This document shows positions 1-64,000 of a stretch of 64,000 bases of DNA, piece by piece (position 1 is the first letter of the stretch; the number at the start of each line of letters is the position of its first letter). The position numbers were made by a program, and so were the translations under genes. The stretch covers positions 3,782,001 through 3,846,000 of the forward strand of contig NZ_AP024525.1 of NCBI RefSeq assembly GCF_020886775.1, written 5' to 3'. Origin of the DNA: Sinomonas cyclohexanicum. GTDB taxonomy: Bacteria; Actinomycetota; Actinomycetes; Actinomycetales; Micrococcaceae. The notes beneath the pieces were generated by a model. The model did not search any database. It worked only from the letters and a program-made list of their open reading frames with translations, and was not told the DNA's origin.

Positions 1-1572
1 GCCCCCTCGCCGAGCGCCGCCCCGGCACCGCCCGCCGGGACCGCCACCGGCCCGACACTCGACGTGCGCCTCGCCGCCCCGGACGCCCAGCCCGCGGCCG
101 CCAGGCCGGCACCCGCGCCCACCCGACCCACCCAGCCCCTCCCCGCCCCGCCGGTGAAGTCGGTCGACGCGGCGCGCGGCCCAGACACCATCGACCAGGC
201 CGCGACCTCGGTGACGCCCCTGGCCGCGCCCATGGGCAACACCGACAACCTGGTCCGCGACGACAACTCCGCCCAGGTCCTCGCCGTCTTCAACGCGATC
301 AACGCGTACCGCGCCCAGAACGGCCTGAACCCCGTCCGGTACCACACGAGCGTCCAGGATCTCGCGCAGGAGTGGAGCGACAGCATCGCGAGCCGCGAGG
401 TCATCGAGCACCGGGCGAACTTCTGGACCGACCCGCGCGCCCTCAACCCGGACAACGGCGCCGGCGAGGTCATCGCCGTCCGCTGGGACCGGGACGCGGC
501 GCAGCTCGTGGAGTGGTGGAAGTCCTCGCCGTCGCACAACGCGATCCTCCTGGACGCGCGCATGAGCGTGGTCGGGATCGGCATCACGTTCACCAACGGC
601 AACTACCAGACCACGCCGAACCGGTACACGATGTGGGGGGTCGTCGACTTCTTCGGGTACAAGACGCTGCCCTCAGGCACGACGGCGGCGCCCGGCGGCG
701 CGTCCACGTCGCCGAGCCCGTCCCCCGCCCCGGCCCCGGCTCCCGCGCCCTCGGCCGGCGGCGTCGCGGTCGCCCAGCCGGACACGGCGCTGTGCACGCC
801 GCCCGGCAAGTTCATGCCGACCACGCAGGACATGTCCGCGGCCTCGATCACGAGCACCGCGGACATCGTGGCCACGGACTCCTCCGGAACCCTGTGGTCC
901 TACCCCGCGCGGGGCGGGGGGTTCGGGGCCGCGAAGAACATCGGCTCCGGCTACACCGACGCCCTGACGGTCAACACCGTCGACTGGGACCGGGACGGCT
1001 ACGTCGACCTGCTCACCCAGTGGAAGGACGGCCGCCTCACCCTCGCGCGGGGCCTCGCGGCGGGCGGCTTCAGCGCCCCGTTGACCCTCGGGCAGTCCGG
1101 CTGGGAGGGCATGACTCTGAGCATCGGCCTGTGGTGTGCGGCGAACCGCCTGCCGCAGATCCTCGCGGCCGACGGCGCAGGGAACCTCTGGCTGTACCCG
1201 AATCAGGGCCTGGGCGACCTCGTGCAGCGTGGCCGGCTCGCCACCGCGATGCCCGCGGGACAGGAGAGCATGGTCGACTTCAGCGGCGACGGCTTCGAGG
1301 ACCTCGTGGCGCGGCGCTCGGACGGCGCGCTGCTGCTGCACCGCTCACTCGGGCAGCAGGGCCTCGTGGATGAGGCGCGCGCCGTGATCGGGACCGGATG
1401 GGGGTCGATGGGCCCGATCCGCGTGCTGCGCGGGCTCGACGGGCTCGACACCGTGGGCGTCGCCTCGACACGCCCGGATGGGACGCTCCTGTACTGGCCC
1501 GTGGCGAATGGCGCGTTCGGAGCCGCACGGGTGATCGGCGGCGGCTGGGGCGGGTACGTGCTCGCGCAGTAG
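1..1572 (+). CDS. Secreted CAP-domain protein with FG-GAP-like repeats (5' partial)
   Basis: The reading frame is open from the first base of the window, so the start and any signal peptide lie outside; 523 residues are visible. A Pro/Ala-rich linker is followed by a CAP (SCP/PR1-like) domain at about residues 97-215, recognisable from NAINAYRAQNG near its start, the SHNAIL segment and a closing MWGVVDFF. A second proline-rich linker (about residues 234-253) leads into C-terminal repeats with DRDGYVDL and FSGDGFEDLV, which are FG-GAP/VCBS-type propeller blades with calcium-binding-like Asp-rich loops. CAP proteins of this kind are exported and often cell-wall associated; their activity in bacteria is poorly defined. 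An internal GTG at 64 could be taken for a start, but the frame continues upstream with the same composition, so I treat the gene as truncated by the window edge. Confidence 0.85.
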   Translation, partial: APSPSAAPAPPAGTATGPTLDVRLAAPDAQPAAARPAPAPTRPTQPLPAPPVKSVDAARGPDTIDQAATSVTPLAAPMGNTDNLVRDDNSAQVLAVFNAINAYRAQNGLNPVRYHTSVQDLAQEWSDSIASREVIEHRANFWTDPRALNPDNGAGEVIAVRWDRDAAQLVEWWKSSPSHNAILLDARMSVVGIGITFTNGNYQTTPNRYTMWGVVDFFGYKTLPSGTTAAPGGASTSPSPSPAPAPAPAPSAGGVAVAQPDTALCTPPGKFMPTTQDMSAASITSTADIVATDSSGTLWSYPARGGGFGAAKNIGSGYTDALTVNTVDWDRDGYVDLLTQWKDGRLTLARGLAAGGFSAPLTLGQSGWEGMTLSIGLWCAANRLPQILAADGAGNLWLYPNQGLGDLVQRGRLATAMPAGQESMVDFSGDGFEDLVARRSDGALLLHRSLGQQGLVDEARAVIGTGWGSMGPIRVLRGLDGLDTVGVASTRPDGTLLYWPVANGAFGAARVIGGGWGGYVLAQ

Positions 1573-1580
1573 CCGGCGTC

Positions 1581-1608
1581 GGCCGCCCTCCGGCCCGGAG
1601 CGGCGGCC
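1581..1608. terminator. Hairpin between convergent genes
   Basis: GGCCGCC at 1581-1587 pairs with GGCGGCC at 1602-1608, and CTCCG/CGGAG pairs inside it, leaving a 3-base loop and one bulged C. It lies nine bases after the stop of the CAP protein and before the end of the convergent SRPBCC gene, so it can serve both. No T-tract follows. Confidence 0.5.
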
Positions 1609-1628
1609 TCGGCTCCCGCCCTTGCGGG

Positions 1629-2060
1629 CTACCGCTCGAGGACGGTCTTGAGGTTCTCGAGCTGCGCGACCTCATGGTCCATGGTCTTCTGGACCATGCC
1701 GCCCATGAGCTTCATGAGGCCGGTGGGCTCGAACACGAGTCCGAACGAGACCTTCGTCCCGCCGGGCTCCGGGGTGAGGAGGAAGACGCCGTGGGGCCGC
1801 GCCGGCCCGGCGATGACCTGGAACCGGATGACCTCGCCGGGGCGCGCCTCGGTGATCTCGTAGTCGCCGGCGATCTCGCGGCCGCCGGGTCCGGCGATGC
1901 GCTGGGCATAGACGGCGCCCTCCTTGCCCGCGGGCCCGGAGGCCAGGGAGATGGACCGGACGCCCGTGCGCCACGCGGGATTGTTGAGCCCCTCGGCGAG
2001 GAAGGCGTAGACATCCTCGGGCGTCCGCTTCACCAAGACCGAGTATTCAGCCGCTGCCAT
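1629..2060 (-). CDS. SRPBCC family protein
   Basis: This 143-residue protein has the START/Bet v1-like pattern: an N-terminal strand with VLVKRTPEDVYAFL, a central sheet, and a long C-terminal helix ending in MDHEVAQLENLKTVLE. SRPBCC proteins form a hydrophobic ligand pocket; no specific ligand can be assigned. I chose the ATG at 2060; a GTG at 2069 in the same frame would add three residues. The gene lies about 20 bases after the stop of the membrane protein gene 2080-2676 on the same strand, so the two are probably co-transcribed. The product is expected to be cytoplasmic, as no signal peptide is visible. Confidence 0.75.
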   Translation of the reverse strand: MAAAEYSVLVKRTPEDVYAFLAEGLNNPAWRTGVRSISLASGPAGKEGAVYAQRIAGPGGREIAGDYEITEARPGEVIRFQVIAGPARPHGVFLLTPEPGGTKVSFGLVFEPTGLMKLMGGMVQKTMDHEVAQLENLKTVLER

Positions 2061-2079
2061 GGCCGTCACCGTAGGGGCG

Positions 2080-2676
2080 TCAGCTGGGATTCTGCTGGGA
2101 GGCGTCCCAGATGCCCGAGGAGGCCCTGCCCGGGCCCCCGGCGGGGCCCCCGCCCGCCTGGCGGTTGAGCTCGTCGCGCATCTCGGCCCGCCGCTTGGGG
2201 GACATGAAGGCCACGCGCATGTGGTCGTTGGTGAGGACGTCCGCGACCCCGATCATGAGCACCGCGAAGACGATCTGCTCGACCACCATCCAGTAGGGGT
2301 ACAGCCCGGGGATCGTCGCGACGACGAGGGTGACCACGGGGAAGATCTGGCTGAACAGCCGCAGCCGCTGGTAGCCCCAGTAGTAGCCCTTCTTCGCACG
2401 CCAGGCGAAGAAGAACAGCGTGAGCGTCATGAGGAGCACCACGATGCCGCGGAACCACACCGCGAAGCCCACCTCGACACCCCGGATCTGGAGCACAACG
2501 GCGATCACCACCGCCGCGGCCCCGACCACCGTCTCCGCGAGGAAGATCCAGTACACCCACTTGAACGCGCGCTGGGTCTTGGGGTGCTCGAGCTCGTGCC
2601 GGTCCACGAGGAAGTGTCCGTGGCGGCCGCCGAAGGTCCTGTCGATGTCGACGCCGAGGATCCGCAGTTCAGGCAT
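2080..2676 (-). CDS. Small multi-pass membrane protein of unknown function
   Basis: The 198-residue product starts MPELRILGVDIDRTFGG and contains about four hydrophobic stretches (roughly residues 42-65, 72-95, 112-130 and 135-152), followed by a polar Gly/Pro-rich tail of about 45 residues. I recognise no family. The start at 2676 is preferred because upstream codons in the same frame run into tRNA and terminator sequence. It is followed at once by the SRPBCC gene on the same strand. Confidence 0.65.
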   Translation of the reverse strand: MPELRILGVDIDRTFGGRHGHFLVDRHELEHPKTQRAFKWVYWIFLAETVVGAAAVVIAVVLQIRGVEVGFAVWFRGIVVLLMTLTLFFFAWRAKKGYYWGYQRLRLFSQIFPVVTLVVATIPGLYPYWMVVEQIVFAVLMIGVADVLTNDHMRVAFMSPKRRAEMRDELNRQAGGGPAGGPGRASSGIWDASQQNPS

Positions 2677-2808
2677 GGGATCAACGCTAGCGCCGGCCGC
2701 TGGGAACGGCCGCCCCCGGGGCTCGTCCGTTCGGTTGATCCTGTCCCCCGGGAGCGTGCCGCCCCACCCTCGCGGATGCTGTAGGCTGGGTGAAGTCCTT
2801 CGGGGCAT

Positions 2809-2879
2809 GCGGCCGTAGCTCAATGGCAGAGCGCTCGCTTCCCAAGCCAGATACGCGGGTTCGATTCCCGTCGGCCGCT
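2809..2879 (+). tRNA. tRNA-Gly (anticodon CCC)
   Basis: The 71-base cloverleaf is visible directly: acceptor stem GCGGCCG/CGGCCGC, D-arm GCTC/GAGC, anticodon loop TTCCCAA giving CCC, and T-arm GCGGG/CCCGT with TTCGATT in the loop; the CCA end is not encoded. The anticodon stem reads CTCGC/GCCAG, so its middle pair (29-41) is a C-C mismatch where a canonical pair is expected. The tRNA is otherwise normal and is followed by a strong terminator. Confidence 0.93.
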
Positions 2880-2884
2880 CAGAT

Positions 2885-2916
2885 GAAGGCCCCCGGTCCC
2901 GCGACCGGGGGCCTTC
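2885..2916 (+). terminator. Terminator hairpin of tRNA-Gly
   Basis: A perfect 14-bp stem (2885-2898 with 2903-2916) closes a 4-base loop CCGC six bases after the tRNA. It is GC-rich and lacks a long T-run, as is usual for actinobacterial terminators. Confidence 0.8.
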
Positions 2917-2988
2917 GCCGTCCCCGCGCGGCAGCGGGGGGGCGCCCCACCGCCCCGCCGCGACGCCCACCCCGCCCCGCCCCGCCGC

Positions 2989-3045
2989 GAAATGTTGAGT
3001 TGAGCAGGGTCCGGCCGCCTTCGACCCTGCAGAACCCAACATTTC
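2989..3045. repeat. 57-bp palindromic repeat, copy 1
   Basis: The left arm begins GAAATGTTGAGTTGAGCAGG and the right arm ends CCCAACATTTC. The element is a long imperfect inverted repeat and matches a second copy of exactly the same length at 4662-4718. The arms are A/T-richer than the surroundings, which stand out as very GC-rich. The rest of 2918-3142 holds no gene I can support. Confidence 0.75.
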
Positions 3046-3142
3046 CCGAGGGCCGGGCACCGCGCGCCGAGCCCAAGCGCCGAGCGCCGAGCGTCGAGCG
3101 CCGAGAACGCCGCCCCCAGGCCGTGCCCCAGATCACTGGGGA

Positions 3143-3173
3143 TTGACAGGCAGCTCACATCGTGGCCTACTGG
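3143..3173 (+). promoter_or_regulatory. Possible promoter of the MHS-family transporter
   Basis: A consensus TTGACA at 3143-3148 is followed about 19 bases later by TACTGG. A 7-bp inverted repeat (ATCGTGG at about 3159, CCACGAT at about 3185) overlaps the expected start of transcription and could be an operator. The -10 match is weak. Confidence 0.35.
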
Positions 3174-3255
3174 AAAGCGCTATCCCACGATCTCCGGAAC
3201 ACCCCGTGCAGGTCACCGGACGAGCTCGACAGTCACGATGACCCAGGAGGGTTTC

Positions 3256-4641
3256 ATGCAGCAGAACGCAGCGCATGGTCGGCGCCCGGCACCGATCGCC
3301 GAGGGCACCTCGCCGCGGCGGGCGGCCCTGAGCGGCTGGATCGGCAGCACGCTCGAGTACTACGACTTCACCATCTACGCACAGGCCGCGGCCCTCGTGT
3401 TCCCCACGGTCTTCTTCCCGAGCGGCAACGCGGCGGTCGCCCTCGTCGCATCGCTCGCGACGTACGCGGTGGGCTACGTCGCCCGTCCGATCGGCGCGTT
3501 CGTCCTGGGCCACTTCGGCGACCGGCACGGGCGCAAGAACGTCCTCGTGTTCGCCCTGCTGCTCATGGGCTTCTCGACGTTCGCCGTCGGCCTCCTCCCG
3601 ACCTATGACCAGGTCGGTCTCCTCGCCCCGATCCTGCTCGTGGTGCTCCGACTCATCCAGGGCTTCGCGGTCGCGGGTGAGCTGAGCGGCGCGAGCGCCC
3701 TCATCGCCGAGCACGCGCCCGCGGACCGCCGGGGCTTCTACACGAGCTTCAGCCTCCAGGGCACGCAGGCGGGCAGCATCCTCGCCGCGGCGAGCTTCAT
3801 CCCACTCTCGGCCCTCCTCCCCGCGGCGGAGTTCCACGCGTGGGGCTGGCGCGTGCCGTTCCTCCTGAGCGCCGTGGTGATCGCGGCCGGCTACATCATC
3901 CGGCGCCGGGTGTCCGAGACTCCGGCGTTCCTCGCCGAGTCGGCCCAGCACGAGGTCCCGAAGGCCCCGATCGTGCAGGTGGTCCGCGAGAGCGGCTGGA
4001 CGCTCGTGAAGGCGATCCTCATGGGCATGGCCAACGTCATCGGCGTCACCGCGGCGGTGTTCGGTGCGGCGTACGCGACGCAGCCGGCCTACGGGATCGG
4101 CATGAGCCCGGCCACCTACCTGTGGATGCCGCTCGTGGCGAACGTCGTCGCGGTCGTGCTCATCCCGTTCTTCGGCCGACTGTCGGACCGGATCGGCCGC
4201 CGCCCCCTCATGATCGTCGGCTCGCTCGGCGCGGGCGTCCTCTCGTTCGCGTACCTGTTCGCGATCAGCGCCAAGAACGTCCCCCTCACCGTGATCCTCG
4301 CGATCCTCATGTGGGGCGTCTTCTACCAGATGTGGAACGCGACGTTCGCGGCGTTCTTCCAGGAGCTCTTCCCGACCCGCACCCGGGTCACGGGATTTGC
4401 GATCTCGCAGAACATCGGCCTGCTCATCACGGCCTTCCTCCCGACCATCTTCACGGTCGTGGCCCCTCCCGGCTCGGCGAACGTCCCGCTGCTGGTCGGC
4501 GGCCTGACGTGCGGCCTCGCGGTCGTCTCCGCGCTCGCAACGTGGGGCACCCGCGAGACTTCGAAGCTGGACCTCGGGCTGGCCGGTGCCCCCGCATCGA
4601 CGAACGGCTCCCCCGCGGCCCCGGCGGGCACCGCGCGCTGA
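3256..4641 (+). CDS. MHS-family MFS transporter (metabolite:H+ symporter)
   Basis: The 461-residue protein has 12 predicted membrane segments. The stretch GWIGSTLEYYDFTIYAQAA near the N-terminus, GHFGDRHGRKNVLV between segments 2 and 3, and the RLIQGFAVAGELSGA segment are hallmarks of the ShiA/ProP/KgtP branch of the major facilitator superfamily, whose members import organic acids, osmolytes or aromatic acids with protons. The substrate cannot be read from the sequence. I chose ATG 3256 because AGGAGG at 3245-3250 sits at proper distance; an in-frame ATG at 3238 precedes that site. The gene is flanked on both sides by the 57-bp palindromic repeat and converges on the next MFS gene. Confidence 0.88.
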   Translation: MQQNAAHGRRPAPIAEGTSPRRAALSGWIGSTLEYYDFTIYAQAAALVFPTVFFPSGNAAVALVASLATYAVGYVARPIGAFVLGHFGDRHGRKNVLVFALLLMGFSTFAVGLLPTYDQVGLLAPILLVVLRLIQGFAVAGELSGASALIAEHAPADRRGFYTSFSLQGTQAGSILAAASFIPLSALLPAAEFHAWGWRVPFLLSAVVIAAGYIIRRRVSETPAFLAESAQHEVPKAPIVQVVRESGWTLVKAILMGMANVIGVTAAVFGAAYATQPAYGIGMSPATYLWMPLVANVVAVVLIPFFGRLSDRIGRRPLMIVGSLGAGVLSFAYLFAISAKNVPLTVILAILMWGVFYQMWNATFAAFFQELFPTRTRVTGFAISQNIGLLITAFLPTIFTVVAPPGSANVPLLVGGLTCGLAVVSALATWGTRETSKLDLGLAGAPASTNGSPAAPAGTAR

Positions 4642-4661
4642 CCCGCGCCGGCCCCGGGCGC

Positions 4662-4718
4662 GAAATGTTGGGTTGAGCAGGCTGTGAAGGCCCTCGGCCC
4701 TGCTCAACCCAACATTTC
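4662..4718. repeat. 57-bp palindromic repeat, copy 2
   Basis: The left arm GAAATGTTGGGTTGAGCAGG pairs with the right arm CCTGCTCAACCCAACATTTC almost perfectly around a 16-17 base centre. This copy is more symmetrical than copy 1 and lies in the space between two convergent transporter genes, where it may also terminate transcription. Confidence 0.8.
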
Positions 4719-4737
4719 GCGGGAGTGCACCCGCCCG

Positions 4738-4788
4738 AGGCGAGTGGGCGCCGTCGTGCTTCTGACGCACGACGGCGCCCCCTCGCCT
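4738..4788. terminator. Long hairpin between convergent MFS genes
   Basis: GGGCGCCGTCGTGC (4746-4759) pairs perfectly with GCACGACGGCGCCC (4767-4780), and GAGGCGAG/CTCGCCTC extends the stem after one mismatch, giving about 22 bp in all. The loop is 7 bases. It is placed just before the end of the minus-strand MFS gene and can act in both directions. Confidence 0.7.
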
Positions 4789-4796
4789 CTCGCGTG

Positions 4797-6062
4797 TCAG
4801 CCCGCCGAGGCCTTCCGGAGCCTCAGGGCGAGGGAGGCCGCGGCAAGGGCGGGCACGGCACCCGAGATGAGCATGGCCCAGTGCGCCCCGACGTGCTCGG
4901 CGAGCCAACCGAGCATCGGCCCGCCGAGGGCCTGCCCGCCGATCAGCACCATCGTGTACAGGCTCATGACCCGCCCACGGATGCCGACGTTGGCGCTGGT
5001 CTGGACGAGCTGGTTGGCCGAGGTGAGGAACGTGAGGGCGCAGAACCCCGAGACGGCCACGAGCGCACAGAACACCGGCATGGACGGGGCGAACGCGGCA
5101 ACCGCGAGCATCGTCCCGTAGAGCCCGGCGCCGATCACCACGGTGCGCAGCCGGAGGCGGAGCCGCCGGGCCGAGGCGATGGCGCCGGTGACCGCGCCGA
5201 CGGCCACCATGGTGTTGAGCAGCCCGTACCCGGCGGCGCCGACCGAGAACACCGTGTCGGCGTAGGCGGCGAGCAGCACCGGCAGGCTCATCGCGAACAG
5301 GGCGACGACGCCGGCCATGACCCAGGGCCAGCGGATAGTCGGCTTGCTCCACGCATACTTCACGGCCTCGCGGAGCATGCCGCGCGAGGCGGGCGTGGGC
5401 GGGGCGATCTCGAGCTGGTCCTTGCGCAGGAGCGAGAGCATCACGGCTGTCGTGGTGCAGGCGAACGCGTTGACGACGAACGCCCATCCGCCGCCCACCG
5501 CGGTCAGGAGCCAGCCGGCCACGGCCGGCCCGATGAGCGCGCCGAGCTGGAACACCGTCGAGTTCAGGCTGATCGCGTTGCGCAGGAACCCCGGGCCCAC
5601 GAGCTCGTTGACGAACACCTGCCGGGCGGGCTGGTCGAGCACTGTCACGAGGCCGAGGACCGCAGCGATCGTGTAGACGTGCCACACCGCGAGCGCTCCC
5701 GTGAGCGCGAGGGTGCCGAGGACGGCGGCGCAGGCGCCGGCCGCGGCCGCGCAGATCTGGAGGAGGCGCCGCTTGGAGAAGCGGTCCGCGAGGAGCCCGC
5801 CCCACGGCCCGAGCACGAGCACCGGGGCGAACTGCAGCGCCACGGTGACGCCCACGGCCGTCACGGAGCCGGAGAGTTCGAGCACGAGCCAGTCCTGGGC
5901 GATGCGCTGCATCCACAGCGCGACCACGGCGACGAAGTGTGCCGCCGTGAACATCCTGAAGTTGGGGACGGTGAGGGAGATGAAGGTGTGGCGCCACGGA
6001 AGGCGCTGGGGGACGAGGGCGATGGGTCCGGTTGCGGGCAGGGCTGAGCTGGGCGTGGTCAC
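4797..6062 (-). CDS. MFS transporter, enterobactin-exporter (MFS_3/DHA3) type
   Basis: The 421-residue protein has 12 hydrophobic segments. FRMFTAAHFVAVVALWMQRIAQDW and GPWGGLLADRFSKRRLL near the N-terminus are typical of the MFS_3 (EntS-like, DHA3) group, mostly drug or siderophore exporters. It diverges from a LysR-type regulator gene across 140 bases, an arrangement that usually means the regulator controls the transporter. No substrate can be assigned. The start GTG/ATG region at 6062 fits the N-terminal sequence MTTPSSALPATGP. Confidence 0.85.
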   Translation of the reverse strand: MTTPSSALPATGPIALVPQRLPWRHTFISLTVPNFRMFTAAHFVAVVALWMQRIAQDWLVLELSGSVTAVGVTVALQFAPVLVLGPWGGLLADRFSKRRLLQICAAAAGACAAVLGTLALTGALAVWHVYTIAAVLGLVTVLDQPARQVFVNELVGPGFLRNAISLNSTVFQLGALIGPAVAGWLLTAVGGGWAFVVNAFACTTTAVMLSLLRKDQLEIAPPTPASRGMLREAVKYAWSKPTIRWPWVMAGVVALFAMSLPVLLAAYADTVFSVGAAGYGLLNTMVAVGAVTGAIASARRLRLRLRTVVIGAGLYGTMLAVAAFAPSMPVFCALVAVSGFCALTFLTSANQLVQTSANVGIRGRVMSLYTMVLIGGQALGGPMLGWLAEHVGAHWAMLISGAVPALAAASLALRLRKASAG

Positions 6063-6202
6063 GTAAGAGTCCTGGTCTCGTTCGGGAGATGCAGTGTCGA
6101 TCGACGTGATTCCACGCTAGGCCGGGCGCCATCGATTACAGAAGCCTATTCGTGCTCTAACTGCTATTGCGTTCGGCAATGCAGTGGGACGAGGATGGGC
6201 AG

Positions 6203-7066
6203 ATGCCCGGCCCCCTCTTCGACCCGTCCCATCTGCGCAGCTTCCTCGCCGTGGCGGAGAACCTCTCCTTCACGGTCGCGGCCGAGAGACTCGGCCTGGC
6301 CCAGCCCACGGTGAGCCAGCATGTGGCCAAGCTCGAGAAGTCGGCCGGCCGGCTCCTCCTGGTGCGCGACACCCACGGCGTCCGGCTGACCGACAACGGG
6401 GACGCGATGGCCGGGTTCGCGCGCTCGATCCTCGCGGCGCACGAGGACGCGGCGCGCTACTTCAGCGGCGAGGCCATGCGGGGCCGCCTGCGCTTCGGCA
6501 CGGCGGACGACCTCGCGATCACGGGCCTGCCCAGGATCCTGCGGGAGTTCCGCCGCGCGTACCCCCAGCTGAACCTCGAGCTGACCGTGAGCCAGAGCGA
6601 CAGCCTGTACCGCCGCCTCAAGGCCGGCCAGCTGGACCTCGTCTTCATCAAGTGGGTCGCCGGCGCGCAGGACGGCACGGTGGTGCGGCACGACTCGTTC
6701 TCGTGGGTCGGGGTCGAACAGACGGCCCTCGACCCGGCCGGCCCGGTGCCCCTCGTCGTGTACCCCGCGCCGAGCCTGTCCCGGAGCCTCGCGATCCAGG
6801 CGCTCGAGGCGAGCGGGCGCACGTGGAAGGTCACGTGCAGCACGAAGCAGATCGCGGGCGTCCTCGCGGCAATCCGCGCTGGCCTGGGCATCGGCGTCAT
6901 GCCCACATCCCTCGTCCCCGAGGATCTCACCGTGATCACGCGCCGCTTCGACCTGCCGCCCGTGGGGGACGTGGACTTCACGCTCATCCGCAACCCGCTC
7001 GCGAACTCCGCGGCCGTGGACGCCCTGACCGAGGCGATCCTGGGCCGGCCGCTCCCCCGCGCGTGA
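6203..7066 (+). CDS. LysR-family transcriptional regulator
   Basis: Residues about 6-65 form the LysR winged helix-turn-helix ([32 protein letters not shown]), followed by a periplasmic-binding-like effector domain ([17 protein letters not shown] to the end). The family has about 290-310 residues and this start gives 287. I chose ATG 6203, preceded by GAGGA at 6191-6195; in-frame TTG 6167 and ATG 6179 are alternatives that add 12 or 8 residues. It is divergent from the MFS exporter gene, which it probably controls from the shared 140-base region. Confidence 0.85.
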
Positions 7067-7112
7067 GGCACGCCACGGACTCCCCGAGCCCGCTGGAGTA
7101 GAATTGCCTGCG

Positions 7113-7538
7113 ATGAACCGCACAATGTTCAAGTCCAAGATCCACCGCGCCACGGTCACCCACGCTGACCTGCACTACGTCGGCTCGGTGACGATCGACC
7201 TTGACCTCCTCGAGGCGGCGGACATCCTGCCGGGCGAGCTCGTGTCCATCGTCGACATCACCAACGGCGCGCGCCTCGAGACGTACACGATCGCGGGCGA
7301 GCGCGGCTCGGGCGTCATCGGCATCAACGGCGCCGCCGCGCACCTGATCCACGAGGGCGATCTCGTCATCCTCATCACCTACGCCTCCATGACGGACCAG
7401 GAGGCACGCGAGTTCGTGCCCACCGTGGTCCACGTGGACGCCGACAACCGCATCGTCCAGCTGGGCACCGACCCGGCCGAGGGCCACGGGACTGGCATGC
7501 TCCGCCCACCGTTCGCGATTCAGGCCCACCTGAACTAG
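7113..7538 (+). CDS. panD: Aspartate 1-decarboxylase
   Basis: PanD converts L-aspartate to beta-alanine for pantothenate and coenzyme A synthesis in the cytoplasm. The 141-residue protein starts [16 protein letters not shown] and has the HYVGSVTID site at which the proenzyme cleaves itself between Gly24 and Ser25 to form the pyruvoyl cofactor; INGAAAHL further on is also conserved. I chose ATG 7113 because it matches the family N-terminus; a TTG at 7104 would add three residues. It stands alone, not next to panB/panC, which is common in actinobacteria. Confidence 0.95.
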
Positions 7539-7663
7539 GAACCAACCCAGCCAACGCGCTCGGGCCAGATGACGGAGCGCCTCGTCGCACTTCTTGGCCG
7601 CGCTAGGCTGGGACGCGTGCCCGCTGGAAACCGCTTCCCCACTCCCCGCCCCGGGGCTTCCGC

Positions 7664-8602
7664 ATGCTAGGGGTGCTCTCGGGGTTCGCGGTCGTGTGGG
7701 TGATCATCGGCGTCGGCTGGCTCATGGCGCGGCTCCGGCTCTTGGGCGAGGGCGCGCAGGGCGTCCTGAGCCGCCTCTCCTTCTTCGTCGCGAGCCCGGC
7801 GCTCCTGCTCGAGACCCTCAGCAAGGCGAACCTCCCCGCGGTCTTCTCCTCGCACCTGCTCGTGATCGCCGTGAGCTCGACGGCGGTCGGCCTCCTCTCG
7901 TTCGCGGTGTTCCGCTGGTGGCGGGGCCGGGACCTCCCGGAGACGCTCATCTCGTCCATGAGCTCGGCGGTGGCGAACTCGGGGAACCTCGGCATCCCCA
8001 TCTCGGTGTTCGTCCTCGGCGACGCGAGCTACGTTGCCCCGCTGCTCATCTTCCAGCTCGCGCTCTTCACACCCGCGTACCTGCTCCTGCTGGACGGCAC
8101 GACGGCGACCGCGAAGCCTGGTGCCGCGCGTATCCTGCAGTTCGTGCTCCCGGTGCTGACGAACCCGAACATCATCGGCTCTGTCATCGGGCTTGTGCTC
8201 GCGGCCACGGCGTGGACGCCGCCCGAGCTCATCATGCAGCCCATCCACCTCATCGGCGGCGCCGCCATCCCGGCGATGCTCATGGCGTTCGGCATCTCGC
8301 TCCACGGCTCGCGACCCCTCAAGGCCGCGGACGGACGCCGTGTTGACACCGCCATCGCGACCATCATCAAGATCGTGGTCCACCCGCTCATCGCGTTCCT
8401 GTTGGGGCGCTTCGCCCTCGGGCTCGACGGGCACTCGCTGTTCGCGGCCGTCGTTGCCACGGCCCTCCCGACCGCGCAGAACGTCTACGTCGCGGCCCAG
8501 CGCTACCAGCGCGGGATCGTCGTTGCGAAGGACACCGTGCTCATCACCACGGTCGTGGCCGTCCCCGCGATGGCCATCATGGCGGCCCTCCTCGCCGCCT
8601 GA
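7664..8602 (+). CDS. AEC-family (auxin efflux carrier type) permease
   Basis: The 312-residue protein has about 10 membrane segments in two inverted five-helix halves. The features WVIIGVGWLMARLRLL, FFVASPALLLETL, SSAVANSGNLGIPIS in the middle and VATALPTAQNVYVAAQRY near the end are typical of bacterial AEC transporters (MleP/MdcF-like), which move small carboxylates such as malate or malonate. The substrate is not evident. The gene is convergent with the TetR regulator, 40 bases away. Confidence 0.82.
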   Translation: MLGVLSGFAVVWVIIGVGWLMARLRLLGEGAQGVLSRLSFFVASPALLLETLSKANLPAVFSSHLLVIAVSSTAVGLLSFAVFRWWRGRDLPETLISSMSSAVANSGNLGIPISVFVLGDASYVAPLLIFQLALFTPAYLLLLDGTTATAKPGAARILQFVLPVLTNPNIIGSVIGLVLAATAWTPPELIMQPIHLIGGAAIPAMLMAFGISLHGSRPLKAADGRRVDTAIATIIKIVVHPLIAFLLGRFALGLDGHSLFAAVVATALPTAQNVYVAAQRYQRGIVVAKDTVLITTVVAVPAMAIMAALLAA

Positions 8603-8642
8603 CACGCTCCCCGCTCCACGCTGAGGGGTCATGTCCCTGCGT

Positions 8643-9308
8643 TCACTGGCCACCGTCGACCAGATTCCCCACGAGCGCACCGGCCGCGAACGCCCCGAGC
8701 CGCTCGGGGCTCCACCCGCGCTTGAGCACGAGCGTCTCGTACAGCTCTGCGGAGGTCACGGCGAAGAACACGTCGGCCACCTCAGCCTCCGTCAGCCCCG
8801 GACGCAGGATCCCGCGGGCCAGCACCGTCCGGGCGTTGTGCAGCATGCGAGCGTACCGCGCGTCGTCGATCTCGTGCAGCAGCTGGGCCATCGCGGCGTC
8901 CCCGCTCGCGGCGGCGTCGCGGATGAGCAGCAGCACCGGCGAGCCGATCGGGCTGACCTCTGCGACGAACCGTCCGAACCGCTCCATGAGCGCCCGCGGA
9001 TCGGTGGCCTCCGCCTGGGCCGCGTCCGAGCGGTCCTCGGCCGGCACGGGGCCGGAACCGAGGAGGCTCTCGTCCCAGATGGCCCGCACGAGCCCGGCCT
9101 TGCCGCCGAAGTTCTTGTAGACCGACTCGGCGGAGACGCCCGCCGCGCGCGCGATCTGCGCGATCGTCGTGGCGCCGAAGCCCTGCCCCAGGAGGAGCTC
9201 GCGCGCTCGCGCGAGGACCTGCCGCCGGGACGCCTCGGCGCGCTCGCGGCGCCGGGACGCGTCGTACGCGCGCGCGGCCTCGTCGGGACCATTGACCGCC
9301 GTCTGCAC
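8643..9308 (-). CDS. TetR-family transcriptional regulator
   Basis: Residues about 28-75 form the TetR DNA-binding domain, with TTIAQIARAAGVSAESVYKNFGGK as its helix-turn-helix; the C-terminal part is a variable ligand-binding domain. GTG 9308 is preferred because AAGGAG lies 10 bases upstream on this strand; the open frame continues further but through the operator region. The product has 221 residues. It faces the NTF2-like/oxidoreductase operon across an 84-base region carrying four copies of a 7-base half-site, so it is most likely the repressor of that operon and of itself. Confidence 0.85.
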   Translation of the reverse strand: MQTAVNGPDEAARAYDASRRRERAEASRRQVLARARELLLGQGFGATTIAQIARAAGVSAESVYKNFGGKAGLVRAIWDESLLGSGPVPAEDRSDAAQAEATDPRALMERFGRFVAEVSPIGSPVLLLIRDAAASGDAAMAQLLHEIDDARYARMLHNARTVLARGILRPGLTEAEVADVFFAVTSAELYETLVLKRGWSPERLGAFAAGALVGNLVDGGQ

Positions 9309-9327
9309 CGGATCTACACTCCTTGCA

Positions 9328-9368
9328 TACAGTTCAATACAGTTCACTGTATCTAATCTCGACTGTAT
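9328..9368. promoter_or_regulatory. TetR operator array
   Basis: The sequence holds four half-sites: ATACAGT at 9328-9334 and 9337-9343, and ACTGTAT at 9346-9352 and 9362-9368. The inner two form a perfect 16-bp palindrome with a 2-base centre, and the outer two form a wider inverted pair. Position between the divergent TetR gene and its presumed target operon supports operator function. Confidence 0.75.
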
Positions 9369-9392
9369 TCGATGTCTCCCCAGGAGTGCACG

Positions 9393-9896
9393 ATGGACGC
9401 GAACACCACGGACGCGAAGAGCACCTTCGACTCCCTGCCCGCCGGCCCGGTCCGCCGGGTCTTCGAGGCCATCAGCAGGCACGATCTGGACGCGATGGTC
9501 GCGTGCTTCGCCGAGGACTACCTCAACGAGACGCCCATCCACCCCGACCGTGGCTTCACGGGGCGGCACCAGGTCCGCAAGAACTGGAGCGCCATCCTCG
9601 CCAGCATCCCCGACCTCGAGCCGTACGTGGTCCGCGCGACGACGGCCCCCGACGGCCGCGTCTGGGTCGAGTGGGGCCAGCGCGGCACCCGACGCGACGG
9701 CGTGCCCGTGCACCTCGCCGGGGTCTCGATCTTCACCATCGACGTCGATGACATCTCCGCCGTCCGCTTCTACCTCGAACCCGTGGAACAGGAAACCGGG
9801 GACGTGGACGCCAATGTGGCGGAGGTCGTCGGCGCCTCGGGCCAGCCGCAGCCCTCAGCCGCGCCAGCGGCCGTACCGGGGGGCGCACGGCCATGA
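9393..9896 (+). CDS. NTF2-like (SnoaL-type) protein
   Basis: The 167-residue protein has an NTF2/SnoaL-like alpha+beta fold: VFEAISRHDLDAMVACFAEDY, then the FTGRHQVRKNWSAIL helix and the strands WVEWGQRGTRRDG and FTIDVDDISAVRFYLE. Members are small enzymes or binding proteins with a conical pocket; the activity is not known here. The start is ATG 9393, with CAGGAG at 9381-9386; an upstream ATG at 9372 precedes the ribosome site. The C-terminal 30 residues are Ala/Pro-rich and probably disordered. The stop overlaps the start of the oxidoreductase (ATGA), so the two are translated together under TetR control. Confidence 0.75.
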   Translation: MDANTTDAKSTFDSLPAGPVRRVFEAISRHDLDAMVACFAEDYLNETPIHPDRGFTGRHQVRKNWSAILASIPDLEPYVVRATTAPDGRVWVEWGQRGTRRDGVPVHLAGVSIFTIDVDDISAVRFYLEPVEQETGDVDANVAEVVGASGQPQPSAAPAAVPGGARP

Positions 9897-10783
9897 TCCT
9901 CGTCGTCGGCGGCACTGGGCGGCTCGGCCGCGAGCTCGTCCCGGCGCTCGTCCGCACGGGCGAGCAGGTGCGGGTGATGGCGCGCGGAGCCTCCCAGCCG
10001 TTCCCGCCGGATGGCGCCAACGGCGCAACGCAGGACGGCGTCGAGTACCTCCGCGGCGACCTCGCCTCGGACGCGGACTGCCGCCGCGCGGTTGCCGGCT
10101 GCCGTCAGGTTGTCTTCGCCGCGTCCGGCTTCGGCATTCCGAAGGGCGCCGATCCGCGCACGGTCGACCGCGACGGCGCCATCCGGATCGTGCGCGCGGC
10201 CGCGGAGGCCAGCGTCGAGCACGTCGTCATGATGTCGATGCACGGCGCCGCGCCCGATGCGCCCATCGAGTACTTGCGGTGCAAGTACTCGGCCGAGGAG
10301 GCCGTTCGCGCCTCGGGCATGGCCTGGACGATCATCCGGATGGGCGCGGTCCTCGAGCAGCGCCTCGCCATCATGGGCGGCGGGCTCGAGGCGAAGGGCA
10401 AGGTACCCGTCTTCGGCTCGGGGACCAGCCCGGTGACGTTCACGTCCGCGCGCGACGCGGCGGCCGTCGTCGTGCGCGCGCTGGCCGACGCCGCGCTGCG
10501 CAACCGCGCCATCGAGTGGGGCTCGGGCACGTGGACGTCCCGCGAGATGGCCGAGACGCTCATCGCGAAGGCCGGCCATGGGTCGGTGCGGCGAGTCCCG
10601 ACCGGCGTGCTGCGCGTCATGTCCCTCGCGGCGCGGCCGTTCTCCCCGTTCCTCGCCCGCGTGGCCGGCGCGGGGGTGTGGGAGGATTCCGGCGCCGAGT
10701 CGTTCGACCCGCTGCCTGTGCGCACGGAGTTCCCCGACATCCCGATCACGGGGCTGCAGGAGGCGGTCGCGTCGCTAAGCTAA
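9893..10783 (+). CDS. NmrA-like NAD(P)-binding oxidoreductase
   Basis: The 296-residue protein begins with a Rossmann fold, MILVVGGTGRLGRELV, containing the GGTGxxG nucleotide-binding motif, and continues with VEYLRGDLAS and HVVMMSMHGA as in atypical short-chain dehydrogenases (NmrA/SDR_a5 group). Such proteins use or sense NAD(P)H. The substrate is unknown. The start codon overlaps the stop of the NTF2-like gene, and the pair is probably repressed by the divergent TetR protein. Confidence 0.8.
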   Translation: MILVVGGTGRLGRELVPALVRTGEQVRVMARGASQPFPPDGANGATQDGVEYLRGDLASDADCRRAVAGCRQVVFAASGFGIPKGADPRTVDRDGAIRIVRAAAEASVEHVVMMSMHGAAPDAPIEYLRCKYSAEEAVRASGMAWTIIRMGAVLEQRLAIMGGGLEAKGKVPVFGSGTSPVTFTSARDAAAVVVRALADAALRNRAIEWGSGTWTSREMAETLIAKAGHGSVRRVPTGVLRVMSLAARPFSPFLARVAGAGVWEDSGAESFDPLPVRTEFPDIPITGLQEAVASLS

Positions 10784-10787
10784 CCGC

Positions 10788-12413
10788 ATGGCTGATAAGA
10801 CGGCGGCACAGAGCGCAGCGAAGACCAGCACAGACAAGCTCGCGACCATCCAGCAGGGTTACGTGTTCGAGGGGCCCACGATCGGGCTCGGCGCCGCGGT
10901 CGTGGACGGCGAGGTCCGTCCGGAGGCCCAGGTCGCGCTGCCGCTGGGCATGATGAACCGCCATGGGCTCGTGGCCGGCGCAACCGGAACCGGCAAGACC
11001 GTCACGCTGCACATGATGGCGGAGCAGCTCTCCACCGCCGGGGTCCCCGTGTTCCTCGCGGACATCAAGGGCGACCTCTCGGGCCTTGCGACGGCGGGCA
11101 CGGGGAGCGACAAGCTGCTGGCGCGCACCAAGGGGATCGGCCAGGACTGGCAGCCGGCCTCGTTCCCCGTGGAGTACCTCGCGCTCGGCGGCGACGGCAA
11201 CGGCGTCCCGGTCCGGGCCACGGTGACCTCGTTCGGCCCGATCCTCCTCTCCCGCGTCATGGAGCTGAACGAGACGCAGGAGTCCAGCCTCCAGCTCATC
11301 TTCCACTTCGCGGATACGAAGCAGCTCGAGCTGATCGACCTCAAGGACCTCCGCGCCGTCATCCAGTTCCTCGTCTCGGACGAGGGCAAGGCCGAGCTCG
11401 AGCAGCTCGGCGGCCTCTCCAAGGCCACCGCGGGCGTGATCCTGCGCGAGCTCGTGGGCCTCGAGGCCGCGGGCATGGAGAAGTTCTTCGGCGAGCCGGA
11501 GTTCGACACGGGCGAGCTGCTGCGAACCGCCCCGGACGGGCGCGGCGTCGTGACCTGCCTCGAGCTGCCGAGCCTGCAGGGCAAGCCCATCCTGTTCTCC
11601 ACCTTCCTCATGTGGCTCCTCGCAGACCTGTTCCACGACCTGCCCGAGGTGGGCGACGCGGACAAGCCCAAGCTCGTGTTCTTCCTGGACGAGGCGCACC
11701 TGCTCTTCAATGGCGCCACGAAGGCGTTCCTCGACGCGATCACGCAGACCGTCCGGCTCATCCGCTCGAAGGGCGTGGGCATCTTCTTCGTCACGCAGAC
11801 CCCGAAGGACGTGCCCGCAGACGTGCTCGGCCAGCTCGCCAACCGGGTCCAGCACGCGCTCCGCGCGTTCACCCCCGACGACGCGAAGGCCCTCAAGGCC
11901 ACGGTCTCCACCTTTCCCGTGAGCGACTACGACCTCGAGGAGGTCCTGACCTCCGCCGGGATCGGCGAGGCCGTCGTGACAGTCATGAACGAGAAGGGCG
12001 CCCCGACGCCGGTGGCCCTCACGCGGATGCGCGCCCCGCTCTCGGTGATGGGGCCGGCGGACCCGTCGGTCCTGACCGGAGTGGTGCAGGCGTCGCCCCT
12101 CATGGCGAAGTACGGCACCGCCGTCGACAACGTGTCCGCGTTCGAGAAGCTCCAGCGGCAGGAGGCGGCCCAGCAGGCGCCCGCGCCCGACGCCGGGCAG
12201 TCGCCTCCGCCGCTCCCCTCGCCGAATCTCGAGCCGCCCGCGCAGGGCCGCGAGGAGCCCCGCGCCGACGGCGGCCTGGCCGGCGAGGTGGTCGGTGCCC
12301 TCGGCGGGGCGCTGGGCAGCGGGCTGCGGTCCATGGTCCGGTCCATGGGGACGCAGTTCGGCCGCGAGATCATGCGCAGCGTCTTCGGGACGGCCCCGCG
12401 CCGGCGGCGGTAA
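10788..12413 (+). CDS. HerA-like P-loop ATPase (DUF853 family)
   Basis: The 541-residue protein contains a Walker A motif GATGTGKT at about residues 64-71, a Walker B region LVFFLDEAHLLF at about 295-306 and the conserved FLADIKGDLSGL segment, which together identify the DUF853 (YjgR-like) family of HerA/FtsK-related ATPases. The role in bacteria is not established; a part in DNA processing or a ring-shaped motor is assumed from homology. A low-complexity Pro-rich stretch at about 460-485 precedes a Gly/Arg-rich tail ending PRRRR. It begins four bases after the oxidoreductase stop but its family is normally independent of such genes. Confidence 0.88.
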   Translation: MADKTAAQSAAKTSTDKLATIQQGYVFEGPTIGLGAAVVDGEVRPEAQVALPLGMMNRHGLVAGATGTGKTVTLHMMAEQLSTAGVPVFLADIKGDLSGLATAGTGSDKLLARTKGIGQDWQPASFPVEYLALGGDGNGVPVRATVTSFGPILLSRVMELNETQESSLQLIFHFADTKQLELIDLKDLRAVIQFLVSDEGKAELEQLGGLSKATAGVILRELVGLEAAGMEKFFGEPEFDTGELLRTAPDGRGVVTCLELPSLQGKPILFSTFLMWLLADLFHDLPEVGDADKPKLVFFLDEAHLLFNGATKAFLDAITQTVRLIRSKGVGIFFVTQTPKDVPADVLGQLANRVQHALRAFTPDDAKALKATVSTFPVSDYDLEEVLTSAGIGEAVVTVMNEKGAPTPVALTRMRAPLSVMGPADPSVLTGVVQASPLMAKYGTAVDNVSAFEKLQRQEAAQQAPAPDAGQSPPPLPSPNLEPPAQGREEPRADGGLAGEVVGALGGALGSGLRSMVRSMGTQFGREIMRSVFGTAPRRRR

Positions 12414-12422
12414 CAGGCCAGG

Positions 12423-12449
12423 GACCCCGCAACAGCCCGTTGCGGGGTC
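12423..12449 (+). terminator. Terminator after the HerA-like gene
   Basis: GACCCCGCAAC (12423-12433) pairs perfectly with GTTGCGGGGTC (12439-12449) around a 5-base loop, ten bases after the stop codon. Confidence 0.75.
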
Positions 12450-12478
12450 TCGTTACGCCCGTTGGTAGGGTGGGGCGG

Positions 12479-13486
12479 GTGCAGATCAGCCCCGCCCTCG
12501 TCAGGACCGCGGCCGTGTGGCTGCTCGCCCTCGCGTTGACGGTCGTTGCCTCGGTTGTCGCGATCGCGACCGTCAAGAACACCGTGACCGGGCCGGCCGA
12601 ACCCGTGCGGGCCTACATCGCCGCCCTCCAGGCCGGTGACGGCGGCCGGGCCCTCGGCCTCCTGCACGCCACGGTCCCGCCCGGGAGCGCGGCCCTGCTC
12701 GACGGCGCCCCGCTCAAGGACTCGATGAACCGGGTCCAGGACATTTCCTACGAGACGACGGCCCCCGATCCGAACGGCTCGAGCGGTCCGAACCGCGCCA
12801 ATGTCACCGTCCACTACACCGTGGACGGCGAGGCCCACGAGAGCCAGTTCGCGGTGGACCGCGTCGGCACCGACTGGCTGTTCTTCCCCCGCTGGTCCAT
12901 CGCCGCGGCGCCGCTGCCGGTCCTCGCGGTCACGGTGGTCAACTCGGCCCGCGCCACCGTGAACGGCGCAACCGTGAACATGCCGGACGGCCGCAACGCC
13001 TTCCCCGTGTTCTTCCCCGGCTCGTACGTGGGCTCCCTCGAGGGCGAGCAGTTCGCCGCGGAGCCGCGCGCCGTCGTCGTGGGCGGCCCGGCGAGCACGA
13101 CGCCGCTGAACCTCGCCACACGGGCGACCCCACAGCTCGTCTCCGCGATCGACGCCAAGGTCCGCGGCTATCTGGACGACTGCGCGCGTTCAGCGACCGA
13201 GCAGCAGCGTCTCCAGCCCACCTGCCCGTTCTCGCTTGACACCACCACGCGCATCCAGGACGGCACGATCGCGTGGAGCGTGTCTGACTATCCAGCGGTC
13301 TCGATCGAGCCCTACCAGGGCCACTGGGCGCTCTCGCCGATGCAGGGCAGGGCGCGGCTCAGGGCCACCACCATCAACCTGTTCACCGGCGCGAAGACCC
13401 CGCTGGACACCGAGGTGGACTTCGACTTCGGCGCACGCCTCGACGTCACGGACACCGCCGTCACGGTCACGCCGCAGCTGAAATAA
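12479..13486 (+). CDS. Membrane-anchored protein of unknown function
   Basis: The 335-residue protein has one N-terminal membrane segment (VWLLALALTVVASVVAIAT) and then an exported domain with VRAYIAALQAGDGGRALGLL, a pattern seen in proteins of the NTF2-like/DUF4878 superfamily. The rest is beta-rich with two Cys (YLDDCARS and QPTCPFS) that may form a disulfide. I recognise no enzyme signature. The start at GTG 12479 is uncertain; GTG 12470 in the same frame is possible. It is followed eight bases later by the GyrI-like gene. Confidence 0.6.
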   Translation: MQISPALVRTAAVWLLALALTVVASVVAIATVKNTVTGPAEPVRAYIAALQAGDGGRALGLLHATVPPGSAALLDGAPLKDSMNRVQDISYETTAPDPNGSSGPNRANVTVHYTVDGEAHESQFAVDRVGTDWLFFPRWSIAAAPLPVLAVTVVNSARATVNGATVNMPDGRNAFPVFFPGSYVGSLEGEQFAAEPRAVVVGGPASTTPLNLATRATPQLVSAIDAKVRGYLDDCARSATEQQRLQPTCPFSLDTTTRIQDGTIAWSVSDYPAVSIEPYQGHWALSPMQGRARLRATTINLFTGAKTPLDTEVDFDFGARLDVTDTAVTVTPQLK

Positions 13487-13493
13487 TCGGCCG

Positions 13494-13955
13494 ATGACCG
13501 ATCACCCCGTGAGACTCGTCAGAACCGAGGACGTCCCGACGGCTGTGGCGGCCGCCGATCCCACGGTGCGGGACGCCGGGCCCCAGTGGCGGCCGCTCCT
13601 CGACGAGGTCTGGGCCTTCCTGCGGGACCGGCCGGGCCTCTGGAAGGGCGGCCACAACCTCATGCTCTACGCGGCCAGCGGCGCCGGCGCGGCCCTCGTC
13701 GAGGCTGGCGTGCAGGTGACGGGGACGTTCGAGGCAGCGGGCCGCGTGCGGCCCTCCAGCCTGCCCGCCTGCGACGCCGCCACGACCGTGCACACGGGAC
13801 CGATCACCGAGATCGGCGCGGCCCACGCCGCAGTCCGGGCCTGGTGCGCGGACCAGGCCCGGACGCCCACCGGGCGCTTCTGGGAGGTCTACGACGACCC
13901 GGACCCGCGCACTGGCCAGATCGATGTGGAGGTCTACTGGGAGCTGCGCAGCTGA
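13494..13955 (+). CDS. GyrI-like/AraC effector-binding-domain protein
   Basis: This 153-residue single-domain protein has the pattern of the SOUL-like GyrI effector-binding fold, including TTVHTGPITEIGAAHAAVRAW in the middle and WEVYDDPDP...DVEVYWELRS at the end, where an acidic residue in the E-V-Y-W motif normally contacts cationic ligands. Stand-alone members bind small hydrophobic cations. It is convergent with the thioredoxin/NHL gene, only ten bases apart. Confidence 0.7.
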   Translation: MTDHPVRLVRTEDVPTAVAAADPTVRDAGPQWRPLLDEVWAFLRDRPGLWKGGHNLMLYAASGAGAALVEAGVQVTGTFEAAGRVRPSSLPACDAATTVHTGPITEIGAAHAAVRAWCADQARTPTGRFWEVYDDPDPRTGQIDVEVYWELRS

Positions 13956-13965
13956 GCCGGCTACA

Positions 13966-16075
13966 TCAGTCCATGCCGCGCAGGTCGAGGGTGAGCTCGG
14001 CGTCGGCGCCGTCCTGCAGCACCACGGGGATGCCCCAGTCCTGCTGGTAGAGGTGGCAGGCCGCGTGGTCGGGGATCTCCTCGCCGGGAGCGCCATCGCA
14101 CGCCGCCGCGCGCGCAGTGATGTGGAGGACGCCCTCGGTGAACGCCGGGTTGAGCTCGAGCGTCCGGGTGAGCCCCTGCGACGTGCCGGTACCGCCCATG
14201 AGCAGCTCGGCGGGGGTCGAGGAGATCTTCAGCTGCGTGGGATCGCCCCAGCGGTCGTCCAGCTTCTGCCCGGTCGGCGCCTTGAAGCGGACGGTCAGCG
14301 CGAGGGGTCCGGCTGCCACGGGCGTCTTGGGCCGCTGGGTCTGCCGCTCGCCCTCGTCGACCTGCTGGGCGTCCTTCGGGATGGGCACGAGCACGAGCTC
14401 GTGGCGGTTCGTCTCGGTGACCAGCAGCAGCGGCTCGCCGCCCTCGCCCGCCGCGGGGGTGACCACGACGACATCGGCCGGCTCCGCGAGCCCCCGCGCG
14501 AGCGTCGAGACCGCGCCCCTCCCACCTTCGCTATCGCCTGTCCTGCCGGACGGGTCGTACCGGCGCACCGCGCCGTTGTACGTGTCGGCGATCGCGACCG
14601 AGCCGTCCGGAAGCACGGCGACGCCGAGCGGGTGCTGGAGGCGCGCGGCGTCGGCCGCACCGTCGCGGAAGCCGAAGTCGAACAGGCCGCGCCCGACGGC
14701 GGTCTCCACCGTCGCGCTGCCGTCCTCCGCGAGCCTCACTCGGCGCAGCGCGGAGGTCTCCGAGTCGGCGACCCAGAGGTCCCCGGACGGGTCCACGGCG
14801 AGGCCGGACGGCTGGGCGAACCAGGCCTGCGCGCCGGGACCGTCGAGGAGGCCCTCGAGGCCCGAGCCGGCGAGGATCGCGACGACGCCGGTGACCGGGT
14901 CGAACGTGAAGATCTGGTGCGTGCCCGCCATCGCGACGACGACCTTGCCGAGCTTCTCGCTCCACACCACGTCCCAGGGGGAGGACAGGGAGACGTTGGT
15001 GCCATGGCCGAGGTAGCCGATGTCCTCGGCGTCGCCCGCGTACACGTCGTGCGGCTCGCCGGCGGCAGGTGCAGTATCGGCGGCGGGTGCGGTGACGGCG
15101 TCGGGCGCTGCCTTGGCCCACGTCCCGGCGCCATCGCCGTTCACGCGGGCCGGGCCCGCGTCGAGGAGTCGCTGGACGCCGTTGCCGGCCACGGTCTGCG
15201 TAGCCCGAGGAGAGGGACACGCCGCGGAGGCGGTGGTTGACGGTGTCCGCGACGACGGCCTCGTAGCCCGTCTGCCACGCGACCGAGGCCGGCAGGACGG
15301 CGACGCCCTGGGGCTCGTTGAACTGCGCGACCTCGGCCTGGCCGTCGAGGAAGCCCTTCGTGCCGGAGCCGATCACGCGCTCCACGGTCTCGAGGTCGGG
15401 GCGCAGCTCGACGAGGCGGTGGTGGCCGGTGTCGACCACGAGATAGTTGCCGTTCTCGAGCGGGACGGTCTGGCCGGGGAAGCGCAGGGTGCCGGCCGTG
15501 GGCTCCGGGGCCACATACGGGCCGTCGCCGCGGTGCAGCGTGCCCTTCGCCTCGTGCTCGGCGACGAGCTCCTCGACCAGCACGCCGAGCCCGCCGGCGT
15601 GCCCCTCCCCCGAGAGGTGGGCCACGATGTAGCCCTCGGGGTCGATGACCACGAGCGTCGGCCACGCGCGGGCCGTGTACGCCTGCCACGTGAGGAGGTC
15701 GGGATCGTCGAGGACCGGGTGGTGGATGTCGTAGCGCTCGACGGCGGCCGCGAGCGCCACCGGGTCGGCCTCGTGCTCGAACTTGGGAGAGTGCACCCCG
15801 ACCGTGACGAGGACGTCCTTGTACTTCTCCTCGAGCGGGCGCAGCTCGTCCAGGACGTGGAGGCAGTTGATGCAGCAGAAGGTCCAGAAATCAAGGAGGA
15901 CGACCTTCCCGCGCAGCGCCGCCAGATCCAGCTCCGCGCCGCCGGTGTTGAGCCACGCGCGGCCGCCGAGCTCGCTCGCGCGGACACGGTGCGCGGAGCG
16001 CACAGAATCAGCGCGCACAGAATCGGTGCTCGCTGACTCAGTGGTCTGCTGGTCCTCGGTGGATTCTGCGGTCAC
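13966..16075 (-). pseudogene. Thioredoxin-like/NHL-repeat protein gene, frameshifted
   Basis: The N-terminal part (16075 down to about 15200) encodes a thioredoxin-like domain with FWTFCCINCLHVLDEL, whose C-I-N-C pair is the redox motif, then the first NHL beta-propeller repeats up to ADTVNHRLRGVSLSSGY. The continuation (QTVAGNGVQRLL, VADSETSALRRVRL, IADTYNGAVRRYDP and a C-terminal domain) is in another frame, from about 15198 down to 13966. A two-base loss or one-base gain at 15196-15202 would explain it. Together they would make a normal protein of about 700 residues of the NHL domain-containing thioredoxin family. GTG 16075 has GAGGAG five bases upstream. No slippery heptamer is visible, so a real mutation or a sequencing error is more likely than programmed frameshifting. 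Confidence 0.75.
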
Positions 16076-16328
16076 GGGTACTCCTCAGGCAGGGTGAAAC
16101 AGGGGCTCGTTGGGGCCAACCCCATTATCCCGGGGTTTCTTCCACACGTTACGCCGTGCGACGGCCCGCCTCCGCCGAGAGCGGGTCCTCTGGCGCCGAG
16201 ATCGGGTCCCCTGACCGCGAGATCGGGGGCATGTCCCGGTGCGCACGACGCCGCATTGTCGCCCGCGTGAAGCAAGGCACCGGCAGTGACCACTCGCCGT
16301 CGGCGGGAGAGGTCCCCGCCGCCCCGAG

Positions 16329-16413
16329 ATGTGCTGCCCTGGCCCGCATCTGCTGGGTGAATTACCCAAGGAGAAGCGGCCGAAGGCAGCCCAAGCGGGC
16401 CAGGGCAGCACAT
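16329..16413. repeat. 85-bp inverted-repeat element
   Basis: ATGTGCTGCCCTGGCCCGC at 16329-16347 and its exact reverse complement at 16395-16413 form a perfect 19-bp stem around 47 bases. It lies in the 460-base gene-free stretch 16076-16535 between the thioredoxin/NHL gene and the CopD gene. It is not a simple terminator, as the loop is long; it resembles a small palindromic or MITE-like element. No coding sequence was found in the stretch. Confidence 0.75.
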
Positions 16414-16455
16414 GCGCGTGGGCAACCCACCGGTCGCTCAGCCCAGCCCCGGCCG

Positions 16456-16497
16456 CGGCATCAGCAGACCCGACCCCGGCATCAGCAGACCCGACCC
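16456..16497. repeat. Two tandem 21-bp repeats
   Basis: The unit CGGCATCAGCAGACCCGACCC occurs twice without a gap at 16456-16476 and 16477-16497, just downstream of the CopD gene. No function is evident. Confidence 0.7.
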
Positions 16498-16535
16498 CGG
16501 CGGTGAGGATGCACCCCTACCGCCCCTCGGCCTCC

Positions 16536-18740
16536 CTACCGCCCCTGGGCCTCGTCGCGCTCCTGGAGGCGCGTGAACATGGCGTTGTAGGCCTCGAGGT
16601 CGGCATCGTGGTCGCGGTCGGCGGCGCGGTCGCGGCGCTTGGTCTCGCGTGCGTCCGACTTGGACCACATGACGGCCACCCCAATTGCGAGGATCAGGGT
16701 CGGGATCTCGCCGATGCCCCACGCGATGCCGCCGCCGGTCTGCTGGTCCCCGATCGCGGACTGCCCCCATGCCCGGCCCAGGTTGCCGAAGAACGTCGGC
16801 TCGAGCAGCACGTTGGAGCCCATGAGCGTCACGCCGAAGAACGCGTGGAACGCCATGGTCGCGAGCAGGAGCACGAGTCGGATCGGGTACGGGAACCGGC
16901 GTGGTAGGGGGTCGGAGCCGATCATCGTCAGTACGAAGATGTACCCGGTCAGCGTGAAGTGCAGGTTCATGAGCTCGTGGCCCACATGGTCCCGCATGGC
17001 GTACCCGAACAGGTCCGAGTAGTAGAACAGGATGATCGAGCCCGCGAAGTTGGCGGCCGCGAACAGCGGGTGGGTGACCAGCTGCGACCACTTCGAGTGG
17101 ACGAACACGAGCAGCCACTCGCGCAGTCCCCGGCTGCCGTCGCGCCGCGCCGTCAGGGCCTTGAGCGCGAGCGTGACGGGCGAGCCGAGCACGAGGAACA
17201 GCGGCGCCACCATGGTCAGCATCATGTGGTCCACCATGTGCGCGGAGAACAGCACCCGCCCGTACACGGCCGGCGGCCCGCTCGTGATGTACGTCAGGAG
17301 CACGAGCCCGACGAACCACGAGGCGGCCCGGAGCCACGACCACGGGTCTCCGCGTCGGGCCACCTTGACCATGCCGAGGATGTAGGTGACGGCCCCGAAG
17401 AGCACCACGGCCACCCACAGCCAGTCCGCGCGCCACTCGGTGATCCAGCGCGAGGAGGTGAGCTCGGGAGGCAGCTCGTAGCCGGTGAGGATGAACGCCG
17501 GCGAGGCGTCGGGCGCGTACGTGGTCGGCTCGGGTGGGGCCGAGCGGGAGAGCGCGACGGCGAGCCCGGACACCGCGCCCATCACCACGGCCTCGACCCC
17601 GATGAGCTGCCACAGCACGCGCCGCGCGGACGCGCCACGGCCCAGCTGCGGGATGATCCACTGCCGGTGCATGAACCCGATCCCGCCGAGCACCACCGCG
17701 AGGGTCGTCTTGGCGAGGATGATCTGCCCGTACGCGGACGTGAACAGATCGCCGAGGTTCGGCAGCCGGATGAGCGCGTTGACCACGCCGGACGCCACCA
17801 CGAGCACGTACCCGAACAGCGCGAGCGCGGAGAAGCGCCGCAGCGTCGCCTCGGTCGCGTCGGTCGCCTGCGGGACGCGCACGACGCCGCGTGCCCCGCT
17901 CCCGCCGGCCGAGGCACCTGGGCGGGACGCGCCGTCGTGTGTCCGGGAGCGGTCCGGGCCCCCGGCCAGCGTGCGGCCCAGGAGGGCGAGCACGGCGATG
18001 CCGCCGACCCAGAGTGAGGCGCCCACGAGGTGGAGGAAGAGGGAATTGACGGCGCCCTCGTGGTCGCTGGAGCTGGCGGAGTGCCCGATGAGCGCCATGG
18101 GCACGAGGCCCGCGAGTGCCAGGAGGCCCGTGAGCGCGAGCCCCGTGAGGGAGCGGACAGCGAAGAGGAGCGTCGCGACGACAGCGGCGATGATCACGGT
18201 GACGAGCCACGCCCGGCCCACGTCGAGGCTCGTCATGAAGAAGACCAGCTGCTTGGTGTAGTCGGCGTCGCCGGAGAGGGGCTGCCCGATCAGGTCGGAG
18301 TGCGTGAGGACGAGGACCGCCATGGCGCTGATCGTCCACGCGATGGCGCCGCCCGTGGCGATCCTCAGGGCGCGGGTGAAGGCGGGGTGCTCGTCCCCGT
18401 CGTCGGCGGCCGCCCCGTCCGCGGCGTCGCGGGCCGCGCGGCGGCCACGGTGCGGGGTGGGGTACCGCGGGAGCACCCCCACTGCGAACGTGATGCCGCC
18501 GAGCACCAGGGCGGCCGAGAGGTTCAGGAGCGTCTTCGCGATGGGCAGGCCCCACCGCACGAGCGCCCCGGGATCGAGGACCTGCCGGGCCGCGACGGCG
18601 CCGGAGAAGATGAGGGCGGCCACGAGGGCGAGGACCGCGACGGCCAGCGCCGCGATCGACCATCCCCGTGCGAGGCCTGCGTTTCCCGCGGGAGCGGGGG
18701 CGGCGGAGGCTGGGCGGGCGGGCGAGGCAGATCGTGGCAC
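16536..18740 (-). CDS. CopD-CtaG fusion: copper resistance and cytochrome oxidase assembly membrane protein
   Basis: The 734-residue protein joins two membrane modules. The first half (about residues 20-400) has the CopD pattern with TLLNLSAALVLGGITFAVG, a long cytoplasmic loop and RLPNLGDLFTSAYGQIILAKTTL. The second half (about 430-690) is a caa3-type CtaG domain with VYGRVLFSAHMVDHMMLTMVAP, HEMLN-like NLHFTLTGY and AFHAFFGVTLMGS; its His and Met residues in membrane helices are probable copper ligands. Such fusions are common in actinobacteria and are thought to bring copper to the outer face for oxidase assembly. The start MPRSASPARP has no clear ribosome site. It is downstream of HU but likely transcribed separately. 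Confidence 0.88.
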   Translation of the reverse strand: MPRSASPARPASAAPAPAGNAGLARGWSIAALAVAVLALVAALIFSGAVAARQVLDPGALVRWGLPIAKTLLNLSAALVLGGITFAVGVLPRYPTPHRGRRAARDAADGAAADDGDEHPAFTRALRIATGGAIAWTISAMAVLVLTHSDLIGQPLSGDADYTKQLVFFMTSLDVGRAWLVTVIIAAVVATLLFAVRSLTGLALTGLLALAGLVPMALIGHSASSSDHEGAVNSLFLHLVGASLWVGGIAVLALLGRTLAGGPDRSRTHDGASRPGASAGGSGARGVVRVPQATDATEATLRRFSALALFGYVLVVASGVVNALIRLPNLGDLFTSAYGQIILAKTTLAVVLGGIGFMHRQWIIPQLGRGASARRVLWQLIGVEAVVMGAVSGLAVALSRSAPPEPTTYAPDASPAFILTGYELPPELTSSRWITEWRADWLWVAVVLFGAVTYILGMVKVARRGDPWSWLRAASWFVGLVLLTYITSGPPAVYGRVLFSAHMVDHMMLTMVAPLFLVLGSPVTLALKALTARRDGSRGLREWLLVFVHSKWSQLVTHPLFAAANFAGSIILFYYSDLFGYAMRDHVGHELMNLHFTLTGYIFVLTMIGSDPLPRRFPYPIRLVLLLATMAFHAFFGVTLMGSNVLLEPTFFGNLGRAWGQSAIGDQQTGGGIAWGIGEIPTLILAIGVAVMWSKSDARETKRRDRAADRDHDADLEAYNAMFTRLQERDEAQGR

Positions 18741-18781
18741 CCATCCATTGTCCCAGACACCGCGGTGGCCTCAGACGCCGA

Positions 18782-18814
18782 GAGGGGGCAGCGGCGCGGT
18801 GCCGTTGCCCCCTC
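18782..18814 (-). terminator. Terminator of the HU gene
   Basis: GAGGGGGCA (18782-18790) pairs with TGCCCCCTC (18806-18814), and CGGC/GCCG continues the stem inside. It lies 40 bases after the HU stop codon. Confidence 0.65.
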
Positions 18815-18852
18815 GCGAGGCTGTCTGGAGCCTGTGGGCTACGCGCCCGGGA

Positions 18853-19137
18853 CTACTTGCCCGAAGCGGCGGCCTTGAGCTTGGAGCCCGCGGTCAGCTT
18901 GACGCTGTGGCCGGCCGGGATCTCGATGGCGGCACCCGTCTGCGGGTTGCGGCCCGTGCGGGCGGCGCGCTCGGTGCGCTCGACGGCGAGCCAGCCCGGG
19001 ATGCTGATCTTCTCACCCTTGGAAACGGAGGCCTCGAAGACCTCGAACAGTGCGTCGAGCACGCCGTTGACTGCGGCCTGGCTGAGGCTGGTCTTGCCGG
19101 CGACTTCTGCGACCAGATCGCTGCGGTTCTTAGCCAT
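18853..19137 (-). CDS. hup: HU-family DNA-binding protein
   Basis: The 94-residue protein starts MAKNRSDLVAEVAGKTSLSQAAV and has the HU signature GWLAVERTERAARTGRNPQTG in the DNA-binding arm, with the conserved Arg-Asn-Pro at its tip. HU binds and bends DNA as a dimer and organises the nucleoid. The C-terminus is short (KLKAAASGK) and lacks the long Lys/Ala tail of mycobacterial and streptomycete HupB. AGGAGG-like GGAGGA lies just upstream of the start. The region 19138-19371 contains an 8-bp hairpin (19168-19195) and T-rich repeats but no gene. Confidence 0.95.
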   Translation of the reverse strand: MAKNRSDLVAEVAGKTSLSQAAVNGVLDALFEVFEASVSKGEKISIPGWLAVERTERAARTGRNPQTGAAIEIPAGHSVKLTAGSKLKAAASGK

Positions 19138-19371
19138 GTGTCCTCCTGGACGTTGGTTTCTACATGTCAGCCCGGGAACGGTCCGCTCCGGGCTGCTGTT
19201 ACCGCAACTTACCAGCTATCCGGGGCCTGGCCAGCAGATTTCCGCGTGTTTTCGCGGTTTTTGGGCCTTATCCGGGGTTTTTGGCCCGGATCCGGGCCGT
19301 GGGGTGCCCTCCGGCAGGGTGGCGAGCGCATCAGGCGCCCCCGCCGCATGACGGGGCGTAGCGTGAGTGGC

Positions 19372-20265
19372 ATGCCGTCCGACACGCCGCTCACCGCCGC
19401 CCAGCGGGGGCTCGTGGACGCGTGGTTCGGGGACTGGGAGCTCTTGGAGGACCATTCGTGGGGCATCCAGGGCATCCACGTCCTGCGCATCTCCACGGGA
19501 CGCGGCCCGGTGGTCATCAAGGCGTCGGGGACGAGCCACCACATCGTCCGGGAGGCCCGCGCGCACCGGCAGATGACCGGGCCGCTCCTCGCCCTCGACC
19601 CGCCCCGGAGCGCGCGGCTGCTGCACGCGGACACCCGTGCTGGGGTCCTCGCCGCCACGTGGCTGCCCGGCCGGCTCGTCGAGGGCGGCCCGCACGAGCG
19701 TTCCGCCGAGGCGTTCCGCCAGGCGGGCGAGCTCCTCGCGCTCGTGCACGTGCCGCGGGAGCGGACGGCGAGCTACGACCCGGCGGCCCTGCATAAGGTC
19801 GGCGACTTCCTGGCGCGCGCCCACGGGCTCGCCCCGGCGCCCCACCTCCGCATCGCGGAGCGCCTCGCGGCCGCCCATCGCCCGGCCCCACGCTGGCTGT
19901 ACGCGACGCACGGGGACTTTCAGCCGCGCAACTGGGTCCTCGACGGCGACCCTGCTGCGGGAGGCCTCGTCTCGCTCATCGACTGGGGCCGCGCGGGGTA
20001 CCGGCCCTGGGTCACCGACCTCGTCCGGCTTGAGCACCAGAGCTTCCAGGCCGGGCCCGGTCAGTCGGCACACGACGCCGCGCGGCTCCGGGCGGCGTTC
20101 CACGCCGGCTACGGCCGCGACCCGGCCAGCGAGCCCGGCTCATGGCTGCTCGACAACCTCCTCCAGGCCCTCGGGACGGTCGTCTGGGCGCACGAGGTCG
20201 GCGACGCGCCGTTCGAGGACGAGGGCCGCCGCATGCTCGCCCGCGCGGTGGAGTGGTTCGGCTGA
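19372..20265 (+). CDS. Phosphotransferase, APH/choline-kinase-like family
   Basis: The 297-residue protein has the aminoglycoside phosphotransferase-like kinase fold: VVIKASG for the ATP-binding lysine, THGDFQPRNWVLD as the catalytic loop with its Asp, and SLIDWGRAGYRPWVTDL with the metal-binding Asp. Members phosphorylate small alcohols or antibiotics; no substrate is implied. I chose ATG 19372; ATG 19348 in the same frame is possible. The last 55 bases of the gene lie within the left copy of the 250-bp target duplication, so its 3' end is intact despite the insertion. Confidence 0.8.
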   Translation: MPSDTPLTAAQRGLVDAWFGDWELLEDHSWGIQGIHVLRISTGRGPVVIKASGTSHHIVREARAHRQMTGPLLALDPPRSARLLHADTRAGVLAATWLPGRLVEGGPHERSAEAFRQAGELLALVHVPRERTASYDPAALHKVGDFLARAHGLAPAPHLRIAERLAAAHRPAPRWLYATHGDFQPRNWVLDGDPAAGGLVSLIDWGRAGYRPWVTDLVRLEHQSFQAGPGQSAHDAARLRAAFHAGYGRDPASEPGSWLLDNLLQALGTVVWAHEVGDAPFEDEGRRMLARAVEWFG

Positions 20266-20267
20266 GG

Positions 20268-20302
20268 GCGCACGACGGCGGGGCCCGCCCGCCGTCGTGC
20301 GC
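20268..20302. terminator. Bidirectional terminator (left copy)
   Basis: A perfect 15-bp stem starting GCGCACGACGGC (20268-20282 with 20288-20302) surrounds a 5-base loop, three bases after the phosphotransferase stop. In the uninterrupted locus it would have separated two convergent genes. Confidence 0.75.
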
Positions 20303-20334
20303 TCCCTGCGCGGTGCCCGCCGTCCTGCGCCCGA

Positions 20335-20460
20335 TCAGGCCTTGTCGGGCCGGGCCGCGTCCGGCCGGTGCCCCTGCTTGGCCAGCTGGATCTGCTCGTA
20401 GACGTGGTGGCGCAGCTCGGTGAAGCGCGGCAGGGCGCGGGTCTCGAGCTGGTCGCGCTC
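20335..20460 (-). pseudogene. Orphan 3' fragment of the ABC transporter ATPase gene
   Basis: This 126-base piece encodes the last 41 residues and stop of the ATPase whose intact copy is at 22312-23178. It has no start and was created by the target duplication. Confidence 0.9.
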
Positions 20461-22187
20461 CTGAGTCGTGCCACTTGCCTTAGTGACCTGCAATGAGTCC
20501 AAGCGTTGTCAGGATTTCCTGAGCTGTCGGGGGAATGTTGGGCTCGAGGGTGAGGCGTTGGCCGTTGACCTCGATTGTTGCCGAGCGGACGGGACGCAGC
20601 GTCTGGACGAGCTTCTTGATGCTCACGCCGGTGGCGTCCTGGAGGTGGCGGGCGATCGCGAGGGCCGCGAAGACCACGGTGAGGTGGGCCTCGATCGCCT
20701 CGCGCTGGTGGTGGAAGACGGGCCGGGCCTTCAGGTCGGACTTGGTCATGCGGAACGACGCCTCGACCGCCCAGAGGTCGTGATAGGCGCCGATCACCGC
20801 GCTGCCGCTCATCGTTGCCTCGGGCAGGCTGGTCACGTAGCCCTTGAGCCCTGCGAGCTGGCGGGCCCGTTCGATGGTGGTCTGGTCCAGGGCCTTCTCG
20901 GCGCCGGTGACCTTGAGGAACCTCGCCTTCTTCAAGGGAGTGGCGCCGGCGGCGATGCGTTCGGCCTTCTCGACCATGAGGTTGATGGTGCGCCGGTCGC
21001 GCTTGGCCCGCTTGAACGAGTACTGGTAGACGATCCGCCGCTCCCGCGCGTCCTTCCCGGTTCCCAGCGTCCTGACGGATTCGAGGATCTGCCCGTCCTC
21101 GAACCAGTCCCCGTGGGCTTCGAAGTGCTCGGCGAGGTCATACGGGGCCTTGGTCAGGCGGGAGCCGACGATGAAGGAGAACCCGGCGTCCTCGAGCGCG
21201 TTCAGGTTGCCGGCCGAGAGCATCCCGGCGTCGGCGACCACGACCATGTCCGTGACCCCATGCCTCTCCTGGAACGCCTTCAGCACCGGCACGAGGGTGG
21301 TGGTCTCGGCCTTGCGCCCGTCGAAGAGGTGCACCTCCAGCGGGAACCCGCCCGGGTCCACCAGCAGCCCGACCTGGACCTGCGGGTCCACGCGGTGCTC
21401 CTTGCTCATCCCGACCCGGCGCAGCTCGTCCTCGTCCTCGTTCGTGAAATGCAGGGTGGTCACGTCATACATGACCATCGCCGCAGGCCCTGTAGAGCGG
21501 ACCGAGTGCGCGAGGCAGGCCTTGGCGATGATGTCGCGGTAGTCCTGCCTGCTGCAGCGCTCCAGGCATCGGAACACCGTGCGCAGCGCCGGTGCGGGCA
21601 CCCCGATCTCTTCCAGGACCCGGAGGGTGTCGGCCTTCGACGTGGGCTCGATGATCCGGGCCAGCACCAGCGATCTGAACGCCTCATCGTCGAGGACATC
21701 GAATCCCAGACGGGAGTACGCCTGGGCCAAGACGTCCCAGAGCAGCAGCGATGCCGTTGCCACCACGCGCCCGCCGCCGGCCACGAGCCGTGGGCGCCCG
21801 CCGGGAGCGGCTACCGGCAACGAGGCGGCGGCCGTCCAGTCAGCGACGTCCTCGGTGCGCACCTCTACGCGGGGCAGCGGGCCCAGGTCCAGCGTCCCCT
21901 GGCCGGGCCGGAGCCGATCGCGGGCCAGGTCCAGCAGCAGCGCCAGCTCGGCATCGGTATGGGCAGAACCCACATGATCGACCTCCACGACCTGGCCCCG
22001 GTCCTTGGCCACGATCTGGACAGCGACCGCGCCCGAGGCCGTCCTGACCTTGCGCACGAACCTGGAAGCCACCCCCTGAGGCTACCTTTCGACAGGTTCT
22101 TAGTAACCAAACCGTCCGACCGCAACAAAGAAACCGCAGGTCAGAGCACCATCAGCGAAAATCCGTCAACCGAGTGGCACGAGTCAG
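20461..22187. mobile_element. IS1634-family insertion sequence, complete
   Basis: The element is 1727 bp with terminal inverted repeats CTGAGTCGTGCCACT (20461-20475) and AGTGGCACGAGTCAG (22173-22187), which match at 14 of 15 positions. It carries one intact transposase gene on the minus strand and is bordered by exact 250-bp direct repeats. Intact ends, an intact gene and unchanged flanking repeats indicate a recent insertion. Very long, variable target duplications are a known trait of the IS1634 group. Confidence 0.92.
20480..22072 (-). CDS. IS1634-family DDE transposase
   Basis: The 530-residue protein has an IS4/IS1634-type catalytic core: an Asp in MVMYDVTTLHF (about residue 203), an Asp in MVVVADAGML (about 279) and a Glu in YHDLWAVEASFRMTKSDLKARP (about 436), followed by the HHQREAIEAHLTVVFAALAIAR helix typical of the group. 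The length is normal for the family and no stop or frameshift interrupts it, so it is probably active. It fills most of the element, ending 19 bases from the left end and starting 115 bases from the right end. Confidence 0.92.
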   Translation of the reverse strand: MASRFVRKVRTASGAVAVQIVAKDRGQVVEVDHVGSAHTDAELALLLDLARDRLRPGQGTLDLGPLPRVEVRTEDVADWTAAASLPVAAPGGRPRLVAGGGRVVATASLLLWDVLAQAYSRLGFDVLDDEAFRSLVLARIIEPTSKADTLRVLEEIGVPAPALRTVFRCLERCSRQDYRDIIAKACLAHSVRSTGPAAMVMYDVTTLHFTNEDEDELRRVGMSKEHRVDPQVQVGLLVDPGGFPLEVHLFDGRKAETTTLVPVLKAFQERHGVTDMVVVADAGMLSAGNLNALEDAGFSFIVGSRLTKAPYDLAEHFEAHGDWFEDGQILESVRTLGTGKDARERRIVYQYSFKRAKRDRRTINLMVEKAERIAAGATPLKKARFLKVTGAEKALDQTTIERARQLAGLKGYVTSLPEATMSGSAVIGAYHDLWAVEASFRMTKSDLKARPVFHHQREAIEAHLTVVFAALAIARHLQDATGVSIKKLVQTLRPVRSATIEVNGQRLTLEPNIPPTAQEILTTLGLIAGH

Positions 22188-22242
22188 GTTCGAGGACGAG
22201 GGCCGCCGCATGCTCGCCCGCGCGGTGGAGTGGTTCGGCTGA
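22188..22242 (+). pseudogene. Orphan 3' fragment of the phosphotransferase gene
   Basis: These 55 bases repeat the last 18 codons (plus stop) of the phosphotransferase gene 19372-20265. They were created by the target duplication and have no start. Confidence 0.9.
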
Positions 22243-22244
22243 GG

Positions 22245-22279
22245 GCGCACGACGGCGGGGCCCGCCCGCCGTCGTGCGC
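22245..22279. terminator. Bidirectional terminator (right copy)
   Basis: Exact copy of the hairpin at 20268-20302, duplicated with the target site. It lies 33 bases past the stop of the ABC ATPase gene. Confidence 0.75.
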
Positions 22280-22311
22280 TCCCTGCGCGGTGCCCGCCGT
22301 CCTGCGCCCGA

Positions 22312-23178
22312 TCAGGCCTTGTCGGGCCGGGCCGCGTCCGGCCGGTGCCCCTGCTTGGCCAGCTGGATCTGCTCGTAGACGTGGTGGCGCAGCTCGGTGA
22401 AGCGCGGCAGGGCGCGGGTCTCGAGCTGGTCGCGCTCGGCGGGCAGGTCGATCACGAGGTCCTCCTGCACCACGGTGGGCGAGGAGGAGAGGATGATGAC
22501 GCGCTGGCCGAGGTAGACGGACTCGTCGATGTCATGCGTGACGAACAGGACGGTGACTCCGAGGTCCTTCCAGATGCGCCGGATGAGGTCCTCGAGATCG
22601 GCACGGGTCTGGGCGTCGACAGCGGCGAACGGCTCGTCCATGAGGAGCACCTCGGGCTGGTACGCCACCGCGCGGGCGATTGCGACGCGCTGCTGCATGC
22701 CGCCCGAGAGCTGCCACGGGTACGAGCGCGGCACGTGGGCCAGGCCCACCGCCTCGAGGGCCTGGTTGACGAGCTTCTCCCGCTCCGCCTTGGGCACGCC
22801 CGCGTTCTTCAGGGGCAGCTCCACGTTGTCCTTCACCCGCAGCCACGGGAACAGGGACCGGCCGTACTCCTGGAACACGACCGCCATCTTCTTGGGCGGC
22901 CCGGTGACCTTCTTCCCGTCGAGGACCACCTCGCCCTCAGTGGTCGAGAGCAGGCCGGCAATGCACTTCAGGAGCGTGGTCTTGCCGGAGCCGGACGGGC
23001 CCACGATGCACGCGAGCTCGTTGTGGCCGAGGTCGAACGTGAGGTCGCGGACGGCCTCGATGTCTCCGCCGTCGGTGCGGTAGACCTTCTTGACGCCGCG
23101 CACCGACAGGAGCGCCTCGCCCTCGGGAAGGGTGCGCCCGCGGGGCACGGTCTGGCTCTGGGTCTGGTCAGGCTGCAT
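22312..23178 (-). CDS. ABC transporter ATPase, nitrate/sulfonate/taurine type
   Basis: The 288-residue protein has Walker A GPSGSGKT at residues 60-67, the signature LSGGMQQR and Walker B VLLMDEPF, followed by the HDIDESVYLGQRVIIL segment with the switch His. It closely resembles SsuB/TauB/NrtD-type ATPases that drive import of sulfonates, nitrate, taurine or thiamine precursors. It is the last gene of a five-gene unit with two lipoprotein receptors and two permeases, and its start overlaps the end of the second permease by 11 bases. Its final 126 bases are within the right target duplication, so the gene is whole. Confidence 0.9.
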   Translation of the reverse strand: MQPDQTQSQTVPRGRTLPEGEALLSVRGVKKVYRTDGGDIEAVRDLTFDLGHNELACIVGPSGSGKTTLLKCIAGLLSTTEGEVVLDGKKVTGPPKKMAVVFQEYGRSLFPWLRVKDNVELPLKNAGVPKAEREKLVNQALEAVGLAHVPRSYPWQLSGGMQQRVAIARAVAYQPEVLLMDEPFAAVDAQTRADLEDLIRRIWKDLGVTVLFVTHDIDESVYLGQRVIILSSSPTVVQEDLVIDLPAERDQLETRALPRFTELRHHVYEQIQLAKQGHRPDAARPDKA

Positions 23179-23941
23179 TCTCTACCTCTTTGAGGCCGTT
23201 GTACCAGCGGAGCACGGTCCGCTGGATCCACTGGAAGATGAGGGACATGGCCACGCCGATGAGCCCGAGGACCACGATGCCGGACCACATCTCGGGGATC
23301 GCGAACGAGCGCTGGAACTGCACGATCGCGAAGCCGAGTCCGGACGAGGACGCGAACATCTCGGAGATGACCATGAGGATCAGGCCGATCGAGAGGGACT
23401 GCCTCACGCCGGCGAAGATCTGGGGGGCCGCGGACGGCAGGATCTGGTACCGGATCCGGTTGAACCCGGTGATCCCGTACGAGCGGGTCGTCTCGTTCTG
23501 CACGGGGTCGATGGCGCGCACGCCCTCGATCGTGTTCAGCAGCACGGGCCAGACGCAGCCCGAGACGATCACGGCGACCTTCATCGAGTCGTTGATGCCC
23601 ACCAGGAGCATGAGCACGGGGACGAGGACCGGCGGCGGGACCGCGCGGAAGAACTCGAACACGGGCTCGGTCAGCGCCCGGAGCGTGGGGCTGAGGCCCA
23701 CGAGGAGCCCGAGCACGACGCCGAGGACGATCGCCGCCGCGAGGCCGACCAGGAGCCGGCCGATGCTCGGGAGCACGTCCGTGAGGAGGCGGTCGCCGAA
23801 CCACGTCGGCGGGAACTTCTCCGCGAGCGCGCCGGGCGTGGGGACGAAGAAGTTGGGGGCACCGGACGTCGCGGCCCACCAGAGGGCGATGAGCAGGACG
23901 GGCAGGCCGATCCCGTACAGGAGTGCCTTGAGGAACTTCAT
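23168..23941 (-). CDS. ABC transporter permease, SsuC/TauC type (second)
   Basis: The 257-residue protein has six membrane segments and the EAA-like loop GITGFNRIRYQILPSAAPQIFAGVRQSL that contacts the ATPase. I place the start at ATG 23941, which overlaps the stop of the preceding permease gene (ATGA), although the frame is open further upstream. It pairs with the permease 23938-24789 to form the membrane channel. Confidence 0.88.
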   Translation of the reverse strand: MKFLKALLYGIGLPVLLIALWWAATSGAPNFFVPTPGALAEKFPPTWFGDRLLTDVLPSIGRLLVGLAAAIVLGVVLGLLVGLSPTLRALTEPVFEFFRAVPPPVLVPVLMLLVGINDSMKVAVIVSGCVWPVLLNTIEGVRAIDPVQNETTRSYGITGFNRIRYQILPSAAPQIFAGVRQSLSIGLILMVISEMFASSSGLGFAIVQFQRSFAIPEMWSGIVVLGLIGVAMSLIFQWIQRTVLRWYNGLKEVENAA

Positions 23942-24789
23942 GCCGCGACCTCCCCGCGGATCGAGGGATGCCAGGACAGGACACGCCGCTCGACCCACCG
24001 CGCGGCGAGGTTCACGACGACGCCGAGCAGGCCCGTGGCGAGGATGAGGGCATACATGCCCGAGATCGCGCCGCCGGACTGCGCGAGCGCGATCTCGCGC
24101 CCGAGGCCGGGCGAGCCGATCACGAGCTCGGCGGTGATGGCGAGGATCAGCGCGACGGACGCGGCGAGGCGGATGCCCGTCATGAGGTACGGCAGGACCG
24201 TCGGGAACACGACGTCGCGCACCCGCTGCCACCACGAGAAGCCGTAGCTCTCCGCCGTGTTCATCGCGACCGTGTCCACGTCAGCCACGCCGTAGAGCGC
24301 CTGGATGAGCACCTGCCAGAAGCTCGCGTAGACGACGAGCATGAGCGTGGACTCGATCTTGATCCCGAAGAGCAGCACGGCGAGCGGGATGAGCGCCACC
24401 GAGGGGATCGGGCGGAGGAACTCGATCGTCGAGTTCGTGGCGCGGCGCAGGAACGGGGACATCCCGATGACCAGGCCGAGGACGGTGGCGAGCACAACGG
24501 CGATCGCGAGCCCGATCGCCCACGCCGCCATGGTGTCGCCCACTGCCTTCCAGAAGAGGGCCAGCCCGAAGTCGTTCGCGAGCGCGGCCAGCACCTCCGA
24601 CGCCGGCGGAAGGTACTTCGCCTGGACGATCCCGACCGCCGGGGCGAGCTCCCACACCCCCAGGAAGGCGAGGATGCCCACAAGGCCGAGGACCGGCGTC
24701 GTCCATCCCGGCCTCCTGCCGGGGCGGCGCGCGGTACGTTGCCGCGGGCCCAGCTTCTGCTGGGCTCGGGTTGCAGTCTGCGTGCTCAT
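23938..24789 (-). CDS. ABC transporter permease, SsuC/TauC type (first)
   Basis: The 283-residue protein has a basic N-terminal tail (RQRTARRPGRRPGW) and six membrane segments. The coupling loop reads SYGFSWWQRVRDVVFPTVLPYLMTGIRL, with the usual Gly. Two different permeases in one unit suggest a heterodimeric channel. The start overlaps the stop of the upstream receptor gene by four bases. Confidence 0.88.
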   Translation of the reverse strand: MSTQTATRAQQKLGPRQRTARRPGRRPGWTTPVLGLVGILAFLGVWELAPAVGIVQAKYLPPASEVLAALANDFGLALFWKAVGDTMAAWAIGLAIAVVLATVLGLVIGMSPFLRRATNSTIEFLRPIPSVALIPLAVLLFGIKIESTLMLVVYASFWQVLIQALYGVADVDTVAMNTAESYGFSWWQRVRDVVFPTVLPYLMTGIRLAASVALILAITAELVIGSPGLGREIALAQSGGAISGMYALILATGLLGVVVNLAARWVERRVLSWHPSIRGEVAA

Positions 24790-25796
24790 CGCGGCAGCAG
24801 CTCGTCGAGGTTGACGGGCTTGGTCAGCGTGCCGTACTTCTGCGCGGCGTCGCCGAGCTTCTGCACGGCGGCCCTGTCGAAGGCGCTGCGGTACAGCGGG
24901 AGATTCATCTTGGCGCGCGTGGCGGCGTCGATCTTCGTGTACGTGCCGACGACGTCGCGGACCTCCTGCGGGTGCTGCTGGGCGTAGTCGAGCGACTTGT
25001 TCATGGCACGCGTGAACTTGGCCGTGAGCTCCGGCTTGTTCTTGATCGTGTCACCGCTCGTGAAGTAGCCGGCGATGTCGAGCTTCGGGTCGAACTCGAC
25101 GAAGTTGTTGCTCAGGACCCGGTCGCCCGCCTCGACGCCCGCGGTGCGGAACGGGTCGAGGATCCACGCGGCGTCGACCACGCCCTTGTCCAGGGCGGCC
25201 TGAGCGTCCGGGAACGCCACCTCGACGAACTGCACCTTCGAGGGGTCCCCGCCCGCCTTCTCCACGACGGTCTTGATGGTCGTGTCGCCGATGTTCGAGA
25301 GGTTGTTGACCGAGACCTTCTTGCCCTCGAGGTCCTTCGCCGTCTTGATCGGCGAGTCACCCGTGACCAGGACCGCGCCGAACTCCTTTGCGGGATCGCC
25401 GGTGGAGGACGCACCATCCGCCACGAAGCGCATGTCCAGGCCCTTGTCCTTGGCCACCATGACGGAGATGAGGTTCGAGAACGCGAAGTCGTAGCTGCCG
25501 GACTGGACGCCGGGGACGATTGCCGAGCCGCCCGTCGCGGTCTGGATGTCGAGGTCGAGGCCCTCCTCGGCGAAGAAGCCCTTGGACTTCCCCAGCCAGA
25601 TCGGCGCGGTGTCCACGATCGGAATGACGCCGACGGTGATCTTCTGGGTCTGGCCGCCAGCGGCCGCCGTGCCCGACGCTCCCGTGCTCGATCCGGCGGC
25701 GCCGGGTTGGGCGCTGCTCGGTGAGCCGGCACCACAGGCCGCAAGGGAGAGGAGGGTGAGCGCTGCGGCTGCCGCCGTCACGATGCGCTTGAACAT
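24786..25796 (-). CDS. Lipoprotein substrate-binding protein, NMT1/SsuA-like (second)
   Basis: A signal peptide ends in the lipobox LAAC (residues about 18-21), followed by a Ser/Gly/Ala-rich linker and a periplasmic-binding domain of the NMT1/SsuA type (VGVIPIVDTAPIWLGKSKGFFAEEGLDLD). The 336-residue protein is anchored outside the membrane and delivers ligand to the two permeases. It is a paralogue of the protein encoded just upstream, sharing CGAGSPS after the lipobox and many segments. The ligand class (sulfonate, nitrate, aromatic acid or thiamine precursor) cannot be decided. Confidence 0.87.
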   Translation of the reverse strand: MFKRIVTAAAAALTLLSLAACGAGSPSSAQPGAAGSSTGASGTAAAGGQTQKITVGVIPIVDTAPIWLGKSKGFFAEEGLDLDIQTATGGSAIVPGVQSGSYDFAFSNLISVMVAKDKGLDMRFVADGASSTGDPAKEFGAVLVTGDSPIKTAKDLEGKKVSVNNLSNIGDTTIKTVVEKAGGDPSKVQFVEVAFPDAQAALDKGVVDAAWILDPFRTAGVEAGDRVLSNNFVEFDPKLDIAGYFTSGDTIKNKPELTAKFTRAMNKSLDYAQQHPQEVRDVVGTYTKIDAATRAKMNLPLYRSAFDRAAVQKLGDAAQKYGTLTKPVNLDELLPR

Positions 25797-25841
25797 GGGT
25801 GTGCCTTTCAGGTGCCCGGGTGCGTGGGACTGTGCGTGCGA

Positions 25842-26825
25842 CTACTTGACGAGGAGCGAGTCGATCGAGGGCTGCTTCGTCACAAACTTGTACTTGAGCA
25901 TGAGGTTGCCCAGGTCCGTGAGCTGCTGCTCGCGGAGCTCAGCTGACATCTGCTCCATGTTGAGCTTCTGCGCGGCGGCCGCATCCATCTTGAGGAAGGT
26001 GCCAGCGGTCGCCTTGAAGCCCTGCTGGTCGTTCTGGACCGCGTCCAGCGTGGTCTGCATCGCCTTCTTGAACTTGGCAACCGTGTCCGGGTTGGACTTG
26101 GCGTAGTTGCCGGACGTGAACGAGACCATCGTGGGAAGTCCTGGAATCGCCACCTGGTACGGGTAGCCCAGGACCCGGTAGTTCGGGTCACTGGCCATCT
26201 TGGTCTCGAACGGCTCCGGCACCCACGCGGCGTCGATGTTGCCGCGGTCCAGCTGCGCCTGGGCGTCCGGGAACGCGACCTCGCTGAACTTGACCGCCTT
26301 CGGGTCGCCGCCGTCCTTCGCGACGGACTCCATGATCGTCAGGTCGCCCTGGGTGTTCACGGCGTTGACCGAGACGGTCTTGCCGGCCAGGTCCTTCCAC
26401 GACTGGATGGGCGAGTCCTTCTTGACGATGACGGCCTCGATGTCGGTGCCCGTGGCGATCGAGTTCGAGTAGCCGGTGACGACCTTCATGTCGAGGCCCT
26501 TGTCCGCCGCGACGAGGACGGACAGGGGGTTGCCGACCGCGAAGTCCATGCTGCCCGACGAGACGGCCGGGAGCATCGCCGCGCCGCCCTGCCCCGTCTG
26601 GAACTGGACGTCGAGGCCCTCCTTGGAGAAGTAGCCCTTGTCGATCCCGTACTGGACGGCGGCCGATGGGGCGATGCTGAGCACGCCCACGGTCACCTTG
26701 GTGAGCGAGCCGCCGCCGCTCTGCTGGCCGGCGCTGGCCCCCGAGGGCGAGCCGGCACCGCAGCCTGTCAGGGCCAGTGCCGCTACGGCCGCGCCCGCGA
26801 GTGCCTTGGAAAGGGTCTTGAACAT
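25842..26825 (-). CDS. Lipoprotein substrate-binding protein, NMT1/SsuA-like (first)
   Basis: The 327-residue protein begins MFKTLSKALAGAAVAALALTGC, a signal peptide with lipobox LTGC, and continues with VGVLSIAPSAAVQYGIDKGYFSKEGLDVQ, the start of an NMT1/SsuA-type binding domain. It is the first gene of the importer unit and is 45 bases ahead of its paralogue. A symmetrical operator-like sequence lies 80-110 bases upstream of its start. Confidence 0.87.
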   Translation of the reverse strand: MFKTLSKALAGAAVAALALTGCGAGSPSGASAGQQSGGGSLTKVTVGVLSIAPSAAVQYGIDKGYFSKEGLDVQFQTGQGGAAMLPAVSSGSMDFAVGNPLSVLVAADKGLDMKVVTGYSNSIATGTDIEAVIVKKDSPIQSWKDLAGKTVSVNAVNTQGDLTIMESVAKDGGDPKAVKFSEVAFPDAQAQLDRGNIDAAWVPEPFETKMASDPNYRVLGYPYQVAIPGLPTMVSFTSGNYAKSNPDTVAKFKKAMQTTLDAVQNDQQGFKATAGTFLKMDAAAAQKLNMEQMSAELREQQLTDLGNLMLKYKFVTKQPSIDSLLVK

Positions 26826-26904
26826 GACTTGTGCTCCCTCGCGCGGGGCGCCGAGTCACCGTCGACTCGGGTGTGATGCACCCCACGTTCAACAAGTACA
26901 ATAT

Positions 26905-26934
26905 CTTCAATCATTGAAGTAATCAACCATTGAA
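26905..26934. promoter_or_regulatory. Operator-like palindromes upstream of the importer operon
   Basis: CTTCAATCATTGAAG (26905-26919) is a perfect palindrome with a 3-base centre, and ATCAACCATTGAA (26922-26934) is a close second copy exactly 16 bases later. This spacing puts both sites on nearly the same face over 1.5 turns. The pattern resembles sites of MarR- or Lrp-like regulators; no such gene is in the neighbourhood. Confidence 0.6.
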
Positions 26935-26965
26935 TCTGAGCCTGTTCCTTGCTCTCGGGGCGAGT

Positions 26966-27772
26966 CTAGGCTGCGGTGTCGCGCCTCCTGAAACCCACGA
27001 CTGCGGCGCCGATCAGCACTGCGGCCGTCGCGAGGGCAATTCCCACGCTCGGCCAGTCGAGGCCGTTCTTGAGGGGGTCGTGGCCCACGTACTGGTAGAA
27101 CGGCGAGTACTTCCGGGCGGGCTCCAGCCAGTCGACGACGGGGGCCAGTCCGTTGACGAGGTACGCGGCCACGGCGAGGGCCGCAGGGACGCCCTTGCTC
27201 AGGCCTGCCTTCCCCGTCGCGGCCGAGAGGGCGAGGGCGAGGCTGCCGAACACCAGCCCCAGCAGCCCAAGGTGTGCCATCGCCGCCGCGATCTTGTCCC
27301 CGGGCAGCACGAGGTCCACCCACCTGCCCTCGAGGACCAGGGCGAAACCGGCGACGGCCGCGAGGAGCGCTGTCCCGAGCGCCATGGCACAGGCCTTCTC
27401 GAGGACCACCCGACCGCGGCCCACCGGCTGCGCGATGAGCAGCTCGAGCGTGTGGTGCTCCTCCTCTCCGGCGATCGCGCCGGCGCCCATGCCGATCGCG
27501 TACATGAGAATCACGATCGGCGCCATGAAGGAGAGAAGCTCGATCTGGATGTACCCCGTAGGGGTGGACATATCCGCGGCCTCGGTCGCGAAGAGGTTGC
27601 GAAACGCCTCCGGCATCTGCTCGAGCAGGTCGTTCATGGACGGCTGGCCCTTGATGCTCGGCCAGAAGGCGGCGTACATGCCCATGAGGACGGCAAGGCC
27701 CGCCCCCCACGCCACTAGGGAACGCCACTGATCACGAAGCGTCTTGAGCAACACGCTGGACAGCATCTGCAT
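26966..27772 (-). CDS. ABC-2 type exporter permease
   Basis: The 268-residue protein has six membrane segments, with the NatB/ABC-2 pattern ILMYAIGMGAGAIAGEEEHHTLELLIAQPVGR, where the acidic and Gly-rich stretch faces the ATPase. It overlaps the ATPase gene 27732-28682 by 41 bases and forms an export pair with it. The exported compound is unknown. Confidence 0.82.
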   Translation of the reverse strand: MQMLSSVLLKTLRDQWRSLVAWGAGLAVLMGMYAAFWPSIKGQPSMNDLLEQMPEAFRNLFATEAADMSTPTGYIQIELLSFMAPIVILMYAIGMGAGAIAGEEEHHTLELLIAQPVGRGRVVLEKACAMALGTALLAAVAGFALVLEGRWVDLVLPGDKIAAAMAHLGLLGLVFGSLALALSAATGKAGLSKGVPAALAVAAYLVNGLAPVVDWLEPARKYSPFYQYVGHDPLKNGLDWPSVGIALATAAVLIGAAVVGFRRRDTAA

Positions 27773-28682
27773 CGCCTCCGTAGTACGTCAGGAACATCTC
27801 GTCGAGCTCGGCTTCGGCGCACTCGAAGTCGATGACCGTGTGGGCGCACACCCGCTTGAGCAGATCGTCGAGGGCCGACTGCGGCGCGCTGCAGGTCAAG
27901 GACTGCCCGTCCACGGCGAGGTCCCGGACGCCGGCCACACTGGCGAAGTCTCCCGCGCGGACCTCCTCGGCGAAGGATGCCCGCACGTGGTGCAGCGACT
28001 TTCCGCTCAGGTCCGCGAGCCGCTCCACCGCGACGAGGCGCCCTTCCCGCACGACGCCGATCCTGTCGGCCACGCGTTGTACCTCGCCGAGGATGTGGGA
28101 GGACAGCAAAACGCTTCCGCCATCCTCAGTGTGCTCACGCAGGAGGGCGTGGAACTCGCGCTGGACGAGTGGGTCGAGCCCGCTGGTCGGCTCGTCCAGC
28201 ACCAGGAGCCGCGGGCCTGACATCACCGCCAGGACGACGGCCAGCTTCTGCCGATTGCCGCGCGAGAGGGTGCGGCTGCGCCGCGAGAGGTCGAGTCCGA
28301 GCCGGTCGGCCACAGCCTGCGCCCTGACCCGGTCGTCGCGCCCCCGCAGGTGGCCGAGGTAGTCGACATGCTCGCGCCCCGTGAGGCGCGGATAGAGCGA
28401 GGGCTCTCCCGGGACGTATCCGACCAGCCGATGGACGGCCTCTGCGTCGCTCCAGGTATCGAGACCGAACACACTGGCCCGGCCCGCCGTGGGGCGGATC
28501 ATGCCCATGAGGAGGCGGATCGTGGTCGTCTTGCCCGCCCCGTTGGGGCCGAGATATCCAAAGACCTCGCCCGGCTCGAGGCTGAAGCTCACCGAGTCGA
28601 GGGCCACCGTGCGGCGGAACCGCTTGGTGAGGGCTTCGAGGACCACGGGATGCTCGGAGCGGGCCGCGCCTGAGTCTGCCAT
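27732..28682 (-). CDS. ABC-2 type exporter ATPase
   Basis: The 316-residue protein has Walker A GPNGAGKT near residue 42, signature LSRGNRQK, Walker B LLVLDEP and a C-terminal extension of about 80 residues, as in CcmA/DrrA-type drug or polymer exporters. The start is ATG 28682. It is the first gene of the pair with the permease 26966-27772 and lies just beyond the 5S rRNA terminator. Confidence 0.87.
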   Translation of the reverse strand: MADSGAARSEHPVVLEALTKRFRRTVALDSVSFSLEPGEVFGYLGPNGAGKTTTIRLLMGMIRPTAGRASVFGLDTWSDAEAVHRLVGYVPGEPSLYPRLTGREHVDYLGHLRGRDDRVRAQAVADRLGLDLSRRSRTLSRGNRQKLAVVLAVMSGPRLLVLDEPTSGLDPLVQREFHALLREHTEDGGSVLLSSHILGEVQRVADRIGVVREGRLVAVERLADLSGKSLHHVRASFAEEVRAGDFASVAGVRDLAVDGQSLTCSAPQSALDDLLKRVCAHTVIDFECAEAELDEMFLTYYGGDADAVQRVAQDAS

Positions 28683-28746
28683 GCGGCCAGTATCTTGCCG
28701 CCCGCCACGCCGGTCCTAGGGTCGAACGGCTGTGGTTGTTAAATGT

Positions 28747-28778
28747 CAGGACCCCCGGCCGTGTGGTCGGGGGTCCTG
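28747..28778 (-). terminator. rRNA operon terminator
   Basis: CAGGACCCCCGGCC (28747-28760) pairs with GGTCGGGGGTCCTG (28765-28778) with one irregular pair and a 4-base loop. It is nine bases beyond the 5S rRNA 3' end. Confidence 0.8.
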
Positions 28779-28786
28779 GAATGGTT

Positions 28787-28905
28787 GTCCGGCGGTGTCC
28801 TACTCTCCCACACCCTGGCGGGTGCAGTACCATCGGCGCTGTGGGTCTTAGCTTCCGGGTTCGGGATGGGTCCGGGCGTTTCCCCCACGCTGTGGCCGCC
28901 GTAAC
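28787..28905 (-). rRNA. rrf: 5S ribosomal RNA
   Basis: Read on the minus strand it begins GTTACGGCGGCCACAGCG and contains CCCGAACCCGGAAGCTAAG and GATGGTACTGCACCC, the standard actinobacterial 5S sequence, with ends that pair over 9-10 bases. The ends are estimated to within a few bases. The 186-base spacer to the 23S gene has no tRNA. Confidence 0.93.
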
Positions 28906-29091
28906 CCTTTGTCCCGTCCCCCGGGTGGGGGTGGGAAGCTGTGGTCACGGTTGTCGTCCGTGGATCTGTGTTCGGTTGTGGCTGCGGTGCCCGTGCCGCC
29001 CCGTGTGGTTGGGGCGGGGTTTGTTGTCTGGGGACCGTATGGTGGACGCGTAGCATTGTTGGTTCTTGCCACCACCGGGTGGGTGGTGTGT

Positions 29092-34245
<5,154 letters not shown>

Positions 34246-34390
34246 AACACGCCAACCAGAAACCCCAGGAAAATGAGGCCACCAGCCAGCAGAAAATGAT
34301 CCGGCATCAAACACCCAGCCACGCACACAGGGGCGCACGCAACCAGGCAACTGATAACCAAAAAAATGGCATCAACAAAACTTGGCACAC

Positions 34391-34410
34391 TATTGAGTTC
34401 TCAAACAACA
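34391..34410 (-). promoter_or_regulatory. BoxA-like antitermination site in the 16S leader
   Basis: The minus strand reads TGTTGTTTGAGAACTCAATA between the promoters and the 16S 5' end, the usual position of the actinobacterial rrn BoxA. Confidence 0.75.
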
Positions 34411-34469
34411 AACAACTTCCGGTAAGCTATTGGCTTTGGGGCCTTAGTCCGTCCCGGAGCAACTTCTCT

Positions 34470-34498
34470 AATCTACCAGAGTCTCTCTCCCGGTGCAA
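34470..34498 (-). promoter_or_regulatory. rRNA operon promoter P2
   Basis: On the minus strand TTGCAC and TAGATT are separated by exactly 17 bases, giving a good sigma-70-type promoter about 225 bases before the 16S 5' end. Confidence 0.7.
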
Positions 34499-34643
34499 AC
34501 TCCGTGTCTGGAGTCCGCGGTGCTCGAGATTCCCCGCCCCGCCGGTTCGGGACGCGTGTCAGCGTGTCCGTTTCCGGTTGTTTAGAAGGGGTTTGGCCGC
34601 CGTTCCGTCCGCGTTTCCGCGGCCGCTCCCGGCGACTCAGAAG

Positions 34644-34672
34644 ACATTACAGGGATTCGGGGGCGTCAGCAA
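34644..34672 (-). promoter_or_regulatory. rRNA operon promoter P1
   Basis: On the minus strand TTGCTG and TAATGT are separated by 17 bases, about 400 bases before the 16S 5' end. Two tandem promoters are usual for rRNA operons. Confidence 0.6.
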
Positions 34673-34679
34673 ATCGAGC

Positions 34680-35060
34680 GTGACGCCCGGGCGTGTCGAG
34701 TGCGCGCACCCGACCGTGGCCGAGGCAGAACCAGCGGGCGAGCCTGCCCAGGAGCTCCTCCGAACGCGGCGCCGCGGAACGGTCATCGGCGATCCGGTCC
34801 GGGTACTGCTGGAACGCGACCCCCACACGAAGGAGATGCCGTTGTCCAGACGGTGTCCCCTGCGAACAGCACCTCGCCGGCCGAATGGGCGGGATAGCCG
34901 CGGTGCGGCCCGGGGCGGCCCGGCGCGGACGCCGGGATTCCTCGTCCGTGCCACGGACCGGTTCCACCGCGCCGGGCCGGGCGCCAGAGGAGGGCGGCGA
35001 CGTCGTGCGCTTCGGCTCACTCGCCCAGCCCCGGCACGCGGTGGACCGCCGGATACGCCG
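34680..35060 (-). pseudogene. Possible decayed metallo-beta-lactamase-fold gene
   Basis: Between the rRNA promoters and rpsN there is no intact gene. On the minus strand, pieces in different frames read AHSAGEVLFAGDTV, DNGISFVWG, QYPDRIADDRSAAPRSEELLGRL and WFCLGHGRVRALDTPG. In this order they recall the GD and GHG metal-site segments of metallo-beta-lactamase-fold hydrolases. At least two frameshifts would be needed. The 5' part, if it ever existed, cannot be traced. Confidence 0.35.
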
Positions 35061-35107
35061 AAGGGCGGCACCCCAGCGGGGTGCCGCCCTTCGGACGGGT
35101 CTGGTGC

Positions 35108-35413
35108 CTACCAGGACGACTTGGTGACGCCCGGGAGCTCGCCCTTGTGCGCCATGTCGCGGAAGCGCACGCGGGAGATGCCGAACTTCTGGAACGTGCC
35201 GCGGGGGCGGCCGTCGATCTGGTCGCGGTTGCGCAGGCGGACCGGCGAAGCGTTGCGGGGCAGCTTCTGCAGGCCGAGACGTGCGGCCTCGCGGGCCTCG
35301 TCCGTCGCGTTCTCGTCGACAAGGGTCTTCTTGAGCTCGGCACGCTTCGCGGCGTAGCGCTCGACGATGACCTTGCGCTGCTCGTTGCGGGCAATCTTGG
35401 ACTTCTTGGCCAT
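35108..35413 (-). CDS. rpsN: 30S ribosomal protein S14 (zinc-independent type)
   Basis: The 101-residue protein starts [21 protein letters not shown] and ends [19 protein letters not shown], the long form of S14. It lacks the CxxC pairs of the zinc-binding short form. It is the third gene of a unit rpmB-rpmG-rpsN, and its start lies three bases after the rpmG stop. Confidence 0.96.
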
Positions 35414-35416
35414 GTC

Positions 35417-35587
35417 TTAGCGCTCCTCTCGGAAGTCGACGTGCTTGCGGACCACCGGATCGTACTTCTTCATCACGAGACGATCGGGGTCGTTGCGGCG
35501 GTTCTTGCGGGTCACATAGGTGTAGCCCGTGCCTGCCGTGGACTTGAGCTTGATGATCGGACGTGCGTCCTTGTCCTTCTTGGCCAT
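35417..35587 (-). CDS. rpmG: 50S ribosomal protein L33 (zinc-independent type)
   Basis: The 56-residue protein starts [20 protein letters not shown] and ends KHVDFREER. No Cys is present, so it is the C-minus form that does not bind zinc. The start ATG shares one base with the rpmB stop codon (TGATG), so translation is coupled. Confidence 0.95.
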
Positions 35588-35823
35588 CAGAGCTTCACAC
35601 CCTTCGCAAGCAGCTCGGCGACGACCGAGTCGATGCCGCGCACGTCAATGGTCCGGATGCCACGGGCCGACAGCGTCAGGGTGACGTTGCGGCGCAGGGA
35701 CGGGACCCAGTAGCGCTTCTTCTGGATGTTCGGATCGAACCGACGCTTGGTGCGGCGGTGCGAGTGGGAAATGCTGTGACCGAACGAGGGCGATGCCCCG
35801 GTCACCTGGCAATGGGCTGCCAT
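35587..35823 (-). CDS. rpmB: 50S ribosomal protein L28
   Basis: The 78-residue protein begins [20 protein letters not shown] and contains [20 protein letters not shown], standard for L28; only one Cys is present, so no zinc ribbon forms. GGAGG lies seven bases before the ATG. It is first in the rpmB-rpmG-rpsN unit and has a leader of about 195 bases with a terminator-like hairpin. Confidence 0.96.
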
Positions 35824-35859
35824 GTTCGCTCCTCCAAGGTGTAGTCAAACAGTTGCAGT

Positions 35860-35890
35860 AAAAATGGCGGTCCGCATAGGCGTCCCGCCA
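35860..35890 (-). terminator. Terminator-like hairpin (possible attenuator) in the rpmB leader
   Basis: On the minus strand TGGCGG pairs with CCGCCA, and inside it CGC pairs with GCG around the loop CTAT; two GA/GA mismatches separate the two helices. Five T residues follow directly (35864-35860). It lies 37 bases before the rpmB start and after the only clear promoter, so every transcript must pass it. Confidence 0.55.
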
Positions 35891-36026
35891 CCTCGATGCA
35901 CCGTTCGTTCTGCAGCTTTCCGGAGGGTGAACCAGGCGGGGTGAGAACCAGCCGAAGTTTCCTCGCCGCGGTAAGACGGTGACTTCAGTGCCGAGAAGTG
36001 GACTCCACTACATACGACAGCCTTAA

Positions 36027-36055
36027 ATACTAGGCGCCGCGCCCGGCGCCCGCAA
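36027..36055 (-). promoter_or_regulatory. Promoter of rpmB-rpmG-rpsN
   Basis: On the minus strand TTGCGG and TAGTAT are separated by 17 bases. The predicted transcript start near 36020 gives a leader of about 195 bases before rpmB; the stretch 35824-36056 has no other gene. Confidence 0.65.
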
Positions 36056-36056
36056 A

Positions 36057-37037
36057 TCAGCGCCCGAGCGCCGACCGGGCCTGGGCGATGGCCTTGCCCG
36101 GGATCCGCGACCATGTACCCCGCGCCTGCCGCTCCTCCTCGAGGAGCGCGCGCAGCGCGCGCACCTCCGCCAGGAGATCGGCTTGCCCACGCTCGAGCTG
36201 GTCGATCCGCGCGTGGAAGCGCCCCACCTCTGCCGCCATGAGCTCGCGCTGGTAGACGAGCGGGCCGAGTCCGTACGACGCCGCGTGCTCGCGGACGAGC
36301 CTGTCGCGCACCTTGAGCGAGTACACATGGTGGTCGGTGTCGCCGGCGATGACGCTGTTGGCCTCGTCGCCCTGCGCCTCCCGGCGCTGGTTCCAGAACG
36401 CGAGAGGAGTCCCCTTGACGTAGCCGATCCGGTGGCGGACGAGGAAGCGCAGGTGGAACTCCCAGTCCCCCACGACTGCGAGCGACTCGTCGAAGCCTCC
36501 CAGCTCGTCATACACGGACCGGCGGAACAGGAACGAGATCGGCACGAAGCGGTTGTAGTGGAGCTGGTCGATGAGCGTAATGGCGTGCAGCTGCGGCTCG
36601 AAGATGACCCGCTCCTCCACTTCGCGGCCGCGCTCGGTGAGACGCTCGAACACGATCTCCGTCTCGACCGTGACTCCGCCGTCGTCGGGATGGGAATCGA
36701 GGTGGGCCACGGTCGTGGCAAGGAACTCGGGCGCCCATTCGTCGTCGTCATCGTGGATCACGATGAACTCGCTCTCAGCCATGGCGCAGCCCCGGTTCGA
36801 GGCGGCCTCCATGCCGAGGCTCTCGGGGTGGTGCACGACAGCGACCCGTCCGGCCAGCGGCTCGGCGAATTCTGCGAGGACCTGGTCGACCTCGGCGGCA
36901 TCACCGCCGTCGTTGACCACCACGAGGGCCCAGTCGGCGTAGGTCTGGGCCAGGATGTCGGCGACCGCACGCCTCAGGAAGCGGCTGCGGTTCTTGGTGC
37001 GGGTCACGATGGCGACGCGCGCGGAAGGACGGCTCAC
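36057..37037 (-). CDS. Glycosyltransferase family 2
   Basis: The 326-residue protein starts MSRPSARVAIVTRTKNRSRF and has the GT-A pattern: VVVNDGG, FIVIHDDDDEWAPEF as the DxD metal-binding region and GGFDESLAVVGDWEFHLRFL further on. A coiled-coil-like helix fills residues about 270-310. GT2 enzymes transfer sugars from nucleotide donors to cell-surface glycans; donor and acceptor are unknown. GTG 37037 is preferred; TTG 37076 in frame would add 13 residues. Confidence 0.85.
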   Translation of the reverse strand: MSRPSARVAIVTRTKNRSRFLRRAVADILAQTYADWALVVVNDGGDAAEVDQVLAEFAEPLAGRVAVVHHPESLGMEAASNRGCAMAESEFIVIHDDDDEWAPEFLATTVAHLDSHPDDGGVTVETEIVFERLTERGREVEERVIFEPQLHAITLIDQLHYNRFVPISFLFRRSVYDELGGFDESLAVVGDWEFHLRFLVRHRIGYVKGTPLAFWNQRREAQGDEANSVIAGDTDHHVYSLKVRDRLVREHAASYGLGPLVYQRELMAAEVGRFHARIDQLERGQADLLAEVRALRALLEEERQARGTWSRIPGKAIAQARSALGR

Positions 37038-37236
37038 GGGGCTCGTTTCGGTGCTGTGGAATCGGCGGGCGGACAAGCTGAGGCCATGCTACGACATGGC
37101 GGTGGCCCCGGCGCGTCGCGTCGGGGCTTCCTCCTGCCGCCGCAGGTCGCGGCAAGAATGAGCGCAGACGCAGGCGCCCTGTGCTGCGCTGCCCTGTTTT
37201 CTGTTTGCTGTGCCGTTCCGTGGACGAGGGGGACCC

Positions 37237-37791
37237 GTGATCGACCGCCGACCTTCAACCTGCCATCCTGCCGGCGCCGCCCTCGCGAGGGTGACCGCCG
37301 GCCTCGCCGCCGTCGTCGTGGGGCTCGCCGTCGCGGGCTGCACGGCCGGACCGGGGTCGCCTCCCGCAAGCGCTGGAGGCACGACGCCGGCCGGATCGCC
37401 GAGCGCGTCCGGCGCGCCGACAGCCTCGGGACCCTCGAGCGCGGTCCCGACCCCCTCGGACCCGCTCGGCGTGCCGTCCAGGGCGCAGAGCATGATGGCG
37501 CAGGACGCCCTCACGTCCTCGACGTGCGAGGCGGACGCGGCGGGGATCTGGTCCTTCACGGGCACGCTCCACAACGCGACGGACACGGGGCGCACGTACA
37601 CCGTGGCGATCGTCGTCATGAACGGGCCGAATGTCACAGGGCACTCGATGCAGACCGTGACCGTCCCGCCAGGCGGGACCGCCCTGGTGCACGCCACGGA
37701 CATCGCCGTCTCCTCCGGCTCCGACGCGGGCGGGGCGTCCGCCACTGCGGCGCGGTGCGACGTCGTGGTCTCCCAGGAGGTGGCGAAGTGA
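37237..37791 (+). CDS. Lipoprotein of unknown function
   Basis: The 184-residue protein has a signal peptide with the lipobox VAGC, a Ser/Pro/Thr-rich linker of about 45 residues and a beta-rich domain (IWSFTGTLHNATDTGRTYTVAIVV) resembling FxLYD or immunoglobulin-like folds. GTG 37237 follows a GAGGGGGA ribosome site. Its stop overlaps the start of the LGFP-repeat protein gene, so the two are made together and may act together at the cell wall. Confidence 0.7.
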   Translation: MIDRRPSTCHPAGAALARVTAGLAAVVVGLAVAGCTAGPGSPPASAGGTTPAGSPSASGAPTASGPSSAVPTPSDPLGVPSRAQSMMAQDALTSSTCEADAAGIWSFTGTLHNATDTGRTYTVAIVVMNGPNVTGHSMQTVTVPPGGTALVHATDIAVSSGSDAGGASATAARCDVVVSQEVAK

Positions 37792-39488
37792 TCGGGCGCG
37801 CACGAGCGATCCGGGCGGCCCTCGCCGGCCTTCTCGCGGCGTCCGCGATCGTCGGAGGCCTCGTCCCCGCGGCCGGGGCGACGACGGTGCCGTCGCCGTC
37901 CGGGCCGACGTCCTCGCCGGCATCGGCACCCGCGGCGACCGCGCCGGCGTCGACCGCACCGCCGTCGACCGGACCGGCACCCTCGGCATCACCGACGAGC
38001 ACCGCGCCGGCCCCCAGCGATCCGCCTCCGGGCGCGCCCTACCCCGTGTCGGGGCCGATCGGCGATGCGTGGGCGGCTGCGGGCGGCGCCGCCGGGTACC
38101 TCGGTGCGCCGGTGGGGCCCGAGACGTGCGGCCAGCCCGGCAACGGCTGCTTCCAGCAGTTCGCCAACGGCTACATCTTCTACTCCCCCACCACCGGCGC
38201 CTGGGCAGTCAACGGCGCCATCCTGGACCGCTACGCCGCCACCGGCCACAACCGCGGCTTCCTCTCCTACCCCACCGGCCCCGAAACCTGCGGCCAGCCC
38301 GGCAACGGCTGCTTCCAGCAGTTCGCCAACGGCTACATCTTCTACTCCCCCACCACCGGCGCCTGGGCAGTCAACGGCGCCATCCTGGACCGCTACGCCG
38401 CCACCGGCCACAACCGCGGCTTCCTCTCCTACCCCACCGGCCCCGAAACCTGCGGCCAGCCCGGCAACGGCTGCTTCCAGCAGTTCGCCAACGGCTACAT
38501 CTTCTACTCCCCCGCCACCGGCGCCTGGGCAGTCAACGGCGCCATCCTGGACCGCTACGCCGCCACCGGCCACAACCGCGGCTTCCTCTCCTACCCCACC
38601 GGCCCCGAAACCTGCGGCCAGCCCGGCAACGGCTGCTTCCAGCAGTTCGCCAACGGCTACATCTTCTACTCCCCCGCCACCGGCGCCTGGGCAGTCAACG
38701 GCGCCATCCTGGACCGCTACGCGAGCTACGGGCACAATCGCGGCACGCTGGGGTACCCGACCTCGAGCGAGACCTGCTCCGGCGGCGAGTGCCTCCAGAC
38801 CTTCCAGGCGGGCCTGATCGGCTGGTCGGGTGGCAGCACCGCCGTGTACGCGATGAGCGAGTGCCAGACGCTCAATGACGGGCGGAGCGTCTACGGTGCG
38901 GACGGCTCCTCGCGGGTCACGTTCGCCGTCGCCGAGGGGTACGCGCAGACCCGCATCACGGCCGTGAACTGCTTCCGGGTGGCCGGACTGTTCGTGCCGC
39001 AGTGGATCACGGATGGGCAGGTGGGCGCGTCCGGGTTCAAGGCCCCCGGCGTCCCGTCCGGGCCGACGCGCTACAACTACTCGCCGAGCGGCTCGTACAC
39101 CGTCACCGAGGCGTTCGGCGTGGGCAATCCGGGCACGTCCCTGGCGTACACGACGCTCAACCCGCGCTCCCGCTGGGGCGGCAACCCGGGGACCGACACG
39201 TACAACAAGTACTTCGAGTCCGACTCATGGGTGGGCTACGACGAGAACATGTGGTACTTCGCCTCCCGGGCGGCGCACGACTACCGGCAGGGCGCCGTCA
39301 TCAACTACAACCGGCCCCCGGACAGCCCGATCATCCAGGATGCCGGGTTCGCGATCTTCCTGCACATGAACAAGGTGCCCACCGCGGGGTGCATCGCGCT
39401 CGACGACTGGGCCGTCGTGGACTTCCTCCAGCGCTCGCGTTCCGGCGACCGGATCATCATGGGGGTCCGCTCGGCGCTGTTCCGGTAG
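37788..39488 (+). CDS. LGFP-repeat protein with L,D-transpeptidase-like domain
   Basis: The 566-residue protein has a signal peptide (ending near AGA), a Ser/Thr/Pro linker, then about five LGFP-type repeats (four nearly identical 54-residue units), and a C-terminal domain that ends with AIFLHMNKVPTAGCIALDDW. There His526 and Cys535 sit like the catalytic pair of YkuD/ErfK-type L,D-transpeptidases, with no other Cys in that domain motif. LGFP repeats bind the cell envelope in actinobacteria. GTG 37788 has AGGAGG at 37775-37780 and overlaps the stop of the lipoprotein gene (GTGA). Function as a peptidoglycan cross-linker or hydrolase is inferred. Confidence 0.82.
   Translation: MIGRARAIRAALAGLLAASAIVGGLVPAAGATTVPSPSGPTSSPASAPAATAPASTAPPSTGPAPSASPTSTAPAPSDPPPGAPYPVSGPIGDAWAAAGGAAGYLGAPVGPETCGQPGNGCFQQFANGYIFYSPTTGAWAVNGAILDRYAATGHNRGFLSYPTGPETCGQPGNGCFQQFANGYIFYSPTTGAWAVNGAILDRYAATGHNRGFLSYPTGPETCGQPGNGCFQQFANGYIFYSPATGAWAVNGAILDRYAATGHNRGFLSYPTGPETCGQPGNGCFQQFANGYIFYSPATGAWAVNGAILDRYASYGHNRGTLGYPTSSETCSGGECLQTFQAGLIGWSGGSTAVYAMSECQTLNDGRSVYGADGSSRVTFAVAEGYAQTRITAVNCFRVAGLFVPQWITDGQVGASGFKAPGVPSGPTRYNYSPSGSYTVTEAFGVGNPGTSLAYTTLNPRSRWGGNPGTDTYNKYFESDSWVGYDENMWYFASRAAHDYRQGAVINYNRPPDSPIIQDAGFAIFLHMNKVPTAGCIALDDWAVVDFLQRSRSGDRIIMGVRSALFR
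38116..38763 (+). repeat. Four tandem 162-bp repeats inside the LGFP gene
   Basis: Units starting at about 38116, 38278, 38440 and 38602 each encode 54 residues beginning GPETCGQPGNGCFQQF. They are almost identical at the DNA level; I see only changes such as ACC/GCC in the TTG/ATG stretch and the first and last edges. The following unit (38764 on) is diverged. Confidence 0.9.
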
Positions 39489-39551
39489 GAAGCGCTCAGG
39501 CGCCCCTCGCCGGGGGAGCACTTGGCCAGGGAATAGATCCATCGGACCGTT

Positions 39552-39561
39552 AGTTGCAACT
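39552..39561. promoter_or_regulatory. Palindrome upstream of the F420-type oxidoreductase gene
   Basis: AGTTGCAACT is a perfect 10-bp palindrome 44 bases before the start codon, in an A/T-richer stretch. It may be an operator. No regulator gene is adjacent. Confidence 0.35.
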
Positions 39562-39604
39562 TCAAGTAAGGGTTCGGAAGCGGTTTTCTGGAAGGCAGAT
39601 CATC

Positions 39605-40249
39605 ATGAGCGACATCACCATCATCGGCACCGGCAACATGGCCCGCGGCATCGCATCCCGCGCCGTCGCCGCCGGCAAGAGCGTCCAGCTGCTCGCGCAC
39701 GAGGACAAGGCCAAGGCCGACGCCCTCGCCGCGGAACTCGGCGGCACGTTCACCACCGGCGTGATCGGCGATCCGATCGACGGGACCATCGTCATCCCGG
39801 CCATCTACTTCGACGCCTCGAAGAAGGTCGCCACCGAGTACGGGGACTCCCTCGCGGGCAAGGTCTACGTGGACATCACCAACCCGGTCGACTTCTCGAC
39901 ATTCGACGGCCTGGCCGTCCCCGCCGGCACGTCCGCCGCCGAGGAGCTGCAGAAGCTCACCCCGGCCAAGGTCGTCAAGGCGTTCAACACCACGTTCGGC
40001 GGCACGCTCGTCTCCGGCGCCGTGTCCGGCCAGCAGCTCGACGTGCTCATCGCCGGCGACGACGAGGACGCCGTCAAGGCCGTCTCCGACTTCGCCTCCG
40101 CGGCGCGCCTGAACCCGGTCGAGGTCGGCCCGCTGCGCCGTGCGCAGCAGCTCGAGCAGACCGGTTTCCTCAACATCCTGCTCTCCGCCAACGACTCCCT
40201 CCCCGAGTACCAGTGGAACTCGGCGCTGAAGTTCCTCCCGGCCGTCTGA
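39605..40249 (+). CDS. NADPH-dependent F420 reductase-like oxidoreductase
   Basis: The 214-residue protein starts MSDITIIGTGNMARGIASRA with the Rossmann motif GxGxxA and has AFNTTFGGTLVSG and PLRRAQQLEQTGFL, a pattern found in the F420H2:NADP oxidoreductase (FNO)-like family. The short members often use NADP and an unknown partner. It has its own perfect terminator at 40290-40326 and is a single-gene unit. I chose ATG 39605 with GGAAGG upstream; the frame is open to 39554 but includes the palindrome region. Confidence 0.8.
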   Translation: MSDITIIGTGNMARGIASRAVAAGKSVQLLAHEDKAKADALAAELGGTFTTGVIGDPIDGTIVIPAIYFDASKKVATEYGDSLAGKVYVDITNPVDFSTFDGLAVPAGTSAAEELQKLTPAKVVKAFNTTFGGTLVSGAVSGQQLDVLIAGDDEDAVKAVSDFASAARLNPVEVGPLRRAQQLEQTGFLNILLSANDSLPEYQWNSALKFLPAV

Positions 40250-40289
40250 GCCGCGCTCGCACCACCTGACACCCGCGCTCGCACCGCCT

Positions 40290-40326
40290 GACGAAGGGGA
40301 CCACACCTCGCGTGGTCCCCTTCGTC
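40290..40326 (+). terminator. Terminator of the F420-type oxidoreductase gene
   Basis: GACGAAGGGGACCAC (40290-40304) pairs perfectly over 15 bases with GTGGTCCCCTTCGTC (40312-40326), with a 7-base loop. It can also serve the convergent SRPBCC gene that ends at 40347. Confidence 0.85.
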
Positions 40327-40346
40327 GTGCTCGCGGCTCGGCTCCG

Positions 40347-40799
40347 CTACCCGCGCTCCGCGAGGGCCGCCAGCCGGTCCACGGACGCCTGGAGCTTGTC
40401 CGCCGTCGTGGCCCTCGCCCGCGGGAGGCGCTGCGGGTCGGCCAGCTGGGTCCAGTCGTAGGTGTGCCGCACGAGCGTCCCCGCGCCCCGCGGCTCGAGC
40501 TCCCACCGCCACAGCTGCCCGATCGGCGCGCTGCCCTCCTCGGCCGGCATCCACGCGATGCGGCGGCCCTCCTCGAACTCGACGACGTGGTTCTCCCGGA
40601 CAACGCCCTTGGTGAGGACCATGCGGAACACGTCGCCCACGGCCGTCACGCGCTGGCCCTGCGGCGCCTCGCCGAGGTTGTCATTGCCGTCCCAGCGGGG
40701 CTGCGCCGACGGATCGGCGATGAGCTCGAAGATCGCCTCGCTGGGCGCATCCACCATGCGCTCGTAGCTCACGACGCGGGATTCAGGGGTGTCAGTCAT
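40347..40799 (-). CDS. SRPBCC family protein
   Basis: The 150-residue protein has a START-like fold: VVSYERMVDAPSEAIFELIADPSAQPRWDGND at the N-terminus, the GDVFRMVL and RIAWMPAEEG strands, and a long C-terminal helix KLQASVDRLAALAERG. It probably binds a hydrophobic ligand; none is known. ATG 40799 is chosen over an in-frame GTG at 40811. It diverges from the alpha/beta hydrolase by 46 bases. Confidence 0.75.
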   Translation of the reverse strand: MTDTPESRVVSYERMVDAPSEAIFELIADPSAQPRWDGNDNLGEAPQGQRVTAVGDVFRMVLTKGVVRENHVVEFEEGRRIAWMPAEEGSAPIGQLWRWELEPRGAGTLVRHTYDWTQLADPQRLPRARATTADKLQASVDRLAALAERG

Positions 40800-40845
40800 C
40801 CCGCCAGTCAATCATTCCCCGGCGAGGCGGCACTAGGGTGGCTCC

Positions 40846-41595
40846 ATGAGCCACCGGCCGCCGTTCGTCCTCCTGCACGGCTGGGCGTGCCCCACGTCGA
40901 CGTGGCGGCCGGTCGCCGAGCGGCTCCGTGCCGCCGGGTGCCGCGTCGACGTCCCGGCCCTGCTCGGCTACGGCTCCGCAGGCACCGAGACAGACGAGGC
41001 CGGCTGGACTCTCGAGGCCGCCGCGCACGACGTCGCCCGCCTCCTCGCGGGGCTCGGCGCACCCGCCGTCGTGGTCGGGCACTCGCTGGGTGGGTCCGTG
41101 GCCGCGACGCTCGCGGTGCTCCACCCCGAGCTCGTCGCGGGAGTCGGGTTCGTCGGCATGGTCCCTGTCGCTCCGGGCGCCACGACGAGCGCGCGCCTCA
41201 CCGAGCTCTTCCTCCAGCCGGACAGCCAGCCCACCCCGGAGGCCATCGGGATGTGCCTGGCCGCGTGGTACCGCGAGCCGCCCACCGATCCCGATGTCCT
41301 GGCCGAGCTCGAGTCCGCCTTCCACGCGCCCGGCCCGGTCCTCAAGGGATCGCTGCGCGCGGCGCTCACGGGGGTCGCCCCCGAGGTGCCCGGACAGATC
41401 GAGGCGCCCGTCGCCGTCGTGCTCGGGGGCGGAGACCGCACCCGCCCGCGCGAGGAGGTCGAGCAGCTCCTCGGCGCGCATCCGGGCTGGTCCCGCACGA
41501 TCGTCCCAGGCGCGGGCCACATGGTGCAGTGGGAGGCTCCGGGCGAGTGCGCCGCGGCCCTCCTGGCGGGACCCTGGTCCCCTACCCGCCAGTAG
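40846..41595 (+). CDS. Alpha/beta hydrolase, BioH-like
   Basis: The 249-residue protein has the family features LLHGWACPTSTW (oxyanion hole), VVGHSLGGSVA with the nucleophile Ser, a late Asp in LGGGDRTRP and the catalytic His in VPGAGHMVQWEAP. The HGWxxxxxxW start is common in carboxylesterases such as BioH. Substrate unknown. The start ATG is at 40846. Confidence 0.82.
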   Translation: MSHRPPFVLLHGWACPTSTWRPVAERLRAAGCRVDVPALLGYGSAGTETDEAGWTLEAAAHDVARLLAGLGAPAVVVGHSLGGSVAATLAVLHPELVAGVGFVGMVPVAPGATTSARLTELFLQPDSQPTPEAIGMCLAAWYREPPTDPDVLAELESAFHAPGPVLKGSLRAALTGVAPEVPGQIEAPVAVVLGGGDRTRPREEVEQLLGAHPGWSRTIVPGAGHMVQWEAPGECAAALLAGPWSPTRQ

Positions 41596-41668
41596 GTACT
41601 CGGAGTACCATGAACTGATAGCTGAAGGGTCACCCACCCACGGCGGCCCTTGGACGAGGGGAACCGCC

Positions 41669-43663
41669 ATGACCACGGACATCGACCCGACCACCACCGC
41701 CTCCATCGGCGCCGAGCCCACGTGGGACGAGTCCCGCGCGGTCGCGGAGGCCAGCCGCCAGGCGGACTGGGAGCGCCCGAGCTTCGCCAAGGCCCTCTAC
41801 CTCGGCGACTTCCAGTGGGACCTCGTGCACCCCGTCCCGGAAACGGAGCCCGAGGCGGCTGAGCGGGGCGAGGCGTTCCTCACGCGCCTGCGCGAGGCTG
41901 TGGCGGGCATGGACGGCGGGCTCATCGAGGCCGAGGACCGCATCCCGGACGAGTACATCCGCACGCTCGCGGACATCGGAGCGTTCGGCATGAAGATCCC
42001 CGCGGAGTACGGGGGCCTGGGGCTCCCGCTCACCTACTACGGCCGCGCCCTCATGCTCATCGGCTCCGTGCACCCCTCGATCGGAGCGCTCCTCTCGGCG
42101 CACCAGTCGATCGGGGTGCCGGAGCCCGTGAAGATGTTCGGCTCGGAAGCGCAGAAGAAGGAGTACCTCCCCCGCTGCGCGGCCGGCGCTGTGACCGCAT
42201 TCCTGCTCACCGAGCCGGACGTCGGCTCCGACCCCGCGAGGCTCACGACGACGGCCCGGCTCGCCGTGGACGGCCAGAGCTACATCCTCGACGGCTCCAA
42301 GCTGTGGACCACGAACGGCGTCATCGCCGAGCTCGTGGTCATCATGGCCAAGGTCCTCCCCCACGAGGCGGCGGGGTCCGCGCCGGAGAACCGGGAGAAC
42401 ACCGTGCCCGCGGGCAAGGGCGGGATCACGGCGTTCGTGGTCGAGATGGACTCCCCCGGCATCACGGTCGAGAACCGGAACTCGTTCATGGGGCTCAAGG
42501 GCCTCGAGAACGGCGTGACGCGGTTCGACGGCGTGCGTGTGCCGGCCGCGAACCGCGTGGGCCGCGAGGGCCAGGGGCTCAAGATCGCCCTCACGACGCT
42601 CAACACGGGCCGCCTCTCGATCCCCGCCCTGTGCGCGGGCGGCGGGAAGTGGTCGCTCAAGATCGCCCGCGAGTGGTCGGCCGCGCGCGTGCAGTGGGGC
42701 CGCCCCATCGGCGAGCACGAGGCGGTGGCCACGAAGGTTGCGTTCATTGCGGCGACCACGTTCGCGCTCGAGGCGGTGTTCGAGGTCTCCGCCGCCCTCG
42801 CGGACGCCGGGATGAAGGACGTGCGCATCGAGGCGGCGCTCGCGAAGCTGTGGTCCTCCGAGATGGCCTACACCGTCTCCGACGAGCTCCTGCAGATCCG
42901 CGGCGGCCGCGGCTACGAGACGGCCGCGTCGCTGCGCGCCCGCGGCGAGCGCGCCGTCCCCGCCGAGCAGCTCGTCCGGGACCTGCGGATCAACCGGATC
43001 TTCGAGGGCTCCACCGAGATCATGCGCCTGCTGATCGCCCGCGAGGCCGTGGATGCGCACCTCGCGGCTGCCGGCGACCTGGCCCGCGCAGACGCGACGC
43101 TAGCGGAGAAGGCGAAGGCCGCGAGGGACGCCTCGGGCTTCTACGCCAAGTGGCTGCCCAAGCTCCTCGCCGGCGAGGGCAACGACCCCCGCGCCTACCG
43201 CGAGTTCGGGACCCTCGCAAAGCACCTGCGGTACGTCGAACGCGCCTCCCGCCGGCTGGCCCGGCACACGTTCGCCGGGATGGGCCGCTGGCAGGCGGCC
43301 CTCGAGCACCGGCAGGCCTTCCTGGGCCGCATCGTGGACATCGGCGCCGAGCTGTTCGCGATGGCCGCCTCGTGCGCGTGGTCCGAGCACCTCCGCGCCG
43401 ACGGCGCCGACGGGGCGGACACCGCCCGCGACCTCGCCGAGGCGTTCTGCGAGCAGTCCCGCCGGCGCGTCGAGGCGCTCTTCGACGCGCTCTGGGACAA
43501 CACGGACGACGCCGATCGTCGCCTCGCGCGCGGCGTCCTCGCCGGGGAGTTCACGTGGCTCGAGGAGGGAGTGCTCGACCCGTCCGAGGGAACGGGCCCC
43601 TGGATCGCGCCGCGGGCCGAGGGACCGAGCACGACTGCGGACAGGCACCGCACCGTGAAGTGA
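41669..43663 (+). CDS. Acyl-CoA dehydrogenase family protein, long form
   Basis: The 664-residue protein has an acyl-CoA dehydrogenase core of about 390 residues: FLLTEPDVGSDPARL, SFMGLKGLENGVTRFDGV, and NRIFEGSTEIMRLLIAREA around residue 445. A C-terminal domain of about 190 residues follows, as in the long very-long-chain or FadE-type enzymes that oxidise an acyl-CoA with FAD. The catalytic base cannot be assigned without alignment. ATG 41669 follows GAGGGG at 41656-41661. It stands alone between the hydrolase and the antiporter. Confidence 0.85.
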   Translation: MTTDIDPTTTASIGAEPTWDESRAVAEASRQADWERPSFAKALYLGDFQWDLVHPVPETEPEAAERGEAFLTRLREAVAGMDGGLIEAEDRIPDEYIRTLADIGAFGMKIPAEYGGLGLPLTYYGRALMLIGSVHPSIGALLSAHQSIGVPEPVKMFGSEAQKKEYLPRCAAGAVTAFLLTEPDVGSDPARLTTTARLAVDGQSYILDGSKLWTTNGVIAELVVIMAKVLPHEAAGSAPENRENTVPAGKGGITAFVVEMDSPGITVENRNSFMGLKGLENGVTRFDGVRVPAANRVGREGQGLKIALTTLNTGRLSIPALCAGGGKWSLKIAREWSAARVQWGRPIGEHEAVATKVAFIAATTFALEAVFEVSAALADAGMKDVRIEAALAKLWSSEMAYTVSDELLQIRGGRGYETAASLRARGERAVPAEQLVRDLRINRIFEGSTEIMRLLIAREAVDAHLAAAGDLARADATLAEKAKAARDASGFYAKWLPKLLAGEGNDPRAYREFGTLAKHLRYVERASRRLARHTFAGMGRWQAALEHRQAFLGRIVDIGAELFAMAASCAWSEHLRADGADGADTARDLAEAFCEQSRRRVEALFDALWDNTDDADRRLARGVLAGEFTWLEEGVLDPSEGTGPWIAPRAEGPSTTADRHRTVK

Positions 43664-43671
43664 CCCCGCGG

Positions 43672-45243
43672 TCACTGGTCGAGCGTCACCGTGCGCATAT
43701 CCAGGCGGCGCAGCACGCGGTCCACGAGCTCAGGATCGGTGCCGGGCTCGTTGCGGGCGGCGAGCATCTCGCGGCGGGCGGCCTCGAGGGCGTCCCGCTG
43801 CACGCGGTCCATGGCGGCGAGCACGGCCTTGAGCTTGAGCATCTTCTCCGGGTCCTCGGCGTAGTCCGCCTCGAGGATGCTGTGCAGCGAGGACATGCGC
43901 CGGGCGAGGGCCTTGCGCCGTTCCTCGGGCAGCTTCTCGGCGGCCGGCGAAGCACGCATCGCCTCGAGCGCGACGCGTTCGGCCCTCAGTGCGAGGGCGC
44001 GCTGGGCGTGCTGCTCGGCCGCGTGGTCGTCCGGCAGGTTCAGGACGCGCATCAGCCCGGGGAGCGTGAGGCCGGGGAGGACGAGCGTCACGGCCAGCAC
44101 CGAGGCTGCCGCGGCGACCACGAAGTTGCGGCCCGGCGTGGGCGAGCCGTCTGCGAGGGTCGCGGGGAGCGCCAGGGCGAGGGCCAGCGTGGCGAGGCCG
44201 CGCATGCCGCACCAGGTGAGCACCACGACCTCCTTGAGCGACCCGGGGGTCTTCTCGCGCCGCTCCGTGCCGCCGATCCTGTACATCGCGTACATCCAGA
44301 CGAAGCGCACGAGGACGACGGTCGCGCAGATCGCAGCGATCCCGGGGACGAAGGTGAGGAGGTTGGCGCCCTCGGCGCCGACCACGGAGCGCATCTCGAT
44401 CCCGACGAGCCCGAATGCGACCCCCGTGGTGAGGAGCTCGAGGACTTCCCAGAAGGCGCGGCGCGTGAGCCGCTCCTCCGAGTCCTGCGGGCGGGCTCTC
44501 CGGCCGAGCTCGACCGCGGTGACCACCACGGCGACCACGCCCGAGCAATGGATCACCTCCGCCAGGATGTACACCGCGTACGGCGCCACGAGCGTCGCGG
44601 CGCTGCGGGCCACGAGATTGGGGACGAACCTGTTGAGCGCCCCCACGATCCAGGCCATCGCGAGCCCCAGCAGGACCGCGCCGGCGGCCCCGACGAGGAA
44701 CCGGGGCGCAACGTCCCAGCCGATCTGGCCGTGGTTGACGGTCGCGGTCACGGCCGTCTGGAAGATCACGATGGCCATCGCGTCGTTGAACAGGCCCTCG
44801 GTCTGGAGGACGGTGAGGAGCCGGCGCCGCATGCTGACCTTCGCCGCGATCGCCTCGACCGCGACAGGATCCGGCGGCGCGACAATGGCCCCGAGCGCGA
44901 TCGCGAGCGGCAGGCCGATCGCCGGGACGAGCCACCACGTCACCGCGGCGACCGCTGCGATGGTCGCAATGATCAGCAGGACCGCGAGCAGGACGAGGGA
45001 CCGCCAGCGCAGCCGGAACACGCTCCAGCTCGAGCGCTGGGCGGCCGCGAACAGCAGCGGCGGCAGGAAGAGCGGCAGGATCAGGTCCGGCTCGATGTGC
45101 ACGTCCGGCACGAACGGCAGCGAGGCCGCGAGCGCGGAGAACACGAGCATGAGGATCGGATAGGGCAGCCGGATCCGCTCGCCGACGCCCACGATGAGCA
45201 CCGTCCCGAACAGCAGACCGACCACCAGCAGAAGGAATTCCAT
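43672..45243 (-). CDS. Na+/H+ antiporter (CPA1 family)
   Basis: The 523-residue protein has about 12 membrane segments. APPDPVAVEAI contains the DP motif and TEGLFNDAMAIVIF the ND motif that bind the cation in CPA1 exchangers such as NhaP/NhaG. The cytoplasmic C-terminus (about 130 residues) is helical and charged, probably regulatory. It exchanges external protons for internal Na+ or K+. The gene is independent of its neighbours. Confidence 0.88.
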   Translation of the reverse strand: MEFLLLVVGLLFGTVLIVGVGERIRLPYPILMLVFSALAASLPFVPDVHIEPDLILPLFLPPLLFAAAQRSSWSVFRLRWRSLVLLAVLLIIATIAAVAAVTWWLVPAIGLPLAIALGAIVAPPDPVAVEAIAAKVSMRRRLLTVLQTEGLFNDAMAIVIFQTAVTATVNHGQIGWDVAPRFLVGAAGAVLLGLAMAWIVGALNRFVPNLVARSAATLVAPYAVYILAEVIHCSGVVAVVVTAVELGRRARPQDSEERLTRRAFWEVLELLTTGVAFGLVGIEMRSVVGAEGANLLTFVPGIAAICATVVLVRFVWMYAMYRIGGTERREKTPGSLKEVVVLTWCGMRGLATLALALALPATLADGSPTPGRNFVVAAAASVLAVTLVLPGLTLPGLMRVLNLPDDHAAEQHAQRALALRAERVALEAMRASPAAEKLPEERRKALARRMSSLHSILEADYAEDPEKMLKLKAVLAAMDRVQRDALEAARREMLAARNEPGTDPELVDRVLRRLDMRTVTLDQ

Positions 45244-45321
45244 GTGCCCCCTTCGTTAGGGGGATCCTGTCACAGGCACATGTCCGGGGTGTTACCGGTG
45301 CCCGGCCCTTCCCGACGCAGG

Positions 45322-45359
45322 CACGCGCGGCGGCGCCCGGTGGGGCGCCGCCGCGTGTG
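45322..45359 (-). terminator. Terminator of the GabP-like permease gene
   Basis: CGCGGCGGCGCCC (45326-45338) pairs with GGGCGCCGCCGCG (45343-45355), with four further pairs outside including one wobble, around a 4-base loop. It lies 36 bases after the permease stop. Confidence 0.75.
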
Positions 45360-45394
45360 GCCTTCAGATGCGCTGCGCGTCAGGCGCGCTGGCC

Positions 45395-46918
45395 TCAGGT
45401 GAGCTGGGCGGCCGACGGCGAGGGCTCGCCGTCGTGCGCCGCGTCGCCGTCCGCCGTGCCGCCTACCGCCGCGCCGCCGTCCCTCGTCGCCCGAGCCGTC
45501 GCGCGGCGCCGCACGAACGGGTAGACCGCGAGCAGCAGGGCGAGGGCGCCCAGGCTCAGCCACACCTGCGGTGCGGCGTCGGGGTCGAAGGCCATGAGCA
45601 CCACGATGAGCCCCACCGCGGCGAGGACCACGGCGTTGAGCCACGGGTGCAGCCACATCTTCAGGGTCAGCCCGGCCCTCTCCTGGGCGCTCATGCGGTT
45701 GCGGAGGCGCCACTGGGTGACAGCGACGAACGCGTACACGAACAGGGCCACGCAGCCGGCGGAGTTCATGATGAAGTCGAAGACGTCCTTGGGCGCCACG
45801 TAGTTCGCGGCGATCGCGACGTAGCCCACCACGGTGGAGAGCAGGATGGCCTTCCACGGCACACCTGCGCGGTTGCGGTCCTCGACCCAGCGGGGCGCGT
45901 AGCCGTGCCTCGAGAGCGCGAACAGCATGCGCGAGCCCGAGTAGAGGCCGGAGTTCAGCACCGACAGGGCGGCGGTGAGCACGACGGCGTTCATCACCTG
46001 CTCGGCGCCGGGGAGCCCGAAGCGGCCGAACGCGAAGGCGAAGGGGCTGACCTTGGCGGGCAGCTCGTCCCACGGGACGACCATGAGCAGGATCGCGACC
46101 GAGCCGACATAGAAGAGGAGGATGCGCCACACCACCGTGTTGGTGGCCTTGGCGACGCCCTTGGCGGGCTGGTCCGATTCCGCCGCCGCCATCGTGACGA
46201 TCTCGGTGCCGAAGTAGCTGAAGATCACGACGGCGACTCCGTTGAACACCGCCGTCCAGCCGTGCGGCATGAAGCCGTGGTCCGTGATGTTCGAGATGGA
46301 GCCGGTGGAGCCGGGGATGACGCCCAGGACGTAGAGGGTGCCGACGCCGAGGAACACGACGATCGTGGTCACCTTGATCGACGCGAGCCAGAACTCGGTC
46401 TCGCCGAAGGAACGCAGGCTCATGAGGTTGGTGAACGTGAAGACGAGCATGCCCGCGAGCGCGAACGTCCAGTCGGGCACGCTCGGGAACCACTCGTGGA
46501 AGATGCGGCCGACAACGACGGCCTCGAAGGCCACGACGCCGACCCAGAAGTACCAGTAGAGCCAGCCGATGGTGAACCCTGCCCAGTTGCCGAGGCCGTC
46601 GCGGGCATACTCCATGAACGAGCCGACGACGGGACGGTTCGTGGACATCTCGCCGAGCATCCGCATGACGAGGACCACGAGCGCCCCGCCGATCGCGTAC
46701 GAAAAGAGGGCGGCGGGGCCCACCGTGCGGATCACCGAACCCGAGCCCACGAAGAGGCTCGCGCCGATGATGCCGCCGAGGGCGATCATGGTCAGGTGCC
46801 GGGGCCGCAGCCTCGCGCTCGGCGCGGACTCCGTCGTCCGGTCTGCCGTGAGCTGGGCGGCGGTCCCGCCGGCTGGGTCTTGTCGGGTGGGCGCAGCGAG
46901 CCGGTCAGGTGCCTGCAT
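45395..46918 (-). CDS. gabP: GABA/amino acid permease, GabP-like (AAT family)
   Basis: The 507-residue protein has 12 membrane segments and follows the E. coli GabP pattern closely: LRPRHLTMIALGGIIGASLFVG, TIGWLYWYFWVGVVAFEA, FGTEIVTMAAAESDQP and SRMLFALSRHGYAP. It is therefore probably a proton symporter for GABA or a related amino acid. The C-terminal 40 residues are Ala/Gly-rich and disordered. It runs away from the amine-catabolic cluster on the other strand, sharing the 468-base region with the second permease, and fits the GABA-handling genes further on (gabT, succinate-semialdehyde dehydrogenase). D-Ser/D-Ala-type substrates remain possible. Confidence 0.7.
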   Translation of the reverse strand: MQAPDRLAAPTRQDPAGGTAAQLTADRTTESAPSARLRPRHLTMIALGGIIGASLFVGSGSVIRTVGPAALFSYAIGGALVVLVMRMLGEMSTNRPVVGSFMEYARDGLGNWAGFTIGWLYWYFWVGVVAFEAVVVGRIFHEWFPSVPDWTFALAGMLVFTFTNLMSLRSFGETEFWLASIKVTTIVVFLGVGTLYVLGVIPGSTGSISNITDHGFMPHGWTAVFNGVAVVIFSYFGTEIVTMAAAESDQPAKGVAKATNTVVWRILLFYVGSVAILLMVVPWDELPAKVSPFAFAFGRFGLPGAEQVMNAVVLTAALSVLNSGLYSGSRMLFALSRHGYAPRWVEDRNRAGVPWKAILLSTVVGYVAIAANYVAPKDVFDFIMNSAGCVALFVYAFVAVTQWRLRNRMSAQERAGLTLKMWLHPWLNAVVLAAVGLIVVLMAFDPDAAPQVWLSLGALALLLAVYPFVRRRATARATRDGGAAVGGTADGDAAHDGEPSPSAAQLT

Positions 46919-47004
46919 GCGGATCTCCGTTCGATCAGGGCAATCAGCGTGGTGCCGATCACAGTGCCCCGTCAGAATGCGGGATCCGGCTCACATGGCG
47001 CGAT

Positions 47005-47049
47005 GGACGAACCGTACCAGCGTGCCGGTGCCGCCTGTACGGTTCGTCC
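47005..47049. repeat. 13-bp inverted repeat between the permease genes
   Basis: GGACGAACCGTAC (47005-47017) and GTACGGTTCGTCC (47037-47049) are perfect reverse complements around 19 bases. The element lies in the gene-free stretch 46919-47386, upstream of both divergent permeases; it may be an operator or a hairpin. Apart from the promoter at 47260 I see nothing else in this stretch. Confidence 0.6.
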
Positions 47050-47259
47050 TCTAACCTGCGCGGGCCGGCGCTCTGCGACGGCCGGTGGCACAGGCGGGGA
47101 CCACGCCCGCGTGGGATTCAGCCCAGTGTAAAACCTATGTTTCCAGATGAAAAGCGCGACTGCGCGTCGAGGCGCGAATCCCGCGCCGCGACTGGGATTC
47201 GGAGCCCTCGGCCGCAGGGCCGCCGGCGTCACGGACAAGCCCGGACCGCAAGAGGGTCT

Positions 47260-47289
47260 TGCGTTCGTAAATCATCCATGTTTATAGTT
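47260..47289 (+). promoter_or_regulatory. Promoter of the APC permease/P450 operon
   Basis: TTGCGT (47260-47265) and TATAGT (47284-47289) are 18 bases apart in the most A/T-rich stretch of the region. The expected start near 47296 gives a leader of about 90 bases. Confidence 0.5.
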
Positions 47290-47386
47290 TTTCCACGAAG
47301 CGGTGCTGTGGTCTCCATCACAGGCAATGGTGACCGGCACCGCATCGACCCCCACCCCCTTTGACCCGCCCCACTGAGGAGGCACC

Positions 47387-48895
47387 GTGACAACTGACAC
47401 CGCTGGGTCTGCTCCGCAGGCTCCGAGCGCCGGTCAGCTCGAGCAGCACGACGAGGACACCGCGCACCTGGCGTCCTTGGGCTATTCCTATGACACCACC
47501 TTCAAGCGCGAGATGACGTTCTGGGGGAACGTCTCGCTCGGCTTCACGTATCTCTCGCCCGTCGTCGGCATCTACTCCCTCTTCTCCGTCTCCCTCGGCA
47601 TCGCCGGGCCGCCCATGTTCTGGTCGCTCGTCGTGGTGGGACTCGGGCAGCTGTTCGTCGCCCTCATCTTCGGCGAGGTCGTCTCGAACTACCCGGTCGC
47701 CGGCGGCATCTATCCCTGGGCCCGCAGGCTCTGGGGCCGCAAGTGGGCGTGGATGGGAGGTTGGGTCTACCTCGTGGCCCTCCTCACCACGATCGCCTCG
47801 GTCGCCTACGGCGCCGGACCGTACCTCGCGGGCTTCCTCGGCCTGGAGAACAACGTCGACACCACGATTGTGGCGGCCCTCGTCCTCATCGCCCTCGCGA
47901 CGGTCCTGAACCTCATGGGCACCAAGATCCTCAACCGCGTGGCCATGATCGGCCTCATCGCCGAGCTCTGCGGGGCGATCGCCGTGGGCGCCTGGCTCCT
48001 CATCGCGAACCGCCATCAGGATCTGTCCGTCCTGTTCAACTCGTTCGGCTCAGGCGACGGCTCGAACTACTTCTTCGCGTTCGCCGCCGCGGGCCTCATC
48101 GGCATCTTCCAGTACTACGGATTCGAGGCCTGCGGCGACGTGGCCGAGGAGGTGCCCAACCCCGGGCGCACCATCCCGAAGGCGATGCGCACCACCATCT
48201 ACATCGGCGGCGCGGCCGCGATGTTCGTGTGCTTCTCCCTCATCCTCGCGGTCCCCGACCTCGGCAAGGTCATCTCGGGAGAGGACACCGACCCGCTCAG
48301 CACGGTTCTCGAGAACGCGTTCGGCCCGATCGGCTACCACGTGGTCCTCGGCGTGGTCCTGATCTCCTTCATCTCGTGCGTCCTCAGCCTCCAGGCCGCG
48401 GCCAGCCGCCTCTCCTACGCGATGGCCCGTGACGGCATCCTCCCCTTCAGCGGCCTCCTCGGGAAGTTCAGCGAGAAGCGCCACGTCCCGCCGTACTCCC
48501 TGCTCGTCGCCGCGGTGTTCCCGGCAGTGGTCGTGCTCGCCTCCAAGTTCTCAGCCGACGCGCTCGTCGCGATCATCTCCTTCGCAGCCATGGGCATGTA
48601 CCTCGGCTTCCAGATGGTTGTCCTCGCGGCGCTGCGGGCCCGGCTGCGCGGCTGGAAGCCGGCGGGCAAGTTCCAGCTCGGCACGTGGGGCATCCCGGTC
48701 AACATCCTCGCCCTCGTCTGGGGCGTGCTCGGCATGGTCAACATGGCCTGGCCGCGCACGCCGGACGTCGACTGGTGGCAGAACTGGATCGTCCTGCTGT
48801 CCACCGTGATCGTCATCGGCATCGGCGGGATCTACATGGCCGTCAAGAAGCCCTACCTGCGCGGCGACGCCCCCGCCGCCGACGCGCACGTCTGA
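47387..48895 (+). CDS. APC-superfamily amino acid/amine permease
   Basis: The 502-residue protein has 12 membrane segments, with WGNVSLGFTYLSPVVGIYSLF, FGEVVSNYPVAGGIYPWARRLWG and YYGFEACGDVAEEVPNPGRTIPKAMR typical of the amino acid-choline-type (ACT/APA) branch of APC transporters, which carry GABA, choline, amino acids or amines. It is the first gene of a run of same-strand genes (P450, ferredoxin, reductase and others), 39 bases ahead of the P450, so it is probably the uptake system for the substrate of that pathway. The start is the GTG/ATG at 47387 after GAGG. Confidence 0.83.
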   Translation: MTTDTAGSAPQAPSAGQLEQHDEDTAHLASLGYSYDTTFKREMTFWGNVSLGFTYLSPVVGIYSLFSVSLGIAGPPMFWSLVVVGLGQLFVALIFGEVVSNYPVAGGIYPWARRLWGRKWAWMGGWVYLVALLTTIASVAYGAGPYLAGFLGLENNVDTTIVAALVLIALATVLNLMGTKILNRVAMIGLIAELCGAIAVGAWLLIANRHQDLSVLFNSFGSGDGSNYFFAFAAAGLIGIFQYYGFEACGDVAEEVPNPGRTIPKAMRTTIYIGGAAAMFVCFSLILAVPDLGKVISGEDTDPLSTVLENAFGPIGYHVVLGVVLISFISCVLSLQAAASRLSYAMARDGILPFSGLLGKFSEKRHVPPYSLLVAAVFPAVVVLASKFSADALVAIISFAAMGMYLGFQMVVLAALRARLRGWKPAGKFQLGTWGIPVNILALVWGVLGMVNMAWPRTPDVDWWQNWIVLLSTVIVIGIGGIYMAVKKPYLRGDAPAADAHV

Positions 48896-48934
48896 TCCCC
48901 TCCTCACCGCACCACCCTTCGAAAGGATGCCGCC

Positions 48935-50149
48935 ATGAGCATCGATGCCCGGCTCGGCGAGAGCCTCGACGCCCCTTATCTGGACATCTCGGACCCGAGC
49001 TTTGCGATGCAGTCCGAGCAGCTGCGCACCGCCCGCGAGGCCAGCTGGTACGCGCGCACCAACTATGGGATCGCCGTCCTGCGCTACGCGGAGGTCAGCA
49101 AGCTCCTCAAGAGCCCCCAGCTGTCCCAGGGGAGCAAGAAGTGGCCGGACCACAACGGCGTCCACGGCGGCCTGTTCTACGACTGGTGGACCAAGAACCT
49201 CCTCGTCCTCGAGGGCGAGGACCACCACCGGATCCGCCGCCTCCTCAACCCGGCGTTCTCGCCCAAGCTCATCAAGGAGCTCGTGCCGCGCTTCCAGGAG
49301 CTCGCCAACGAACTCGTCGATGCCTTCATCGACAAGGGCGAGGCCGAGTTCGTGCGGGACTTCGCCGAGCCGTACGCGACCCGCGTCCTGACGATCCTGC
49401 TGGGCATCCCGGAGAGCGAGTGGCCGAAGATCGCGCGCCTCGCCTCGACGGTCGGCCTAGCGCTCGGCGTCACGTTCAAGCGGGACCTCGACAAGGTCGA
49501 GGCCGCGGTCGCCGAGCTCTACGAGTACGCGGAGGATCTCATCCGCGACCGCCAGGCCAACCCGGGCGAGGACTTCGTCAGCCGGCTCGTCCTCGCGAGC
49601 CGCGACGGGGACCGACTCAGCGACGAGGAGCTGCGCAACGCGCTCGTCCTGCTGATCTTCGGCGGCATGGACACGACCCGCAACCAGCTCGGCCTCGCCA
49701 TGCAGTCCTTCATCCGCAATCCGCAGCAGTGGGAGCTCCTCGCGCAGCGCCCGGACCTCGGCGGCAAGGCCGTCGAGGAGGTCATGCGGACCAACCCGAC
49801 CGTCACGTGGGTCACCCGCGAGGCGGTGGAGGACTTCGAGTACCAGGGCCTCACGATCGCCAAGGGCACCACGGTGCACCTCTTCACCCAGTCCTCCGGC
49901 ACGGACCCCCGCGCCTTCCCGGATCCGGAGATCGACCTGCTCGCCGAGCACGCGCCGCACTACGGGTTCGGCGGCGGCGTCCACCACTGCCTCGGCCACT
50001 TCGTGGCCCGCGCGGACATGAGCGAGGCCCTGCCGCTCCTGGCCCGCCGCCTCGCGAACATCCGCCTCGCCGGCGGTGACGAGTGGCTCCCTGACTCGGG
50101 CAACACCGGTCCGGTCCGCCTCCCCATCGCCTTCGACAAGCGCGCCTGA
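48935..50149 (+). CDS. Cytochrome P450, mor/pip (CYP151)-like by context
   Basis: The 404-residue protein is a class I P450: GGMDTTRN in helix I (about residues 243-250), EEVMR (ExxR motif, about 281-285) and the heme loop FGGGVHHCLGHF with Cys352 as the iron ligand. It accepts electrons from the ferredoxin and reductase encoded right behind it. Gene order P450-ferredoxin-reductase-glutamine synthetase matches the mycobacterial morpholine/piperidine oxidation loci, in which the P450 (CYP151) hydroxylates the carbon next to the ring nitrogen. The substrate here is inferred from this and is not proved. ATG 48935 follows GAAAGGA. I cannot assign a CYP family by sequence identity. Confidence 0.85.
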   Translation: MSIDARLGESLDAPYLDISDPSFAMQSEQLRTAREASWYARTNYGIAVLRYAEVSKLLKSPQLSQGSKKWPDHNGVHGGLFYDWWTKNLLVLEGEDHHRIRRLLNPAFSPKLIKELVPRFQELANELVDAFIDKGEAEFVRDFAEPYATRVLTILLGIPESEWPKIARLASTVGLALGVTFKRDLDKVEAAVAELYEYAEDLIRDRQANPGEDFVSRLVLASRDGDRLSDEELRNALVLLIFGGMDTTRNQLGLAMQSFIRNPQQWELLAQRPDLGGKAVEEVMRTNPTVTWVTREAVEDFEYQGLTIAKGTTVHLFTQSSGTDPRAFPDPEIDLLAEHAPHYGFGGGVHHCLGHFVARADMSEALPLLARRLANIRLAGGDEWLPDSGNTGPVRLPIAFDKRA

Positions 50150-50188
50150 CGCGCCCTTCACCACGAGACCCCGAAAGGAAGCACAGCC

Positions 50189-50380
50189 ATGCCCAGCATC
50201 ACCGTTGACCGCTCCCTCTGCGACAACCACGGCCAGTGCGCCATCGCCGCCCCGGACGTGTTCCGCATGAACGCCGACGGCATCCTCGAGTACGAGGAGA
50301 CGTTCGACGACGCGCTCCTGGACGAGGTCGAGGAGGCCATCGACGTCTGCCCCCTCCAGGCCATCTTCCTCAAGGACTAG
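50189..50380 (+). CDS. [3Fe-4S] ferredoxin
   Basis: The 63-residue protein has Cys11, Cys17 and Cys54-Pro, i.e. a C-x5-C...CP pattern with a non-Cys residue in place of the second ligand of a 4Fe cluster, as in the 3Fe-4S ferredoxins that serve actinobacterial P450s. It shuttles electrons between the reductase and the P450. The start follows AAAGGA by 11 bases. It sits 40 bases after the P450 stop. Confidence 0.92.
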   Translation: MPSITVDRSLCDNHGQCAIAAPDVFRMNADGILEYEETFDDALLDEVEEAIDVCPLQAIFLKD

Positions 50381-50382
50381 CG

Positions 50383-51684
50383 GTGGAGACGCCAGAGTCC
50401 CAGCGGAGGATCGTCGTCGTCGGCGCCTCCCTCGGCGGCCTCCGGGCGGCCGAGCAGCTGCGGGCCGCGGGGTGGGGCGGGGAGATCGTCGTCGTCGGCG
50501 ATGAGCCCCACATGCCGTACAACCGGCCGCCGCTGTCGAAGGCACAGCTCGCGGCGCCAGGGACCGCCGAGGAGGCCCACGCCGCCCTCGCGTTCCGGCC
50601 ACGCCGCAGCGCCACGGGGATCGAGTGGCGGCTCGGCAGCGCGGTCGCCTCGGCGGACCTCGCCGCCGGGACGGTCACGATGGCTGATGGCGGGAGCCTC
50701 GCCTTCGACGGGCTCGTCGTCGCCACGGGCCTCCGCCCTGCCCGGGTCGCCGCGCCGGGGCCGCTCGCCGGCCGGCACGTGGTCCGATCCCTCGGGGACG
50801 CGCTCGGCCTGAGGGCCGAGCTTGTCCCCGGCGCCCGCGTCGTCGTGGTCGGCGCCGGCTTCATCGGGTGCGAGGTCGCGGCGACCGCCGTCGGCCTCGG
50901 CTGCGAGGTCACGCTCGTCGAAGGCTCGAGCGGCCCCATGGAGCGCTCGGTCGGTGGGCAGCTCTCGGCCGGCGTCCGGGAGCTGCTGCGCTCACGCGGG
51001 GTCGAATGCCTGCCGGGTGTGCGCGTCGCCGAGTTCCTCGCGGTCGGCGCCCGGGCATCGGGAACGCACGACGGCGCGCGCTGCGGCGGCGTCCGGCTCA
51101 CCGACGGCCTGGTGGTCGCCACGGACGTGGTCGTCGAGGCGGTCGGCTCCGACGCGAACGTCGAGTGGCTCGAGGGCAATGGCCTCGACCTGGGTGACGG
51201 CGTCCTGTGTGATGCGTCCATGCGGGCGCTCGGCGCCGTTGCCCCGGGCGACTCCGAGCTGGCCGCACCCGTAGCCCGCGGGCGGGTCGTGGCGGTGGGC
51301 GACGTGGCCCGCTACCCCGACCGGATCACCGGCGGACCCGCCCGACGCGTCGAGCACTGGGCCACCCCCACGGACACGGCGAAGCTCGCCGCCCCGGCAC
51401 TCGTCGCCGCGCTGCGCGGGACGGAGGCCCCCGAGGCCGAGGCGCCCCTGCCCTCGTTCTGGACCGACCTGTTCGGCCTGCGGATCCAGGGCGTCGGCAG
51501 CCCCGGCCTCGCCGACGAGGTCGAGGTCCTCGAGGGCGATCCCGCCAGGCCGGCGGACGGCGTGGCCGTCGCCTACCGCCGGGAGGGCCGGCTGATCGGC
51601 ACCGTCACGGGCGCGATCCCGGCCGACCGGCACCTCACGTACCGGCAGGCCGTCCTCGACGAGCTGCGCGGCGTCCCCGCGTGA
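50383..51684 (+). CDS. NAD(P)H:ferredoxin reductase (FAD-dependent)
   Basis: The 433-residue protein has an FAD motif IVVVGASLGGLRAAEQL at residues about 9-25, an NAD motif VVVVGAGFIGCEVA at about 148-161 and AVGDVARYPD near 305. It belongs to the BphA4/CamA-like pyridine-nucleotide disulfide oxidoreductase family and carries electrons from NAD(P)H to the adjacent ferredoxin. GTG 50383 follows AAGGA by six bases, only two bases after the ferredoxin stop, which fixes the gene in the operon. The variant second Gly (GASLGG) in the first motif is tolerated in this family. Confidence 0.88.
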   Translation: METPESQRRIVVVGASLGGLRAAEQLRAAGWGGEIVVVGDEPHMPYNRPPLSKAQLAAPGTAEEAHAALAFRPRRSATGIEWRLGSAVASADLAAGTVTMADGGSLAFDGLVVATGLRPARVAAPGPLAGRHVVRSLGDALGLRAELVPGARVVVVGAGFIGCEVAATAVGLGCEVTLVEGSSGPMERSVGGQLSAGVRELLRSRGVECLPGVRVAEFLAVGARASGTHDGARCGGVRLTDGLVVATDVVVEAVGSDANVEWLEGNGLDLGDGVLCDASMRALGAVAPGDSELAAPVARGRVVAVGDVARYPDRITGGPARRVEHWATPTDTAKLAAPALVAALRGTEAPEAEAPLPSFWTDLFGLRIQGVGSPGLADEVEVLEGDPARPADGVAVAYRREGRLIGTVTGAIPADRHLTYRQAVLDELRGVPA

Positions 51685-51781
51685 CCCGCGCCGGCGTGAG
51701 CCGTTCCCACGTGACCCGTTCCTTCCTGACATGACTCCCCCTGGGCGAACACCGCCCGGGCCTGACGAAAAGAGATCCACC

Positions 51782-53203
51782 ATGACCATCCAGGACCTGT
51801 CGCCCAGCGCGCTCCGCCGCGCCCTCGACGACCGCGACGCCTTCGCCGAGCACCGCGAGCGCAACCTCCGCCCCGAGACCGTCCGCGAACTCGGCGAGAA
51901 GATCGCCGCGAGCGGCGTCGAGTACATCTACTACGCCCTCCCGACCATCGGCTCGCGCATGGTGGCCAAGATGGTCCCGGCCAGGCACTTCCGCCGCAAC
52001 CTCGAGAAGGGCATCGCGTTCCACCGCACGGCCCTGTCCGACCTGCAGAACGACCGCTACGGCAACCTGATCGGCGGCGGCATCGAGGCCCGCGAGTTCT
52101 GGGGCCTGCCCGAGCCGGACACGTTCGTGGTGCTCCCGTGGGACACGTCGGTGGCGCGCATCTTCTGCACCGCCTACGAGCCGCCGCACCTGCCCGAAGT
52201 GGGCGGGCGTCCCCTCGCCCTCGACACGCGCTCGCTCCTCATTCGCGCGCACGCCGACTTCACGGCGCGCACCGGATTCGAGGTCCGCTCGGGCACCGAG
52301 CCGGAGATGACGTGGGAGGGCCCCGGCCTCGAGGTCGTCAAGAAGCCGGGCTCGAGCCCCGCCTACCAGGTCGAGAACCTCGAACGCATGCGCCCCATCT
52401 ACAAGCAACTCGTCTCCTACGCGCAGGCCATGGGCCTGGACATGATCGAGGGAGACTACGAGGACGACGGCCAGATCGAGCTCAACTGGATGTACGACCG
52501 GATCGAGAACACCGCCGACCGGCTCGTGACCTACCGCCAGATCTGCAAGCAGGTGGCCCGCGAGTTCGGCGTCACCGCGAGCTTCATGCCCAAGCCGTAC
52601 AACGGCCAGATGGGCAACGGCTGCCACCACAACCTGAGCCTGTGGGACGGCGACACGAACGTCACCGAGGACGCCGGCAGGGTCGAGCTGCACGTCTCCG
52701 AGACCGCGAAGCACGCGATCGGCGGCCTCCTGGCCCACGCCCGCGGCTCGATGGCGGTCATGGCCTCGACCGTTAACTCCTACAAGCGCTTCTGGGACGC
52801 CGGCCAGTTCGCCCCGAGCACGGCGAACTGGGGGCTCGACTCGCGCGGGTGCCTCGTGCGGATCTCGGCCAACGGCCGCATGGAGTACCGGGTTCCGGAC
52901 GCCGCGGTCAACCCCTACCTCTCCCACACGCTCATCCTCGCGGCAATGGAGGACGGCCTCGAGCGCCGCCTCGACCCGGGCGCCCCGGACGCGGGCGGCA
53001 CGGACCTCCCCGCGATCGGCGGCCAGCTGCCGCTCACGCTGGGCGAGGCCATCGACGCGTTCGTGGCCGACACGACCCTCACGGGCCGCCTCCCCGGCGA
53101 CCTCGTGGAGATCTACACGCAGCTCAAGCAGGAGGAGTGGGCCCGCTACTGCGGCGCCATCACCGAGTGGGACCGCGAGATGTACTGGGAGACGATCCCG
53201 TGA
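51782..53203 (+). CDS. Glutamine synthetase-family ligase (gamma-glutamyl-amine synthetase-like)
   Basis: The 473-residue protein has the glutamine-synthetase core: GTEPEMTWEG (metal-binding Glu), EGDYEDDGQIELNW, NGCHHNLSLWDG (the His-rich substrate loop) and STANWGLDSRGCLVRIS with the catalytic Arg region. It has no C-terminal adenylylation-type Tyr loop, so it is not the housekeeping GlnA. Such enzymes ligate glutamate to ammonia, ethanolamine or polyamines with ATP. In the mycobacterial mor/pip loci a glutamine-synthetase-like gene follows the P450 system in the same way. It is 97 bases after the reductase and overlaps the next gene. ATG 51782 is preferred to an upstream ATG 51731 that lies outside the family N-terminus. 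Confidence 0.82.
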   Translation: MTIQDLSPSALRRALDDRDAFAEHRERNLRPETVRELGEKIAASGVEYIYYALPTIGSRMVAKMVPARHFRRNLEKGIAFHRTALSDLQNDRYGNLIGGGIEAREFWGLPEPDTFVVLPWDTSVARIFCTAYEPPHLPEVGGRPLALDTRSLLIRAHADFTARTGFEVRSGTEPEMTWEGPGLEVVKKPGSSPAYQVENLERMRPIYKQLVSYAQAMGLDMIEGDYEDDGQIELNWMYDRIENTADRLVTYRQICKQVAREFGVTASFMPKPYNGQMGNGCHHNLSLWDGDTNVTEDAGRVELHVSETAKHAIGGLLAHARGSMAVMASTVNSYKRFWDAGQFAPSTANWGLDSRGCLVRISANGRMEYRVPDAAVNPYLSHTLILAAMEDGLERRLDPGAPDAGGTDLPAIGGQLPLTLGEAIDAFVADTTLTGRLPGDLVEIYTQLKQEEWARYCGAITEWDREMYWETIP

Positions 53204-53955
53204 GCCGTGAGACTCCCGGCGGGACCCTCGTCCCCGGCGTCCTGCAGCTCGCGTGCATCGACTCCGACGCGCCGCCCCTCTTCGGCCTGCGCGACGAACA
53301 CGGCGTGCGCCGCGGCTACGAGCCGGCCGCCGCGGACCTCGTCGCCGCCGAGCTCGGCCTGACCGTCCAGTGGGTGTACCTCGCGTGGGACGACATGCTC
53401 ACCGCGGTCGCCGAGCACCGCGTCGACGCGGTGTGGTGCGGCCAGGGGATCATCCCCGAGCGCGAGGCCGTCGTGGACTTCACCGACCCGTATGCCGTCT
53501 TCGATGAGACCGTCCTGGTCCGCAAGGGCGACCCGGCCCGCAGCCGGTGGGAACTCAACGGGTACCGGGTCGCGGCGATCGAGGGCAGCGCGAACATGCG
53601 CCTCGCGGTGACGTTCGACGGCGCGATCCCCGTCGCGTTCACCGGCGCGGACGTCTTCGGCGACATGCTCGCGGCCCTCAAGCGCGGCGACGTCGACGCG
53701 ATGGTCGACGACGACGTCGTGACCGTCCCGCTCGGTGACGACCCGGCCTACGACGTCGCGTTCACCGTCCGCACGGGAAACCGCTGGGGCGTCGGCGTCG
53801 CGAAGGACAACCCCGCCCTCCGCGAGCGCCTCAACGCCGCGCTCGCGGCCGTGGTCGCGGACGGCCGGCTCGCCGCCGTCTGGGCGGACTGGATGCCGCA
53901 CCTGGCGTTCCCGCTCGGAACGCCGGCCGTGCAGCTCGACGAGGTCCGCGCATGA
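53200..53955 (+). CDS. Solute-binding-domain protein without signal peptide
   Basis: The 251-residue protein is a bacterial extracellular solute-binding domain (SBP_bac_3 type, amino acid binding): PPLFGLRDEHGVRRGYEPAAADLVAAELG, AVWCGQGIIPEREAVVDFTDPY and VAAIEGSANMRLAVT. No signal peptide, lipobox or membrane segment precedes it, and no ABC permease or ATPase gene is near. GTG 53200 overlaps the ligase stop (GTGA) and the end overlaps the next gene, so it is part of the operon. A cytoplasmic ligand-binding or enzymatic role is more likely than transport. The Asp residues that bind amino acids in the family are kept. Confidence 0.75.
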   Translation: MSRETPGGTLVPGVLQLACIDSDAPPLFGLRDEHGVRRGYEPAAADLVAAELGLTVQWVYLAWDDMLTAVAEHRVDAVWCGQGIIPEREAVVDFTDPYAVFDETVLVRKGDPARSRWELNGYRVAAIEGSANMRLAVTFDGAIPVAFTGADVFGDMLAALKRGDVDAMVDDDVVTVPLGDDPAYDVAFTVRTGNRWGVGVAKDNPALRERLNAALAAVVADGRLAAVWADWMPHLAFPLGTPAVQLDEVRA

Positions 53956-54677
53956 GCCCGCGCCCGCTCATCGGCGTCCCCGGCATGTGGTCCGCGGGGG
54001 TCAAGGGACTCCGGTTCGACGGCGTGGCCGTCGCGGTCGAGGTGCTCCGTTCGATCGACCGCGCCGGGGGCGAGCCCGTGATCCTCTACCCCGCCAGCGC
54101 GGAGGGCGCGGCGGGGCAGGTGGGGCGCGTGGACGCCGTCGTGCTTCCGGGCGGCGCCGACATCGACCCGGCCCTCTACGGCGAGGAGCCGCACGAGGAG
54201 TATGGTCCCACCGACTACGCCGGGCAGGACGCGTTCGAGCTGGGCGTCATCGACGCGTGCGTCGCGCAAGGCGTGCCGCTCCTGGCGATCTGCCGCGGGA
54301 TGCAGCTGCTCAACGTGGGCCGCGGCGGGACGCTCGTGCAGCACCTCGGGCCGGGCGGCGTCCAGCACCGTGGCGAGGTGCATGGAGTCCGCATCGAGCC
54401 CGGCTCGCTGCTGGCCGGTGCGATCGGCGGGCTCGGGGCGGACGCGTCGAGCTACCACCACCAGGCCGTCGGCACGCTCGGGGCGGGGCTGCGCGTCACG
54501 GCCCGCGCGGCCGACGGAGTCGTCGAGGCCCTCGAGCTCCCGGGGGCCGAGGTCCTCGCCGTCCAGTGGCACCCCGAGGACCTCGCGGCCTCCTCGGCCA
54601 GCGACCACGCGCTCTTCGAGTGGGTCGTGGACCGGGCGCGCGTGCGCGGAGGACGGCTCGCGGGGGTCCCCGCGTGA
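53952..54677 (+). CDS. Class I amidotransferase-fold hydrolase, PuuD-like
   Basis: The 241-residue protein has the peptidase C26 triad: Cys114 in AICRGMQLLN, His207 and Glu209 in VQWHPED, with the conserved HHQAV segment between. PuuD, the best-known relative, hydrolyses gamma-glutamyl-GABA to glutamate and GABA. It is read together with the solute-binding gene (four-base overlap) and overlaps the following paralogue by four bases. It fits the gamma-glutamylation step of the ligase. Confidence 0.85.
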   Translation: MSPRPLIGVPGMWSAGVKGLRFDGVAVAVEVLRSIDRAGGEPVILYPASAEGAAGQVGRVDAVVLPGGADIDPALYGEEPHEEYGPTDYAGQDAFELGVIDACVAQGVPLLAICRGMQLLNVGRGGTLVQHLGPGGVQHRGEVHGVRIEPGSLLAGAIGGLGADASSYHHQAVGTLGAGLRVTARAADGVVEALELPGAEVLAVQWHPEDLAASSASDHALFEWVVDRARVRGGRLAGVPA

Positions 54678-55513
54678 GCGGGCAGCTCGCCGTCGCGTGG
54701 GAGGCGGTAGCGCCCGACGGCGCCCACCTCCTGCCGGACGACGCGCCCCGCATCGCGGTGGTCGTCTCCCTGACGTTCCCGGGCATGGGGCCAGAGGCGC
54801 ACGCGATCATGGAGGCCTTCACGCGCACCGCGTTCCAGGAGCTCGTGGACCAGGGTGCGCGGCCGTTCCTCGTGGACAGCGCCGTGCAGGACCCGGAGCA
54901 CGCCGCGCTGGCGGCCCGGTCGGACGGCGTCCTGTTCCTCGGCGGCGGCGACGTGCACGCCTCGTTCTACGGGCACGACGGCCCGGTGCCCCACGAGTAC
55001 GGCGTGGACTACCCGGCGGACGTGTTCTGCCTCGACCTCGTGCGCCGGGCCGTCGAGGCCGACCAGACGGTCCTCGCGGTCTGTCGCGGCTCGCAGCTGC
55101 TCAACGTGGCACTGGGCGGCACGCTCGTGCCGGACATCGTGCCGTCGGACCTGCACAAGGGCCGGCCGGGGGAGCCGCTGTTCCTCGACGAGGAGGTCCT
55201 CCTGGCTCCCGGCAGCAAGGTGGCCGGGATCTACGGGCGCACGCGCGCCGTCGTGCGGTCCGGGCACCATCAGGCGGTGGCGGACGTCGCGCCCGGGCTT
55301 GTGGTCACGGCCCGCGCGCACGACGGCGTGGTCGAGGGCACCGAGCACCCCGGCCGGACGTGGGTGGTCGCCACCCAGTGGCACCCCGAGGACCCCGACG
55401 GACCCGCGGAGGACCGCAGGGCCCTGTTCGGCGCGTTCGTCGCGCAGGCGCGCACCGCCCTCATGGGCCCGGGTGCCGCCATCCGAGGGGCCGAAGAACC
55501 CGCGGCCTGCTGA
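54674..55513 (+). CDS. Second class I amidotransferase-fold hydrolase, PuuD-like
   Basis: The 279-residue protein has the same triad (Cys137 in AVCRGSQLLN, His237 and Glu239 in TQWHPED) and a longer N-terminus than its neighbour. The sequences outside the motifs differ clearly, so the two have probably different substrates rather than arising by a recent copy. GTG 54674 overlaps the stop of the first. It is the last gene of the operon, before a hairpin. Confidence 0.83.
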   Translation: MSGQLAVAWEAVAPDGAHLLPDDAPRIAVVVSLTFPGMGPEAHAIMEAFTRTAFQELVDQGARPFLVDSAVQDPEHAALAARSDGVLFLGGGDVHASFYGHDGPVPHEYGVDYPADVFCLDLVRRAVEADQTVLAVCRGSQLLNVALGGTLVPDIVPSDLHKGRPGEPLFLDEEVLLAPGSKVAGIYGRTRAVVRSGHHQAVADVAPGLVVTARAHDGVVEGTEHPGRTWVVATQWHPEDPDGPAEDRRALFGAFVAQARTALMGPGAAIRGAEEPAAC

Positions 55514-55534
55514 GGCGGGCCGCGGAACAGAGGC

Positions 55535-55581
55535 GAGGGGCCGTCGTCGTGCGTGGTCAGGACGCGCGACGGCGGCCCCTC
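55535..55581. terminator. Terminator of the P450/PuuD operon
   Basis: Two 19-base arms (55535-55553 and 55563-55581) pair with two irregular positions around a 9-base loop, 22 bases after the operon end. It also faces the regulator gene that ends at 55663. Confidence 0.7.
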
Positions 55582-55596
55582 TGCCGTGCCCGGGGC

Positions 55597-55655
55597 GCCG
55601 TCCCGCCTACCCTGCCTTCCCGCCGGCTGCCGTCCCGCCTACCCTGCCTTCCCGC
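55597..55655. repeat. Two 27-bp direct repeats
   Basis: A 27-bp unit ending CTACCCTGCCTTCCCGC occurs at 55597-55623 and 55629-55655, six bases apart. It lies between the terminator and the end of the regulator gene. Confidence 0.75.
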
Positions 55656-55662
55656 GTGGCGG

Positions 55663-57132
55663 TCAGCGCTGGGTGAGGACGGCGTACCCGAGCCCCGGGA
55701 TGCCGAGCGGGGTCACGACGGCGTCGTGCGGCTCGCTGGGCACGCGCTCACCCACGAGGTACCGGCCCGAGTTGTCGATCACCACACGCCCCGAGGCGTT
55801 CAGGAGCGCCGCGCCGCCGGGGATGGTGCGCAGCGCAGGCATGATTGCGGTCTCGAGGTCACGGATGCGCATGTCGTACCCCACGACTGCGGCCAGCCTG
55901 CCCGCGACGGCGATCGGTGCGGTGTGCGTGAGGATGTACTCGTCCGAGCCGAGGTAGTCCACGTACGGGCCCCAGATGGTCTGCTGGCCGGTCGCGAGCG
56001 CCGTGGTGAAGAAGGGCAGCTTCTCGTAGTCGTAGTACCGGGGCCCCCCCGGGGTGAGGTCGAGGAGGAGCTTGGTCGGGCGCGAGTCCGGCTGGGCGAC
56101 CCACCATTCCAGGACGCGTGCGCCGTCGGACACGACCTCCGGGGAGAAGACCGCGCCGGCGCTTATCGCGACCGGATGGCCGGAGAGGAACTCACCCGAG
56201 AGGCCCTCGAGCCCGGCCAGGTCCTTGGGCGTCACGGTGGCGCGGGCGCCGAGCCGCGCGGCGAGGTCCGCGGTGACGTCGCGGGCAAAACGGTCGACGT
56301 CCTCGCTCGCGCGGCCGAACCACTCGGCAATTCTGGCTACCCCGTCATGCGGCACGGCAGCGCGTGCGCTGGCCTGTGCCTCGCCGATCGCAGCGCTGTA
56401 CTCGAGCGCAAGCTTGGTGTCGATGAGATGGTGCACCGCGCGCCGGATGTGGAGGCGCACGAGCCGCTGGGCTTCGTCGGGGCGGTCATCCGAGATGGCC
56501 CGCACGAGGGCCAGATGCTCGGCGGTTGCCTGTTCGGTGTCGAACGGCTGCGCCAGGGGCGCCCACACGAGTTGCACCGACTCGGCCTGGAGCCGGATCT
56601 CTGCCGAGGTCAGCCGCGGGGACTGGGCTGTGACGGCCAGCTCGATGTGGAACCGGCTGTCGGCCCGGGCCCTGCCGTCCGGGCTGTCGGCGAGCACGAG
56701 GGCGCGGCCCAGCTCGAGCAGGCGCTCGAGCTCGTGCGCCTCGGCGCGCTCGCAGGCAAGGCGGACCGTCTCGGCGGCCACGGCGGCCTGCTCGTCGCCG
56801 AAGTCGCGCAGGTCCGCGATCGAGGCACCGGCCAGGAGCCGGCGCATCTCGTCGGGCGACGTCGAGGGCTGCGCCACGATGAACGTGCCGCCGTTCCGCC
56901 CGCGGCGCGTCTCGACGATCCCCAGGTCGCGCAGCTCGGCGAGCGCATCACGCAACGTCGCGGCCGCGACCCCGAACTTCTCGGACAGCTCAGCCTCAGT
57001 CGGCAGGCGCTCGCCGACGCGCAGCATGCCGAGGGTGATCCCCTTCGAGATGCGCTCGACGATCGAGTCGGCGCGCTCCATCTCCGGCAGTGGCCGGTAG
57101 ATCTGTGACTGGAAGGCGGTCGAAAGGGGCAC
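55663..57132 (-). CDS. FadR/GntR-family regulator with C-terminal Cache-like domain
   Basis: The 489-residue protein starts with a GntR winged helix (about residues 20-88: ISKGITLGMLRVGERLPTEAEL, VAAATLRDALAELRDLGIV), followed by a FadR-type FCD helical domain (about 89-245) with three potential metal-binding His: FHIELA, EHLALV and LHIRRAVHH. The last 230 residues (WGPYVDYLGSDEYILTHTAPIAVAGRLAAVVGYDMRIRDLE) look like a Cache/PDC sensor domain, usually found outside the cell. No membrane segment is present, so here it is cytoplasmic. The GTG at 57132 is opposite the dehydrogenase gene, with the half-sites listed at 57192-57224 between. It probably controls the neighbouring operons in response to a small molecule. 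Confidence 0.8.
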   Translation of the reverse strand: MPLSTAFQSQIYRPLPEMERADSIVERISKGITLGMLRVGERLPTEAELSEKFGVAAATLRDALAELRDLGIVETRRGRNGGTFIVAQPSTSPDEMRRLLAGASIADLRDFGDEQAAVAAETVRLACERAEAHELERLLELGRALVLADSPDGRARADSRFHIELAVTAQSPRLTSAEIRLQAESVQLVWAPLAQPFDTEQATAEHLALVRAISDDRPDEAQRLVRLHIRRAVHHLIDTKLALEYSAAIGEAQASARAAVPHDGVARIAEWFGRASEDVDRFARDVTADLAARLGARATVTPKDLAGLEGLSGEFLSGHPVAISAGAVFSPEVVSDGARVLEWWVAQPDSRPTKLLLDLTPGGPRYYDYEKLPFFTTALATGQQTIWGPYVDYLGSDEYILTHTAPIAVAGRLAAVVGYDMRIRDLETAIMPALRTIPGGAALLNASGRVVIDNSGRYLVGERVPSEPHDAVVTPLGIPGLGYAVLTQR

Positions 57133-57191
57133 GGTCCTGTTTCTGATCGGGGCGCTGCCCCTCGCGGGGCACGCCGGAAATAAATCCTCTA

Positions 57192-57224
57192 AACCTAGAT
57201 TTTTACCTAGCGGGGCCCTAGGTT
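57192..57224. promoter_or_regulatory. Operator-like half-sites between regulator and dehydrogenase
   Basis: AACCTAG at 57192-57198, ACCTAG at 57205-57210 and CCTAGGTT at 57217-57224 form an inverted repeat plus one internal copy. The spacing of the outer sites fits two GntR-type sites. They lie eight bases before the dehydrogenase start, so a bound regulator would block it. Confidence 0.6.
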
Positions 57225-57231
57225 CAAGGGT

Positions 57232-58608
57232 ATGAGCTACTACCGTACGACGTCCCCGGCCACCGGAGAGATCCTCGCCGAGTTCGAGGCCGCCACCGAC
57301 GCCGAGATCCTGACCGCCGCCGACGCCGGCCAGGCCGCCTTCGAGAAGTGGAGCCTCACCGACGTGGCCGAGCGCAGTGCCGCGCTCCGCCGCGTCGCGG
57401 CGCTCTACCGCGAGCGCGCGGCCGAGCTGGCCCGCATCATCGCCCGGGAGATGGGCAAGCCCGTGCGGCAGGGCGAGGGCGAGGTGGCCCTCGTGGCCGA
57501 CATCTACGACTACTACGCGGACAACGGCCCCGACTTCATGGCCGACGAGCACCTCACCGTGCGCGGCGGCGGGGAGGCGATCGTCCGCTCGGCGCCGGTC
57601 GGACTGCTTCTCGGGATCATGCCGTGGAACTACCCCTACTACCAGGTGGCCCGCTTCGCGGCCCCGAACCTCATGCTCGGCAACACGATCCTGCTCAAGC
57701 ACGCGCGCAACTGCCCGGAGTCCGCGCTCGCCATGCAGGAGATCTTCGACGACGCCGGTCTCCCGCCGGGCGCGTACCAGAACCTCTTCGCGACCAATAC
57801 CCAGATCGCGGACCTCCTCGCCGATCCCCGCGTCCAGGGAGTCTCCCTCACGGGCTCCGAGAGGGCGGGCTCGGCCGTCGCGGAGGTCGCGGGGCGGAAC
57901 CTCAAGAAGTTCGTGCTCGAGCTCGGGGGCTCCGATCCGTTCATCGTCCTCGACGCCGCGGACCTCGACGCGACCGTCAAGGCCGCCGTCGCGGGGCGCA
58001 TGGGCAACGCGGGCCAGGCCTGCACCGCCTCGAAGCGCTTCATCGTCGTCGAGGACCTCTACGACGCCTTCGTCGAGAAGTTCACCGCGATGATGGCCGC
58101 CATCGCCCCCGGCGACCCGCTCGACCCGGCCACACGTTTCGGTCCCGTGTCGTCGCGGGCCGCGGCCGAGGAACTCGTCGAGCAGGTGCAGGACGCCGTG
58201 GCGAAGGGGGCGGTACTGCGCACGGGCGGCTCGCTCCTCGACGGGCCGGGCGCCTTCCTCGAGCCCACGGTCCTGACTGACGTGACACCCGGCATGCGCG
58301 CGTTCGAGGAGGAGCTGTTCGGACCCGTCGCCGTGGTGTACAAGGTCCGGGACGCGGACGAGGCCGTCCAGCTGGCCAACTCGTCCCCCTACGGGCTCGG
58401 CGGCTCCGTGTTCAGCTCCGACGTGGCCGCGGCGAAGGCGGTCGCGGACCGGCTCGAGACGGGCATGGTCTTCATCAATGCCGTGGCAGATTCCCAGGAG
58501 GACCTGCCGTTCGGGGGCGTCAAGCGCTCCGGCGTGGGCCGCGAGCTGGGCAGGTTCGGCATGGAGGAGTTCGTCAACAAGAAGCTCATCCGCACCCCGC
58601 AAGGCTGA
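57232..58608 (+). CDS. NAD-dependent succinate-semialdehyde dehydrogenase, Sad-type
   Basis: The 458-residue protein matches E. coli Sad (YneI) in length and in the segments REMGKPVRQGEGEVALVA, IMPWNYPYYQV, VLELGGSDPFIVLDAADL and GQACTASKRFIV. Cys264 is the catalytic nucleophile and Glu230 the general base. It oxidises succinate semialdehyde to succinate with NAD+, the last step of the GABA shunt; other omega-amino aldehydes are possible. It is separated from the regulator by 99 bases with operator half-sites. Confidence 0.88.
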   Translation: MSYYRTTSPATGEILAEFEAATDAEILTAADAGQAAFEKWSLTDVAERSAALRRVAALYRERAAELARIIAREMGKPVRQGEGEVALVADIYDYYADNGPDFMADEHLTVRGGGEAIVRSAPVGLLLGIMPWNYPYYQVARFAAPNLMLGNTILLKHARNCPESALAMQEIFDDAGLPPGAYQNLFATNTQIADLLADPRVQGVSLTGSERAGSAVAEVAGRNLKKFVLELGGSDPFIVLDAADLDATVKAAVAGRMGNAGQACTASKRFIVVEDLYDAFVEKFTAMMAAIAPGDPLDPATRFGPVSSRAAAEELVEQVQDAVAKGAVLRTGGSLLDGPGAFLEPTVLTDVTPGMRAFEEELFGPVAVVYKVRDADEAVQLANSSPYGLGGSVFSSDVAAAKAVADRLETGMVFINAVADSQEDLPFGGVKRSGVGRELGRFGMEEFVNKKLIRTPQG

Positions 58609-58659
58609 TCTGCTCAGTCCCGAGCGGCCGCCGGTCCCCTGCCGTCCCGCCCCCAGCGC

Positions 58660-58696
58660 ACGCCGGGCCCGCACCGCGAAGGTGCGGGCCCGGCGT
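58660..58696. terminator. Terminator of the dehydrogenase gene
   Basis: ACGCCGGGCCCGCACC (58660-58675) pairs perfectly with GGTGCGGGCCCGGCGT (58681-58696) around the loop GCGAA. It lies between two convergent genes. Confidence 0.85.
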
Positions 58697-58733
58697 CGTG
58701 CGTCAGGGTCTGCGTTTCAACCCTCAGGAAGGC

Positions 58734-59999
58734 TCAGCCTTTCCCCAGCCACGCGCACGCGGCGACCACGAGGGTGGCCGTGCCCGTGGTGAGCGTCGGC
58801 TGGATGACGGGCGCGAACATGGGCGAGTGGTTCGCCGGGAGTGAGCTGACGGCCCCGGCGGCCTCTGCGTCGGCGTAGACCTGCGGGTCCGTGCCTCCCA
58901 CGCCCCAGTACGTGTACGGCGTGCCGAACGCGGTCGGGACGTCGCTGAAGTCCTCGCTCGCGGTCTGCCGCCCGTAGTCGCCCACGGTCCCGGCGGGGAA
59001 GAAGTCCTCGAACGCCGCCGTGACCTGCGCGGTGACGTCGGCGCTGTTGTCCGTGAGCGGGTAGCTGTTGTAGACCTCGAAGTCGGGCTCCTTCGGCGAG
59101 CCGGACGCCGCAGACTCCGCCTTCGCGATCCGCTGGATCGCCGCGAGGAGCTGGTCCCGGATGGCCTTGCTGTAGGTGCGGATGTTGAGCTCGAGGACGG
59201 CGTGGTCGTCGATGATGTTGCTCTTCGCGCCCACGGCGATCTTCCCCACCGTCAGGACGGCGAACTCGCCCGGCGGGACCTCGCGCGAGACCACGCCCTG
59301 CAGGCGCACCACGACCATCGAGGCCAGGACCGCGGGGTCGATCGAGAGGTGCGGCATCGACCCGTGGCTGCCCCGCCCGAAAAGCGTGATGCGGATGCTG
59401 TCCGCCATCGAGAGGAACGCGCCGGGGTGCGGGCCCACCGTCCCGGCCGGGTGCACGAGCACGTGCTGCGAGAGCGCGACGTCGGGCTTCTGGATGACGT
59501 TCGCCAGGCCGCCGTCGACCATGGTCCTCGCCCCGTCGCCGAGCTCTTCCGCAGGCTGGAACAGGGCGATCAGCGTGCCGGCCCAGGCGGCCCGCTGCTC
59601 AGAGAACAGCTTCGCCGCCCCGAGCAGGCTGCTCATGTGGAAGTCGTGCCCGCACGCGTGCATGACCGGCGTCTGGTTTCCGGCGGCGTCCGTCGAGACG
59701 GCGGTGCTCGCATAGTCGAGGCCGGTGGCCTCCTTGACGGGCAGCGCGTCCATGTCGGCGCGGAGCAGCACCGTGGGGCCGTCACCGTTCGCGAGGACGC
59801 CGACGACGCCGGTGCCGCCCACCTTGGTGTGGACCTCGAACCCGAACCCCGCGAGCTGCTCCGCGACGATCCCCGCGGTGCGCTCCTCCTGATGGCTCAG
59901 CTCGGGGTTGCGGTGGAAGTCCTTGTAGAGGGACTCCTGCCAGTCGGCGATAGCCTCCTGGCCGGACAGGATCTTGCGTGCGGATTCAGTGGATGCCAT
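58734..59999 (-). CDS. M20-family amidohydrolase
   Basis: The 421-residue protein has the M20D pattern of N-acyl amino acid hydrolases: HRNPELSHQEERT, RADMDALP (residues 80-87), HACGHDFHMS with Cys116 and His118, and FQPAEE (147-152), whose Cys, His and Glu residues bind a metal pair. It cleaves an amide between an acyl group and an amino acid or amine. It is followed by the MFS gene 60054-61583 only 54 bases upstream on this strand, which suggests uptake or release of the amide or product. The gene MASTES is a good start at ATG 59999. Confidence 0.87.
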   Translation of the reverse strand: MASTESARKILSGQEAIADWQESLYKDFHRNPELSHQEERTAGIVAEQLAGFGFEVHTKVGGTGVVGVLANGDGPTVLLRADMDALPVKEATGLDYASTAVSTDAAGNQTPVMHACGHDFHMSSLLGAAKLFSEQRAAWAGTLIALFQPAEELGDGARTMVDGGLANVIQKPDVALSQHVLVHPAGTVGPHPGAFLSMADSIRITLFGRGSHGSMPHLSIDPAVLASMVVVRLQGVVSREVPPGEFAVLTVGKIAVGAKSNIIDDHAVLELNIRTYSKAIRDQLLAAIQRIAKAESAASGSPKEPDFEVYNSYPLTDNSADVTAQVTAAFEDFFPAGTVGDYGRQTASEDFSDVPTAFGTPYTYWGVGGTDPQVYADAEAAGAVSSLPANHSPMFAPVIQPTLTTGTATLVVAACAWLGKG

Positions 60000-60053
60000 G
60001 GTCTTCCGTGCCCTTCCCTGATGACTGACGAGTGGTGGGTGCTGTGCCGGAGC

Positions 60054-61583
60054 CTACTTCTGCGCCTTCGCGGGCGCCTCGGCACGCTCCTTGCCCTTGG
60101 GCACGGTGACCATGATCGACACGATCGCGATGATCACCATGACGAGGTTGAAGATCAGCGCCATGACCGCAGCCTGGCGGATGGCCGTGTTGTCGGTGCG
60201 GCCCTGGTTGATGAGCACGTCGCCGAGGAACTGGGCCCCGGAGCTGCTGAATGCCGTGAAGATCGCGAGGGAGACGGCGGCACCGATGGCGCTGCCGAGC
60301 GACGAGGCCATCTTGTAGATGCCAGAGCCCGCTCCGGCCTGGTCTGCCGGGAGGTTGGCGAGCGCGGCGTCGGTGGATGGGGTCGCGTAGAACGCGAGGC
60401 CCAGGCCGAACAGGGCATAGGCGACGACGGAGAACCAGCGGTATTCGGAGAGCAGGAGGTTGGTGGGCATGAGCAGCAGGACCGCGATGCCCACGATCGC
60501 CGAGCCCCAGATCATGGGTTTGCGCGGGCCGAACCGCTGGAGCAGCTTCTCGCCGAAGCGGATGAAGGCGATGATGATGACCGCGTAGCCGATGGTGAGC
60601 AGGCCGGCGTCGGAGGCCTTCATGCCGCCCCCGATCTGGAGGAGCTGCTGGGTGACGATGAGCAGGCCGATCGTGCCGTTGAGGAGGAAGTTCGAGATGG
60701 TCGCGCCGGTGAACGTCCGGTTCTGGAAGAGCGCGAAGTCGATGAACGGCTTGGCGGCCCTCTTCTCGATGCGCACGAGGAAGTAGAGGCCCACGACGGC
60801 AATGACCAGCAGCCCGATGGTGACGGGGCTGCCCCAGCCGATCTTCGCGCCGAAGATGAGCACGATCATGAGGGCGAGCATCGAGACGACGAAGACGAGG
60901 ACACCGGGCAGGTCGAAGCTGAACTTGCCCTGCTGCGCGACCTTGCTCTCGGGCGTGCCGCGCAGGAGGAGGATCGAGATGACCGAGATGACAATCGAGG
61001 CGATGAAGATCCAGCGCCAGCCCACGAGGGTTGCCATGTAGCCGCCGAAGATCGAGGCGAGCCCGGAGCCGCCCCACGAGCCGATGGACCACATCGACAC
61101 CGCGCGCTGCCGGCCGGGGCCGTCCCAGTAGGTCTTCACGAGGGCCATGGTCGCCGGCATGATGCACGCGGCCGAGAGGCCCTGGATCGCGCGGCCGCCG
61201 AGCATGAGGGGCAGCGCGACGGGACCGGACGCAAGGACGATCATGAGCGAGCCGAGGATGCCGAAACCGTTGCCGATGATGCTGATGCGGACGCGTCCGA
61301 TGCGGTCGGCGAGGCCGCCCGCGACCACGATGAACATGCCCGAGAACAGGGCGGTGATCGAGACCGCGAGGTTCATGGCATCGACGTTGACGAGGGGGTT
61401 GGCCCAGGTCTTCTTGATGGGGTCGGTGTAGGCACCGTTGACGTCGGCGAGGATATTGGGGGCGACCGTCCCCATGGTTCCGGCGAAGAGCCAGAAGGTG
61501 ATGACGCCGAGGACGATGCCCAGGAGGAGCTTGTCGTTGCCCCGGAACGTGGTGGGGGTGGGGGCCGGGATTGTGCTTGCCAT
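60054..61583 (-). CDS. MFS transporter, DHA2-like
   Basis: The 509-residue protein has about 14 hydrophobic segments, with GGLADRIGRVRISIIG and AIQGLSAACIMPATMALVKTYW typical of the DHA2 branch. It runs in the same direction as the M20 gene and probably shares its transcript. The substrate is unknown. I start it at ATG 61583, with AAGGA six bases upstream; an ATG at 61589 stands directly next to AAGGA and is less suitable. Confidence 0.82.
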   Translation of the reverse strand: MASTIPAPTPTTFRGNDKLLLGIVLGVITFWLFAGTMGTVAPNILADVNGAYTDPIKKTWANPLVNVDAMNLAVSITALFSGMFIVVAGGLADRIGRVRISIIGNGFGILGSLMIVLASGPVALPLMLGGRAIQGLSAACIMPATMALVKTYWDGPGRQRAVSMWSIGSWGGSGLASIFGGYMATLVGWRWIFIASIVISVISILLLRGTPESKVAQQGKFSFDLPGVLVFVVSMLALMIVLIFGAKIGWGSPVTIGLLVIAVVGLYFLVRIEKRAAKPFIDFALFQNRTFTGATISNFLLNGTIGLLIVTQQLLQIGGGMKASDAGLLTIGYAVIIIAFIRFGEKLLQRFGPRKPMIWGSAIVGIAVLLLMPTNLLLSEYRWFSVVAYALFGLGLAFYATPSTDAALANLPADQAGAGSGIYKMASSLGSAIGAAVSLAIFTAFSSSGAQFLGDVLINQGRTDNTAIRQAAVMALIFNLVMVIIAIVSIMVTVPKGKERAEAPAKAQK

Positions 61584-61679
61584 GACCATTCCTTTAGGAA
61601 AACCAGCATTGGCTATGTCGATATAACTATGGTGCGCCCAGTCTTGTTGTCGAAAAAGCTTTGTTGCCATCGTTTGCCA

Positions 61680-61693
61680 TGTCTATTTAGACA
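61680..61693. promoter_or_regulatory. Palindrome upstream of the DHA2-like transporter gene
   Basis: TGTCTATTTAGACA is a perfect 14-bp palindrome (TGTCTA-TT-TAGACA) about 97 bases upstream of the transporter start and 16 bases after the PucR stop. It may be an operator. Confidence 0.45.
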
Positions 61694-61708
61694 CATCGGT
61701 TCCTCTCA

Positions 61709-63193
61709 TCAGGTCCGCAGCGCGAGCCACAGGTGCGCCGCGACGTCCGGGTCGTCGAGGTCGACGCCGAGCAGCTCGGCCGCGCGGGCGATCCGGTGGC
61801 GCACCGAGTTGCGGTGCACGCCCAGATCGCGCGCCGTCGCCTCCCACTGGCCCCTGTTCTTCAGGTACGCACGCACGGTGGGCAAGAGCTCGCCGCCCGC
61901 GGTCGCGAGCGAGGCGGCCCACTCGTCGCCCGGCAGCTCAAGGCCATGCCCCACGCGGACCACCCGGCCAGCGGGGGCCTGGGCGGCGGCGTCGGCCACT
62001 TGGCCCACCATCTCCCGCACGCGCCGCAGGGGCACCGGACCGCCCCACGCCCCGCGGAGGCCCGGCGCGAGACGCGGGCGTGGCGCATCGGTGGGCAGGA
62101 GCGCGTACAGGAGGCCGCCGAGCTCGAAGGACAGCGCGTCCGGGGGCAGGCCGGGATCACCCCGGCCCGGGCTCGCGTCCAGCACCGCGAGGTACACGGA
62201 CTCGGGCAGCGCGGTGTGCATCTGGTCCCCGAGGAGGCGCGCGGCGTCGTCGTGCCCGGCGAGGACCAGGGCGACGAGCATGCCGTCGCTGCGGGAGCGC
62301 TCGTCCTCGGCGTGCCGCAGCGCGGCCGCCCGGTGCGCGAGCAGAGTCGACGCCGTGAGGAACAGGTGCCGCTCGGCCGGGGCGAGCTGGCCGCCGCGCC
62401 CCACGGCCAGGTACGCGCCGCTCGTGCCGCCGTCCGAGACGGGGTAGAGGGCCGCCGGCCCGGAGGCCAGGTGGACGTTGGCGGTCGCGCCGCGCCCGGC
62501 GGCCTGGAGGGCGCCGGCCTCTCGGTGTAGCTCGTCGAGCAGCCCCGGCGGCAGCGCGCCGGAGCCTCCGCCCGGGGCGCACGACGGCGTGCCCTCGCCC
62601 CCCGGGAGGTACGCCACCCAAGTGCCGAGAGCGTGGGCGAGCTCGCGGACGATGGCGGGCTCGGCGTCGTCCTTCGCGGCAGCCCGGGTGAGCGCGACCT
62701 GGAGTCCGAGCAGCGCGGTGAGCTCCGCCTCTCCCCCGCGGCGCACGAGCTCCCAGTACGCCCGCGAGACGGCGAGGAACGGCGACTCGCGCGGGACGGT
62801 CAGGAGCGGGAGCCCCGCCTCGACGCACGCCTCGCGGAGCTCGTCGGGGACCATGTCATGCCCCGAACCGAGGCCGAGGCCCAGGGCGGCCACCCGGCCC
62901 CCGACGAGCCTCGCCACGTAGGCGCGGGCGGCCTCGGCGCGCTCCGCCGGGCCTCCGTCGCGGCCAAGGATCTGCATCCCGACCGTGAGGAGCAGCTCGC
63001 CGCCGTCGAGGAACACGGTCGGGTCCTCGAGCTCGGAGACGTGCACGCCCGTGAGCTCGACCCGCGGGAGCGGGACGGGCCAGAAGGGGACGAGGTCGCC
63101 TTGGGCGGCGTCCGCGAGCTGCGCGAGCGTGATCACCAGTGGCCTCGGGCCGAGGTCGTCGAGGATTGTGCATTGAGTCCCATCGACGCCCAT
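61709..63193 (-). CDS. PucR-family transcriptional regulator
   Basis: The product (494 residues from ATG 63193) has a PucR N-terminal sensor region beginning ITLAQLADAAQGDLVPFWP, a middle GGDEF-like domain and a C-terminal helix-turn-helix (AYLKNRGQWEATARDLGVHRNSVRHRIARAAELL). PucR regulators often control purine, GABA or amino acid catabolism. Start codons at 63208 and 63229 are also possible, and none has a good ribosome site. It is divergent from gabT and 86 bases away, so gabT is its probable target. Confidence 0.8.
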   Translation of the reverse strand: MGVDGTQCTILDDLGPRPLVITLAQLADAAQGDLVPFWPVPLPRVELTGVHVSELEDPTVFLDGGELLLTVGMQILGRDGGPAERAEAARAYVARLVGGRVAALGLGLGSGHDMVPDELREACVEAGLPLLTVPRESPFLAVSRAYWELVRRGGEAELTALLGLQVALTRAAAKDDAEPAIVRELAHALGTWVAYLPGGEGTPSCAPGGGSGALPPGLLDELHREAGALQAAGRGATANVHLASGPAALYPVSDGGTSGAYLAVGRGGQLAPAERHLFLTASTLLAHRAAALRHAEDERSRSDGMLVALVLAGHDDAARLLGDQMHTALPESVYLAVLDASPGRGDPGLPPDALSFELGGLLYALLPTDAPRPRLAPGLRGAWGGPVPLRRVREMVGQVADAAAQAPAGRVVRVGHGLELPGDEWAASLATAGGELLPTVRAYLKNRGQWEATARDLGVHRNSVRHRIARAAELLGVDLDDPDVAAHLWLALRT

Positions 63194-63278
63194 TATGGGC
63201 CAGATCATCCAAGGACGGGAGGGCCACACGACCCTACTGTGGTCTCAACCACATCACTTCACCTCCTGGGAGGACCCC

Positions 63279-64000
63279 ATGACCGCCACGACCGACGCCG
63301 CCGCCGTCGCCCCTTCCGCCGATCCCACGGCCGTTCCCCAGCGCGCCCGCCGGCTCGCGACTTCACTGCCCGGGCCCCGCTCCCGCGAGCTCGAAGCCGA
63401 GCGCCGCCGCCACGTCACCGAGGGCTTCGGCGTGACGCTGCCGGTGTTCATCGACCGCGCCGAGGGCTCGCTGCTCGTGGACGTGGACGGCAACCGCATC
63501 ATCGACTTCGCGTCCGGCATCGCCGTGACGAGCGTGGGCGCAGCGAACCCGCGCGTGGCCGAGCGCGCCGCGGCGCAGCTGGCCCGCTTCACGCACACGT
63601 GCTTCATGGTCACGGAGTACTCGTCGTTCACCGAGGTCTGCGCGTGGCTCAACGAGCACACGCCGGGTGACTTCGAGAAGCGCACGGCGCTGTTCTCGAC
63701 CGGCGCGGAGGCCGTGGAGAACGCGGTCAAGATCGCCCGCTCCGCGACCCGCCGCCCCCACGTCCTCGTGTTCGACGACGCCTACCACGGCCGCACACAG
63801 CTCACCATGGCCATGACGGCCAAGGTGAACCCTTACCGGCTCAACTTCGGCCCGCTGCCGGGCTCGGTGTTCCGAGGCCCGACGGCGCCCGCGCACCTCG
63901 CGCCGGCCGATCCGGCTGGTTCCGCCGCCTTCGTCGCGGAGGCCCTCGCCGGCGTCGAGGCGGTCCTCGCCGAGGCCGGTCCCGAGACGTTCGCGGCCAT
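63279..64000 (+). CDS. gabT: 4-aminobutyrate aminotransferase (3' partial)
   Basis: The window ends inside the gene; 240 codons are visible. The sequence RSRELEAERRRHVTEGFGVTLPVFID, then FASGIAVTSVGAANPRV, STGAEAVENAVKIARSAT and DAYHGRTQLTMAMTAKVNPY, is that of GabT, a PLP enzyme that moves the amino group from GABA to 2-oxoglutarate to give succinate semialdehyde. The PLP-binding Lys lies beyond the window. GGGAGG at 63268-63273 is five bases before the ATG. It supplies the substrate for the dehydrogenase at 57232. Confidence 0.92.
   Translation, partial: MTATTDAAAVAPSADPTAVPQRARRLATSLPGPRSRELEAERRRHVTEGFGVTLPVFIDRAEGSLLVDVDGNRIIDFASGIAVTSVGAANPRVAERAAAQLARFTHTCFMVTEYSSFTEVCAWLNEHTPGDFEKRTALFSTGAEAVENAVKIARSATRRPHVLVFDDAYHGRTQLTMAMTAKVNPYRLNFGPLPGSVFRGPTAPAHLAPADPAGSAAFVAEALAGVEAVLAEAGPETFAA

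Follow-up and report, generated by a model that had tools for sequence, protein, structure and literature searches.

An 11.6-kb gain/loss cassette of Sinomonas cyclohexanicum akin to mycobacterial mor/pip loci and probably serving cyclic secondary amine catabolism

The stretch of Sinomonas cyclohexanicum DNA analysed here, hereafter the window (64,000 nucleotides of contig NZ_AP024525.1), carries the genes from an APC permease through a Sad-type aldehyde dehydrogenase as one 11.6-kb gain/loss cassette (Table 1), and we propose, with a probability of roughly 0.6, that it belongs to the mor/pip type (CYP151 clade) and serves to catabolise a saturated cyclic secondary amine, with piperidine the likeliest substrate. 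Morpholine, piperidine and pyrrolidine are widespread in industry and in nature, and to our knowledge the role of the glutamine synthetase (GS)-like gene in mor/pip loci has so far been unclear; a search of titles and abstracts that covered few subscription journals brought up only an in silico Gulosibacter study on the pathway beyond ring opening. The conserved ligase, solute-binding protein (SBP) and pair of hydrolases, frequently accompanied by an aldehyde dehydrogenase and linked to a glutaryl-CoA dehydrogenase gene, would provide a concrete route from ring opening to central metabolism, and the SBP may exemplify a solute-binding fold that acts without a transporter.

Content and boundaries of the cassette

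All genes named in the original prediction are present, Pfam agrees with the families given for the cassette proteins, and the several 4-base overlaps it mentioned are three, at the GS/SBP, SBP/PuuD1 and PuuD1/PuuD2 junctions. The ferredoxin pattern CDNHGQC...CP is of the [3Fe-4S] type. Among the models listed, no NCBIfam cut-off was reached by any cassette protein, and the Cache part of the GntR regulator scored under the cut-offs of PF22673 and PF02743.

Table 1. Features of the cassette and its surroundings, in positions of the window
Feature	Position	Strand	Evidence
Cassette, present or absent as one unit	about 47050..58660		blastn vs relatives' regions
Upstream element TAAATCAT-N10-AGTTTTTC	47268..47293	+	similar element in other loci
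APC amino-acid/amine permease	47387..48895	+	PF13520 1.6e-52
Cytochrome P450, in clade with mycobacterial loci	48935..50149	+	PF00067, tree, motifs
[3Fe-4S]-type ferredoxin, 63 aa	50189..50380	+	PF13459 2.7e-13, CxxHxxC motif
Ferredoxin reductase	50383..51684	+	PF07992 4.3e-50
GS-like gamma-glutamyl amine ligase	51782..53203	+	PF00120 1.7e-70
SBP_bac_3 protein (SBP)	53200..53955	+	PF00497 3.4e-27
PuuD-like gamma-glutamyl hydrolase 1 (PuuD1)	53952..54677	+	PF07722 5.7e-51
PuuD-like gamma-glutamyl hydrolase 2 (PuuD2)	54674..55513	+	PF07722 1.5e-40
Inverted repeat, 20-nt arms, 90% complementary, between convergent PuuD2 and GntR	55535..55581		
GntR-FCD regulator, C-terminal Cache-like sensor domain, PipR-like	55663..57132	-	PF00392, PF07729
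Sad-type aldehyde dehydrogenase	57232..58608	+	PF00171
Perfect 16-nt inverted repeat, right cassette edge after Sad	58660..58696		
M20 amidohydrolase, between Sad and PucR	58734-59999	-	
MFS transporter, between Sad and PucR	60054-61583	-	
gabT, start of backbone module running past the window end	63279..64000	+	

Blastn of the window against the regions of three relatives from the same genus (G162, G084 and G121) revealed an empty site, where the sequences on either side of the cassette (47.01-47.05 kb and 58.66-58.73 kb) adjoin with 23-56 bases between them; in a further relative (G801) only the GntR gene of the cassette is left (83% identity), beside another gene. The original prediction had the run followed by, and joined to, a series of GntR, Sad, PucR and gabT. 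The genes are there, although the M20 and MFS genes between Sad and PucR had been skipped, and the joining did not hold. M20, PucR and gabT are backbone rather than cassette, PucR and gabT being set apart from the run by the inverted repeats after PuuD2 and Sad and by the resumption of the backbone at 58.66-58.73 kb in the relatives, for which reason we rejected Sad, PucR and gabT as a single unit with the run. The inverted repeat between PuuD2 and GntR, which has no T run and was not among the terminators listed by the terminator scan, is possibly a terminator. Searching each edge stretch against itself gave no direct repeats within either, and there is no tRNA gene at the edges, the sole one found in the window lying at 2809-2880.

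An element like that listed upstream of the APC gene, 94-119 bases before its start, occurs in the window and in eight further loci (9 of the 29 listed) and may be a promoter or operator. The motif AAACCTA, considered as an operator common to the window's two promoter regions, lacks conservation among the relatives that were scanned.

Kinship of the P450 and conservation of the locus

The locus is very probably of the CYP151/mor-pip cyclic-amine type, since related cassettes sit in Mycobacterium with full-length P450 copies 60-67% identical to that of the window, the comparison being with homologues from Mycobacterium genomes rather than with PipA and MorA themselves. The P450 was found in 25 of 218 Mycobacterium genomes, and because all 27 matches there at E<=1e-80 were at least 60% identical, a distant PipA is unlikely. 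The cassette shares with the mycobacterial pip/mor loci the P450 clade, the ferredoxin type and the linked GntR-FCD regulator and GS-like ligase; as in those loci, the P450 gene is adjoined by its own ferredoxin and reductase genes and has a GntR/FadR-type regulator and a GS-like gene as neighbours. This kinship with Mycobacterium speaks for the secondary-amine P450 of the mor/pip kind, accompanied by a gamma-glutamyl ligase and PuuD-like hydrolases, that had been predicted.

The window P450 carries the motifs GGMDTT (243), EVMR (282) and FGGGVHHCLG (345), and DTTRNQ is present in 58 of 61 P450 rows. In a quick tree with long branches, a set of 60 P450 rows stands apart from the ipu P450s of strain TC1, three P450s of the genome itself and AurH (SH-aLRT 99); three of the six other P450 loci of the genome (L004, L006 and L007), for which no whole frame was found, were left out. 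The best solved structure is PDB 3p3l (37% identity), which we take to be AurH, the aureothin P450; AurH acts in antibiotic biosynthesis and in the tree lies outside the amine-cassette set. Two Streptomyces ect-like clusters hold P450s that are nested in the Micrococcaceae clade and have no ligase beside them, so that membership of the clade does not fix the substrate. The accessible parts of the literature on CYP151 and KTR9 gave no sequences by which to name the P450. In M. smegmatis the piperidine and pyrrolidine regulator PipR is a GntR protein of the FadR-like kind (PMC2018728), and MorA with its partners oxidised morpholine (PMC9477822).

At thresholds of at least 60%, 60% and 53% identity, respectively, the P450, the ligase and the SBP turn up in one identical set of 24 out of 197 Micrococcaceae genomes, and no genome of the 197 then had only one of the three. 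A. mangrovi NBRC 112813 (locus L062) and P. histidinolovorans JCM 2520 (locus L073) are among the strains that bear the cassette. The expectation that the ligase, hydrolases and P450 stay together, and in the same order in other Micrococcaceae, was borne out: the order of eight genes is the same in 19 of the 22 assessable genomes (the 24 without G105 and G148, whose contigs are cut), which argues that the run is more than chance, and the P450, ligase, SBP and both hydrolases are present in all 22. They are mostly kept in Mycobacterium as well, where 17 of the 27 places were covered; ligase, SBP and GntR genes were found in all 17, PuuD1 and APC in 16 each and PuuD2 in 15, with ferredoxin in 10 and the reductase in only 5. 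Ten loci on a contig already represented by another locus were left out of the tabulation. The P450 is 82-92% identical in 19 other Micrococcaceae genomes, which suggests a common natural substrate, and together with the APC permease and the diversified contexts of the P450 clade this could be taken to point to a different natural amine of an N-methylated or alkaloid-like kind, which the P450 would N-dealkylate. It is the reading to which we give least credence, as Pfam detected no gene for formaldehyde or C1 metabolism among those of the cassette, and both the near relationship to the mycobacterial loci and the C5 module described below count against it.

Comparison with known amine systems

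The published description of the pip/mor locus reportedly ends at the GS-like gene. In comparison, the cassette adds the APC permease, the SBP, two hydrolases and an aldehyde dehydrogenase, most of which the mycobacterial loci examined here hold too. The cassette is of a type already known from mycobacteria. The idea that P450 and Puu logics were uniquely combined here had to be given up, because mycobacterial loci share the ligase, SBP and hydrolases, and in Paenarthrobacter aurescens TC1 the ipu clusters similarly pair a P450, a ligase and an amidotransferase.

In the E. coli Puu pathway (PuuA-PuuD, Sad and PuuE) the amine is glutamylated, the aldehyde oxidised and hydrolysis follows. The cassette resembles it in the glutamate cap, aldehyde oxidation, hydrolysis by the PuuD family and the Sad- and GabT-type enzymes, and differs in having a P450 system where Puu has the PuuB oxidase. 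A P450-ligase pair on pGKT2 of Gordonia sp. KTR9 is also related (P450 62% and ligase 57% identical, with GntR-FCD and Cache genes adjoining), and the second P450 gene beside it is presumably XplA; unlike in the cassette, however, the KTR9 ligase gene runs straight into one for an FAD oxidoreductase, and no SBP or hydrolase match lies within 12 kb.

The TC1 ipu clusters (pTC1 and pTC2), from a member of the same family, share with the cassette a permease, P450, ferredoxin, reductase, gamma-glutamyl ligase (IpuC) and amidotransferase-type hydrolase; the ipu isopropylamine cluster is also present in Pseudomonas KIE171. If the cassette worked in the same way, a primary or branched amine would be gamma-glutamylated first, the P450 would oxidise the amide and a PuuD-like hydrolase would free the product. 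We consider this very unlikely, since identity to the TC1 proteins is only 30-31% for the window P450 and 27-29% for the ligase, the P450s of the two systems belong to separate clades, P450s of the window's clade exist without a ligase in the Streptomyces clusters, and secondary amines make poor ligase substrates. The comparison gave no orthology to IpuC and its P450, and no SBP is annotated in the two ipu stretches. A glutamylation-first sequence has been described (PMC6776027), whereas MorA oxidises free morpholine (PMC9477822). The order of reactions in the cassette is probably the reverse of that in ipu.

Ligase, hydrolases and leaderless SBP

In residue alignments that excluded L114, L116 and matches below 38% identity, the ligase residues E173, E175, E227, E233, H283, R336, R360 and E368 were kept in all 52 rows, and flap position 343 was Phe in 45, Trp in 5 and Tyr in 2. 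The window ligase has F343 in place of the flap Glu of the genome's own GlnA and GlnA2, a loss from which we predict the use of an amine rather than ammonia, taking the site roles (metal, glutamate, flap Glu for ammonia) to be those of the GS literature. Among NCBIfam models the ligase scored higher with type III (277 bits) than with gamma-glutamylputrescine synthetase (195 bits). Both PuuD-like proteins have a Peptidase_C26 domain with a Cys-His-Glu triad, C114/H207/E209 in 42 of 42 rows for PuuD1 and C137/H237/E239 in 38 of 38 for PuuD2, and did not reach the NCBIfam PuuD cut-off.

The SBP start codon overlaps the ligase stop, and a simple hydropathy scan, as opposed to a dedicated predictor, made no signal peptide visible in the first 45 residues of 46 homologues (top 15-residue mean 1.85). 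With no visible export signal, and with Pfam detecting neither the permease nor the ATPase of an ABC system among the cassette genes, a role as ABC transport component was rejected; the protein is presumably cytosolic. R88 and D171 are present in 45 of 45 rows, the AlphaFold2 model has a pLDDT of 85, and the nearest structures are of the SocA, ArgBP and GlnBP types. We tentatively envision a cytosolic protein derived from amino-acid ABC transport and common to the mor/pip-type loci of Micrococcaceae and Mycobacterium, which would handle gamma-glutamylated intermediates as a shield or carrier of the reactive gamma-glutamyl amino-aldehyde, as an allosteric partner of the ligase or as an enzyme itself.

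Proposed pathway and its C5 end

The order of the P450 and ligase steps, and every substrate, we infer. The amine would enter through the APC permease, and the P450, served by the cassette's ferredoxin and reductase, would hydroxylate the carbon beside the nitrogen, as mor/pip biochemistry suggests, giving a hemiaminal that opens to the amino-aldehyde. Glutamylation of the free amine by the GS-like enzyme would block re-cyclisation, an aldehyde dehydrogenase (Sad or another) would form the acid, and the PuuD-like hydrolases, with their triads intact, could then release 5-aminovalerate and glutamate. GabT, aldehyde dehydrogenase, CoA-transferase and glutaryl-CoA dehydrogenase of the backbone module would, judging from their recurrent linkage, lead on to glutarate, glutaryl-CoA and crotonyl-CoA. 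The GntR-FCD-Cache protein may sense the amine or a product, and the leaderless SBP might, speculatively, bind a glutamine-like, gamma-glutamylated intermediate in the cytosol, whether to carry it, to sense it or to act on it as an enzyme.

The backbone module reads gabT, CaiB-type CoA-transferase, glutaryl-CoA dehydrogenase and aldehyde dehydrogenase. In 18 of 24 Micrococcaceae genomes a glutaryl-CoA dehydrogenase gene is no more than 30 kb away from the P450, and in 13 of 23 Mycobacterium genomes no more than 10 kb away (G598 and G640, with partial P450 matches, left out of the Mycobacterium search), and it occurs on different sides; in the other 6 and 10, respectively, the genes are on different contigs or 82 kb apart, or there is no match. 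The chance values calculated for this linkage treat related genomes as independent. This recurrent linkage, and the way gabT runs into the C5 genes, suggests that piperidine is led through 5-aminovalerate to glutarate (C5) rather than to GABA and succinate (C4), so that the GABA/succinate end of the original prediction is probably wrong.

The same facts weigh against pyrrolidine (C4) as the natural substrate, with 4-aminobutanal, gamma-Glu-GABA, GABA and succinate as the successive products, which we regard as unlikely. It would nevertheless agree with the Sad-type dehydrogenase, whose best NCBIfam model is one for succinic semialdehyde dehydrogenase (NF006915, 508 bits, under the cut-off of 730), with the adjoining gabT, which fits GABA transaminase models best, and with M. 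smegmatis, where PipR and PipA concern both piperidine and pyrrolidine (PMC2018728). One cassette may serve both amines. Counting against the piperidine reading, which draws on the C5 module, glutaryl-CoA dehydrogenase is found in 14 of 15 genomes of the window's genus, most of them, as far as examined, without the cassette, which indicates that the gabT module predates the cassette's stay in the genus.

Kind and composition of the cassette

Judged from its genes, the cassette is very probably of the same kind as the mycobacterial morpholine and piperidine (mor/pip) loci, and it shows a fuller anatomy of that kind; the SBP gene, encoding a leaderless SBP_bac_3 protein, is its sole part without an explanation. 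PipA and MorA are N-heterocycle hydroxylases according to PMC9477822, where morpholine is described as oxidised by MorA and its partners, and PipR of M. smegmatis is described in PMC2018728 as a FadR-like GntR protein in connection with piperidine and pyrrolidine. The isopropylamine (ipu) clusters of Paenarthrobacter aurescens TC1, from the same family, have a parts list of the same kind, but their ligase and P450 are only 27-31% identical to those of the window; PMC6776027 describes their reactions as running from ligase through P450 to amidotransferase. On pR1CP1 of R. opacus 1CP the parts are scattered: P450, APC, ferredoxin, reductase, ligase, SBP and a PuuD-like hydrolase are all there, as are two aldehyde dehydrogenases and an aminotransferase that shares 32% identity with the window's GabT.

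Features of the cassette and related genes of the genome
Feature	Position	Remark
TAAATCAT-N10-AGTTTTTC element	47268-47293	before APC; similar element in 8 other loci
Eight-gene run		in order: APC permease, P450, ferredoxin, FAD reductase, glutamine synthetase (GS)-like ligase, SBP_bac_3, PuuD-like 1, PuuD-like 2
GlnA (type I glutamine synthetase) match	G000:C1:1863533-1864964	two pieces in different open frames (L127, L130)
Extra PuuD homologue	G000:C1:3861417-3862004	43% to PuuD1 (L132); 24 kb downstream, 15.4 kb beyond the window end

The ferredoxin of the run has 63 aa and a CxxHxxC motif, and the genes from the ligase to PuuD2 are linked through 4-base overlaps. The GntR-FCD-Cache regulator gene is on the strand opposite to the run, and a Sad-type aldehyde dehydrogenase comes next. 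The upstream element, or one similar to it, lies 94-119 bases before APC in the window and 8 further loci (9 of the 29 loci printed).

Extent of the cassette

The source genome (4.41 Mb, one contig) is the only one with a close P450 among the 11 same-genus genomes listed. Aligned with the relatives G162, G084 and G121, the window matches up to 47.01-47.05 kb and again from 58.66-58.73 kb, with 23-56 bases between; since the flanks are nearly adjacent there, a stretch of 11.6 kb that begins before APC and ends after Sad is missing as a single piece. The original prediction listed the run, the regulator and Sad correctly but omitted the two genes that separate Sad from PucR, for an M20 amidohydrolase and an MFS transporter; no MFS transporter was found in the stretch of G162 compared with the window. 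It had also joined PucR and gabT to the P450 run, which has to be given up because both, like M20, are backbone in all four relatives (G162, G084, G121 and G801), which are without the run. The cassette site of G801 retains only the regulator, at 83% identity, with another gene beside it. This orphan GntR-FCD-Cache gene (L140, 10153-11753), whose neighbour looks by eye like a glycogen-debranching enzyme, is a possible trace of a lost cassette, and from the comparison loss would fit as well as gain.

Distribution

The gene order recurs in other Micrococcaceae. Separate searches of 197 genomes with the P450 and ligase (at least 60% identity) and the SBP (at least 53%) matched the identical 24 genomes and no other at these thresholds, and 4 more had only a distant P450 (32-34%). 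Where contigs were long enough, the P450, ligase, SBP and both hydrolases occurred in 22/22 genomes and the eight-gene order in 19; the fetched stretches of G049 and G155 had no APC, ferredoxin or reductase, and that of G178 had no APC. A Sad copy of at least 75% identity followed the regulator in the same place and orientation in 7/19, the window counted.

A phylum-wide draw gave a P450 match in 4/396 genomes, the source genome included, and Mycobacterium in 25/218, with full-length copies 60-67% identical and 2 genomes having partial matches only. Seventeen of the 27 Mycobacterium places were fetched, and the ligase, SBP and regulator were present in all 17, PuuD1 and APC in 16, PuuD2 in 15, ferredoxin in 10 and reductase in 5. 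One Mycobacterium locus (L125, G640), in which the P450 is split in two, is perhaps a decaying copy: the stretch fetched contains ferredoxin, ligase and SBP but gave no match to a hydrolase. Loci outside these groups include some in Cryobacterium, Litchfieldella, Rhodobacteraceae and a Sphingopyxis, so the P450 appears to have crossed from one phylum to another. Two alphaproteobacterial loci, L087 (Paracoccus sp. TOH p2) and L089 (Ruegeria sp. SCSIO 43209 plasmid), have, close to the P450, a pair of adjoining GS-like genes that may encode a ligase in two parts.

End of the pathway

GABA and succinate had been proposed as the end of the route; past the window end, gabT leads instead into a CaiB-type CoA-transferase, an acyl-CoA dehydrogenase and an aldehyde dehydrogenase, pointing to glutarate. 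Among solved structures, the acyl-CoA dehydrogenase is best matched by glutaryl-CoA dehydrogenases (3swo, 527 bits); the CoA-transferase reaches 344 bits on the succinate-glutarate model, under its cut-off of 750. Homologues lie near the cassette elsewhere in varied arrangement, upstream in several Arthrobacter and up- or downstream in mycobacteria. In 18/24 Micrococcaceae no more than 30 kb separates the P450 from the nearest glutaryl-CoA dehydrogenase (10 kb in 9/24); for Mycobacterium, 13 of the 23 genomes searched have one within 10 kb, two with partial P450 matches being left out. The binomial chances, about 1e-26 and 2e-24, treat the genomes as independent and are much too optimistic. 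A control showed a glutaryl-CoA dehydrogenase in 14/15 genomes of the window's genus, most of which, to the extent examined, lack the cassette, so the module is resident, with the cassette sitting beside it. The linkage and the gabT module favour a predicted route from piperidine through 5-aminovalerate to glutarate over one from pyrrolidine through GABA to succinate, though one cassette may serve both amines.

Kinship of the P450

The closest solved structure is 3p3l, the P450 AurH (37% identity). In a quick tree of 67 rows, whose root and several long branches were flagged as unsure, 60 rows, including all amine-cassette P450s, form one supported set, and AurH, two TC1 ipu P450s and three same-genome P450s fall away from it. 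Two Streptomyces P450s from ect-like clusters are nested within the Micrococcaceae part, so the clade would also occur in biosynthesis. Their plasmid loci, L088 (NZ_CP071045.1) and L092 (NZ_CP108205.1), have, at ~3.8-13.1 kb, ectA and ectoine synthase on either side of the P450 (56%), ferredoxin and reductase; the cluster also holds diaminopimelate decarboxylase, an adenylating enzyme and a carrier protein, and looks like modified ectoine biosynthesis. In Gordonia sp. KTR9 pGKT2 (L085, 10.5-17.5 kb), GntR-FCD and Cache genes accompany a P450 (62%) and a ligase (57%) that runs into an FAD oxidoreductase, followed by another P450 gene, so that the ligase looks joined to the P450 reductase.

Ligase and hydrolases

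For the GS-like protein, the highest-scoring model is type III (277 bits, under the cut-off of 470). An alignment with two GlnA proteins from the same genome shows the metal and glutamate residues conserved in it, and their flap Glu replaced by Phe; this position is Trp in GMAS 9qur and TC1 IpuC, and F in 45, W in 5 and Y in 2 of 52 aligned rows. Cys-His-Glu is kept in all aligned rows of PuuD1 (42/42) and PuuD2 (38/38). The genome search also returned a weak PuuD homologue elsewhere, and no GS-like partner was found for the extra PuuD-like gene. A GlnA-model search of the genome gave GlnA in two pieces, GlnA2 and the cassette ligase, and none besides; the split match in this assembly would reflect a frameshift, an insertion or a sequencing error.
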